Part shown: one piece after another, positions 1 through 64,000 of the stretch | Layout of the letters: each line of letters begins with the position of its first letter | How positions within the stretch are numbered: position 1 is the first letter of the stretch | Notes under the pieces: model-generated | What the model saw: the letters and a program-made list of their open reading frames with translations, nothing else | The model's database searches: none | What the model was told of the DNA's origin: nothing | Program-made: the position numbers and the translations under genes | Origin: Isoperla grammatica | Lineage: Eukaryota > Arthropoda > Insecta > Plecoptera > Perlodidae | DNA length: 64,000 bases | Assembly (NCBI GenBank): GCA_945910005.1 | Contig: OX246745.1 | Location: forward strand, 38,650,215 to 38,714,214 | Reading direction: 5' to 3'

Positions 1-586
1 AACGAGGCTCATCGCGCAAGCACGACACAGCCCAATCCACGAAACGACAGAACACGCTCACACATACACACACAAATACACACAAACACACACAACCATC
101 ATTCATCACTGTGAGCTAAGACTTGGAATATCGCAAAAACAGCACCGCCCTCCCGTTGACCAAATCCTAAGTTCACAACAGGAAACATCACTTGCGAGCC
201 ACACATGAAAACCTAGTTCACAGTACCTAACCACACATGCATTACGCAAAACATAGCATGGACTTCTTTAACAGCACTGTGTAACATGTTCTCTAGGAAA
301 AATTCATGACTCCACAAGAACTAATGACGTCAACAGAAACGCGATGCCACTGCACCACACAGCAAAACAGCACAGAGATGAATGAACACTTCCTGACCTA
401 CATAGACAAACTAGCAAAGACTCATAGCCACGATATAATAATTAAAATAAAATAATGAATTTAGAGAGAGAAAAAACTAGAAAAACAAAAAAAACTGCCT
501 GACCTGGGTAGTCCAAACACAACAAAACTAAGTTTTGCGACGGCGCTTCTACTTTTTGTTAGATCATAAAACAATTTGCCACAAAA
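1..586. other. AT-rich non-coding DNA, no gene seen
   Basis: This stretch holds short CA-rich runs near 60-100 and otherwise unremarkable AT-rich DNA. I see no convincing ORF, RNA gene or terminal repeats. Confidence 0.5.
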
Positions 587-1229
587 CTAAGTCCTGTGAT
601 AAAACAATTTGTCATAAAGCAAATTGGATCCGGCCTGCCTCCACCATATGTTAGATAGCGAGAACCTACCGTGACATCCATCCAATTCCGTCGGCTCGGC
701 CTCGAACCCACGGACTCCCAAGTCGACGGACCCGTAGAAATACTGGGGCGTAGCTCTAGGGGTGGTTCTCACATCATAGGGATCGGGACATACCAATTCA
801 GGCAGTTTATAGGTCTTAGATTGACAAGACTTTGGTTCAAACAATAGAGGAACCGCAATTTATTAAAATTAAACATTTATCCTACGTGGCTGAGTTATGG
901 CGAATTTGTCTATGGGCATTCTAGGTCTGATGGACTTAACCTTCCTATCCAGAGGGTAGCTGTAGTAACCCCTATACCTTGGCTTCTCGGTGGCTGACTC
1001 CGACACCAGGTTGTGGTTTGGCTCCTTCATCCAGGTCCACGATCGGCCTCCATGTCCTTCCCTCTGGGTCTTCCGTCGTTCCTTCCACCGTTCCACCTTG
1101 GCACAGGTCTACCTCCTCTTCCGTTCCATGGTTGAATGCCCCGAATAATACCCGTGAACCCTCGCACCTAGACTTTCCTACGTCATACCCCAGTCACCCC
1201 CTCTCTGCCCAACGCTGGCTGTCCCCAGT

Positions 1230-2105
1230 CATAATTTACCAATCAAACTACTCGGTTCGACCCCCTCTCGTGGCAATCACGAAAGAGTGGGACCAGGACC
1301 CTTATTCTGTAAAATGTTCTCGTTCTCGTGTGAAACAAAAACGAAATCTGCACCCGTTCCGAGGCTAGAAGGTACCAGCAAATAGTATTTCTCCATTGTA
1401 GTCACGTTTACGGTCACAGCTGACTATAATTATCAGAATGCAGAACGAAATCAGCCGCCAATTATGAATATGAAATTCTGGCACAGATTTTAGTCACATG
1501 GCCAACTGCTTGCGACAATAGTAGTCCCCGTGGAGCTACCGAGACCTCCTATCTTCTAAATCATGGCCGACCGAGTTCCGCCATCAACTTAATGCTAAGG
1601 TGTAGTTTTATCTCTATTTGACAACACTTTGACATATATCTTTACTTACCACCTTGTACTATACTATTGAACTAATTATTGTAATTTAACCATGGCATAT
1701 ATCCATTTATTTACTTAGATTGTTGAATTTACATGTTATGTCGTTTGATTTGGCATTTCGAGTCTTTATTGTGTCAAAAATAACAAGTGGCAGTTGTTAT
1801 GGACTTGATACCGCAGCCTACTGCATGTTTTAACAGATATAGTGGGCAGTGACCGTTGACACCACATACACATGACTTCGAACAGTGCTATTCCAATGTC
1901 TTTGGACTGCAACCGAGAAATACCATTGGCTGCTACCATCCTAGCCTCCAAACAATACCAAATCGAGATTTCGTTTGGTTCTCGTTTCGTTTCACACGAG
2001 AACATTTTACAGAATAAGGGCCCAGGGCTCACTGACGAAGTCAACGAACCGGCCCCCTCCCGAACCGAGCAGTCAGCAAAGTTGCTGCATAACCAGGAAA
2101 TTATA
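1230..2105. repeat. Diverged inverted repeat pair
   Basis: A segment near 1290-1420 (containing ACCCTTATTCTGTAAAATG followed by a GTGTGAAAC/CGAAATC tract) recurs in inverse orientation near 1890-2030. The match continues patchily through a CTCGGTTCG motif on both sides. The arms are diverged by short indels and carry no convincing coding capacity. This looks like an old foldback element or two opposed copies of one repeat. The exact ends are not clear. Confidence 0.5.
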
Positions 2106-2141
2106 ACCGGACGAGACTGACGAAATAGCCGAGCACAGCGC

Positions 2142-2194
2142 ATACCTTACGGTGACGACAGCTGTGAGCGAACACAGGTGTCACCGTAAGGTAT
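2142..2194. repeat. Hairpin with 15-bp perfect stem
   Basis: ATACCTTACGGTGAC (2142-2156) is perfectly complementary to GTCACCGTAAGGTAT (2180-2194), with a 23-nt loop. It could be the abutting ends of two inverted repeats or a MITE remnant. Confidence 0.6.
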
Positions 2195-2260
2195 CCATAA
2201 ATCACGCAAGAAAATAAAACTAAGTAAAAATGAAGTAATGAACAATTACTAATTTTTATC

Positions 2261-2938
2261 TCACAATATCATGGAAACAAAAGTTATGTTTTTGCCCCCG
2301 ATGACATCAGCGAGGGACCGCATGTACTGTGAGATGGTAACGTTTTCTATAGAAGGAAACAAGATAGCTTGGTCCTTCTGTGGACATGCCTGACCAGCGG
2401 AGGGTCGGGGTTGGTCTACGCGACTCTGGGGTCGTTGACCTGCGCCCGACAGCAAAGCCTGGGCCATGGTAGGCTTAGTAACTGGCGGGGTCTGGACTTC
2501 AGGGACAACGATCGACGAAATCACTGGAATAGCAGGGAACGGTGAAAGACACAACGGTGTTGGCGCGCTGGCTGAACCAGGCACCGCGTTTTCTGCAGCC
2601 TTAACAGAGCTAGTCGCTACCTGGACGTCAGATAAGGACCTGTTAAGGCGCGGAGAGACGGGAAGAACAGTAACAGACTGATGCGCTGAGCCAGTCAGCA
2701 CACCAACCCGTTGGTTGACAGTAGTGACTGCCGCCAGAGAAGGCCTGAGGACAGTTACGGAGGACGGTTTGAGTTCCGGTGTGCTGTGTCCCCTAGCAAG
2801 GGGCGCAGGCACACCTTTATTGGGCCCTCGCACGAGTGGCACCTTAACGGCCTTACCTGCCCCGTTTTTTACAGCGGGGACAGAGGACTTCTTCAAAAAG
2901 TCTTGCGGTTTCAGTTGACTCATGGTGATACGAGTCAA
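2261..2938 (-). pseudogene. Possible LINE ORF1 N-terminal fragment
   Basis: An open frame of 225 codons with a low-complexity, Pro/Ser/Val-rich body (residues 1-190), followed by a short segment ending in MRSLADVIGGKNITFVSMIL. A basic, Pro/Ser-rich N-terminus leading into a 'GGKNITF' block resembles, from memory, the start of ORF1 proteins of Tx1-type L1 elements. It lies on the same strand as the Tx1-like LINE at 3602-6158 but on its 3' side, so it would belong to a separate truncated copy. There is no signal peptide or zinc knuckle. It could also be a spurious GC-richer ORF. Confidence 0.35.
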
Positions 2939-3390
2939 CTAAAACCCCTCCGGAATATTTAAAATAAAAACACGCCAGACAAGACGGACAAAACCACTGC
3001 TACCTGGCCTTGAAGACCAGGCAGCAAACCGAACAAGAACGAATAACCGAAACCACAATGATTAATAAGACACTTCTAAAATGGCAGGGTTCAACAAGGA
3101 GGGTTAAAATGAGAAATGAAATGCAATAATTTGCAAGGCCAAAACTAACTTAAAAATGAATAATTCGAAAATAAAAACTACTCCAAACGAAAGAGGAGAA
3201 AAAACTGAACAAGAACAACCACAGTAACTTGTCAGGCACAAGCAGAATGTAGCAGACAGTAAGGAATGGACAAACGACCTAGCTGCCCTGCACCACAGGC
3301 TGTAACTGTACCGCGCTGGGAATAGCACGCGAATAACACACACAGTAAAGCGGAGCGAACGAAAAACACGTCCGTCTCCGACGGAGGCCG

Positions 3391-6355
<2,965 letters not shown>

Positions 6356-6473
6356 ATTGTTGCAATACATACAAACTCGGTCAAAACCGGCATAAACATG
6401 TTGTACGGACACAAATGTCAAGTATTTCCATGTGTTTACCTTATTAAAATCTACTTAGAACTACTTAATATAT

Positions 6474-6566
6474 CTTCTTCTTCTTCTTCTTCTTCTTCTT
6501 CTTCTTCTTCTTCTTCTTCTTCTTCTTCTTCTTCTTCTTCTTCTTCTTCTTCTTCTTCTTCTTCTG
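6474..6566. repeat. (TTC)n microsatellite
   Basis: About 30 TTC repeats. It lies beside the 3' end of the R4/Dong-like LINE, so on the LINE sense strand it reads as a (GAA)n tail. The 14-mer CTACTTAATATATC occurs immediately before it (6463-6476) and again at 6594-6607. Confidence 0.97.
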
Positions 6567-6755
6567 CTTCTCAAATGCCCACATTTGGCTATACTACTTA
6601 ATATATCATTGTCCACATTATTTTTTCCAACCCGAACTGTGGATGCTATGTACGGTCGTGGCCGATTTGTACTCATCCCAGCATTCGCTCTTTGTACGGT
6701 GGAAACCACGAAAACCACCATCGGGATGGAGAACTTCTTAAAGTCTTCATTCTTC

Positions 6756-8051
6756 TTAGTTCAAAAATTTTCGCACTATCCTACACGTGTTCAAAATAAT
6801 TGCTTTTTGCATCTCGATGTATATGTTCGGTTGGAAACCAATTAGTTTAATACTGTCATGGAGTTTACGTGGAACAATGCCATTTGCTGATATAATTAAC
6901 GGTATAACAGTTACATTATTCTGCTTCCACAACCTTTTTATTTCAATAGATAATTCCTTATATCTGTTTATCTTTTCCCGCCAAGTTGTCTCTACATTGT
7001 GGCATAAAGGGACGGCAACATCAATTAAAATCGTTTCTTGTTTCTTCTTGTCAATAAATATAATATCCGGTCTATTGTGATGTATGGTTTGGTCTGTAAT
7101 AACTGCCCGGTCGTAATATAATTTGTAGTCTTTACTATCTAATACCTTTTCAGGCTTGTATTTGTAATACGCAGTGGTTGTGTTTATAAGTTTATACTTC
7201 ATGGCTAATTTTTGATGTACAATGTTTGCAACTTGGTTATGCCTATGAAGATAATCTGTTTGACAAAGCATTTTGCACCCAGATACGATATGTTCAATTG
7301 TTTCGCCGTTCAAATTACATTTTCTACATTTATCTTCCACTGTGACGTCTTTCAGTATGTATTTTTTGTAATTGTTAGTCTTGATTACTTTATCTTGAAT
7401 AGCGATCATAAATCCCTCTGTTTCGCTGAAAATGTCCCCGGACGTTAACCATTTGTTCGATGCTACCCTATCGACGCTATCCTTAAGAAGTTCTTTATAA
7501 TGTCTGCTATGTAATGTCTTTTCTGATATTCTGATCTCTTTTGCTGTGTCAGAATTTAGTTTTTGAAGCAAGTTTAAATTTCCGTCATTTAAATTGAGGG
7601 GAGAAAGCGACTTGTCTGCCGATACTATAGCTCTATGAAGTTGTGAATGAGGGCATTTTGTATAAAAGTACTTTCTCAGAATTTCAATTTGTTTATAATA
7701 TAAATTGTTTAAATCAATCAAGCCTCTTCCCCCTTTTTCTCTAGGAAGAGTCACTCGTTCTATTGCTGACTTAGGGTGATGACTTCTGTATTTGGTGAAT
7801 GTTGTGCGGGTGAGAATTTCTAGGACATGAAGTTCTGTCTGTGTCCAGTTAATAATTCCAAATGAATATGTTAGTACCGGTATAGCATAAGTGTTAATTG
7901 CTTTGATCTTGTTTTTACCATTCAATTGTGTTTTTAAAATGGATCCTATTCGTTTCTTGTATGCAGAAATTAGTTTACTTTTCATCAGTTTATGATCAAT
8001 TCGTTTAGCCTGCGCAAATCCTAGATATTTGTATATATCTTCTTCGTCCAT
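6756..8051 (-). pseudogene. LINE polyprotein C-terminus: RT thumb, CCHC knuckle, RLE endonuclease
   Basis: The C-terminal part of the R4/Dong-like polyprotein, 431 codons. It begins with YKYLGFAQAKRIDH (RT end/thumb), passes through the conserved LPREKGGRGLIDL block, then a knuckle CRKCNLNGETIEHIVSGC, then a restriction-like endonuclease with RPDIIFIDKKKQETILIDVAVP (PD...D...K-type catalytic core). In this clade the endonuclease nicks the target DNA for target-primed reverse transcription. It is separated from the upstream ORF by about 75 bp and a frame change, so the copy is not expected to make a full protein. Confidence 0.85.
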
Positions 8052-8127
8052 TACTCCAATCCGGTTGTCTTCGTCAATTTCAAACTCTTCTAATTTCGTA
8101 ATCTTTCCTTTGATGACATGAAGTGAC

Positions 8128-8460
8128 TTACATTATTTTATCAATTCCAAAATCCATACATATATCTCTACTGAATTCTAACGTTGAGTTAAGAAGATTC
8201 GTCATGTGTGTCGCATTTAAAGCATATAGCTTAAGATCGTCCATGTAGAATAGATGTGAAAGTGTGTGGCAAACCGTATTACCGTCCTTTATCTTGAAAC
8301 CATGTGTAGATTTGTTTAGTATATGAGATAATGGATTTAATGAAAGACAAAACCATAACGCACTAAACGAGTCACCTTGAAAAATACCTCGTCGGATGTT
8401 AACTGGGTCAGTACATATCTGCTCTTTGCCTATACGTTTAACTTTAATGTTGTTTTCCAA
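8128..8460 (-). pseudogene. LINE RT palm fragment (catalytic motif C)
   Basis: A middle fragment of the R4/Dong-like RT, 110 codons. It contains RRGIFQGDSFSALWFCLSL (motif B region) and HLFYMDDLKLYA (motif C, with MDD in place of the usual ADD/VDD). It overlaps the upstream ORF by 31 bp in another frame, showing a frameshift near 8440. Confidence 0.85.
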
Positions 8461-10271
8461 CTCGTCATCGCTGTCCGCAAAAAGTTTACTATCAATGGGT
8501 TTACTTTATAAATTTCCATTATCTGTATTAGCCACGAATGTGGTGACGAATCATACGCTTTCTTGTAATCAATATAGCTAACGTGAATGTTTCTCTTCTT
8601 GTTGAAAGCTTGGTTCATTACAACAGAATCGATAATTAATTGTTCCTTACACCCTTGCGACATTTTACGACATCCCTTTTGTTCTTCAGCTAATATATTG
8701 TGTTCTTCGCAGTGACTATATATTTTATTTGTTATGCACGATGTCAAGATTTTGTAAATAGTAGGTAAGCATGTAATTGGTCTATATTTACTTGGATTTT
8801 TGGTGTCATTATCTTTTGGTTTAAGAAATGTTATTCCTTCAGTAAAGAAATCTGGTAAATCCTTGTCTCCTAATATAAATTCATTATGACATTTAGCAAT
8901 CTGGGTGTGCATGTTTGAAAACTTCTTGTACCAAAAATTTTGAATGTTATCGTTACCGGGTGCTTTCCAATTATGAGTATTTCGTATCGTTGATTTTATA
9001 TCATTTACACTGATGCCATCAAATGTCATTTCTTCGATATCACTCATTGCCTCAATTTCATCTTGAATCCATGTTGCATTGTGATTGTGCATTAATGGGT
9101 TACTCCATATCCCACCCCAAAACTGCTCAATCTCTGTCTTCGATGGTATACCATTGCCTACTATTTCTTCTTTATTGTTAATTTGCTGATAGAATTCTTT
9201 TTCTTTTTCTTTAAACATTTCGTTTTGTTCTTTTCTATCACTACACTCTTTATATCTTCGTAGTCTTTTGGCTAATGCACTTACTTTTTGCTTTAGAGTA
9301 TCCAAATATTCGTTTGTAGCCTCGTTCGGTGTTTCATGTATAGTATGGATTTTAAACCTTTCAAATATGTGTTGGCAATATTGTAATATCTTTTTAGATC
9401 TATTACCCATCCTGAATTGTTCTAATCTCCCAATATCTCTCCTTAACTCGTTGATGCGTTTGACTAATCTTCGTTCCCATTTTGGAGTCTTATTTGTTTT
9501 TATGTTCTGAGAATGTACCAACTTTATTTTTAATCCTAATTGTCTGACCACTGCTACGGCTCCACAATATATTGCTGCATGCACTTCCTCAAACGACAAT
9601 TCTTTCTTCGCGTAATCTAACAATATATGTGCGTTCATTACGTGCATTACTATGTCCATTTGCTTAGACTGTTTAGGTTTAGGAATTCTAGGCCTCTTGT
9701 TCGGTTCTATATGTGCAAATTCTGTCAAAGCATTTTCAAAAGCTAAATGTAATATGTTCTTTAACTCGTCTATTTCTTGTGTGTTCCCTCTTGTATTCTC
9801 TTCTTGTTCAATGATATTAATAGGTGGATGTTGGTGATGTACCTCTTGTGTGTTCTCGCCTTCTGGTAGATCTACTTGTTCCATTAATTCTTGTCGTAGA
9901 TGGTCGTCGTTTCTTGATGCTTCCATGATGTGCTCCTCGTTCGCCAAATCCTCTTCATTTTCTTGATCTATTTGTAGTTCTTCCTCTACTTCATGTCTTA
10001 TTACGTTCAATAGATTAAATGGTAGCATACCATTACTTACAATTATTCTCCTTTGGTCTGCTACTCTTTGTTCGGTTACATCTACTAATGGGTATTCACG
10101 TGTAAACGCTCGGTGCAGTTCTTGTCGATATCCAACTAATCTAGTTTCTAATAACGTAATTCTATAGTAGTTGCGCATCACACAAATGTTTATATTATCT
10201 GTCCATTTGATACGCTGCCTCACTCTTCCAGATTTGGTGGTCTGTTGCGATAATACATCAGAAGCATCCAT
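8430..10271 (-). pseudogene. LINE polyprotein N-terminus and RT fingers
   Basis: The N-terminal 613 codons of the R4/Dong-like LINE. Residues about 18-100 (GRVRQRIKWTDNINICVMR...VTEQRVADQRR) match the DNA-binding-like start of Dong/R4/Rex6 proteins. A Glu-rich linker follows, and then RT fingers with NWKAPGNDNIQNFWYK, YRPITCLPTIYKILTSC and VSYIDYKKAYDSSPHSWL (motif A, catalytic Asp). The frame is lost just after this. The Met at 10271 is a plausible natural start because the conserved domain begins within the next 20 residues. Confidence 0.85.
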
Positions 10272-10893
10272 AATCTGTTTGTTTATTTACTAAATGTAAA
10301 AGTTCATTGTCCTGTCAAACTAAGTTCTTTGTCACAGAAAGTTAATATTGTTTTTCAAAGAAATCAAAGCACTTAATGTCACACTTTTCTTTACACTCAC
10401 AACTTGGCCGTGCCCCGTTAATAAATAACACATGCTCCCCGTTAATAAATAACAAGGCGCTGAGTTGGAGTTGAATGACAGTTTCAAATTTCACAGATTT
10501 TGAAGACGAAATCTTCTTAATTCTGGAAACAAATAAAAAGTGCTTACATACAACCGTAAAACATATATCTAGTTACAATATTATCGAATCAAATTATAAG
10601 TACAAGACCTTGACGTGTCCAGATCCAGCTTCAATCTGTCAAAATCAACACTAAATTCAACTGTTCCTATGTTTCTCAAGCAAGGCCCTGGACTAAAATG
10701 TAAGCCTACAAAATTAAACTTCTATTTATATACAAAGTAATGGATACTGGTACTTCCCTTTATGTCTTCTTGTAGCAAATCACTCGTAGATCTCAATGCC
10801 GTGAAAATTGTTGGTTGATTACAGCTTTTTCCCTTTGAAATGCGATATATTATCAGCAGCGACTGGGAACGTGTAGACTTTTAGGGGTTACCA
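10272..10893. other. Non-coding DNA upstream of the R4/Dong-like LINE
   Basis: AT-rich DNA without a credible ORF. The phrase CCCCGTTAATAAATAACA occurs twice in close succession near 10434-10463, a short direct repeat. Part of this may be the 5' UTR of the LINE. I see no clear boundary. Confidence 0.5.
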
Positions 10894-11070
<177 letters not shown>

Positions 11071-11071
<1 letters not shown>

Positions 11072-11940
11072 TTCCTTTCTTCTCTTCTATCATTTGCATC
11101 ATCGGGCTCCTCTTGAGCCAAGACGATGCGAGAGTGCACCCTAGCGTGGCGGCCGAAAGATGGTGGTGACAATGTAGCTCATAGGCTGAGGACCTTCCGC
11201 ACGATATTAGTTGTGCCGAGAATTGCAGCCTTCTGCATGACACGCACGTGCTTGTCCTTCAGGTGGAGCTTCTCTTTCGCAGCTGACCACTCTTCGGTGA
11301 CCAGACCGTTGACGGAGACGACGACAGGAACTATCTCAACGGACCTCAGCTTGTATATGTCCTTGAGTTCGACGGCGAGTGGTTGGTATTTACGCCTCTT
11401 CTCAGCTACTGTGTTGATCACATGGTTGTCTAGCGGGACGGCGATGTCGATGATGGTTGGTGGTTGCTGTTTTAGCCTTCTTGTCAAACAAAACCAAGTC
11501 TGGCCGATTTGCCTCGACCGCTCTGTCCGTGACAATGGGTGAGTCCCACAGCAGCTTGGAAAATTGGTTACGCGGGACTTGCTCGGGCTTGCACTTGTAG
11601 TACGGTGTTTCTACCTCTACCAGGCTGGACTCCTTGGCCAGCGCTTGGTGGACCACTTTCGCAACTGCGTTGTGACGCTCCAAATACTCTCTGGAACCTA
11701 ACACCGGGCATCCACCTGCGATGTGCTGGATGGTCTCGCCAGCTTTCTTGCAGAGACGACAGTGATCTTGGACGTCGGCTTTGAGGATGTATCGCTCATA
11801 GTTCTTCGTGCGCACCACTTGATCCTGAATGGCAAAGACGAACCCCTCCGTTTCAGCGAAGAGGCCCGCAGTTCGGAGCCATTCCGTCGAGGCTTTCAAG
11901 TCGGTGCGCTCCCCAGTGAGCTCGGCGGCAAATCTGCCAT
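11071..11940 (-). mobile_element. 5'-truncated R4/Dong-like LINE between two (ATT)n arrays
   Basis: About 870 bp of the 3' part of an R4/Dong-like LINE, a different family member from the one at 6608-10271. Two frames share the coding sequence: 11402-11899 with the knuckle CRLCKKAGETIQHIAGGC and the start of the endonuclease (RPDLVLFDKKAKT), and 11179-11535 with PTIIDIAVPLDNHVINTVAEK onward. A frameshift near 11460 separates the two halves of the endonuclease. Both ends of the fragment touch (ATT)n arrays. The Dong lineage is known for insertion into TAA repeats, so this position fits its target preference. Confidence 0.85.
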
Positions 11941-12235
<295 letters not shown>

Positions 12236-12324
12236 TTCTTCGCGCACAAGTCAAACGGCTTGCCGTATGTGGCTGGAATTTTCGGTGAACACTCGTGACC
12301 ACTGCACTTGATAATTTGTAATTC

Positions 12325-12595
12325 TTTTTTTAGGAATACCCATTACAGGGTGCATACCACCTATACCTGATGTTCCTCTCTTTAATTAACTAACTAGGTC
12401 TGTTAGGGTGTTTGGATATTAGGGAAGGATTGTCCGAGGGCTATTAGTAGGACTAAATCCCAGCATTTCCCTTTGCGACTGAGGAAAACCTAAAAAAAAA
12501 CCTTCAGTCAGGACTGCCGGTGGCCGGAATCGAACCGTCGACCTCCCGAACTAGAGCCTCGCGTCTTACACCTGTGCTACCTCTATCGGTACTGT
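12325..12595 (-). mobile_element. tRNA-derived SINE
   Basis: The minus strand has a tRNA-like head (12514-12591) with an A-box-like GTAGCACAGGTG and a canonical B box GGTTCGATTCC (12526-12536), the promoter elements for RNA polymerase III. A non-tRNA body of about 180 bp follows, ending near an A7 run at about 12330. The head does not fold into a full cloverleaf by eye, so it is a SINE and not a tRNA gene. Target-site duplications are not obvious. Confidence 0.6.
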
Positions 12596-14428
12596 TGACA
12601 TAACCAGCACAATTCGTCAAGATGCCAAAAATTAATTACTGAAAACAAAATATTTGTTAATTTAGTTATTTAAATTAAAACTTACACTTGGATTTAAATG
12701 CAATTTTACGCATAGGTCCACATTGACGGTACTAACAAACAATTGACAATACTTTTCAAAATTGTCACTGTAACTGCCATGTTATAAAAAAATATTTTTT
12801 ATTTACTGCAATTAATTTCTTAATTTGTTACAGTGTTCAACCGATATGGTTCGCATTTACGGATTATTGAAGTAAGATGCACATAGTATCACAAACAATA
12901 GCGTATGCAATCAGACCTTTCTTACTTGGTATTTAGAATATCGATAGCTATCATAGAATGGCTAAAATTACGTGTTATCTTTGATGACTTTCACGGCAAA
13001 CATGCAAAAGTTAAAACGAACTTTGTCGACGATTTAAAATGCTTTCATCATAGTTATTGTTTGATTTTACAATATCACGTTTAAGATCTAGCCTGTATCT
13101 ACATTATGCAAATTTATATATACCCTAAGGTTGTAACTAAAACCGCCATCTTGTAAAAAAACTATAAATTTAATTTAAAGGTATTTCTTTGTAAAATAAA
13201 TATGGTATGAAAATGATTTGTTTGATTTATTGACAAAAGAAAGTTGCCATCTGCCAACGTGGAGCGTTTTCTTAGTAATGAATAATATAACAGCTAGATC
13301 AAAATTAGTGTCGTGTGTTGCGCCTGAGAATCCACCCAGACTGCAGGACTTGTTCCAAGGAAGTCACCAATATATTCGAATACCGTGTAGTAATTTATTG
13401 GTACTGAATAAAAAATAATTCACTAAATTAAGAGTAGCTTTATGTATTCTGGAAACAGAACAATCTACTTGATTGTATAGACTAAATGACTCTCTCGGGA
13501 ATGGCCACCATTCCACAATGAGTTTCAATTGATACAACATCTTGTATTTTACTCTAAACACGTAAAAAACCAATCAAATAATTGTAGCAAAGTAATTTTT
13601 TATGTGGGAACTCCTTTGGACATCTTCTGTCATTTAAAAGTATAATTTACGAATATCTCACGACACTGTACCGGCCTGAACGCATACAAATCTAATAGAC
13701 AAGGCCACTTTCTCGCCCTGAGTGATGCAAGAAGCAAATCGTAAAACATTTTGTCAACAAGTGTTTTTAGACTAATTCGACCATGCTGAACACGAAAATC
13801 TCTGTTGACATCTCGAAATCTGGACAGGAAGCCCGGAATTCAAGATGGCGGCCAAGATGGCTTCGTATTTTTTATTTTCTATATCTCGCACATCTGACTT
13901 ATTAGTCCATGTCGTTAGACTAATTTGACTTTAATACAACCGAAAATTGTTGTTGTAACCTCAAAATCTTGACCGAAAACCAGTAATTCAAGATGGCGGT
14001 CAAGATGGCGTCGTTGTTTTGATTTTGTATATCTCGTACAATTACGAGATAAACCACATGTTTATAGACTAATTCGACCTTGCTGAGTACGAAAATCGCT
14101 TTTAACACGCCGAAATCTGTACCGCAAACCAAAAATTCAAGATGGCGGCCAAGATGACGACGATAGTTCGATATCTAACACGTCTAACGATCTATCCACA
14201 TGTTTTAAGACTCAGCGCGCTTTCCGAATGCGAAAATTGGTGTTGACACCTGGAAAGTTTGAACGGTTACCCAGAATTCAAGATGGCGGCCAAAATGGCG
14301 ACTTTTAATTTTAAATATCTTGCACATCAAGGGATGGGTCTAAAGTAGCAGGAATAGCTACTTAAGTAACAAATAATAAGGACCACGTAACAGTCACAGC
14401 CAAAACGTTTAATGTAAACACTATGTGT

Positions 14429-15233
14429 CTAATCAACATTCACACTGATGCATCGTCCTCTGCATTTGCAGATTTTTGTGCATACCAATTCAAACTTCTG
14501 GCATCCACAGGTCCTGGTTGCGCACTGGGTCTTGCATCCACAAGTTATTATATCAGTGCACGCTTTGGGGATGGGTGCTAGCGTCAATAATAATGGTAGC
14601 AGAGCACCGTTCTCCAACTTCCACCCACACTCCTCAGGAGGTAAGAGGTGGACATCTGGCTGATGTGCGTGCTCCCATACGCGAACCTGAAATGTACAAA
14701 AATGAGCGTTTGGGTGATGGGACTAGATATTATTCTAGAGAAGATGTTACTTACTTGGTAATGACTCCTCAAGATGTGATAGCGTAGCGCATCACTAGTG
14801 GGTGGCAGTGCCTCAGGTTTCCGGACATAACCGAACAGGTGGTGCCTTGCAGTGTCACCTGTCTTTATTTCTGAATCGACCTGATTAAAACATGGCCAAA
14901 TTAAGTTTGATTTGACATTGTCAGAAACATACCTCTTTTGAGCACGTAATTTATTTAATTTACCTTGTAAAGTTGCACCAGAAATATCTCTGCATTCTCG
15001 ACGACAGTAGCTTCAAGGGGTAGCTGCTCAAGCCCATTTAGAAGGTTGTATGCTCCAGCAGTCGTGAAGACCGCCCACGCTACTTTTTTGGAGATGGTCG
15101 CGAAGTGTGATGTGGAATCGCACCCCGTAAGTGCATGGAAGGACAGGATGTTATTCATCTGGTTCACCGTTAGAGTGGAGCAAATAGTGTCAATGGGAAC
15201 GTACTTCGTGTCCTTCGCCGTACCACTCATCAC
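14429..15233 (-). pseudogene. Left-arm copy of CXC-domain transposon-type gene
   Basis: An inverted duplicate of the right-arm gene. 14955-15233 encodes MMSGTAKDTKYVPIDTICST...FHALTGCDSTS...FLVQLYK. 14429-14617 encodes the end with ITCGCKTQCATRTCGCQKF and CTKICKCRGRC, a CXC (tesmin/TSO1-like) cysteine cluster, followed by a TAG stop. The splice signals seen in the right arm are present in inverse orientation. The N-terminal half of the gene is absent from this arm. Confidence 0.75.
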
Positions 15234-15263
15234 TGGAGAAACTTCACTTCCCTTGAAGAAAAT

Positions 15264-16350
15264 AAGGCTGATCTTGACCGTGTCCTCTCCGAATAACTAC
15301 TGATACATGACTTTGGTGACTTAAAAGTTATTGTGTCAGGAGGCTTTGATGATGAGCGTATGGTCAAGTCAAGCCTGAAAGAAATGTCAGTGGTCTATTC
15401 TCATCGCAAGAGGAGGCTGATACTCGCGTCATCTTGCATGCCGTCCACAGTGACTTCGATAATGTCGTGGTGATGGCGAGGGACACTGACATATTTTGTC
15501 TTCTTCTTATCCATCACTTCAACAAAATTATAAGTACCACCGTGTGGATGATGAGTGGTACGGCGTAGACACGAAGTACGTTCCCATTGACACTATTTGC
15601 TCCACTCTACCGGTGAACCAGATGAATAACATTCTGCCCTTCCATGCACTTACAGGGTGCGATTCCACATCACCCTTGGCGACCATCTCCAAAAAAGTAG
15701 CGTGAGCGTTCTTCACGACTGCTGGAGCATACAACCTTCTAAATGGGCTTGGGCAGCTACCCCTTGAAGCTACTGTCGTCGAGAATGCAGAGATATTTCT
15801 GGTGGTGCAACTTTACAAGGTAAATTAAAAAATTACATGCTCAATAGAGCTATGTGACTGACAATGTCAAATCAAACTTAATTTGGCCATGTTTTAATCA
15901 GGTCGATTCAGAAATAAAGACAGGTGACACTGCAAGGCACCACCTGTTCGGTTCTGTCCGGAAATCTGAGGCACTGCCACCCACTAGTGACGCGCTACGC
16001 TATCACATCTTGAGGAGTCATTACCAAGTAAGTAACATCTTTTCTAGAATAACATCTAGTCCCATCACCCAAACGCTCATTTTTGTACATTTCAGGTTCG
16101 CGTATGGGAGCACGCACATCAGCCAGATGTCCACCTCTTATCTCCTGAGGAGTGTGGGTGGAAGTTGGAGAAATGTGCTCTGCCACCATTATTAATGACG
16201 CTAGCACCCATCCCCAAAGCGTGCACTGATATAATAACTTGTGGATGCAAGACCCAGTGCGCAACCAGGACCTTTGGATGCCAGAAGTTTGAATTGGTAT
16301 GCACAAAAATCTGCAAATGCAAAGGACGATGCATCAGTGTGAATGTTGAT
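15264..16350 (+). pseudogene. Right-arm gene: EADTR / GCDSTS / CXC-domain protein, broken
   Basis: Part of a protein family widespread as transposon-like genes in invertebrates, recognised by blocks EEADTRVILHA, VVVMARDTDIF, FHALTGCDSTS and a C-terminal CXC cysteine cluster (CGCKTQCATRTFGCQ...CTKICKCKGRC). Biochemical role is unknown to me. Exons are visible: one ends at 15819 (GTAAAT donor), the next is 15902-16027 (AG acceptor, GTAAGT donor), and the next starts at 16096 after TTTCAG. Reading phases join the conserved blocks. Breaks include an in-frame stop after DLDRVLSE near 15302 and frame changes around 15390-15540. It is not expected to be functional. Confidence 0.7.
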
Positions 16351-17734
16351 TATAGACACATAGTGTTTACATTAAACGTTTTGGCTGTGACTGTTACGTG
16401 GTCTTTATTATTTGTTACTTAAGTAGCTATTCCTGCTACTTTAGACCCATCCCTTGATGTGCGAGGTATTTAAAATTAAAAAGTCGCCATTTTGGCCACC
16501 ATCTTGAATTCTGGGTAACCGTTCAAACTTTCCAGGTGTCAACACCAATTTTCGCATTCGGAAAGCGCGAATTAGTCTAAAAAACAAGTGGACTAGATCG
16601 TAAGACGTGCTAGATATCGAAATACCGACGTCATCTTGGCCACCATCTTGAATTTTTGGTTTGCGGTACAGATTTCGAGGTGTTAAAAGCGATTTTCATA
16701 CTCAGCAAAGTCGAATTAGTCTATGAACTTATGGTTCAGCTCGTAATTGTACGAGATATACAAAATCAAAACAACAACGCCATCTTGACCGCCATCTTGA
16801 ATTACTGGTTTTTGGTCAAGATTTTGGGGTTACAACAACAATTTGCCGTTGTATGTAAGTCAAATTAGTCTAACGACATGGACGTATAAGTCAGGTGTGC
16901 AAGATATAGAAAATAAAAAATACGAAGGCATCTTGGCCACCATCTTGAATTCCGGGCTTCCTGTCCAGATTTCGAGATGTCAACAGAAATTTTCGTGTTC
17001 AGCATGGTCGAATTAGTCTAAAAACACTTGTTGACAAAATGTTATACGATTTGCTTCTTGCATCGTTAAAAACGCACTTTTCTCTGAAAGTAGCCTTGTC
17101 TATAATGGTGAAACGCATGTGGTGAAGGTTGATCAATCAAACTCGGCAAAAGTGCTGCGATCTCTTATCCGTTGCGCCTCCCAATAGAACGAAGGTCCTT
17201 GGTCGAAGATCAAGCGTTAGGTCAAGCTTAAATTTTGTTTATTATTTCTGGTTCGGTTAAGTATCAAATGTGAACACACAGGATTCTACGAACATTAATC
17301 AAATACCATCTTGATATTCTGTTGTTCTTCTTTCAATTTAATGCCTTCACATAAATTAAAATACAGGTAAAAACACATATGACATATTAAGTATAATATT
17401 TCGATACTACTGCCTTTTCTCGTGATACATAAAACACCATCTGCATACCTGAAATCAACTAGCTATTAATTGTAGAGAGAAATATCTCCTTTGTTGTAAA
17501 GATGACAATCGGGTAAAGTAGGAGATCATATTCCGATGTATAAATGATTGCACATGATGTTATGCAGAAAGAGAACAAGAATTTTATTTCAGAGTCAGAA
17601 AAAAGTAGAGGTAGCCAAATAATGGGTGTGCAATATAACCAATACCCACAAGAAACGAAATAATAAATAAGATAACAACCAGTGACAATCACTGTTTGAT
17701 GCGAGTTAGAACGGCCAAGTGGTTAGTTAGCTCC

Positions 17735-18015
17735 TTACGAGCTGCTAGATGAACAGCTAGAGGATGAAGAGCTGTCAACGTCAATATGAAGATCAGCACT
17801 TGATGACGAGGATGAAGAAGATGACGAAGACGATGAGGAAGATGAGCAAGACGAAGAGCTGTCGTCTTCAACATGAATGTGTAATTCGTCACTTGATGAA
17901 GAGCTCGATGATGATGAAGATGATGATGATGAAGATGAAGAGGAAGATGAGCAAGACGAAGAGCTGTCGTCTTCAACATGAATGTATAACTCATCACTAT
18001 CACTACTTGAAGAGC

Positions 18016-18046
<31 letters not shown>

Positions 18047-18710
18047 GGAAGATGACGAAGATGAAGAGCTGTCGTCTTCAATCCACAGATGGACTTCGTC
18101 GTCACTCGATGAAGAGCTAGACGAGCATGACGACGATGAAGATGACGATGATGAAGAAGAAGAAGAGCTGTCGTCTTCAACCCACAGGTGGACCTCGTCA
18201 CTTGATGAAGAGCTTGACGATGAAGACGATGAAGACGACGAACTGGAGTCGCAGCAATCTCTCTTCAAACGAGCGTCTCCCTCTTGAATGACTTCATTCG
18301 ATGGGTCGACGACAACAAACGCCTAGAAATAGAGAAACATTTATTTGTAAAATAATTTCACTTTCTAAACATGTACGATTGTAAGTATAGCTTCTTGTGA
18401 AGTGGCATTTATTTCCCTTACCACGGGTTCAGAGCTTTATCAAAACAATCTGGCTTGCTGATCCGTTTTATAATGGGATGTAACAATGTTGGTTAACATA
18501 TTGTTAGTAAACGCAACACTGCCAGAACAGGAAACAACTAGATTTAAACTTAAAGGCAAAACTTGAACTAGCATTTACGATTCATTTTTTGTTTTACAAG
18601 ATGTATACTGGTATGTCTATCGTGTGTTACTCGTGTGAAGGGTGAAATCCTCCTACCTGTGAGCCAGCATAGAGCGCAGCCAGAAGGCAGAATACCAAAG
18701 TGAGCTTCAT
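17735..18710 (-). CDS. Secreted poly-serine/acidic repeat protein, copy A
   Basis: A two-exon gene on the minus strand. Exon 1 is 18657-18710 (MKLTLVFCLLAALYAGSQ, a signal peptide) with donor GTAGGA. Exon 2 is 17735-18322 with acceptor TTTCTAG. The intron is 334 bp, phase 0. The predicted protein is 213 residues: signal 1-18, propeptide 19-39 ending in RLKR (furin-type R-X-K-R), mature chain from D40 beginning DCCD. The mature part has poly-Ser blocks, up to about 20 residues, separated by DEVHLWVEDD, DDEVHLWIEDD, DELYIHVEDD, DELHIHVEDD and ADLHIDVD. It is about 66% Ser with about 15% Asp+Glu and seven Cys. Start context is ACCACCATG and an AATAAA lies at 17583-17588 on the minus strand. Family unknown to me. 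It is predicted to be exported and a candidate for mass phosphorylation. An adhesive, mucous or mineral-binding role is inference. Confidence 0.88.
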
Positions 18711-18775
18711 GGTGGTCTAGTAGTTCTACTTGCTGGACACAGCTGAGACTGTTGATTCTCTCCTGAACACAGTTA

Positions 18776-18785
18776 CTTTTATATA
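18776..18785 (-). promoter_or_regulatory. TATA box of copy A
   Basis: TATATAAAAG on the minus strand, about 65 bp before the ATG. Transcription would start near 18750, giving a 5' UTR of about 40 nt. The box and about 170 bp upstream are conserved in all five units. Confidence 0.8.
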
Positions 18786-19029
18786 CAGCAGTAGGGATGT
18801 TTGTTTAGCACTTTTCTAACCTTGTTTGCGCCATCATAAATATTTCTTTTTACAGAAACGTGATAATATCGTCGAAACATTGTCCAATGTCAAATAAAGT
18901 TTACAGTTTCATAAAACATTCAAATCAAAACTTGAATGTATTAAGCACACGACTTCCTCTTTGGAGACTTTTGTTTGTTGTTATTGCATTTTACAACGCT
19001 TATATTAACTTGCCTTGTTTGTCTGGACG

Positions 19030-20220
19030 AAATCTTTGAATCGATATTCCACCTACTTCTAGTTGTTTGATCAAGCTGAAATTTTTTACACAGACGTATT
19101 CCTGATGACAATACATGAATCAACTGTCATATTTACTAAATTGTCAATTAATTCATCATAATTAATTAATTAATGTTTTACATGGAAATCGATGAATCTT
19201 TGAATCGATATTTCACCTACTTTTAAATGTCCGATCAAGCTGACATTTTGTACACAGACGTATTTCTAATGACAATACATGAATCAACTGTCATATTTAC
19301 TAAATTGTCAATTAATTCATCATAATTAATTAATTAATGTTTTATATGGAAATCGATGTTTAACCCACTTTCTAACGTTAAATCGAATTGAAAGTTTTTA
19401 CACAGACGTATTTCTAATGACGATACACGAATCAATTGTCATATTTACTAAATCGTCAATTAATTCATCAAAATTAATTAATTAATGTTTTATATGAAAA
19501 TCGATGTACAGTCCACTTCCTAACGTCAAATCGAGTTGAAAGTTTTTACACAGACGTATTTTTAATGACTTCACACGAATCAATTGTCATATTAACTAAA
19601 TAATCAATTAATTTATCATAATTAATTAATTTATGTTTTATATGGGAATCGATGTTTAACCCACTTTCCAACGTCAAATCGAGTTAAAAGTTTTCACACA
19701 GACGTTTTCTTAATGGCAATACACGAATCAATTGTCATATTAACTAAATAATCAATTAATTCATCAAAATTAATTAATTAATGTTTTATATGGGAATCGA
19801 TGTTTCACCCACGTTCCAACGTCGAATGGAGTTGAAAGTTTTCACATAGACGTATTCTTAATGACAATACATGAATCAATTGTCATATTTACTAAATATT
19901 CAATGAAGCCATCATAATTAATTAATTGATGTTTTATATGGGAATCGATATTTCACCCACTTCCGAACGTCAAATTGAGCTCAAAAAGTTTTCACACAGA
20001 CGTATTCTTAATAACAATACACGAATCAATTGTCATATTTATTAAATAATTAATTAAACCATCATAATTAATTAATCGATATTTCACCCACTTCCCAACG
20101 TCCGATCGAGCTGAAATTTTCACACAGTCGTATTTTCTAAATGACAATATATGAATCAATGATCAGATTCACTTATTAATTAATCCACTATGATTAAATT
20201 ATTAAACAATTAGCTTCATA
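19030..20220. repeat. ~147-bp minisatellite, about 8 copies
   Basis: Successive units begin with AATCGATRTTTMACCCACTT and include CACACAGACGTATT, GAATCAATTGTCATAT and a TTAATTAATTAA core. Periods are about 145-150 bp with a longer first unit. It is present only in unit A, within an insert between 18993 and 21456 that other units lack. Confidence 0.9.
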
Positions 20221-20576
20221 TGGGAAATTAGTCACAGCTAGTGAGGATGGGCCAACCACATGCAGGCATGGTTCGGGACTAAAATATCCGTGACGAAAGC
20301 ATCGGATATGTTTCTATGCAGCAAGAATGTCAACACGCTCCACTTGTAAGTATGGTACAACCCCGTGCGGTGAGTCATTCACCATGTACGCATAGGTGCG
20401 TTCCCTTCGCGTGGTTCGACCTCACAGTTGATCGTTGGTGTTAGTTGGTGGTAGTGCTCTCACAGTGCTCTCGGAGCACACTCTAAAAGATAAGGTCCAC
20501 TGATAGACCATCGGGTCTATCCTTTTTGCAACTCCCACAAATAAAATTTTACAAGTATACACTCTATTGCTAAAGG

Positions 20577-21108
20577 CAGTGGACGTGTCCGAATTCATCG
20601 AAAAATGTATACTTTTTATCTTAGCTCAAACTTGACATTGTGAAAAGTACGGTAGTGACGTAATTTCCAGTGTCTGAATTAGAAGTTTGCAAGTAGAAGT
20701 TGGCGAGACTGCGAGAACACAGATCATTCCTGTTCGTGCACTCAACTTGAGTACTTAAAAAAGTCATGGCAAACGCAAACACTACACGTGAGAAAATATG
20801 GAAACGTAAGTAACCATGCATTTAAATATTATGTATTGTAATAGGCCTAGATGTTTAAATGTTGACAAAAATTGCGTTTATGATCATTATTAATAGAATG
20901 TGTAGCCTATAGGCCTAGTTACTTTGCCAAATTCTCCCAAAGCCACATAACCCCACTTTTCATAAGCATTATTGGCCGATCGCTGGATCGTGCATGAACG
21001 GAACTGTCCGAAATTTAAGTTTGCAATGCGAGCACGCTAGTTTGCGAGTGAAGTTAACAAGTACAAGTACACAAGTATGCAGTCTTCTAAATTCGGACAC
21101 GTCCAGTG
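20577..21108. mobile_element. Short TIR element (MITE-like)
   Basis: CAGTGGACGTGTCCGAATT (20577-20595) is matched in inverse orientation at 21090-21108 with one mismatch. The 532-bp element has no ORF beyond chance. No convincing target duplication is visible. The CA(G/C)TG ends would suit a hAT-type MITE, but that is a guess. Confidence 0.6.
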
Positions 21109-21152
21109 AGCATATATTCGATTGCAAGATTCTTTAAGACTAAAAAGTATAA

Positions 21153-21456
21153 AATAATATTACATGAAAAAAATACTTTTTTTAAAAAACAACGCTTATA
21201 TTAAAATGCACTAAAAAGTAAAAAATAAATTTTCGCCCAACAAATTTTTGCCTCACTCGGAAAATAAAAGCATTGGGCGCTTGCGGTATTGACATAGATT
21301 GCAGTATTCTGCTGTTTATGCAGGGAAAGCGCCCAACGCTTTTATTTTCCGAGTGAGGCAAAAATTTGTTGGGCGAAAATTTATTTTTTACTTTTTAGTG
21401 CATTTTAATATAAGCGTTGTTTTTTAAAAAAAGTATTTTTTTCATGTAATATTATT
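21153..21456. repeat. 304-bp near-perfect palindrome
   Basis: Two 130-bp arms (21153-21282 and 21327-21456) are inverted copies with essentially one mismatch, around a 44-nt loop. The arms include AACGCTTATATTA, TTTTCGCCCAACAAATTTTTG and CCTCACTCGGAAAATAAAAG. An AACGCTTATATTA fragment also occurs at the left edge of the unit A insert (near 18994), so the palindrome arm may be the terminal repeat of the larger insertion. Confidence 0.93.
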
Positions 21457-21910
21457 ATTCAGTTGGATGACGAAATTTCAATGTTTCCGTTTATATATGA
21501 AGCGACGCAATATTTTTGTTTCACCGATTCCGTACGCGTCGCTGTATGCTCGTTATGATATACGAATCAAATGTTCACGAATGTCATCATCCTATTAGTC
21601 TTTTTGAGTAAAGCTACTTGTATTAAGCAAATACCTGGCATTTATTTACATTAACGTTATCCAACTTAAACACATTGTTTACGTTTAAAAAGTTTGTCGA
21701 GCGGGCAACGAATTTTCTCTACTAAACATGATATTATGCATTTGAATTTGGAGTTAAATATCTCTTAACATAAAAAATGATAGAACGATGGTTCAAAATT
21801 TGTTTGGAGAATAAATGTTGCATTAGGGCCAGGGCCCAGAATCAGAAAAGGTCTTAACATCAGCTAGGCTTACTGTAGGACACTAGATTATGGCACGTTA
21901 TTGGCTGATA

Positions 21911-22198
21911 CTTTAGGCACTTTCGGGAGTTTGTACTTTCGGGATTCTGTACATTTGGTAGATATGACATTCGTGAATATGCACTTTTGGTAAATTGCAT
22001 ATTCAACAATTTGCTCTTTCGGTAATAAAGATATTCGGTGGTTAAGACTTAGGTTAATTTGAGCATTCGTGATATCGAACTTTCGTGGTTTTGCTCTTTC
22101 GTTAAATTGGATATTCGTAGCTTAACACTTCGTTAAGTTATACTTTCGACGTGTTACACGTTCGTGATTTTAAACATTCGCGATTTTAATGGTCACGC
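21911..22198. repeat. Degenerate 16-17-bp minisatellite with TTCG core (unit A)
   Basis: About 17 consecutive short units of the pattern NACTTTCGTGATTTTG, in which TTCG or a one-base variant recurs every 16-17 bp. The same array is in unit B (26840-26862 and 27539-27800, split by an insertion), unit C (38820-38960 and 47834-47990, split by the LINE nest) and unit D (53795-54080). Confidence 0.8.
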
Positions 22199-24868
22199 TT
22201 TGATATTGAGGGCTTTTATACAAGGTTTCATTCTGATTGGATTGTCGAGATGGTTGAACACGCCATCCCCAAGTCCCTTCAAATTCACATACACCTTTGC
22301 TTTTAATGAACAAAATGGGCAAAAAGACTGCACCTGCTAGCAAATACTTGATGGCAGCAGGGACCTGTTGGATAAAACAAATTTGACTGGATTAAAACAC
22401 AGAGCTTTCAAAATATATAGGCCTACAGCTTGTCAAGCAACCACACGAAATACTAAAGGAATCTTTGAAGTAGTTATACATGAACACTTTGATGTATATA
22501 CAATGTGTATGTGACATGTCTATAAAAATAAAAACAGTTAAACAAAAGCGTAGCCATGTTTTGGTTCGGGGTGGAGGGGGGGAATCAATTTTACATGATT
22601 GGGGTGGGGTATTCTTTCTCCTCAATAATAACAGGGTTTTGCAGCCGCTTTTGCCATTGGACGCATGTTTAAAAGGTTTATAAAAAGAGGACAACTACCG
22701 GTATCAATGTTATGAATAAATTATATTGAGAATTTATATACTCCTTTTATTTCAATTTCTGGGGGGGGGGGGGGTTCGAGCACTTTGATCCCCCCCTATG
22801 CTCCTGCAGTTCCAACTATCATCTAAGAGTGCACCAACACCGAAGGCCCATTCCAATAATTTCCAGCCTTATCCAAGCCTACATAGGATAATTCCTTCTT
22901 GATGTGCGGACGGAAGGTTTATGGCTCGATTCCCCGTTTGATCAAGCGTTTTCACACCTTTGCTTATGACATGTTTATCAACTTTCTATACATGAAAACG
23001 ATCAATTTAGAGCCGCGTCATTGTAAAGAAATGGGTATTCAAATGTATTTGATTGGCTATTGCAGTGGTTCCCAACCGGGGTGCCGGAAACGTCTGCTAG
23101 GGGTGCCGCGAAATTTTCTTTGAAATTATAAACGAAATTAAGTGTTTTTAAATATTTCGAAAATAAAAATTATAAAGATTTATATAAAAAATGTATGGAT
23201 TTTTGAAGTAAGATGCACATAGTATCACCAACAATAACGTACGCACTTAGACCTTGCTCACTTTGTATTTAAAATATCGATACCTATCAGAGAATGGCTA
23301 CAATTACGTGGTAAATTTGATGACTTTCACGGCAAACATCCAAAAGTAACAACGAGCTTGGTGGAAAACTTAAAAAGCTGTTATTATGATTTTTATTATT
23401 TTATTTTTTTCATTATAATGATTTTATAATGATAAAGCCTGCCATGTATCGACATTAAACAACCATCTTTACACCGTGAATTAATTAGTTTATGAGATAG
23501 AGCCTAAGAGCACAGTTAAATGAAATTATGCGGAAATCTATTGAAAAGTCTACTTGAAGGTTTTCACTTATTTTAACAAAACTTCTTAACGGATTTAAAA
23601 TTATTTCGTGTAGTTTTCAAAAACATATCGGGAAATAATGTAAACAAATTTAAGGTTGTAACTTAAACCGCCAGGTTGTAAAAAAATTACATGTTCTTTA
23701 TAAAGATTTTTTTGTAAGAGTAATAATATATGCAAATATCTTGATTGATTATTTGAAAAAAAAATAGCACATTTGCCAAAGTGGAGCGTTTTTCTAGTAA
23801 TGAATAGTATAACAACTAGATCGAGATAAGTGTCGCGTGTTTCGCGCGAGAATCCGCCCGTATAATAGGACTCGTCCCAAGGAAGTCACCAATATGTTCG
23901 AATATTGTGTAGTAATTTATTGGCACTAAAATTAAAAATGATTTATTGAATTATGAGTAGCTTTACGTATTCTGGAAACAGAAGAACAAGGTACTCTTTT
24001 TTAGACTAAATGAGCCTCTCGGGATTGCCCATTTGTCCACCCTGAGTTTCAAGCTACCACATCTCGTATTTTACTTTAAACACGTATAAAACCAATCAAA
24101 TAATTGTAGCCATCTTATTTACCTTTCATGTAAAAAATCATATGAACATCTTCTGTCATTTTAAAGTATAATGTATGAATATCTCACTACAATGTACCAA
24201 GCTGCAGGCATACACATCTAGTGGGGTTAACGTAAAATGGTGTAAATGGGGTAAAATGGTGATGGTTGATCAACAAACCTCGGCGTCAGGGCTGCGATCT
24301 CTTATCCGTTGCGCCTCCCAATTTTACGAAGGTCCTTGGTCAAAGATCAAGCGTTAGGTCAAACTTGAACTTTGCTTATTATTTCTAGTTCGGTTAAGTA
24401 TCAAATGTGGACACACAGGATTCTACGAACATTAATCAAATACCATCTTCATATTCTGTTGTTCTTCGTTTAAATTAATGCCTTCACATAAATGTAAATT
24501 TTTGGTAAAAAGTCATATAACATATAAAAGATAATATTTCAATACAACTGCATTCTCTCGTGCTATTTCAAATATTTTCTGGACGCCCAAAGTCATTAAG
24601 CTATTAAGTGTAGCGAGAAATACCTCCTTTGTTGTAAAAATGACAGTTGGGTAAAATGGGAGATCATATTCCGATGTATAAATAGCACACAATGTTATTG
24701 AGGAAGAAACATTGATTTTTATTTTAGTAAGAACAAAGTAGAGGTAGCCAAATAATGGCTGTACAAGATAATCATGACCCACAAGAAACGAACTTAACAA
24801 GTTATATCATAAGCATTTACAATCACTGTTTGATGCGAGTTAGAACGGCCAAGTGGTAAGTAAGCTTC

Positions 24869-25946
24869 TTACGAGCTGCTAGATGAACAGCTAGAGGATG
24901 AAGAGCTGTCAACGTCAATATGAAGATCAGCACTTGATGACGAGGATGAAGAAGATGACGAAGACGATGAGGAAGATGAGCAAGACGAAGAGCTGTCGTC
25001 TTCAACATGAATGTGTAATTCGTCACTTGATGAACAGCTCGATGATGATGAAGATGATGATGATGGAGATGAAGAGGAAGATGAGCAAGACGAAGAGCTG
25101 TCGTCTTCAACATGAATGTATAACTCATCACTATCACTACTTGAAGAGCACGACGATGACGACGATGACGAGGAAGATGACGAAGATGAAGAGCTGTCGT
25201 CTTCAATCCAAAGATGGACTTCGTCGTCACTCGATGAAGAGCTAGACGAGCATGACGACGATGAAGATGACGATGATGATGAAGAAGAAGAAGAGCTGTC
25301 GTCTTCAATCCACAGGTGGACCTCGTCACTTGATGAAGAGCTAGACGAGCATGACGACGATAAGGATGACGATGATGAAGAAGAAGAAGAGCTGTCGTCT
25401 TCAACCCACAGGTGGACCTCGTCACTTGATGAAGAGCTTGACGATGAAGACGATGATGACGACGAACTGGAGTCGCAGCAATCTCTCTTCAAACGAGCGT
25501 CTCCCTCTTGAATGACTTCATTCGATGGGTCGACGACAACAAACGCCTAGAAATAGAGAAAACGTGTATGCCTAAGATGCTTTCATTACTGATTACCTGC
25601 AGAGGGATATATAAGAAGGAAAATAGCAATTTAAAACGAAAAATGTTCGTAATCAAAATCTACTATTGCTTTTGTAGGTGTAATAGGTGTTTGGCATTTA
25701 CGAGCCTTTTCACAAATGGATGATGGATGGTGGATACCGCAATTATATTAAACTCATAGATACAACCATGAACGTCAACAATTAGAGAACGTTTGTGTCT
25801 AAAACTGTCGACACGAATTTCTTTATTTTAATTCCGATGTATACTGGTATGTCTATCGTGTGTTACTCGTGTAAAGGGTGAAATCCACCTACCTGTGAGC
25901 CAGCATAGAGCGCAGCCAGAAGGCAGAATACCAAAGTGAGCTTCAT
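24869..25946 (-). CDS. Secreted poly-serine/acidic repeat protein, copy B
   Basis: Exon 1 is 25893-25946 and encodes the same 18-residue signal peptide as copy A. Exon 2 is 24869-25546. The intron is 346 bp and its middle is unrelated to that of copy A. The predicted protein is 243 residues, with the RLKR site before DCCD. Six acidic spacers are present: DEVHLWVEDD, DEVHLWIEDD, DDEVHLWIEDD, DELYIHVEDD, DELHIHVEDD and the terminal ADLHIDVD. Relative to copy A, one extra DEVHLWIEDD plus poly-Ser cassette has been gained. Two Ser blocks carry single replacements (Leu and Pro). AATAAA lies at 24718-24723 on the minus strand, about 145 bp after the stop. Splice sites, TATA box and start context are intact. 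Confidence 0.88.
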
Positions 25947-26011
25947 GGTGGTCTAGTAGTTCTACTTGCTGGACACAGCTGAGACTGATGATTCTCTCCT
26001 GAACACAGTGA

Positions 26012-26021
26012 CTTTTATATA
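26012..26021 (-). promoter_or_regulatory. TATA box of copy B
   Basis: TATATAAAAG at the same distance from the ATG as in copy A, in near-identical flanking sequence. Confidence 0.8.
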
Positions 26022-26862
26022 CAGCAGTAGGGATGTTTGTTTAGCACTTTCCTAACCTTGTTTGCGCCATTATAAATATTTTCTTTATACAGAAACGTGA
26101 AAATATCGTCGAAACATTGTCCAATGTCAAATAAAGTTTACAGTTTCATAAAACATTCAAATCACAACTTAAATGTTTTAAGAACACGACTTCCTCCTTG
26201 AAGACTTTCGTTTGTTGTAACTGCATTTTATCTAGTTTGATGACGAAGCTTCAATGTTTCCTTACATATATAAAGCGGCGCAATATTTTTGTTTTTACCG
26301 ATTCTGTACGCGTCCCTGTATGCGTTTACTGATATACGAATCAAATGCTCACAAATATCATCATCCTATTAATCTATTTGAGTAAAAAACTACTTGTATT
26401 ATGCCTCTTACTACAATGTCCAGTTAAAGTGTCAAGTAAATTTAACTGTCAGGTAAGCTAAGTTTAGTGTATTTCTATTGGCCGTTGTCATGGTGAAAAC
26501 AATTTAACTGAAAAGTAGATTTTAGCTGGACATCGAAATACCGGCCCTTAATCAAATACCTGGCATTTATTTACATTAACGTTGTCAAACTTAAACACTT
26601 TGATTACGTTTAAGAAGTTGGTCGAGCGGGCAACGAATTTTCTCTACTAGACATGATATTATGCATTTGAATTATTTTGTAGTTAAATATCTCTTAACAT
26701 GTAAAAAAGATAGAACGATGGTTCAAAATTTGTTTAAAGAATAAAATATGTGGCATAAGTGTCAGGGCCCGGAATCACAAAAGGTCTTAACTTCAGCTGG
26801 GCTAACTGTAGAACACTAGATTATGGCACGTTTTTGGCTGATACTTTCGGCACTTTCGGTAG

Positions 26863-27538
26863 ATTGTATAGATTGACCAACACCACATCTCCCTTGGCCA
26901 AAACGGGCGAGTCAAAGTCGACTGGAATGCAGGTGATAGCGCATAAACGCGTGATCCTCGCGCTCGGCGCGTGAACGGTAGCGGCAAAACATGGCTTCAC
27001 TTACATTGCATTATTTCAGAAACTATTAAAGCTAGAGCAATATAATAAGCGGCACAAGAAAGAGGACAGTTATACCTTGACGACGATAGTTGTATATTTA
27101 TAACAGGTTTCTTGTGAACCATACAAAACGCGATCGTAAAAAAACGTAGAAATCATCGAAAGGTTTCCACTAACATTGCTCTGCTTTAATGGTATTATTT
27201 TCGTAACTATTAATGTTTGAAAAATATAGTGCACATCATCGTGTGGAGGAAGGTTAGACAAAAGTATTTATGTGATTCAATGTTTGATGCGCGTATTGGT
27301 TATCTTAAAACCATGAGTTGAATATTGGCTGAACGTAGTTTTGCCGTAGCCTGCTGGCTACGTCCGGCCGTATAGCTCTGCCGTAAGCGCGCGGGAGAGA
27401 TGTGTTCCCGACCGCTGCCGATAGCAACTGACACCAGCTAGCTGCACTTCACTACCGGCCGCCCCTAAAAAACCGAATAGACTCGACCCGGATGCGCGCG
27501 CAAGCTTTCGCGCGCGGAGATGTGCTCGTGGTAAATCT
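26863..27538. other. Insertion interrupting the TTCG minisatellite of unit B
   Basis: Comparison with unit D shows that this ~675-bp stretch is extra. It contains a GC-rich part (27340-27530) unlike its surroundings. Only short, unconvincing ORFs are present, and I see no terminal repeats that would class it. Confidence 0.6.
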
Positions 27539-28011
27539 ATACTTTCTGGATTCTGTAGAATTCGGTAGATATGGCATTCGTGAATATGCACTTTTGGTAC
27601 ATTGCAGATTCAACGATTTGCTCTTTCGGTGATTAAGACATTCAATGGTTTACACTTTGGTAAATTTAAGTATTCGTGATATTGAACTTTTGTGGTTTTC
27701 CTCTTTTCGTAAATTGGATATTCGTAACTTTACACTTCGATAAGTTATACTTTCGACGTGTTTCACTTTCTGATTTTAAACATTCGCGATTTTAATGGTC
27801 ACGCTTTGAAATTAAGGGCGTTTATACAAGGTTTCATTCTGATTGGATTGTCGAAATTATTGAACACGCCTTCCCCAAGTCCATTCAAATTCACATAGGC
27901 CTTTGCTTTTAATGAACAAAATGGGAAAAAAGACTGCACCTGCTAGCTAATACTTGATGGCAGCAGGCGCCTTTTGGATAAAACAAATTTGACTAGATCA
28001 AAACACACAGC

Positions 28012-31000
28012 CCTTACAAAAATTTTTAGTAGTCAAAACCTAGTCGACTAGGTTTTCAAGACTATTCTTTGACTAGTCTTTGACACACAACCGAATACTC
28101 GTTTTTTCTTACTAATACGCAGTGTCAAAGCATATCTGGAGCATATCTGGATATGTTTTGACTACCTTTCAACTACTAAATGGTGACCTCCAAACATCGC
28201 CAAAAGATAGTCATTACCTAGTCGAAACATAGTTGAATGAAAAAAAACATTCCTGAATATTTAAAGCATTGCCAAAAGGTAGTCATTCAATAGTTAAAAC
28301 ATAGCTGAATGTGTTCCAACTAACATTACGATACCAATTGGCAACCATTTAACTACTAAATAGCGACCTTCTGACAATGATGAAAAAACTACGGGTGCGT
28401 GGCTGGTGCTTGGCTCTATATAATTTATTCTTAAGATAGTAATTAATTACTACTGACCTGTGACTTTTATAGAGCCAAGCAAAGAAGCCTAGTTCCTCTG
28501 TTTTTTTTGTCAGAAAGCCTACCTCATCAAAAGGTTGCCAGGATCAGGACCATACTGGAAAGTGATTGTAGTGATCTTGTAAAATAATTAATGCAGCAAA
28601 TAATTGAATACGTTCATATTGTAATTTTATTTTAAAATACAGTAGGCTACAACTGGAATTATAATTGCACAATGAAAGCAGTTACAATAATAGGTCAAAA
28701 TTTCAAATCATTTTGTGCTTTTCTGACGACCTTAATATAATTTCTCTATTAGCTACAAACAAATAAAATAAACCCAATTGAACCTAACAGAAGAAGTCGA
28801 TGAATATATTATTAAGCGAGCGTTCCAATAGTACTTTTATGGCACTCGTTCTGTTTTTTTGTTAGTGTTTGTTTTTATGTCTCGCGATAGCAGTCAAACG
28901 GAGAATCTGATCAAGCTGAAATTTGGACCATCCACAAGCTTTGATGTGGATTGAAAGTGTATAGTTTTGTGGCAAAATCGTTCAAAAAGTTACAAAGTTA
29001 CACCACGGTTACTGAAAAATTATTTCTGATACAAAATGGTGGCAAAATGTGAGATAGCTATATTTTAACTAAGTTTTGTCTGGTCAGGAATATTTTCACT
29101 TTATGGCGATCTGAAGTATTGGAAAAGTTACACTAAGTTACTCGAAAAGAATATTTTTCTGAAACCTAGTAGGCCTACCGACAAAATGTGAGGTGGCTAT
29201 ATTATAGTTAAGTTTTGTTCGGTCACGAATATACTCATTTAAACGCGATCTAACAAGTATGAGGCAGAAATTACATTTCTATTTCTGTCAATAAGTATGA
29301 GTAACAGTGGTGGACTGCGTTTAAAATAGAAAACACTTGAAGAAATGACAACGAAAAATCTTAGCAACGCACACTGCACAACTTTGTTGGGAAATATAAT
29401 TAGCTAGGGAAATTAGAAAAATGTTTGCAATGCGCATTCTTATAGTTATTGTTATTTGTTAATTATTGTTGTTTTTATCTTTGTCTCTTACATTGAGAAC
29501 CTTCCTTATGGTGAATTACAATTAATTAAATCAAGTATCTAAACATGAGAAACATGCCTTGTTAATTAAAAAAGATTTTGTGATAGTATTATCACTAAAT
29601 CTTTTTTGTGACAGGAGAGCCTGTATACATTGTTAAGTCAATGTCAAAGCACAATTTTCTTGGTCAATACTGAGAAGTTATTTTGGTTGTTACGTTTGTC
29701 ATCGGGCACAGTTTATAGGCCATGTAGTTCCACTGACTCTGAAAAAAAAATAACAATTCACATTGATTTTAGCAGGAGCTGCATTGAAATTTACAACAAA
29801 TGCAACATTTGTAAAACTGCAACATTTTGTATTCTTATTAATGGGATGAATGTGTGGGGGGATGCCACAAGGAATCTGGATACAGTATAAGCCAATTGTA
29901 GTTATCTTTTCTGTTACTTTTGAGAATTTTGTAATGATAGGCTATTACTGCCATGTTACTGACACAAGTGACTACGTTACAGTAATGCGTTAGGGCCAAC
30001 GTCCGTTATGTTGCTACCCAGGTCTGCTATTACTGTGTAGACTCTTTCGATATGATTGGCTAGACTCTTGTTTAGGCATAGGTAGCTATGCCTAAAACAA
30101 GTACATGTACTTATTTTACGGGATTTTTTTACCAACGTCCAGTTGGTAAAACCGTCAATTGAAACATGGTCTTCACTTCACAATGTTGAAGTGGCAAACT
30201 TGCCATCGACATTCCACTACCATTAAACCAAATGACAGGTTCGGCCATCTTCTGTACTAGAGGCCTATAGAATGGTAGAATTACCAAATGATGCCATATC
30301 AATATTTTCATTAGCCTAGTTAAAGGAATTCATTGTCAAGTGTGTATTTTAGGGTAGTCCCTCGAGTCTCAATGCCAGTGGCTGTTTGTCTACTGCTTCG
30401 TACAGTAACTTATGCTAGTCGGCTAGCCTAGTAGCAGATGTAATCAATCGCAAGCACAAATCACAGATTCATACATGTGAGTAGGCCTACTATCGTGTGC
30501 TGTAATCGTCATGCATTTACGTTCTGCTTACTAGCCTACTAACCGACTAGGCCTAGCGGTACAAAGCAGTGGACAAACAGCCGCTGCAGTTGGGTCTCTA
30601 CCCTACAATGCACACTACACACAACAGTTTCATAGCCCAGGCCTACTAGGCCAATATTCAACAATTTAACTGAATTAGCCTATGGCTAGCAATTATGCTG
30701 TATGGCAATATTGACTCCAGGCAATTGATTACTGGTAGGATAATCCTATTCTTAGGCAGGCCATACAGCTCGGTCCACAGTAACATGGCCACTATAACGA
30801 TAGACCTACGCCTAACTGTAACGGCAAAGTTCGGCAACCTGTAAACGATAAAATTTGTTTATGTGTTGTACGACTCGATGCAGTAGCCTATGTTGTTCCC
30901 ATTACCGGAGTTGGCTGGAATCAGAATTTACATGGGTCTGCCTGCTATTTACGATGATAATATTTAATAAGTGTGTTATTAGGATTCTATTACTTTATTG

Positions 31001-32042
31001 TGCACTGCAGCATTTCCTGCTAGGCCTATTGTTACAGAATGTAGCCTAGTTGCCAGATATTGTAGGCCCAGCTTAGGAATAGGCCTAGGCCTATTGTAGG
31101 CTAGGCCTAGCCTACTGTAGTCTTTATTCTGAGTTTTTTCTGTAGGCCTACATTGCACAATAAAATAAGCCCATTCGTATTTATTGTGAAGCTGATAATG
31201 CTAGCCTAGGCCATTGTGTTTAATTTTAAACACAATGCCTAGGCCTAGGGCCCTAGGAGTCTAGCCTAGGCCTATCTAGGCCTAGCTTACTTGGGCGGGT
31301 ATTTATTATACAAAGGACCTTATATGAGGTAGGCATATGCTTGTTGAACGAGGCCAGCCTATCAAGTATGTGGTATGCTATGGTATTTGTGAGATCTACG
31401 ACCTAGATGCATTTAGGTTACGCCTAAAGTGAGGTTATGGTAGCCTAGGTAGGACTAGGCCCTAGGGCATTGAAACTTGCATCTACAGCCAAGGCATAAC
31501 GACAATACGCGCGACATTATACGTTTACCGTACATTCACTTTGTCCTAGATCACTTTATGTGTAAATATTAATCATTACCACTGTACTTACCGGAATTTG
31601 TCTGCCGTCGCATACACTTCCAAACCACACTCCCAACGTAATAAAAATGGCAGTTGGAGACCTCGGTGACGCGGGCAATTTCAAATTTCAAGATATCTGA
31701 CTAGCAATTTACGATGTTTCAGCGACGTTTTGATGATGGATGTTTAACTACCTTTCGACTATGTTTCTGCAACGTAGCTGATTGTGTTCCTGCGATGTGT
31801 TGGCGACGTTTTGATGATGGATACGTTTAACTACCCTTTGACTATGATTCTGCGACCTAGCTGATTGTGTTCCTGCGATGTGTTGGCAATGTTTTGGTGA
31901 TGGATTCTTTTAACTATCATTTGGAGATGTGTAAGATAGCAACCAAAAGGTCTGCAACACATCGTTGACTATGTTTTGGTGATTGAACGACCATTTAGCA
32001 ATGTTTTAACTCATCTTTGACTACTAAAAATTTTTGTAAGGG
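28012..32042. mobile_element. 4.0-kb non-autonomous DNA transposon with perfect 27-bp TIRs
   Basis: CCCTTACAAAAATTTTTAGT plus seven further bases (28012-28038) is repeated exactly in inverse orientation at 32016-32042. Unit D is continuous across this point (ACACACAGAGCTTTC), so insertion is certain, with a probable 2-bp AG duplication. Subterminal regions contain repeated AACATAGTTGAATG / GTTTTGATGATGGAT phrases. No ORF above about 90 codons exists and none resembles a transposase. The interior (30480-31290) is very rich in AGGCCTA. Confidence 0.88.
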
Positions 32043-32368
32043 AGAGCTTTCAAAATATATACAGCTTGTCAAGCAACCACACGAAATACTATAAATGAAT
32101 CTTTGAAGTAGTTTTACATGAACACGTTTATTTATATACAATGTGTATCTGACACATCTTTAAAAATAAAAACAGTTGAACAAAAGCGTAGCTATGTACT
32201 GGTTCGGCGTGAAGGGGGGGAATAAATTTTACCTGACTGTGTGTTCTGTGTGTTCTTTCTCCTCAATAGTAACAGGGTTTTGCAGCCGCTGTTGCCATTG
32301 GACGCATGTTTGAAAAGGTTTACGAGAGAGTACATCTATCAATGTTATGAATAAATCATAATGAGTAT

Positions 32369-33452
32369 TGTGACAATACATACCCCACAGTAGACACATA
32401 TTTTAATTAATTTGATTAATCATATTTATGTATTAATTATCCTTATTACTTAAGTAATATTAACTCATAATTGTTCTAATTATCGGCAATAATGATAATT
32501 AAAATAATATCAGCAATATTCAATCTAACAATGACTTCAATTGGACAGTTCAAAGCAATCAATGTTTTTCTATACAACTATACACCCATTCTACCACTTT
32601 CGATCTTTGAAGCCATCTGACACCCTTCAAATAACCTTGGAAGACACTTCTACGCAGCTCTGACAACCAAGACACAGTTACCACAGCCTTCACACCCCTC
32701 TGCAGTCGAAATGGTCGCATCCACTCGGCCAATTCCTGGAAATACTACGCCAGATTCCAAAACAAACCCCACCTCACCTGCAAGACAGGCCACCGAGAAT
32801 GTTCGAGAGACGGTAGGGGGAACAGCATCGAACATCGCGCGACACAGTCGTTCGACAGATTTAGAGAGAAGTCAGTCGTTCTTGTCAAGGCGTCTCGAGT
32901 TTCCCGGCTGGAACAGCAGCCCAGCAACAACGTTTTGAACATCGTCATCGCAGAAGACCACGATATACATCGATAACATTACGTACATCATAAATTAACA
33001 ATACTTACTGCTGATGCGAGTGACGGTGTGACCATTACGTAAGTACAGGCCTGTACGGTCGGCGATTGAGATAACATCATCAAATTCGTTTTTATTAGAA
33101 AACAAACGCAAAAGAACAATATGAACATAAACATCATAAACAATTACGAACTGAATAAAGAACAAAGAATAGGCCTAGTAATCTCGTTTTAATTTTTGAT
33201 TGCCGATGATTCATATTTTGTATTTATATTTTAATTTTATACTTGTATGTTTTCAATAATAATACATCTTGTATTATTTTCAGCATTTTACCATTGTTGT
33301 AATTTGACCTTGATTCCTACCATTCTCACTCACTTTATTAATTAAATTCAAACAGTAATTTATTAATTAATCATTTATTTTAATTATGTTTTTGAAGACT
33401 CTTGTGCCTACCATCAATTTGAGCTAGTGAGAGAGGGCAGTGTTATATTTCA
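32369..33452. mobile_element. Solo LTR, 1084 bp
   Basis: The sequence begins TGTGACAATAC and ends GTTATATTTCA, with GTAT directly repeated on both sides (32365-32368, 33453-33456). Unit D has the uninterrupted AATGAGTATTTATCATT site, which confirms insertion and a 4-bp target duplication. No internal retroelement domain (gag, protease, RT) is present, so this is a solo LTR left by recombination. Strand is not assigned. Confidence 0.8.
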
Positions 33453-35562
33453 GTATTTATCATTATAATTTCTGGGGGGGTCAAGCACTTTGATCCCCCT
33501 CTCTCCACGCTCCTGCAGTTTTAACTATCATCTAAGAGTGCACCGACACTGAAAGCCTATTCCAATAATTTCCAGCATTATCTAAGCCTACATAGGATAA
33601 TTCCTACTTGATGTGCGGACGGAAGGTTTATGGCTCGATTCCCCGTTTGATCAGCGTTTTCACACCTTTGCTTATGACATGTTTAACAACTTTCTATACA
33701 TGAAAACGATCAATTTAGAACCGCGTCATTGTAAAGAAATGGGTAACCAATTGTATTTCATTGGCTATTTCAGTGGTTCCCAACCGGGGTGCCGGAAACG
33801 TCTGCTAGGGGTGCTGCGGAATTTTCTTTGAAATTGTAAAACAAAATTTAGTGTTTTTGCATATTTTGAAAATAAAAATTACTAACATTTACATAAAAAA
33901 AATACGGATTATTGAAGTTAGATGCACATAGTATCACCAACAATAACGTACGCACTCAGACCTTTCTCACTTTGTATCTAGAATATCGATAGCTATCAGA
34001 GAATGGCTACAATTACGTGGTAAATTTGATGACTTTCACGGCTAACATTCAAAAGTTGACAACGAACTTGGTCGACAACTTAAAAAGCTTTTATAGTGAT
34101 TTTTCAAAATCATTTTAAAGATAAAGCCTGCCGTGTATCTACATTAATCAATAATCTATACACCGTAAGTTAATTAGTTTATCAAATAGAGCCTAAGAGC
34201 ACGGTTAAATGAAATTATGCGGAAATCTATTCAAAAATCTACTTGAAGGTTTTAACTTATGTTAACAAAACTTCTTAACGGATTTAGAAATATTTCGTGT
34301 AGTTTTCAAAAACATATCGGGAAATAATGTAAACAAATTGTACTGTTGTAACTTAAACCGCCAGGTTGTAAAAAAAATTATATGTTCATTATAGAGATAT
34401 TTTTTTAAAAGAGTAATAATATATGCAAATATCTTGTTTGATTTATTGAAAAAAAATCGCACATTTGCCAACGTGGAGCGTTTTCCTAGTAATGAATAGT
34501 ATAACAACTAGATCGAGATAAGTGTTGCGTGTTACGCGCGAGAACCCACCCGGACAATAGGACTTGTACCAAGTAAGTCACCAATATATTCGAATATTGT
34601 GTAGTAATTTATTGGCACTAAAATCATAAATGATTAATTGAATTCGGAGTAGTTTTATGTATTCTGGAAACAGAAGAACAAGTACTTTTTTTAAGACTGA
34701 ATGAGCCTCTCGGGAATGCCCATTTGTCCACCCTGAGTTTCAAGCTACCACATCTCGTATTTAACTGTAGACACATATAAAACCAATCAAATAATTGTAG
34801 CCATCTTATTTAACTTTCATGTAAAAAATCATATGAACATCTTCTGTCATTTTAAAGTATAATTTATGAATATCTCACTACAATGTACCAGGCTGCAGGC
34901 AAACACATCTAGTGGGGTTAACGTAAAATGGTGTAAATGGGGTAAAATGGTGATGGTTGATCAACCAACCTCGGCGTCAGGGCTGCGATCTCTTATCCGT
35001 TGCGCCTCCCAATTTTACGAAGGTCCTTGGTCAAAGATCAAGCGTTAGGTCAAACTTGAACTTTGCTTATTATTTCTAGTTCAGTTAAGTATCAGATGTG
35101 GACACAAAGGATTCTACGAACATTAATCAAATACCATCCTGATATTCTGTTGTTCTTCGTTAAATTTAATGCCTTCACATAAATGTAAATTTAGGTAAAA
35201 AGTCATTATGACATATTTAACATAATATTTCAATACAACTGCCTTCTTTCGTGCTATTTAAAGTATTTTTTAGACACCTGAAGTCACCTAGCTATTAAAT
35301 ATAGAGAGAAATACCTTCTTTGTTGTAAAGATTGCAATTGGGGTAAATGGAAGATCATATTCCGATGTATAAATGAAAGCACACAATGTTTTTGAGGCAG
35401 AAAAATTGATTTTTATTTCATTCAGAACAAAGTAGAGGTAGCCAAATAATTGGTGTACAAGACAATTATTACCCACAAGAAACGAACTTAACAAGTTATA
35501 TCATAAGATTTTACAATCACTGTTGGATTCAAGTTAGAACGGCCAAGTGGTTAGTTAGCTCC

Positions 35563-36769
35563 TTACGAGCTGCTAGATGAACAGCTAGAGGATGAAGAGC
35601 TGTCAACGTCAATATGAAGATCAGCACTTGATGACGAGGATGAAGAAGATGACGAAGACGATGAGGAAGATGAGCAAGACGAAGAGCTGTCGTCTTCAAC
35701 ATGAATGTGTAATTCGTCACTTGATGAACAGCTCGATGATGATGAAGATGATGATGATGAAGATGAAGAGGAAGATGAGCAAGACGAAGAGCTGTCGTCT
35801 TCAACATGAATGTATAACTCATCACTATCACTACTTGAAGAGCACGACGATGACGACGATGACGAGGAAGATGACGAAGATGAAGAGCTGTCGTCTTCAA
35901 CATGTATGTATAACTCATCACTATCACTACTTGAAGAGCACGACGATGACGACGATGACGAGGAAGATGACGAAGATGAAGAGCTGTCGTCTTCAATCCA
36001 CAGATGGACTTCGTCGTCACTCGATGAAGAGCTAGACGAGCATGACGACGATGAAGATGACGATGATGAAGAAGAAGAAGAGCTGTCGTCTTCAACCCAC
36101 AGGTGGACCTCGTCACTTGATGAAGAGCTTGACGATGAAGACGATGATGACGACGAGCTGGAGTCGCAGCAATCTCTCTTCAAACGAGCGTCTCCCTCTT
36201 GAATGACTTCATTCGATGGGTCGACGACAACAAACGCCTCGAAATAGAGAAAACATTCATTTTTAAAATATATACAAATATTAAGCATGTAAATGGACAT
36301 ATAAGATGGTTAGTTGCAATTTCTGAAGTGGTATTGTTCTTAAAGGATGTGATCCAAAGAAATGTGAAAATGAGCCGTTCCCGCATAATCACACATTTAT
36401 CTTCACAAATGCGGTTTCCCGTTTGTTTCATGATTCTTGGTTAAGTCGTTCAGTAGCTACAGCCGATTTTCTAAAGTGCCTCTCTCGGCTCTGACGTCAC
36501 CAGGCCAGGCTCAGCAGGATGGCCCGCGAGGACTATAATTGGGTCGAGAGGAACGGTCAGGACTGTGATTCCCTGTGCAACTTTTACATCGTTATTTACA
36601 CACACAAGCATGCATTGTGTTTGGTGTCTGCCTGCCTGCCTGTCTGTCTGTCTGTCTGTCGGTCTGTCTGTCTGTTTGTCTGTCTGCCTGCCTGTCTCTC
36701 TATTTGCCTGACTGTCTGTCTGTCTCTCTGTTTGTCTGTCTGCTGTATCTCTGTCTGTGTGGATGTCTG

Positions 36770-36800
<31 letters not shown>

Positions 36801-38083
36801 CGTTTGTCTGTCTGTCTCTCTGTCCTCATCATCATCATTATCACCATCATCACATTGCAAGTACACACAAAGTACTTCCTGTCCAGGGGGGTGAGTCTCG
36901 ACTTTTTTTTCCACGTGGAATGACTGCTTTCCACGCTTACTTTCGACAATCGGTAGTCTCGACGTACTTTCGATTCCTATTCCGCGTTGAAGAAAATGAT
37001 TTCGATTTTTTGCTACCATCTTGCTGTCGGAAGTACATTTGACAGACGAAAGTGATGTCAGAGTTTCACGTGTTTCATGGCAAACGGACGATTCAAAGAA
37101 GAGTAGGGCTTAAATATCGTATAACACAGGTATACTTAGGTAAAAACAGATCAATTAAATTAAGTTATGGATGAGTGAAGTACAATAAACTATTTAAAAG
37201 CAATAATTCTATTTTTTAGTAGGCCTGAGGCTCTAGGCCTTAAACAGCCAAATCAGTACACAATTAAGTTAGCTAGTTGTAAGCCGCAGCCGTGTGTGAT
37301 ACGGTGATTGCGTCCGCGCTTTGCACCAAGGAATCTCGGGTTCGATACGCGACACATCCGTTTTTGTTTCGCTCTTATAATCTAAAGGGTTTGCACTTGG
37401 CATACACATGAATTGAATATATCTTACTTTAAATGAAATTTCGGGTTTTTAGTCTAGTCTTTGTCTGGCATGTTTTGTAGGCCTGGCATCTTTAGCCTTT
37501 TTACGAACGTATAATTATGTAATTAAAAACTGCTTTGTTTAATAAAAAACATGTGATGCTACTGCTAGTGTATTGTGTTGCCATTTGGACAAGTTTAATC
37601 CGTGCATCTGCAATAACGACAACTACTATTGATAATTAACATAATAATAATAAGGCGTCGAAATAATTATCTTGCAATTTTGACTACGATACATTTGTAC
37701 CATCTTAAAAAATTCAAATGACTGGCTCAAAACCACGCCCCTCTTCATTACGATGCTTCTAAATTGCTAAAAAGCTGAGACATTTTGGTCTTCGCCACTA
37801 GTGACGGAATCCTACGTGAATTTCAATAAACGCTTCCCATAGTCGGAAAACAAAACTCGAGACTATAAGAAAATTCGGAATTGCCATTCCATGCATGCAT
37901 CCTCCCAGGAAATAACGATGATAACGTGGCAAAACTGAAAATACCATTAAAGATTTACTTTTTGTTTCGTACGAGGTAGACTAGATTATCTATTGTGTGT
38001 TACTCGTGTGAAGGGTGAAATCCTCCTACCTGTGAGCCAGCATAGAGCGCAGCCAGAAGGCAGAATACCAAAGTGAGCTTCAT
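35563..38083 (-). CDS. Secreted poly-serine/acidic repeat protein, copy C
   Basis: Exon 1 is 38030-38083 (signal peptide identical to copy A). Exon 2 is 35563-36237, after a CGAG acceptor that differs by one base from the CTAG of the other copies. The intron is 1792 bp and contains a TGTC-type microsatellite and a repeat shared with copy E. The predicted protein is 242 residues. Spacers in order are DEVHLWVEDD, DDEVHLWIEDD, DELYIHVEDD twice, DELHIHVEDD and ADLHIDVD, so the DELYIHVEDD cassette is duplicated compared with copy A. AATAAA lies at 35412-35417 on the minus strand. An alternative in-frame Met upstream at 36300 belongs to the intron and is not a start. Confidence 0.88.
36630..36830. 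repeat. Imperfect (TGTC)n microsatellite in intron C
   Basis: About 200 bp of TGTC/TGCC-type repeats with interruptions, followed by a few ATC repeats near 36828-36840. Long Cys/Leu/Ser or Asp/Arg/Gln ORFs across it are artefacts. Confidence 0.95.
36885..37215. repeat. Intron C copy of a ~330-bp dispersed repeat
   Basis: Contains GGTGAGTCTCGACTTTTTT, TTCCACGTGGAATGACTGC, CTTACTTTCGACAATC and, further right, GGGCTTAAATATCGTAT. The same blocks occur in reverse order and orientation at 61085-61415 in intron E. Confidence 0.75.
37216..37980. other. Remainder of intron C, no feature recognised
   Basis: AT-rich intronic DNA. A tRNA-like patch with a B-box-like GGGTTCGATAC near 37350 may be a SINE remnant, but it has no cloverleaf. 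No ORF is worth reporting. Confidence 0.4.
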
Positions 38084-38148
38084 GGTGGTCTAGTAGTTCT
38101 ACTTGCTGAACACAGCTGAGACTGATGATTCTCTCCTGAACACAGTGA

Positions 38149-38158
38149 CTTTTATATA
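38149..38158 (-). promoter_or_regulatory. TATA box of copy C
   Basis: TATATAAAAG, with position and context as in the other copies. Confidence 0.8.
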
Positions 38159-39189
38159 CAGCAGTAGGGATGTTTGTTTAGCACTTTCCTAGCCTTGTTT
38201 GCGCCATTATAAATATTTCTTTATGCAAAAACGTGATAATATTGTCGAAACATTGCCCAATGTCAAATAAAGTTTACAATTTCGTAAAACATTCAAATCA
38301 CAACCTGAATGTATTTAGCACACGACTTCCTCCTTGGAGACTTTTGTTTGTTGTAATTGCATTTCATCCAGTTTGATGACGAAGCTTCAAGTGTTTACTT
38401 ACATACATACATGGAGCGACGAAATATTTTTGTTTCACCGATTCCGTACGCGTCACTGTATGCTCGTAATGATATACGAATTAAATGTTCACGAATGTCA
38501 TCATCCTCTTAGTCTATTTGAGTAAAGCTACTTGTATAAAGCAAATATCCGGCATTTATTTTTATTTACGTTACCTAACTGATAAAATTTGTTTACGATT
38601 AAGAAGTTTGTCAAGCGGGCAACGAATTTGCTCTACTAGACATGATATTATGAATTTGAATTTGGAGTTATCTCTCAACATTAAAAAAGATAGAACGATG
38701 GTTCAAAATTTGTTTGGAGAATAAAATATGTTTTATTAGTGTCAGGGCCCAGAATTACAAAAGGTCTTAGCTTCAGCTGGGCTAACTGTAGGACACCAGA
38801 TTATGGCACGTTATTGGCTGATACTTTCGGCACTTTCGGTAGTTTGTACTTTCGGGATTCTGTTACATTCGGTAGATATGACATATGTGAAAATGAACTT
38901 TTGGTATATTGCATATTCAACGATTTGCTCTTTCGGTGATTAAGACATTCGGTGGTTCACAATTCAGTTCAATTTCAATTTTATGATCATTATATTCCCA
39001 AATCAAACATACTTCCACCAGTACAAACAATAAACATTAATGAAACATAAGAAAACGAAATATAATATATGCATACAAAAAACTGAAAACCTTACTATGG
39101 GAAGCTCGCGTAAAGAACGGAATCCTTGTAGTCGAGCTGACAATGTAAATTAAATATGTATATATATCAGACAGTCAGTGGAAAGAAAA

Positions 39190-39545
39190 TAATCATAATA
39201 AAAGCAAAACAAAGCTAATACTAATGATCCATTATAATTGTAGTAACAAATAGGAACGATAATTAAAGAAAAATAGTTTCAAGTAGGAACGTAAGTATAG
39301 CACACAAAAAACATATTATTAGCAAAGAAAATAAATACAAATAAGTTAAGATGCAAAATAAAACTCATAATATCATAAAACATCACAATAATATCATAAT
39401 AAAACAAATATCATGATAAATGCAAAACAAACTAATACAAATGATACATTATAATTGTAGTTACAAATAGGAACGATATTAATTAAAAATAGTTTCAATT
39501 AGGAACGTTAATATAGCACACAAAAACATATTATTAGCAAAATAA
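39190..39545. repeat. Two ~220-bp tandem monomers before the APE-type LINE
   Basis: 39190-39340 and 39410-39545 share CATTATAATTGTAG, ACAAATAGGAACGAT, AAAAATAGTTTCAA and ATAGCACACAAAAA in order. They lie just upstream of the LINE coding region and may be 5'-UTR monomers. A related phrase (AATACAAATAAGT-AAGATGCAAAA) recurs at 47750-47775, beyond the LINE nest. Confidence 0.65.
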
Positions 39546-39697
39546 TTATAGAATATTGCTTATATTATTGATGTTTTAGTTATATTATATAGTACTGTAT
39601 TTTATTAGTATAATTTTCTATTGTAGTCTATTTAGTATTGCAATTAATACACACATAATAAAATTGTATAATTAATATTAGCAAAAATATTAGCAAT

Positions 39698-41137
39698 TTG
39701 TCAATGAATATCATTGAGGATGAAAACGATGTAGAATACGAGACACTTGAGCACATGAACACATTCGAGCTACAAGACACATTTGAGAAATTGCATGACC
39801 TAAAGATAATCCATCTTAACATTCGTAACATTAGAAAACATTTCGATAAACTAATTACACTATCACATGACACGCAAATAAATTTTGATCTAATTATACT
39901 AACAGAAACCCAATTAAAAGAAAGCGAAAACGTTTACAATATTGATGGCTATACAAGCTATCATTTTACATCTAAACTAACGAGTCATGATGGGATAACA
40001 GTAATCGTAAACAATAATATACATGACACATTGGAGATTAAAGCCCACACTCAAATAACACAAGCAAATGGAGCTTTAATTAAGATCACAAAGAACAATG
40101 AGACATTCACAATTCTAGCCATATATCGATCCCCATCTAGCAATGTACAAATATTTAATGACGAGCTCGCAACACAAATTGGATCACTAAACAGCACCTA
40201 CAACTTCATAATTGGTGATATTAATATTAATATATTTGAAAAACCTAATGAAAAATCCCAAATAGTGGAAGATTATCTAAATACTCTGTATTCACATGGT
40301 TATGTTTCATACATAAACGAGCACACACGTGTCACCAGTAACACAAAAAGCTGTATAGATCACATATTTATAAAAACAAAAAATCATGAGGGATGTACAG
40401 CGAGTATATTAAAATCAGCAATCACCGACCACTACCCCATATGCTTTGGTCTTGATAAGCATTCAAATCGGGCAATCAATTTATTAGCTACGTCGTCTAA
40501 ATACAAACCAATAAATGTCATAATTAATGATATAACTTTAAATAACTTCCTTGAGAAAGAAACATGGAGAGATGTTCTATTGGAAACTGACTCGAACAAA
40601 GCTACAGACAAATTGATGAAATTGCTTACTAATTATATAAATGCATCTAGTAAACCAGTAAAACATAGATCGAGTGAGAGACGTCTGAAACCTTGGATCA
40701 CAAACGGTCTTGTTAAGTCGATTCGCACTCGAGATAAACTAAGCAGGCAATCTCTCAAAAACCCCGACGACACTGCGCTAAGAATAAAATACAAACATTA
40801 TCGTAATCATCTAACCAAAATCATTAAATTAACTAAAAATAATTATTACAAAGAAAAAATACAGGAAGCAAACAGAAATAATGCAAAAGTATTGAAGGTA
40901 ATTAATGAAGTAACAAATAATAAATGCTTATCCAAAAATATTGACAAAATACAAACAGATCAAGGACTTATGAAAACTACAGATAATCCCAAAATTGTCG
41001 CCGATTCTTTCGTGGACTTTTTTAGTAATATTGACAAGGAAATGGCAGACAATATTCTACGTAGACCTTCCCGAACCCACGGTACTGACTGTACCAGTGC
41101 ACTATCAGCAAAATTCAATATTTCTACACCCACTTGA
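39698..41137 (+). pseudogene. LINE apurinic-type endonuclease and linker
   Basis: A 479-codon open frame. Endonuclease blocks are HLNIRNIRKHFDKL, LTETQLKES (catalytic Glu), LAIYRSPSSN, FIIGDININ (GD.N block) and ITDHYPICFGL (the terminal D-H pair). These define the APE fold used to nick target DNA. The C-terminal 200 residues are a basic linker before the RT. The frame ends at a TGA and RT sequence continues in another frame from about 41100, so the protein is interrupted. Confidence 0.85.
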
Positions 41138-42735
41138 AAGCGAAATATGCAACTATTTAAGTGAACTGAAAAATAACTCATCTCCAGGTATAGACAAAAT
41201 CCACTCTGTTACTTAAAAAAATATAAAACAACATATTGCCAAACCTATAGCTCATGTAATTAATCTAAGCTTTACAACAGGAATTTACCCAAATTATTTT
41301 AAAAAGGCAATTATAACCCCGATATACAAAAAAGGTTCCAAATCGGAAATAAATAACTATCGTTCTATATCAATCTTATCCCACATATCAAAAATCCATG
41401 AAAAATGTATAAAACATAAAATCTATAATTTTTTGGAACAACACAAGATTCTCTCTCAAAACCAATTTGGATTTCGAAACCAAAAAAGTACCCAAGACGC
41501 TATACACAAATTGACAACTGAAATCCTAACTGAAATAGACAACAACAGGAAACCTCTGGCTATCTTCCTGGATTTAACCAAAGCTTTTGACACTGTCTCT
41601 CACAAACTGTTGGAAAAAACTAGATAATTATGGTATTCGAGGTAATGCCCTTAAGCTTATAAAAAGTTACCTCACAAATAGAGAACAATTCGTCAAAATA
41701 AACAGTACATTGAGTAAACCCAGGATTATAGAGTATGGAGTTCCCCAAGGAACAGTCCTCGGTCCTCTTTTATTTATTATATTCATAAATGACCTATGCA
41801 ATTTGGCGATCCAAGGAAAAAAAGTAGCATTTGCAGACGACACAGTTATTATATTCTTAATCAACTCATGGGAAAACACCTTCATTATAGCAGAAACTGA
41901 ATTAAATAAAATACTAAACTATGGCTAAACTCTAACCTTCTTACATTAAACAAAGACAAATCGCAATACATAACATTTTCTCCTGACAGAACATGTCAAC
42001 CACCAACATTAAATATTAAAATACATGAGGATAATAAATGCATCATTCCAAACACTAACTGTAACTGCCATTACCTAACAAAGGTGCAAGAAACAAAATA
42101 TCTAGGTATCACAATTGACCAACATCTACGATGAAATACGCATATAAATCTATACTTACAAAAAAACTTCGATCAATCCTCCCAAAATTATATATCCTTA
42201 GAAACATCTTAGAGTATAAAACACTTAAAACCGTCTACTATGCCCTAGTTCAATCTTACATACAATACGGAATAATTAGCTGGGGGGGGGGGGGGGGGGG
42301 GGGGGTACCCATGACATGCATATACATCCACTGAACATGATACAGAAACACATACTTAAAACAATACTAAAGAAACCATTTACATATCCAACAAAATTAA
42401 TATACACGGAGACTAAAATCTATAACCCGAGAAAATTATACGTCAAAATATTATTAAAACACACACGGGAAACATATAAGGAAAGAGCCAAAATTCTCCA
42501 CTCTCATAAAACGAGAACTAATGAAACAGGAAGACTGGACGTCCCAAGAGTACGACTACAGCTAATCCAACGACACGCACTATTTTTAGGACCTAAAATT
42601 TACAATTTGCTTCCCTCACACATTCATAACTCCAAAACAGCGAGTAAATTCACCACACAATTAAACAAATGGCTCCTAAAATACTCCAACGAAGAAATAA
42701 ATAATATTATTAATTTGAAAATCAACAAGAAATAA
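41100..42735 (+). pseudogene. LINE reverse transcriptase in several frames
   Basis: RT pieces occur in order: NNSSPGIDKIHSVT (to 41213), AIITPIYKKGSKSEINNYRSISIL (about 41310-41370), QNQFGFRNQKSTQDAI and LAIFLDLTKAFDTVSHKLL (motif A, to about 41620), GVPQGTVLGPLLFIIFINDL (motif B) and VAFADDTVIIF (motif C). A C-terminal part follows across 42131-42735. At least four frame changes or stops separate them, one at a poly-G run near 42284. This copy cannot encode a working RT. Confidence 0.85.
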
Positions 42736-42968
42736 TCAGTACCGGTAATTAAAATAATAAATGTACTAAATAATGTCTAAATATGATATCTCGATATTCT
42801 ACATCATCATGTCTCAGACAAATGTAACATATGTTTGAAACCTAAATGTGTTATTTATAGTTTTTAGTTTTTAGCTGTTAGTTTTTAGTTTGTAGTTTTT
42901 AGATTGTAGTTTCTTTAGTTAGTTTTTAGCATTTATCTTGCTATACATCACCAGTCAGATTTCACCAT

Positions 42969-42974
42969 CATAAC

Positions 42975-43020
<46 letters not shown>

Positions 43021-43285
43021 TATTTATTATATATAACAACATACATTGTGCCAACAAACAAGTTAACAATAACAATCTGAAATGTTGTTGACTAAGCGTA
43101 ATATAAATAGCGCAGCATAATAATATGTATTCACACAATTAAAAATAATAAAATAACATACAATACTGACGCCATCATCATCATCATCATCATAATCATG
43201 AAATCACGCAACCTCTGCGCTTGTTAAAAACAAAATCCATCTTGAAAAAATAGAATGTTAAAAAACTACCATCATCATCATCATT
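42969..43285. repeat. Three (ATC)n tracts at the 3' junction of the R2-like LINE
   Basis: ATC repeats lie at 42969-43020, 43170-43190 and 43268-43284, separated by AT-rich DNA. On the minus strand they read (GAT)n and follow the R2-like LINE ORF. Confidence 0.9.
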
Positions 43286-43302
43286 TAAAAATGCACTTAA
43301 AC

Positions 43303-43754
43303 TCAGTTGTACTGCCGAAAACCGGTCACATGTTCTATAAAGATATCCCGGCTCCACCGGATTGTATCGCTGACCATGAGTCTTTTGATTATGGCTGAGT
43401 AACGTCTTCCAATACCAAGCATCTTTATAACCCGATCATTTCTAGCATCCCAGGAACCCAGACTACCTACAACCACTGCCTCTACCTTAGTTTCAAACCC
43501 CTGACTTCTGAGCACTTCAGCATGTGGAGCGAATTTCCGTATTTTTTCCTCCCGAGCAGCCAACAAGGCATCATTGTGATTCTCAGAGGGTACTGTAACG
43601 TCCACAATACAAGCTTTCTTTGTTACAGCGTTCGTAACAACAAGGTCAGGTCGTTCCATTAGATCACAATTTTTGAATCTTTTTATTGACTTGGATATTA
43701 TTAGCCCGATCCTTTGGAATAGCCTTGACCAGTCTGTCAAGCACACTGTTATGC
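43303..43754 (-). pseudogene. R2-like LINE restriction-like endonuclease (C-terminal part)
   Basis: Continues the ORF after the hAT insertion. The first block (NSVLDRLVKAIPKDRANN) is in one frame and then, near 43680, shifts to the frame of MERPDLVVTNAVTKKACIVDVTVP, the PD...D catalytic region of the restriction-like endonuclease. The remainder (RSQGFETKVEAVVVGSLGSW) is conserved in the R2 superclade. The frameshift makes this copy defective independently of the hAT insertion. Confidence 0.8.
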
Positions 43755-43975
43755 CTCCTAGTTAAGGTGACCATATTTACAAATCGAAATTCCGGGACAA
43801 ACACAACTTTCGAAGACAACAACGGGGTGTGGGGGGGGGGCGCCCCCCACAACAGCGCCGCAGGCAATTTTTTTTTTAAGTGTGTTTTGTATGTATTTTA
43901 AGCGTTTTAGAATGAGTTCTGGGCTTCAGACTAACTACTAAATAATGGGATAGTTTCATTAGATTGTTTATTAAA

Positions 43976-44332
43976 CACCCGTCTGGGCCCGGGGAAGAAT
44001 AGGCCCAGAGTGACTCTGCTAGTCGTAAGAGGCGACGAAAAGAGACCCGTCTTGGCCCGGGGTAGAATAGGCCCAGAGTGAATCTGCTAGTCGTAAGAGG
44101 CGACAAAAAGAGACCCTGTCCCTTCCCTCCCACTATCACTCTGAATATTTCTCCTCCCACTTGCTTGCCCACCCTTGCTGGACTCCCGTATGACGACCCA
44201 CGCGACGTACAATGGATCTGTTCGGATGTGGCTTTATCATCATCTTTCTCATCTTCCCTATCACTCGCTCATCGTCTCGATTAGCCATTGTTGCAAAAAT
44301 ATGAGACGTTAAGCCCCATTAATCAATCAATC
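43976..44332 (+). mobile_element. Short retroposon inside the hAT element, 12-bp TSD
   Basis: A 357-bp insertion flanked by TTGTTTATTAAA (43964-43975 and 44333-44344). It starts with two 68-bp tandem repeats (43978-44045, 44046-44113) containing GGCCCGGGG-AGAATAGGCCC and CTGCTAGTCGTAAGAGGCGA. It ends GACGTTAAGCCCCATT(AATC)n. Variable-length TSD and a simple-repeat tail mark retroposition. It could be a SINE or a truncated LINE 3' end. Confidence 0.85.
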
Positions 44333-44487
44333 TTGTTTATTAAAACAATGTATTTATTAATTGTATACAACATAAGTGTTAAAATTACGAAATTAATATT
44401 TATGAAACATAGCTTGAAAGAGTTTAATACAATATTGCCTATATTAAATTAATTGCATTTGGTATACGTTTGTATAACCAGATAGAT

Positions 44488-44841
44488 TTAATTAAATGGG
44501 ACAATTAAAATTAGGCGTGATTGATACAGCTGCTGAACCACGGTGTGGTACGCATGGACACCTTCTTTGGCAGCTAATACAAGTTCCTCTTTCCCCGCAC
44601 ATGTATTATTGAAATAAGACGTCATCTTGCTGCTTGCAGCGAAGGCATTGAATGATTTTTGATGTTTTTTACTTTTAAGATGCACTTTAATGTCTGATCG
44701 TCCCCCGTGCGCGATAGAAAATGTGGATTGACACTGATTGCAATGAACGTCGGAATCGTCATTTGCCCGCAATTGCTTTAAACATGGGAAGTCTTTTTGT
44801 AACTCACTGTTAAATTTACACTTCCGTTTTGGTGGCGGCAT
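44488..44841 (-). pseudogene. hAT transposase N-terminal BED zinc-finger fragment
   Basis: From MPPPKRKCKF the frame encodes a BED-type zinc finger: DVHCNQCQSTFSIAHGGRSD then VHLKSKKHQKS (C-X2-C...H-X-H type). The short linker AKEGVHAYHTVVQQ follows, as in hAT transposases of the ZBED-related group. The sequence then departs and stops at 44488, so the catalytic DDE domain and dimerisation region are missing. The Met at 44880 gives a 13-residue extension that is probably not used. As a BED domain alone it could bind element ends, but there is no evidence of expression. Confidence 0.8.
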
Positions 44842-45219
44842 TGTCGCAGCACAAACAAACACACACACACACAGAATCAAAGTTCAACGGCGACTAATGA
44901 CACGCCAAGTACAACAAATCAGAACCTAAGGGAGGCGGCGAGTCAAAGCCTAGGCGGTAGGGTGACGGTAGGGGGTAGGGGTAGGGTAGGCCGGGTCAGC
45001 TGATATGGTACCAGTAAGCTACCATCACAAGTAACTCAATATATCACGCATTTTGTTCTAATACTTGCCGCATCGATAATTTCCGGGACATGAGAAACGT
45101 GTATCACAATTCCGGGACATTTAAGTGCTTTTCAAAAAATCTTCGGGACGCCGGGACAGAGTGTAAAAAAACGGGACTGTCCCGGGAAATCCGGGACGTA
45201 TGGTCACCTTACTCCTAGT

Positions 45220-47313
45220 CCATGCGGCAGTGTGGTACTTACACGAGTTGAGGACATGTGGTAGCGTTTCAAGTCCATAGTCACACCTACGACAGTTTTT
45301 GGGTGCGTTTCCGTATCTCCGAGTACCATTCAGCCCCACCGTATCTAAACATGCTTTTGAAACAAACCGCCAGTCACAAAACCGTGTAAAGCGTCCAGTA
45401 GCCATGAAATGGTTACTAACCAGGGACTGACATGAATGCCTGAACACTTTTCCTTGGTCAGGTTTTTGAAGCAGTTTTAACTTGTAACTATGGCGGAGTC
45501 CATTCCGTAATTGGCTAGCCAGATATCCACGAGCCTTGGGTGGTATTATATGTCTTTCAGGGTTTCTATTTGGCATGTCGATTGTTATGGCTATCTCATC
45601 CTTTGCCTCACTGTACCCCCACTGACACCCAATACTTGCTTGAAGTCTTCTAGTAGCACTGCGTGCTCTTGTCCAAATGGAACTGATGTCATTACTTCTT
45701 CCCCCCAGCTCTCCGTCCATGCTTCCTGACAAGTACTGGCAGCAGTCTTCAACCCTTGGTTCCCTGCCAATCCGTTTCTTAACTACATCCTCTAAGGAAG
45801 CCCACGCAATGTCTTTACATAGTGGATCATTACACGTAAGAAGGCGAAACGGATGCGCAACTGCCAGCACGTCTACTGAGTCACTGGTTGGTAGAAGACC
45901 TGCCCCACCCTCAGCCAAGGGCATGTAGACTACTTCAGCACTGGCACGTCGAGGAAGTGACATCCATCGTTTTGCAGCTGCCTTCATTTTCCGGTCGAAC
46001 TTGTAAAACAGTGTCTTCTTCATCCCTTCCCCACGCATAATAAACTCGAAGCGTGGGAGAAGGAAAGTTCGCACAGCATCTAATTTCTGCCAAAGGGCTA
46101 AAGGGGAAATATCAATTTTGTGAAGATCTTCACACATCCTATCTAGCTCAGCCACTGGCGTTTGCTGGACATGAAATCCAGTAGGAACACCAAGATACTG
46201 GTAGGCCTCTCCATCTGCCAAGGCTTTCATCGGATTTCCTTGTATATGGAATATAGTGGGGAGGGCGTCTCTTTTTTTCCTACAGTCAATGCTAACAGAG
46301 GCACACTTCTTAGGATTAAAGGACAGGCCTGCCCATTCGGCTGCCACTCCCGCCACTCTTAAAAGACGTCTAAGGGCCAATTTATTCTTAGCTGTTAGCA
46401 CAAGGTCGTCTGCATAAGCCAACACCGATATTGAATGCTTATAAAGTTCAGCCCCACAACTGTCACCCAAATTTGTAATCGCCCTAATAATGGGCTCAAT
46501 TGCTAAATTAAACAGGATTGGGCTTAGTAGACACCCTTGCTTTACTCCAGCTTTCAGATCGATATCATTTGTATAGCCTTGCCCTGTCCGAACTTTTGTC
46601 ACACTACCCTTGTACATGTCTGTTATTATCTCTAAGACGTCTTCTGGTACACCCAGCAAACGAAGAGTTTCTTTCATATACTCATGTGGCACTGATCCAA
46701 ATGCGTTTGAAAGATCCAGCCAGGCAGCATATAGTTCTTTATTGTGCCTTCTGCTGTTATCAGTTATCGATTGCAACACAAAATTGTGCTCTAAGCACCC
46801 TTCAAATTCCATAAACCCCGTTTGCATCGGCGATATAATAATATTGTTCTTGGTAGCCCAGTTCGACAGCCTTCCCCCTAGGATACCTGCATACAGCTTG
46901 CTCATAGTTGACCCTAAGGTTAGTGGCTGCCAGTTGGATAAATCATCCCTACTTCCTTTACCTTCATAGATGAGTACTGTTCTTGATTTTTTCCAAGCCA
47001 ATGGAACTTGTTTTGCCCTAGGGCAGATGTTAAAAATAGAACACAATAGTTGGCATTTAGTATCTACTTTCTTTAACAAGCTATATTTAATGAAATCAGC
47101 AGGAGCAGAGTCTTTTGTGGAATTAAGGCGTAATCTGATCTCACCTGCCGTAATAGGGCGGGATATGTCACCATCCTCAGTAGTTGTTGTCTGCAAATTT
47201 GGTATTATATTTGGTGGTGGCGTCCATTTGTAGTTAGGGTTACTGAATGCATTTGTGAAGTACTCTTCCACAATATGTTTATCTACTTTACAGAATGGTG
47301 AAGAACCTTGCAT
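45220..47313 (-). pseudogene. R2-like LINE reverse transcriptase
   Basis: An open frame of about 698 codons up to the hAT insertion. RT motifs are NSTKDSAPADFIKYSLL, RDDLSNWQPLTLGSTMSKL, AAWLDLSNAFGSVPHEYM (motif A), AGVKQGCLLSPILFNLAIEP (motif B) and VLAYADDLVLTA (YADD). Conserved thumb YQYLGVPTGF and the knuckle CRRCDYGLETLPHVLNSCKYH follow near the insertion site. A TAA stop just upstream of the first Met separates it from an in-frame SRLQKLYRVSKKTAFE segment, so the original ORF extended further 5'. The trailing residues before 45121 come from hAT sequence. Confidence 0.85.
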
Positions 47314-47479
47314 TATTTATTCAAATGCTGTCTTTTTACTCACCCGGTATAGCTTCTGTAAGCGACTTGTCTCATTACCATGCTCTCGGTGTCCAACCCT
47401 CTGATTACCTTCTACTGGATCTTGCGCTGGCTGATTAGGAATTTGGTTGTGAACAAGACGTTCATTCCGCCTCCCAGGC

Positions 47480-47505
47480 CATCATCATCATCATCATCAT
47501 CGTCA
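47480..47505. repeat. (ATC)n tract at the 5' junction of the R2-like LINE
   Basis: CATCATCATC... repeats immediately right of the LINE 5' boundary, matching the (ATC)n tracts at its other end. Confidence 0.9.
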
Positions 47506-47510
47506 ACATC

Positions 47511-47744
47511 AGTTTTAACATTTAACTACGTATGATTAATATCTGTACTTACTTTAAATTGTAAATGTTTTCTAAACTAGTTGTATCAAGTGAGAATGAC
47601 AATGTAAATGAGGCAGCCACGTACGAGTCCTACGACTCATGTGATGTCTCATCCATGCTAAATAATATCTATACCTGTTAGGTATACAAAATGTAAACTG
47701 TCTTTTCTCTTGAAAATAAAGTTCAAAGTTCTTGAAGCTCAAAG
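47511..47744 (+). mobile_element. Probable 3' tail of the APE-type LINE
   Basis: Non-coding sequence ending AAATAAAGTTCAAAGTTC followed by TTGAAGCTCAAAG, which looks like a LINE polyadenylation/tail region in plus orientation. It would be the end of the element at 39546-42968, separated from it by the R2-like insertion. It could instead be unrelated flank. Confidence 0.45.
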
Positions 47745-50721
47745 AAAATGAATACAAATAAGTAAAGATGCAAAACAAAACTCGATTCCAGCATTTCGAA
47801 AGTTTTATAAAATTAATTCAAAACACACTTAATGGTAAATTTGAGCATTCGTGATATCGACCTTTCGTGGATTGGAACATTCGTGGTTTTGCTCTTTCTT
47901 TAAATTGGATATTCGTAACTTTACACTTCGTTAAATTATACTTTCGACGTGTTACACTTTCGTGATTTTAAACATTCGAGATTTTAATGGTCACGCTTTG
48001 ATATTGAGGGCTTTTATACAAAGTGTTATTCTGATTGGATCGTCGAGATGGTTGAACACGCCATCCCCAAGTCCCTTCAAATTCACATAGACCTTTGCTT
48101 TTAATGAACAAAATGGGCAAAAAGACTGCACCTGCTAGATGATACTTGACGGCAGTGGGGGCCTGTTGGATAAAACAAATTTGACTAGATCAAAACACAC
48201 AGAGCTTTCAAAATATATACAGCTTGTCAAGCAACCACACGAAATACTAAAGGAATCTTTGAAGTAGTTAAACATGACCAGTGACCACGTTAATTTATAT
48301 AAAATGTGTGTATGACACGTCTATAAAAATAAAAACAGTTGAACAAAAGCGTAGCCATGTTCTGGTTCGGGGTGAAGGGGAGGAATAAACTTTACCTGAT
48401 TGGGGAGGGGGGTTCTTTCTCCTCAATAATAACAGGGTTTTCAGGCCGCTGTTGTCATTGGACGCATGTTTGAAAAGGTTTATGAAAAGAGTACAACTAT
48501 CAATGTTATGAATAAATTATATTGAGTATTTATCATTATAATTTCTGGGGGGGTGGGGGGGGGGGGGGGGGGTCAAGCACTTTGTTTCTCCCTCCTCTAC
48601 GCTCCTACAGTTTTAACTATCATGTATAGTCTTCGCCATTTGGTGATAGCTACCGGCTTTTGGCTGTCAGTAGGGGGTTGACCGCTAGAGTGCTGGAACG
48701 AAAAGGAGGAGTGTTGGAATGACTCTGACGTTGAGGTCGGATATCTGTACATTTGCCCCGATTGTTTACATATTTTGTACATCCTTCCCCGAATCGTCCA
48801 TAAGCTACTTCCTTTCTAACATGCAACACAATTCCTATTCAAAGGTCCTAACACAAAACTGCACTCCAAAGATAATCGGAAGGTCGACAGAGAAAGGACA
48901 AGAAAGAAAGAGAAGGGTTGTATTCGCTATTGGAACCCCATGTCAAGAACACTATGCCTCATTGAACTTATTCTCTTCTACCCATGTCTCTCTCTGTATA
49001 GCATTATGAGTTCAGGATGGCTAAAAAGAAAAATATCTATTTTCTTTTATAATGTGGCTATACAAACAAATGGGTTAAATTTTATTGGTATTCCTGTCGC
49101 CGCTCAATTATCCGTTAAATCGTGGGTAGGCTAGAGTTACAAGAGGATTTAGAATCAAAGACTTTTCCGCCAGCTATCACCAACACCGACGACCCATTCC
49201 AATAATTTCCAGCATTAGCTTAGCATACATAAGATAATTCCTACTTGATGTGCGGACGGAAGGTTTATGGCTCGATTCCCCGTTTGATCTAGCGTTTTCA
49301 CACAATTGCTTATGACATGTTTATCAACTCTCTATACATGTTAACGATCAATTTAGAGCCGCGTCATTGTAAAGAAATGGGTAATCACATGTATTTGATT
49401 GGCAATTGACACTAAATAATACTCTTGTATAGTTTGGTAAATGTAGAAAGTGTTTGTTCATCAACTTTAGTGTCATACTTCAAACGATATTGATTGTAGA
49501 CCTACTGCAACAAAACATCTGTTAGTTTGAAAGCATTATACATTCATGAAAATTTGCTTATTAATTAATCAATTACGTTTATTAAAAAAAAAAATCTATT
49601 TGAATCTTTTCAAACTTAAAATTGATATTCATACAGGCCTGAATGCTTATGAAACCAAAAGCCGTATAGTTTTCAATTAAACAAACATAAAAAAACAGAC
49701 ACAACAACAAACATAAACATAAAAACAACACCAAACATGCATGTTGCGTGTTTTTTTTTACAATTATCTATTACAATTATCTATACATCGTTAGTTAATT
49801 AGTTTATGTAATAGAGCCTAAGAGCACGGTTAAATGAAATTATGCGGAAATCTATTGAAAAGTCTACTTGAAGGTTTTAACGTATTTAAACAAAACTTCT
49901 TAACGGATTTAAAAATATTTCGTGTATTTTTTAAAAACATATCGGGAAATAACAAATTATACGTTTATTATGACAAAAATTTTCAATAGTAATATGATAT
50001 GCAAATTATTTGTTTGATTTATTAAAACAAAATCGCTCATCTGCCAACGTGGAGCGTTTTTCTAGTAATGAATAGTATAACAACTAGATCGAGATAAGTG
50101 TCGTGTGTTTCGCGCGAGAACCCGCCCGGACAATAGGACTTGTACCAAGTAAGTCACCAATATATTCAAATATTGTGTAGTAATTTATTGGCATTAAAAT
50201 CAAGAGGGATTTATTGAACTAGGAGTAGCTTTATGCTTTATGTATTCCGTAAACTGAAGTACAAGGTACTTTTTTTTAGACTGAATGAGTCTCTCGGGAA
50301 TGGCCACTTTTCCATCCTGAGTTTCAAGCTACCACATCTCGTATTTTACTGTAAACACGTATAAAACCAATCAAATAATTGTAGCCATCTTATTTACCTT
50401 TCATGTGCGAATTCCTTTAGACATCTTCTGTAATCTTAAAGTATAATTTATGAATATCTCACGACACTGTACCGGCCTGCAGGCATACAAATCTAGTGGG
50501 GTAACGCATTGTGGTGATGGTTGATCAACAAACCTCGGCGACAGGGCTGCGATCTCTTATCTGTGGCGCCTCCCAATGGAACGAGGGTCCTTGGTCAAAG
50601 ATCAAGCGTTAGGTCAAACTTGAACTTTGTTTATTATTTACTAATTCGGTTTATCATCAAATGTCGACACTAAGGACTCATAAACATTAATCGAATTCCG
50701 TCTCGGTAATATGTTGTTCTT

Positions 50722-51682
50722 CAGAGGCGGATTTATAGGTACGCGCAGTACTCGCAGGAGTAGGGCCCCGCGTGACTGAGGGGCCCCCGAAATACAAACT
50801 AATTACAAAATTGAAAATACTAATGATATAATAATACTTTCCGAATCTTTCTTAAAATGTTGAATTAAATCTAAACAAATATTATGCGGTATTATTATAA
50901 CATCAGATTAACATACCATTGTGTCGACCACCAAAAGCTCTACAGTGCTGACTCATTCGTTACCTTTAACGTATCTACCACTGCGAAAAAACACTGTGAC
51001 AAGGTACCCCTTACTGGCGTAGCGAAGTTTGAGAGGGCATATAAAATCCAGATCAATCTATGAAAATTGCCTAATAAGTAAGCAACAGCATAAAGAGTAA
51101 ATTGTATATTATATCCATCAGACGAACCAGGGTTCAGGGTTCAACTAGGGTTCTAGTTTAAACGACTGACATCAAAATGCCCATCTGAATGCAAAGATAA
51201 TTGGTCTAAAGTCATTTTCCGGACTTTTGTGAAGACAATTTTGCGGAATTTTCCGCCTTCGGCGACTGGCTCTACCTTCAGCCTCTGTTTAAAATAGCAA
51301 CGTTAATTCACCCTACGAAGCCCTTCAAGATGAAATTCTAGGTACCATACTCAATACTCATACTGGAGCAAGCAAGTCACTGTATATTCGTTGAGTGTAT
51401 ATTGTATATAATCAACATTGTAAAAACGAGGTTGTGTTTATATTTGATAAAGTAATTATTTACAAATCGGAGTAATAGTAGTGTCAAAACTCAGTATTGC
51501 GGGTGACAGCACACGAAGAGCCAATAAAGCACGCCGAAAAGTGGATATGTTGTGGTTTGGATTATTAACAAGTCGCGAAATTCTGCGCTGGCGCCTTTTG
51601 GTACCTATTTTACCTTTTCGAACTGAATAAAGCCTCAAAAAAGGCTGAACGCAGAGCCCAACGATCTATAAATCCGCCTCTG
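50722..51682. mobile_element. 961-bp MITE, hAT-like ends
   Basis: CAGAGGCGGATTTATAG at the left end is exactly inverted at the right (CTATAAATCCGCCTCTG). The CAGAGGCGGATT start is common among hAT elements. The insertion interrupts a TTGTTCTTCGTTAAAT phrase that is continuous in units C and E. GTTCTTC is found on both sides, but the target duplication is not clean. No transposase sequence. Confidence 0.8.
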
Positions 51683-52092
51683 AAGAACAGTTCTTCGTTA
51701 AATTTAATGCCTTCACATAAATGTAAATAAAGGTAAAATGTCTTATAAGGGATAATATTTCGCCACTACTGCCTTTTTTCGTAATACGTATTATAATTTC
51801 TGGACACCTGAAGTAACCTAGCTATTAAGTGTAGAGAGAAATACCTCCTTTGTTGTAAAGATGACAATTGGGTAAAATGGAAGATCATATTCCGATGTAT
51901 AAATGAAAGCACAAGATGTGATGCAGGAAGAAAAAATGATTTTTATTTCAGTCAGAGCCAAGAAGAGGCAGCCAAATAATGGGTGTGCAAGATAATTATG
52001 ACCTACTAGAAATGAACTTAACAAGTTATATCATAAGATTTTACAATCACTGTTGGATTCAAGTTACAACGGCCAAGTGGTTAGTAAGCTCC

Positions 52093-53059
52093 TTACGAGC
52101 TGCTAGATGAACAGCTAGAGGATGAAGAGCTGTCAACGTCAATATGAAGATCAGCACTTGATGACGAGGATGAAGAAGATGACGAAGACGATGAGGAAGA
52201 TGAGCAAGACGAAGAGCTGTCGTCTTCAACATGAATGTGTAATTCGTCACTTGATGAACAGCTCGATGATGATGAAGATGATGATGATGAAGATGAAGAG
52301 GAAGATGAGCAAGACGAAGAGCTGTCGTCTTCAACATGAATGTATAACTCATCACTATCACTACTTGAAGAGCACGACGATGACGACGATGACGAGGAAG
52401 ATGACGAAGATGAAGAGCTGTCGTCTTCAATCCACAGATGGACTTCGTCGTCACTCGATGAAGAGCTAGACGAGCATGACGACGATGAAGATGACGATGA
52501 TGAAGAAGAAGAAGAGCTGTCGTCTTCAACCCACAGGTGGACCTCGTCACTTGATGAAGAGCTTGACGATGAAGACGATGAAGACGACGAACTGGAGTCG
52601 CAGCAATCTCTCTTCAAACGAGCGTCTCCCTCTTGAATGACTTCATTCGATGGGTCGACGACAACAAACGCCTAGAAATAGGGAAACATTTATTTGTAAA
52701 ATAATTGCACTTTCTAAACATGTACGATTGTAAGTATAGCTTCTTGTGAAGTGGCATTTATTTCCCTTACCACGGGTTCAGAGCTTTATCAAAACAATCT
52801 GGCTTGCTGATCCGTTTTATAATGGGATGTAACAATGTTGGTTAACATATTGTTAGTAAACGCAACACTGCCAGAACAGGAAACAACTAGATTTAAACTT
52901 AAAGGCAAAACTTGAACTAGCATTTACGATTCATTTTTTGTTTTACAAGATGTATACTGGTATGTCTATCGTGTGTTACTCGTGTGAAGGGTGAAATCCT
53001 CCTACCTGTGAGCCAGCATAGAGCGCAGCCAGAAGGCAGAATACCAAAGTGAGCTTCAT
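52093..53059 (-). CDS. Secreted poly-serine/acidic repeat protein, copy D
   Basis: Exon 1 is 53006-53059 (same signal peptide), exon 2 is 52093-52671, and the intron of 334 bp is nearly identical to that of copy A. The predicted protein is 210 residues. Spacers are DEVHLWVEDD, DDEVHLWIEDD, DELYIHVEDD, DELHIHVEDD and ADLHIDVD, as in copy A. Poly-Ser lengths differ slightly and there is a Cys in the block before DELHIHVEDD that copy A has as Ser. AATAAA lies at 51942-51947 on the minus strand. All gene signals are intact. The 3' flank resembles copy C more than copy A. Confidence 0.88.
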
Positions 53060-53124
53060 GGTGGTCTAGTAGTTCTACTTGCTGGACACAGCTGAGACTG
53101 ATGATTCTCTCCTGAACACTGAGA

Positions 53125-53134
53125 CTTTTATATA
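53125..53134 (-). promoter_or_regulatory. TATA box of copy D
   Basis: TATATAAAAG, with position and context as in the other copies. Confidence 0.8.
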
Positions 53135-55233
53135 CAGCAGTAGGGATGTTTGTTTAGCACTTTCCTAACCTTGTTTGCGCCATCATAAATATTTCTTTAT
53201 ACAGAAACGTGATAATATTGTCGAAACATTGTCCAATGTCAACAAAAGTTTACAGTTTCATAATACATTCTAATCAAAACTTGAATATTTTTAGCACAGG
53301 ACTTCCTCCTTGGAGCCTTTTGTTTGTTGTAATTGCATTTTATCCAGTTTGATGACGAAGCTTCAAGTGTTTCCTTACAAACATTTAGCGACGCAATATT
53401 TTTGTGTCACCGATTCCGTACGCGTCACTGTATGCTAGTAATGATATACGAATCAAATGTTCACGAATGTCATCATTCTTTTAGTCTATTTGAGTAAAGC
53501 TACTTGTATAAAGCAAATACCCGGCATTTATTTACATTAACGTTATCCAACTTAAACACTTTGTTAACGTTTAAGAAGTTTGTCGAGCGGGCAACGAATT
53601 TTCTCTACTAGACATGATATTATGCATTTTAATTATTTTGTAGTTAAATATCTCTTAACATGTAAAAAAGATAGAACGATGGTTCAAAATTTGTTTGGAG
53701 AATAAATGTTGCATTAGTGTCAGGGCCCGGAATCACAAAAGGTCTTAACTACAGCTGGGCTTACTGTAGAACACTAGATTATGGCACGTTATTGGCTGAT
53801 ACTTTCGGCATTTTCGGTAGTTTGTACTTTCTGGATTCTGTTCATTCGGTAGATATGACATTCGTGAATATGCACTTTTGGTATATTCATATTCAACCAT
53901 TGGCTCTTTCGGTGATTATGGCATTCGGTGGTTAAGACTTTGGTAAATTTGAGCATTCGTGATATCGAACTTTCGTGTTTTTTCTCTTTCGTTAAATTGG
54001 ATATTCGTAACTTTACACTTCGTTAAGTTATACTTTCGACGTGTTACACTTTCGTGATTTTAAACATTCGCGATTTTGATGGTCACGCTTTGATATTGAG
54101 GGCGTTTATACAAGGTTACATTCTGATTGGATTGTCGAGATGGTTGAACACGCCTTCTCCAAGTCCCTTCAAATTCATATAGACCTTTGCTTTTAATGAT
54201 CAAAATGGGCAAAAAAAACTGCACCTGCTAGCTAATACTTGATGGCAGCAGGGGCCTGTTGGATAAAACAAATTTGACTAGATCAAAACACACAGAGCTT
54301 TCAATGTATATACAGCTTGTCAAGCAACCACACGAAATACTATAAATGAATCTTTGAAGTAGTTATACATGAACACGTTTATTTATATACAATGTGTATC
54401 TGACACGTCTATAAGAATAAAAACAGTTGAACAAAAGCGTAGAGCATGTACTGGTTCGGCGTGAAGGGGGGGAATAAATTTTACCTGACTGTGTGTTCTG
54501 TGTGTTCTTTCTCCTCAATAATAATAGGGTTTTGCACCCGCTTTTGCCATTGGACGCATGTTTGAAAAGGTTTACGAGAGAGTACATCTATCAATGTCAT
54601 GAATAAATTATAATGAGTATTTATCATTATAATTTCTGGGGGGGTCAAGCACTTTGATCCCCTCTCTCCACGCTCCTGCAGTTTTAACCATCATCTAAGA
54701 GTGCACTGACATTGAAAGCCCATTCCAATAATTTCCAGCATTATCTAAGCCTACATAGGATAATTCCTACTTGATGTGCGGACGGAAGGTTTATGGCTCG
54801 ATTCCCCGTTTGATCAGCGTTTTCACACCTTTGCTTATGACATGTTTAACAACTTTCTATACATGAAAACGATCAATTTAGAGCCGCGTCATTGTAAAGA
54901 AATGGGTAATCAATTGTATTTGATTGGCTATTGCAGTGGTTCCCAACCGGGGTGCCGGAACCGTCTGCTAGGGGTGCTGCGGAATTTTCTTTGAAATAGT
55001 AAAACAAAATTTAGTGTTTTTGAATATTTCGAAAATAAAAATTACTAACATTTACACAAAAAAAATTACGGATTATTGAAGTTAGAAGCACATAGTATCA
55101 CCAACAATAACGTACGCACTCAGACCTTTCTCACTTTGTATTTAGATTATCGATAGCTATCAGAGAATGGCTACAATTACGTGGTAATATTTGATGACTT
55201 TCACGGCTAACATTCAAAAGTTGACAACGAACT

Positions 55234-56857
55234 TACAAAACCCCACGCTGCTCGCTGCATATGGAGCATCTTCTGTGTTTCGAGGCCCGCACAAATATAT
55301 CTCGTCGTCCAGATCCATCTAATTTACTTGAGCACAAATCAAACATACCACTGAATTCGTCTTACCTCGGTCTACACGATGAATGCTTGAACAACCTTCT
55401 ACCATTTATGCAACTTATTCTATATAATGTTAAACATGAAGCAATTACCACATAATTTAGATGGAAACACAACCAATTTCAAGCTTGTTTAATGAGGAGC
55501 TAGCTTTAAAAATCAGAATTCCAACCAGCCTATCATGTTAACTGATATGTTAAGATATAACAAACAGAAAACCAGCAAGAAATAGATGGAAATTTAGCCG
55601 ATCATCGTGCGTATATAACAACGCGTGTTGCGGCCTATTGCCTGATACGTCCGCGAATATATCCAGTGAGCGGCGTAGATCGAGATCAGTCAAACTACTA
55701 GTCTTTACTATCGACTATAAAAACATTGTATTGATTTCTCTTGCGTTGTATTATGTATAGAGGAGTCAGTGTGTCGTATCTCAATGAGTGCTCTCAAACT
55801 CAACCAATTTCCCGAGGAATCAGGAAAGTACGTGGGATTTCTACCAGTCAGGCCTGGAAATAATAATAATAAATGATACAAATATATTACATAGGCCTAA
55901 AAAACACGTCAAAACTACAATTAAGTCGTGTGTGTCATGGGTTGGTTGTGTGCGTGTGCGTGATTTACATATTATTTGTGTTTGCATCATCATTATTATT
56001 ATTATTATTATTGTTATTATTTGTGGTATTATTACTATTATTATTATTATATTATATTATTATTAATATATCGACTTTATTTTATTATTGGCATCAATGG
56101 AAATTCTGTAATTAAAAATTGCCGGAAACTAAAATTACAAATCGTGATAACCGCAATACTAATATGAATAATATCAGGTTCAAGCTGTTTTGTTTCTTCT
56201 TAATAACTGTAGTCTTATTTTGTATTTCAAATTCCAAATATAGTTTGTTCAGTTATTCTAAGTTATTATATATGTGCTTTTTTTATATTAAAGTATCGAA
56301 AGCAATAGATTGAGACTTACAACTAATAAGTTTATAATTGAAACATTTTATTTTGTACAATGTACAAATGCATCGATGTTTTCAGCCAAGCTATTAAAAG
56401 CTCGACAGGCCATGCGGCTTTGCCCGCGCTCACCGAGTTGTACTCCGCGGCAGTGAACGGACAACACGCATTATTATATACATACGATAATCGGCTATAT
56501 TTTCATCAATTTCTTGCTGGTTTTCTGCTTAAAATATCTTAACATATCAGTTAACATGATAGGCTGGTTCGAATTCTGATTTTTAAAGGTACCTCCTCAT
56601 TACACAAGCTTGAAATTGGTTGTGTTTCCATCTAAATTATGTGGTAATTGCTTCATGTTTAACATTTTATAGAATAAGTTGCATAAATGGTAGAGAATGT
56701 TTAAACATTCATCGTGTAGACCGAAGTAAGACGAATTCAGTGGTATGTTTAATTTGTGCTCAAGTGAATTAGATGGATCTGGACGACGAGATATATTTGC
56801 GCGGGCTTCGAAACACAGAAGATGCTCCATATGCAGCGAGCAGCGTGGGGTTTTGTA
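55234..56857. mobile_element. 1.6-kb element with ~440-bp inverted arms
   Basis: TACAAAACCCCACGCTGCTC at the left end is inverted at the right end. The match continues inward with scattered differences past TCTTGCTGGTTTTCTG to about 55680 and 56405. The unmatched centre (55680-56400) is AT-rich with ATT repeats near 55985-56060. No transposase is visible. The right flank (56858-57471) is not unit sequence, so insertion here accompanied a rearrangement, and no target duplication can be seen. Confidence 0.8.
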
Positions 56858-57471
56858 GACGTCACAACGCCTGGGGCGAAACATTTTTTCTTGGATTTCA
56901 AGTGCTGGGTTACACTAGGCAACTTGACACATGCACTAACCGTTACAGATTAGGCTTACAATTACACGTTTTAAACGAAATGTGAGGGTCTAGTGGGCCT
57001 TTAATGCTTAGGTTTTACTCACGGACAGACCCAGTGACGCGCTGATCGTCGAACATTCCTGCACCGGGCAGCAGGACGCACTATCTATAGATCGAGGACA
57101 CCAGAGAGAGAGAGAGACAGTTGGCCGAAACCCCGCTATATATATCGGAAGTCAATTTACTACCTACCCGCGGCCATGACGTAATTGTTATACACTTACG
57201 ACAGTCCCGGGTTTGATTCCGATAGTTATGACTCATGTTTAGCCCGACTGCTGAGGTTGCACCGTTAGCCAATTGCCGTTCTCTGTACACTGGCTCATAC
57301 TTAAACAATGTTGCTTCAGCCATGTGCAATCATTATGTCATTATGATGAAAATGTCTCAGAACACTATTCTAATCGTTGTCGAAATAACAATAAAAAAGT
57401 GTTGAAACAACCTGTTGAGTACTTACGCCCTTTCCTTATGGCTAACGAAATAATGCTCCCAGCATCCATTA
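56858..57471. other. Unclassified DNA between long-TIR element and unit E
   Basis: Sequence not shared with other units. It has a GAGA run near 57105 and a B-box-like GGGTTTGATTCC near 57210 that may be a SINE remnant. No credible ORF. Confidence 0.4.
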
Positions 57472-58688
57472 CAATGTAAACAAATTGTACTGTTGTAACT
57501 TAAACCGCCAGGTTGTAAAAAAATTATATGTTCATTATAGAGATATTTTTTTTAAAGAGTAATAATATATGCAAATATCTTGTTTGATTTATTGAAAAAA
57601 AAATCGCACATTTGCCAACGTGGAGCGTTTTCCTAGTAATGAATAGTATAACAACTAGATCGAGATAAGTGTTGCGTGTTACGCACGAGAACCCGCCCGG
57701 ACAATAGGACTTGTACCAAGTAAGTCACCAATATATTCGAATATTGTGTAGTAATTTATTGGCACTAAAATCATAAATGATTAATTGAATTCGGAGTAGT
57801 TTTATGTATTCTGGAAACAGAAGAACAAGTACTTTTTTTAAGACTGAATGAGCCTCTCGGGAATGCCCATTTGTCCACCCTGAGTTTCAAGCTACCACAT
57901 CTCGTATTTAACTGTAGACACATATAAAACCAATCAAATTATTGTAGCCATCTTATTTAACTTTCATGTGAAAAATCATTTGAACATCTTCTGTCATTTT
58001 AAAGTATAATTTATGAATATCTCACGACACTGTACCGGCCTGCAGGCATACACATCTAGTGGGGTAACGCATTGTGGTAAAGGTTGATCAACCAAACTCA
58101 CCGACAGTGCTGCGATCTCTTATCCGTTGCGCCTCCCAATTTAACGAAGGTCCTTGGTCAAGGATCAAGCGTTAGGTCAAACTTGAACTTTGTTTGTTAT
58201 TTCTAGTTCGGTTAAGTATAAAATGTGGACACAAAGGATTCTACGAACATTAATCAAATACCATCTTGATATTCTGTTGTTCTTCGTTCAATTTAATGCC
58301 TTCACATAAATGTAAATTTAGGTAAAATGTCATATGACATATTTAAGATAATATTTCAATACAACCGCCTTCTTTCGTGCTATTTAAAGTATTTTCTAGA
58401 CACCTGAAGTCACCTAGCTATTAAATAAAGAGAGAAATACCTTCTTTGTTGTAAAGATTGCAATTGGGGTAAATGGAAGATCATATTCCTACGTATAAAT
58501 GAAAGCACACAATGTTTTTGAGGACGAAAAATTTATTTTTATTTCATTCAGAACAAAGTAGAGGTAGCCAAATAATTAGTGTACAAGATAATTATTACCC
58601 ACAAGAAACGAACTTAACAAGTTATATCATAAGATTTTACATTCACCGTTTGATTTGAGTTAGAACGGCCAAGTGGTTAGTTAGCTCC

Positions 58689-59065
58689 TTACGAGCTGCT
58701 AGATGAACAGCTAGAGGATGAAGAGCTGTCAACGTCAATATGAAGATCAGCACTTGATGACGAGGATGAAGAAGATGACGAAGACGATGAGGAAGATGAG
58801 CAAGACGAAGAGCTGTCGTCTTCAACATGAATGTGTAATTCGTCACTTGATGAACAGCTCGATGATGATGAAGATGATGATGATGAAGATGAAGAGGAAG
58901 ATGAGCAAGACGAAGAGCTGTCGTCTTCAACATGAATGTATAACTCATCACTATCACTACTTGAAGAGCACGACGATGACGACGATGACGAGGAAGATGA
59001 CGAAGATGAAGAGCTGTCGTCTTCAACATGAATGTATAACTCATCACTATCACTACTTGAAGAGC

Positions 59066-59096
<31 letters not shown>

Positions 59097-61595
59097 GGAA
59101 GATGACGAAGATGAAGAGCTGTCGTCTTCAATCCACAGATGGACTTCGTCGTCACTCGATGAAGAGCTAGACGAGCATGACGACGATGAAGATGACGATG
59201 ATGAAGAAGAAGAAGAGCTGTCGTCTTCAATCCACAGGTGGACCTCGTCATCGTCACTTGATGAAGAACTTGACGATGAAGAAGACGAGCTGGAGCCGCA
59301 GCAATCTCTCTTCAAACGAGCGTCTCCCTCTTGAATGACTTCATTCGATGGGTTGACGACAACAAACGCCTAGAAATAGAGAAACATTTATTTTAAAAAT
59401 ATTTACAAATATTAAGCTTGTAGACGGACGTATACGGTATTTGTTTAGTTTCACTGTTCGCGCTTCTTACTCACTTTTTCCAATGAAAAACGCCAAAGTC
59501 TTGTTTAAAGTGTTATTTTTATTGAACAATGTTTAATTGTCTTTCTTTTGATGCTTATTATAATATTGTAGTTAGTTTTTAAGAGTAATAAATGAATGTT
59601 TGAAGTTTTTATATGAAAAGTTGGCGTCTTCTTCCTTGTTTCCTGCTTGTGTCCGGTGCAGTGCTGCCAATGTAGAAGGTAAAATAACGAAATCACTGCA
59701 TAATTTGAAGAAGGGGTATTTAATCAAAGGGGCCTAGTTTGCACGTACATCCAAAACCCCCCCATAACCTCTGGCAAACTATCCAAAACCACCCCCTTAC
59801 CTCGGGCCAAGTCACTTTCGGGCGCAAGAGGTAGGGTTTTTTCATGTACTTACGTTGGTAGACCACCCTTTATGTGTGCTCCGAACAGCTGCGCCCTCGC
59901 ACGTCCACCATATTGCCATATTTAACGTGATTGTGTTGTCAAATCGATGAAATTTCAAAACGATAATTTAATATGAAAGAAGAGACTATTTGTATTGAAA
60001 ATCACTGGAGCTTACAGATAAATCATGAAGTAACAATTATGTACTGCGCATATGATTAATATCGCAAAGGAATACAGAAAAAAAGTGAGTACGAAACGCG
60101 ATCAGTGATACTAAACAATTACCACATATACGATGTTCAGTTGCGGTTTCTGAAGTAGTATTGTTCTTAAAGGATGTGAAATCCAAGGAAATGTGAAAAT
60201 GAGCCGTTCCCGCATGATTACACATTTATCTTCACGAGTGCACTTTCCCGTTTGTCATGTGATTCTTGGTAAAGTCGTTCAGTACTTACAGATGATTGTT
60301 TAAAGTGCCCCCCTCGGCTCTGACGTCACCAGGCCAGGCTCAGTAGGATGGCCTGCGAGGACTTAAGTTCGTCTCTTCATAACATGCACGCACACCGGTA
60401 AAGAGGACTCCTCAAAGGGCGGCTTATTTCAGCTCACTGTGCAAGGTACAGTTCGTCTCTATCCAAGATACACGCCGGTAAAGAGGACTCCTCAAAGGGC
60501 GGCTTATTTCAGCTCACTGTGCAAGGTACAGTTCGTCTCTATCCAAGATACACACCGGTAAAGAGGACTCCTCAAAGGGCGGGTTATTTCCCGCTCACTG
60601 TGCAAGGTACAGTTTGTCTCTATCCAAGATGCACACCGGTAAAGAGGACCCCTCAAAGGGCGGCTTATTTCAGCTCACTGTGCAAGGTACAGTTTGTCTC
60701 TATCCAATTTACACGCCGGTAAAGAGGACTCCTCAAAGGGAGGCTTATTTCTCGCTCATTGTGCAAGGTACAGTTCGTCTCTATCCAAGATGCACACCGG
60801 TAAAGAGGACTCCTCAACGGAAGTCTTATTTTCTGCTTACAGTGCAAGGTAGTAATCGTCAAGCCTGTCGCCAGGAGTGATGCACAGTTTAAAAATGCGA
60901 CCACCAATGATTTCTATTCAAGTAACAAAAACCACCTGCTTGACAATAGCAAAGATGGGGGCTCAGGATTTGGTCCTTTTTCAAAGGGTCAACCATAATT
61001 TTCTCTTGCTCCAGAAAAATGACATCACCAAATGAATGAGCCTAATTGTGTACTCATTTGGCCGTTTTGGATACAGGACCCTAGGACTACAAAAAAAAAA
61101 TTGCTTTTTTAATAGTTTATTGTACCTCAGTCATCTATAACTTAATTTAATTGATCACTTTTAACCTGAATTTACCTAGGTAATACGATATTTAAGCCCT
61201 GCCATTCTTCAAAGCATCCACTTTACTTGCAGCAAATGATGCTCTGACGTCACTTTCGTCCGTCGAATATACTTCGGACAGCAACATAGTGGAAGGAACC
61301 GAAACCATTTTCATCATCGCGTCATAGTAATCGAAAGTACGTCGAGACTACGGATTGTCGAAAGTAAGTGTGGAAAGCGGTCATTCCACGTGGAAAAAAC
61401 GTCGAGACTCACCCCCTCAGGAAATAACAATAAAAACGTGCCAAAAATTACAATACCATTTACGATTCATTTTTTGTTTTACAAGATGTATACTGGTATG
61501 TCTATCGTGTGTTACTCGTGTGAAGGGTGAAATCCTCCTACCTGTGAGCCAGCATAGAGCGCAGCCAGAAGGCAGAATACCAAAGTGAGCTTCAT
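58689..61595 (-). CDS. Secreted poly-serine/acidic repeat protein, copy E
   Basis: Exon 1 is 61542-61595 (same signal peptide), exon 2 is 58689-59369, and the intron is 2172 bp and includes a minisatellite and an inverted copy of the intron C repeat. The predicted protein is 244 residues. The propeptide has an Asp-to-Asn change (VVVNPS), and the mature start is DCCG in place of DCCD. Spacers are DDDEVHLWIEDD, DDEVHLWIEDD, DELYIHVEDD twice, DELHIHVEDD and ADLHIDVD. The doubled DELYIHVEDD is shared with copy C. Two AATAAA hexamers lie at 58532-58543 on the minus strand. It is the most diverged of the five but fully open. Confidence 0.87.
60366..60850. repeat. ~80-bp minisatellite in intron E, six copies
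   Basis: Units contain GTTCGTCTCTATCCAAGAT, ACACCGGTAAAGAGGACTCC, TCAAAGGGCGGCTTATTTC and GCTCACTGTGCAAGGTACA. Period is 79-81 bp. ORFs reading through it repeat the same peptide and are not genes. Confidence 0.95.
61085..61415. repeat. Intron E copy of the ~330-bp dispersed repeat (inverted)
   Basis: Matches 36885-37215 in reverse orientation, including GATTGTCGAAAGTAAG, GCGGTCATTCCACGTGGAA and GTCGAGACTCACC. Confidence 0.75.
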
Positions 61596-61661
61596 GGTGG
61601 TCTAGTAGTTCTACTTGCTGGACAGAGCTGAGACTGATGATTCCTATCTTGAACACGGTGA

Positions 61662-61671
61662 CTTTTATATA
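61662..61671 (-). promoter_or_regulatory. TATA box of copy E
   Basis: TATATAAAAG, with position and context as in the other copies. Confidence 0.8.
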
Positions 61672-62235
61672 CAGCAGTAGGGATGTTTGTTTAGCACTTT
61701 CCTAACCTTGTTTGCGCCATCATATAAAATACTTCCTTTTACAGAAACGTGATATTATTGTCGAAACATTGTCCAATGTCAAATAAAGTTTACAATTTCA
61801 TAAAACATTCAAATCACAACTTAAATGTATTTAGCACACGACTTCCTCCTTGGAGACTTTTGTGTGTTGTAATTGCATTTTATCCAGTTTGATGACGAAG
61901 CTTCAAGTGTTTCCTAACATACATGAAGCGACGAAATATTTTTGTTTCACCGATTCCGTACGCGTCACTGTATGCTAGTAATGATATACGAATCAAATGT
62001 TCACGAATGTCATCATCCTATTAGTCTATTTGAGTAAAACTACTTGTACAAATACCCGGCATTTATTTACATGAACGTTGTCTAACTTATAAACTTTGTT
62101 TACGGTTATGGCTATGTTAAATAGTAGATTGTCGTTCGGGAAACGGAATCTATGGGCAGGCATAATATTATGCATGTTACTTTGGAGGTCAATATATCCT
62201 TTAATAACACCGATAAAAGCATGATTCAAAATTTA

Positions 62236-63468
62236 TTAGAAAGATAACTCTTTTTCTAATATCAATAATTTGTATTTGTATACCTACAAAGTACAACCGT
62301 CCCGGGATATGAGGTTTAGTAAAGCTCTGTAAAATGCGCACTTCTACGACTGCATCCAAACTACGTTAAATAATTGGAAATTTCAAACGCATGCTAATAG
62401 AATTTATTAATTTCTATGTTTTGTTGGCATTTTATTTAAAGTTTTAATTGTCTTTTATCGCAAATGCATATTGTGTGAATTTTTAAATAGCTTGTTTTGT
62501 AAAAATAAAACCCAACTTTTTCTTCCCACAAAACACAGTTCTTATTCTATCCCTTACAATGCACTAATTATATTTTGCTTATTTCTTGTCATTATGGCAT
62601 AATCAAGTAAATGTATTTTTCACATTTTTGGAACACCGGCATAAGTGCACGCGCCAGATGCCCTTTTAGCTCGGAGCCCAGCCGCGCGCTCAACGCTTCC
62701 ATTTCCCCTACTTTCAGTCATGTTTCACGAAACATTGTCTTGGCGTGTTGCAGCATTATTTATAGTTACAAGCTCCCCGAGCATCAAAGAACCAAAACAA
62801 ATACTATATCGCCTTCAATACCACTAAAGACATAATTCTTGCTGTAAGTTTATTATTTGTCGATGGAATGCCGCTTGCGTGTACCTTAGATTAGAGAGCC
62901 TATATAAGTTTGGGTAAGAGAGTGGCCATAGGGGAAATCGATGTTGATTGGCTACTGCGGGCACGTGATCTCGGCCGCCATGAAGAATCCAAGTGCTGGG
63001 TCCCCTCCACTTCACCACCCCTTTTCATCCTCCTTATCAGAATGTTAGAAAAACCATGAAGAATCCAAGTGCTGGGTCCCCTCCACTTCACCACCCCTTT
63101 TCATCCTCCTTATCAGAATGTTAGAAAAATGGTAAAACAGGTATTCCTTTATTTTTTTAAGAGAATCTAACCACCAATTTTCACGTCTGTAACACCTTCG
63201 GTTTTTGAGGTATTGGTGACCTCATAGAATAATTTACCCCCTCTTTTCACCCCCGTTAGCTGGATTTTCGGAAATGGTAAACCATGTGTTTCATTATTGT
63301 TAATGGAGAATCCAAGTACCAATTTTAGAGTCCTTAATATTTTCGGTTGTTGAGATATGAGTATTTTTTAAAACAACTTGAACCCTCTTTTTCACCGCCT
63401 TGGGGGCCGATTTTCTAAAAATCCTTCCTTAGTTCGAAGCTCAAATTATACAGTCCACTAAAAACATC
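62236..63468. repeat. Right flank, non-coding; includes a 76-bp tandem duplication
   Basis: AT-rich DNA past the gene array. A 76-bp segment starting CATGAAGAATCCAAGTGCTG is present twice in tandem (62979-63054, 63055-63130). No ORF merits reporting. Confidence 0.8.
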
Positions 63469-63955
63469 TCGGAGTGAGCATCCCGGCTCAAACAATTGTT
63501 TTGTCATAAAAGCTACGTGCCTACCAAACTTCACGTTCCTATGTTAAACGGGTTAAGCTGTGCGTTGATGAGTCAGTCAGTCACTAAGTCAGTCACTCCG
63601 TAAGGCACTTGCTTTTATATGACGATTTTTGACAACGATGTAATAAATCAGATGGCCTTTAAAAACATTCTCTAAGGTGAGTTGTATACATAGTGTATTA
63701 TAGTGTAGTATACACATAGTGTAGTATACTCGGAGTGAGCATCCCGGCTCAAACAATTGTTTTGTCATAAAAGCTACGTGCCTACCAAACTTCACGTTCC
63801 TATGTTAAACGGGTTAAGCTGTGCGTTGATGAGTCAGTCAGTCACTAAGTCAGTCACTCCGTAAGGCACTTGCTTTTATATGACGATTTTTGACAACGAT
63901 GTAATAAATCAGATGGCCTTTAAAAACATTCTCTAAGGTGAGTTGTATACATAGT
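63469..63955. repeat. Direct repeat of ~226 bp, period 260 bp
   Basis: 63469-63694 and 63729-63955 are nearly identical, beginning CTCGGAGTGAGCATCCCGGC and ending GTGAGTTGTATACATAGT. They contain GATGAGTCAGTCAGTCACTA. A short spacer of TAGTGTAGTATA repeats separates them. Confidence 0.93.
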
Positions 63956-64000
63956 TTCGCATCAATAATTTTCAGCCATAATTTTTTAAATTTATTTGTT

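Follow-up and report, generated by a model that had tools for sequence, protein, structure and literature searches.

Five tandem genes for secreted-type poly-serine proteins in Isoperla grammatica, nearly uniform in coding sequence between diverged flanks

Poly-phosphoserine secretions serve as models both of underwater glue and of the control of mineral. Among sabellariid worms, Pc-3 reportedly carries its serine runs together with tyrosine (SY-rich). Pc-3 is reported to contain 72.9 mol% Ser, Sa-3A and Sa-3B are given as 228 and 216 aa, and sabellariid cement cells are described as expressing FAM20C candidates (PMC12621633). In marine glues, phosphoserine is thought to provide adhesion, and cohesion via Ca2+ (PMC6262867). 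FAM20C reportedly phosphorylates the poly-Ser stretches of phosvitin without its usual motif (PMC7948968), dentin phosphophoryn is described as almost exclusively Asp, Asn and phosphoserine (PMC4094399), and a review reports from the sea cucumber Cuvierian tubule an acidic adhesive with phosphorylated Ser and repeat proteins without orthologues (PMC12472103).

We analysed a window of 64,000 nucleotides from contig OX246745.1 of Isoperla grammatica. In retroelement-rich surroundings, its minus strand carries five neighbouring genes of two exons each (17735-18710, 24869-25946, 35563-38083, 52093-53059 and 58689-61595), all five of which an initial annotation had proposed and we recovered. Exon 1, claimed there to be an identical signal-peptide exon, is indeed 54 bp of the same DNA in 5/5 genes, encoding MKLTLVFCLLAALYAGSQ. 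The intron is phase 0, starts CAG|GTAGG and ends in AG in all five genes (334, 346, 1792, 334 and 2172 bp in genes 1-5), and exon 2, built of 96/105-bp tandem repeats, encodes the propeptide AFVVVDPSNEVIQEGDARLKR, with D24N in copy 5, and the mature chain. The TATATAAAAG box starts 75-76 bp upstream of each ATG, the start context is ACCACCATGA in 5/5 genes, and AATAAA lies 145-146 bp downstream of every stop (Table 1). The annotation had called frames, phase, TATA box, start context, AATAAA and splice sites intact in all five; this holds 5/5 except for the splice sites, where it was slightly too strong because copy 3 has the acceptor CGAG and copies 1, 2, 4 and 5 have CTAG. No sixth copy was found in the window: all 10 tblastn hits fell within the five genes, which were also the only matches of three DNA probes.

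Table 1. Positions of gene features in the window.
Gene	Feature	Position	Strand	Remark
1	Exon 1, signal peptide	18657..18710	-	
1	Exon 2, propeptide with RLKR end	18260..18322	-	
1	Exon 2, mature poly-Ser chain + stop	17735..18259	-	174 aa, 5 units
1	TATATAAAAG box	18776..18785	-	consensus match only
1	AATAAA	17583..17588	-	
2	Exon 1, signal peptide	25893..25946	-	
2	Exon 2, propeptide with RLKR end	25484..25546	-	
2	Exon 2, mature chain + stop	24869..25483	-	204 aa, 6 units
2	TATATAAAAG box	26012..26021	-	
2	AATAAA	24718..24723	-	
3	Exon 1, signal peptide	38030..38083	-	
3	Exon 2, propeptide with RLKR end	36175..36237	-	acceptor ahead CGAG
3	Exon 2, mature chain + stop	35563..36174	-	203 aa, 6 units
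3	TATATAAAAG box	38149..38158	-	
3	AATAAA	35412..35417	-	
4	Exon 1, signal peptide	53006..53059	-	
4	Exon 2, propeptide with RLKR end	52609..52671	-	
4	Exon 2, mature chain + stop	52093..52608	-	171 aa, 5 units
4	TATATAAAAG box	53125..53134	-	
4	AATAAA	51942..51947	-	
5	Exon 1, signal peptide	61542..61595	-	
5	Exon 2, propeptide with RLKR end	59307..59369	-	D24N
5	Exon 2, mature chain + stop	58689..59306	-	205 aa, 6 units
5	TATATAAAAG box	61662..61671	-	
5	AATAAA	58538..58543	-	

The encoded proteins, of 210-244 aa, share a pre-pro layout at motif level in 5/5 copies: a hydrophobic signal (mean hydropathy 2.45 over residues 3-15), a propeptide and a furin-type R-X-K-R site. The claim of a propeptide ending in RLKR and a chain about two-thirds serine was borne out in every copy, with 21 residues followed by a chain of 64-66% Ser (111-131 Ser). 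Each of the 5-6 units is a poly-Ser run with Cys, to which a short spacer of acidic character is added (DEVHLWVEDD, DELYIHVEDD or DELHIHVEDD), copies differ by whole units, and the mature chain begins with DCC and ends in SSSSSSCSSSSS. It holds 4-5% Cys (7-9 residues), 11-12% Asp, 27-34 acidic residues and 1-2 Tyr; Lys, Arg, Asn and Thr are absent, and Pro occurs a single time, in one copy. The longest Ser runs reach 16-20 residues, each chain has 3-4 S-x-E motifs, and phosphorylation spreading strictly from S-x-E to S-x-pS would cover 16-32 of the 111-131 Ser; as a secreted-type protein with S-x-E and poly-Ser, the product is a candidate FAM20C substrate. We infer secretion, cleavage and phosphorylation of the product from these motifs.

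The signal, propeptide and RLKR, with DCC at the mature N-terminus, would also suit the precursor of a Cys-bearing defence or signalling peptide in which poly-Ser is a mere spacer, but the single RLKR has no K/R downstream that would permit further basic-site cleavage and nearly the whole chain is poly-Ser units, and we regard this as very unlikely. AlphaFold2, on a shallow alignment, gave a mean pLDDT of 38 and spacers without strand, an apparent disorder, and the idea that the spacers fold as strands or a solenoid was dropped on these grounds. We also rejected dual coding of the mature part, whose +1 frame is stop-free in 5/5 copies and would be rich in His, Arg and Leu. This is no evidence for it, because the frame stays open in 60-100% of 1000 synonymous permutations for each gene (in 7.9-15.5% if codon usage is flat), and the H+R content of the frame lies within about 1 s.d. 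of theirs.

The coding sequence is nearly invariant among copies: over codons 1-43 and the final 76, 0/69 four-fold sites vary among the five copies, against 163/634 flank columns. Between copies 1 and 4, the stretch that runs from ATG-41 to the stop codon is near-identical, with flanks on either side that differ by 6% and 19%, and their longest identical run is 422, against a maximum of 217 over 2000 permutations. Such a block between diverged flanks points to gene conversion or recombination, by which the coding sequence would have been homogenised among copies; copies 1 and 4 have a mosaic history. Homogenisation of both exons from a cDNA template is disfavoured because the post-stop region, part of any cDNA, is diverged (4/30, then 12/30 variable columns). 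The array is a clear case of exons uniform at silent sites against drifting introns and flanks, and could be used to study how tandem structural genes stay uniform.

The tandem repeats of exon 2 and the retroelement-rich region would fit a non-functional, minisatellite-like exon amplified by recombination, but frames, signal, RLKR, TATA box and poly(A) signal are intact in 5/5 genes, and simulations of neutral decay speak against it. When the copy-4 coding sequence was mutated along a five-branch star (400 runs each), all five frames stayed open in 0/400 runs at the 5'-flank rate, 0/400 at the 3'-flank rate and 0.75% of 400 at a 2% branch, and the last 210 bp, with 2 variable columns observed, had simulated minima of 20 and 57 (flank rates) and 8 (2% branch). 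Five intact frames are more than chance, and we consider a non-functional exon very improbable.

The initial annotation had recognised no named family, and none was matched in Pfam or NCBIfam; the sole Pfam match was DUF7009 (E = 0.28) in one of the five proteins, with no vitellogenin domain. Residues 1-70 returned no homologue. Neither did a profile of the five sequences (best E = 2.7), which scored the 7984 candidates with most shared words, a set that may or may not include Sa-3, and placed three proteins at E <= 10, none of them Sa-3. Solved structures gave weak, composition-type matches only, the best being designed WRAP-T proteins (E = 0.024 and 0.05), and a scan of viral contigs found no relative. 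The annotation's likeness to poly-phosphoserine adhesives, offered as one of composition only, agrees with these results. The searched literature on secreted poly-Ser proteins yielded analogues only, with no match to six peptide strings of the family. Beyond that first reading, the silent-site near-identity, the copy 1/4 mosaic, the copy 3 acceptor and the mature chain without Lys or Arg are new here.

Like sabellariid Pc-3 and Sa-3 as reported, the chains are dominated by Ser, secreted-type, expected to be polyanionic and similar in length; unlike Sa-3C, described as SY-rich and then GY-rich, they have a furin-type site, few Tyr, several Cys and acidic spacers that contain His/Trp, and their mostly-Ser runs are interrupted by Cys and acidic spacers instead of carrying Tyr. 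Long Ser stretches recall phosvitin, a reported FAM20C substrate (PMC7948968), but phosvitin is cut out of vitellogenin, a precursor with lipoprotein domains, and here we find a short stand-alone pre-pro protein with no Pfam domain at cut-off. Extreme Ser and acidic content and intrinsic disorder are shared with the SIBLING protein dentin phosphophoryn, which differs from these chains of uninterrupted Ser runs, Cys, spaced acidic blocks and His/Trp/Tyr spacers without Asn. Sea urchin phosphodontin is likewise a secreted, acidic repeat phosphoprotein (PMC2830187), phosphorylation being presumed here, but its reported 35 EISSGEGEQPK-type repeats and Asp-rich C-terminus were not found. Compared by description, Cuvierian tubule repeat proteins are predicted to be almost all beta-sheet, unlike these.

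The same polyanionic composition would suit a secreted polyphosphoprotein that controls mineral or stores ions and phosphate (phosphophoryn-, phosvitin- or casein-like) and is no adhesive; many FAM20C substrates reportedly serve mineralisation or nutrition (PMC7948968), and the phosphodontin report places an acidic repeat phosphoprotein in sea urchin tooth (PMC2830187). However, a plain mineral binder is not expected to have Cys in nearly all units and a hydrophobic/His spacer, and DSS and EISSGEGEQPK-type repeats and a vitellogenin domain are absent; we hold this explanation possible but doubtful. Very high Ser, apparent disorder and a secretion signal would also fit a sericin- or mucin-like glue component with bare or O-glycosylated Ser runs, but the mature chains lack Thr and have that single Pro. 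Such scarcity of Thr and Pro is unlike mucins, and acidic residues beside Ser runs better fit acidophilic kinases, which makes this component unlikely.

We suggest, with about even confidence, that a concertedly evolving tandem array supplies, in quantity, a secreted polyanionic structural protein that would be furin-processed, FAM20C-type-phosphorylated, Cys-cross-linked and Ca/Mg-condensed. Late in the secretory pathway, a convertase would cut at RLKR and free the mature chain, and the poly-Ser runs would be phosphorylated by a FAM20C-type kinase. Ca/Mg or a cationic partner would condense the polyanion inside granules, and outside the cell it would form a Cys-cross-linked glue, slime or matrix. 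The alternating V-H-L-W-V / L-H-I-H-V spacers might make strand or metal contacts; dose would come from copy number, with copies kept alike by conversion or recombination and selection. The product may be what a strongly phosphorylated glue or a mineral-binding secretion is made from. Its mode of action would be like that of sabellariid Pc-3 or phosvitin, although no kinship with either was detected. Complete anatomy in 5/5 genes, the decay simulations, silent-site identity, the block shared by copies 1 and 4, a Lys/Arg-free, acidic, Ser-rich chain and the cited reports on FAM20C and on phosphoserine in marine glues favour such a polyanionic structural secretion; against it stand scarce S-x-E, near absence of Tyr, from which the DOPA of many marine glues derives, the strandless AlphaFold2 spacers, and the fact that no gene for a cationic partner was seen in the window. 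More tentatively, and as something we would not expect on balance, poly-phosphoserine secretion may have arisen independently outside sabellariid worms, with its own Pc-3-like polyanion, Cys in place of the worms' Tyr, and a tandem array kept coding-identical, silent sites included, by conversion largely confined to exons. A second, apparently unrelated family that is modular (Ser run, Cys, acidic His/Trp spacer), has a furin-type site and lacks basic residues would make it easier to sort out which features matter, and the modular chain is an expressible, testable polymer.

Scanning the window against Rfam and for tRNA genes gave no hits. The sequence TAGGCCTA occurs 16 times in the window, against 0.8 expected from base composition. 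A Tx1-like LINE frame lies at 3869-6454, with a protein match at 79%; among the 120 of 1137 matches listed, the first that name an organism are Muraenolepis (fish, 43%) and Ladona (dragonfly, 49%).

The five minus-strand, two-exon genes (copies 1 to 5) proposed in the initial annotation were confirmed at their positions and follow one common design; when a sixth copy was sought in the window by tblastn, none of ten matches lay outside the five genes. Exon 1 (54 bp) encodes the putative signal peptide MKLTLVFCLLAALYAGSQ, and a phase-0 intron (334, 346, 1792, 334 and 2172 bp in copies 1-5) separates it from exon 2, which begins with the propeptide AFVVVDPSNEVIQEGDARLKR (D24N in copy 5) and continues with a mature chain whose first residues are DCC. 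The expression signals are likewise intact in all five copies, as first described: the putative TATA box TATATAAAAG starts 75-76 bp 5' of the start codon, which sits in the context ACCACCATGA, and AATAAA stands 145-146 bp 3' of the stop. The claim of intact splice sites holds for the CTAG acceptor of four copies and less well for the CGAG of copy 3. A G preceding the AG weakens an acceptor, so copy 3, judged by its sequence, may be spliced less efficiently.

Features of the window, with the five genes and the elements around them
Feature	Position	Strand	Remarks
Copy 1	17735-18710	minus	conversion or recombination block with copy 4
Copy 2	24869-25946	minus
Copy 3	35563-38083	minus
Copy 4	52093-53059	minus	conversion or recombination block with copy 1
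Copy 5	58689-61595	minus
Open +1 frame of mature part	17738-18259, 24872-25483, 35566-36174, 52096-52608, 58692-59306		5/5 copies
Tx1-like LINE	2261-6454	minus	reverse transcriptase domain frame 3869-6454
Retroelement frame	6756-10286		reverse transcriptase 8430-10286
Retroelement frame	39662-41137		endonuclease-type domain 39662-41137
Retroelement frame	45121-47316		reverse transcriptase 45121-47316
Large inverted repeat	13724-17064		arms 13724-15232, 15549-17064
Tandem array, 148-bp unit	19202-20076		5.9 copies, 86% matches
TGTC microsatellite	36625-36824		in long intron of copy 3
80-bp minisatellite	60391-60851		in long intron of copy 5
Exact tandem duplication, 261-bp unit	63468-63955		1.9 copies, 100% matches

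The coding exons are nearly identical among copies, silent sites included, and their homogenisation near the coding limits is an addition to the earlier reading. The duplicated units surrounding the genes are ~79-97% identical and broken up by insertions. Among the five copies 0/69 four-fold sites vary (first 43 and last 76 codons), against 163/634 gap-free flank columns (Fisher p = 4e-9, indicative, with columns taken as independent). Pairwise four-fold differences number 0-8 out of 106-123 sites, and all ten copy pairs are lower there than in the flanks (p 0.019 to 1e-6); the highest counts (5-8) are those of the four pairs with copy 1, inflated by a register shift, retained in the count, that compares the last 15 of 18 Ser to a run of 15. 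We also simulated decay by mutating the copy-4 CDS on a five-branch star, each branch being half of the mean pairwise flank divergence (0.033, 5' flank; 0.083, 3' flank) or 0.02, with 400 runs each. All five frames stayed open in 0/400 runs at 0.033, 0/400 at 0.083 and 0.75% of 400 at 0.02, and the last 210 bp, where 2 variable columns are observed, gained a mean of 33, 74 and 20, respectively.

After the stop, copy 2 is the first to differ, at the second base, followed by copy 4 at the seventh; copies 1, 3 and 5 are identical for 31 bp, and variable columns number 4 in the first 30 bp and 12 in the following 30. On the acceptor side the AG alone is common to all five copies, with 2/15 columns variable directly before it and 8-11/15 deeper into the intron. 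On the exon 1 side, identity begins 25 bp before the ATG, and conservation continues into the intron, whose first 5 bp are the same in all, 2/30 columns being variable soon after. The border of identity therefore lies near the coding limits, though not precisely at them.

The nearest pair is copies 3 and 5 in the 3' flank (4.5%), copies 1 and 2 in the 5' flank (4.8%) and copies 1 and 4 in the intron, a conflict that argues that the copies have exchanged sequence by gene conversion or recombination. Copies 1 and 4, whose introns are 99.4% identical, are distinguished from ATG-41 to the stop by 2 differences in the intron, one substitution in the coding sequence and a single 9-bp indel. Their flanks differ by 6% (270 bp upstream) and 19% (380 bp downstream; 20% in a second alignment). 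With the gap removed, they stay identical for at most 422 consecutive sites, the maximum of 2000 permutations being 217. We take this to be a conversion or recombination block. The copy 2 intron has its first ~57 bp in common with the others (84-96%) and its last 15 bp with copy 1, and those of copies 3 and 5 agree at both ends and in two internal blocks, of which one is inverted. Because the borders of identity stand near the coding limits, additional selection on the coding sequence is suggested. Direct constraint on silent sites might by itself keep the copies alike; we consider it unlikely, and favor conversion or recombination with selection.

The mature chains (174, 204, 203, 171 and 205 residues in copies 1-5) are 64-66% Ser, with 27-34 acidic residues, 6-7 His, 7-9 Cys and zero Lys and Arg. 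Each consists of five (copies 1, 4) or six (copies 2, 3, 5) units in which Ser runs and Cys are joined by a spacer (for example DEVHLWVEDD, DELYIHVEDD or DELHIHVEDD); the longest Ser run is 16-20, depending on copy, and the final spacer is ADLHIDVD. The additional unit, a term implying neither gain nor loss, is DEVHLW-type in copy 2 and DELYIHV-type in copies 3 and 5. Ser codons are mixed (TCA, TCT, TCG, AGC, AGT, few TCC), unlike those of a pure trinucleotide tract. AlphaFold2, run on all five sequences, gave a mean pLDDT of 38, a helix at 3-14, two short propeptide strands and nothing in the mature chain, a prediction from a shallow alignment that is consistent with disorder. The open +1 frame, whose product would be His/Arg/Leu-rich, was rejected as evidence of dual coding, its openness being explained by codon usage (codon permutation).

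That no named family was recognised is borne out by our searches. Residues 1-70 gave four candidate homologues, none at E <= 1; a five-sequence profile, scored on the 7984 candidates with most words in common, had an Ixodes hypothetical protein as top match (E = 2.7); viral contigs gave 4 pattern matches, 0 confirmed; Pfam and NCBIfam returned nothing except DUF7009 (E = 0.28, 1/5 members); and the best of six matches to solved structures (E = 0.024 and 0.05) were designed repeat proteins. Missing relatives are weak evidence, because a spliced, repetitive family may escape gene callers and assemblers. Within reach of these searches, the family appears to be an orphan variant among secreted poly-Ser proteins.

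The hydrophobic N-terminus and RLKR motif point to secretion and then convertase cleavage at RLKR, and the long Ser stretches would undergo FAM20C-type phosphorylation, FAM20C being a secretory-pathway Ser kinase. Each mature sequence has only 3-4 S-x-E motifs, and strict chaining from these covers 16-32 Ser, which argues against full modification under the canonical rule. Long Ser stretches of phosvitin are reportedly phosphorylated by FAM20C without the usual motif (PMC7948968), and FAM20C candidates are described as expressed in Sabellaria cement cells (PMC12621633). From composition, we would guess that chains are cross-linked through Cys and that His/Trp spacers bind metal or stack.

In expected working, membership not being implied, the family is like the sabellariid cement proteins Pc-3/Sa-3, described as 72.9 mol% Ser and phosphorylated up to 90% (PMC12621633); unlike them it nearly lacks Tyr. 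No homology was seen among the 7984 profile candidates scored. Phosphorylated Ser is also described in sea cucumber Cuvierian adhesives (review PMC12472103), a likeness by description. In marine glues phosphoserine is thought to add Ca2+-mediated cohesion, plus adhesion (PMC6262867). The sequence does not fix the use, and we give an adhesive or structural material an even chance. A mineral or storage role, which would recall the phosphoproteins phosvitin, phosphophoryn and phosphodontin, seems rather unlikely; the present sequences fail one defining feature of each. The original view of analogies in composition only is supported.

Among the surrounding elements, the Xenopus TX1 protein is among the listed matches of the LINE reverse transcriptase frame, and a 225-codon open frame (2261-2938) lies beside that frame. 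The arms of the inverted repeat are 95% identical over an alignment of 1518 bases, and 148-bp tandem units lie close to its outer ends. The host carries spliced genes and LINEs and is a eukaryote, probably an animal. For the repeated sequence TAGGCCTA the base composition of the window predicts 0.8 occurrences and 16 are present, an excess that gives at most a hint to the group of the host; copies or near copies are numerous around ~31000-31300 (region 30500-31300 and elsewhere).
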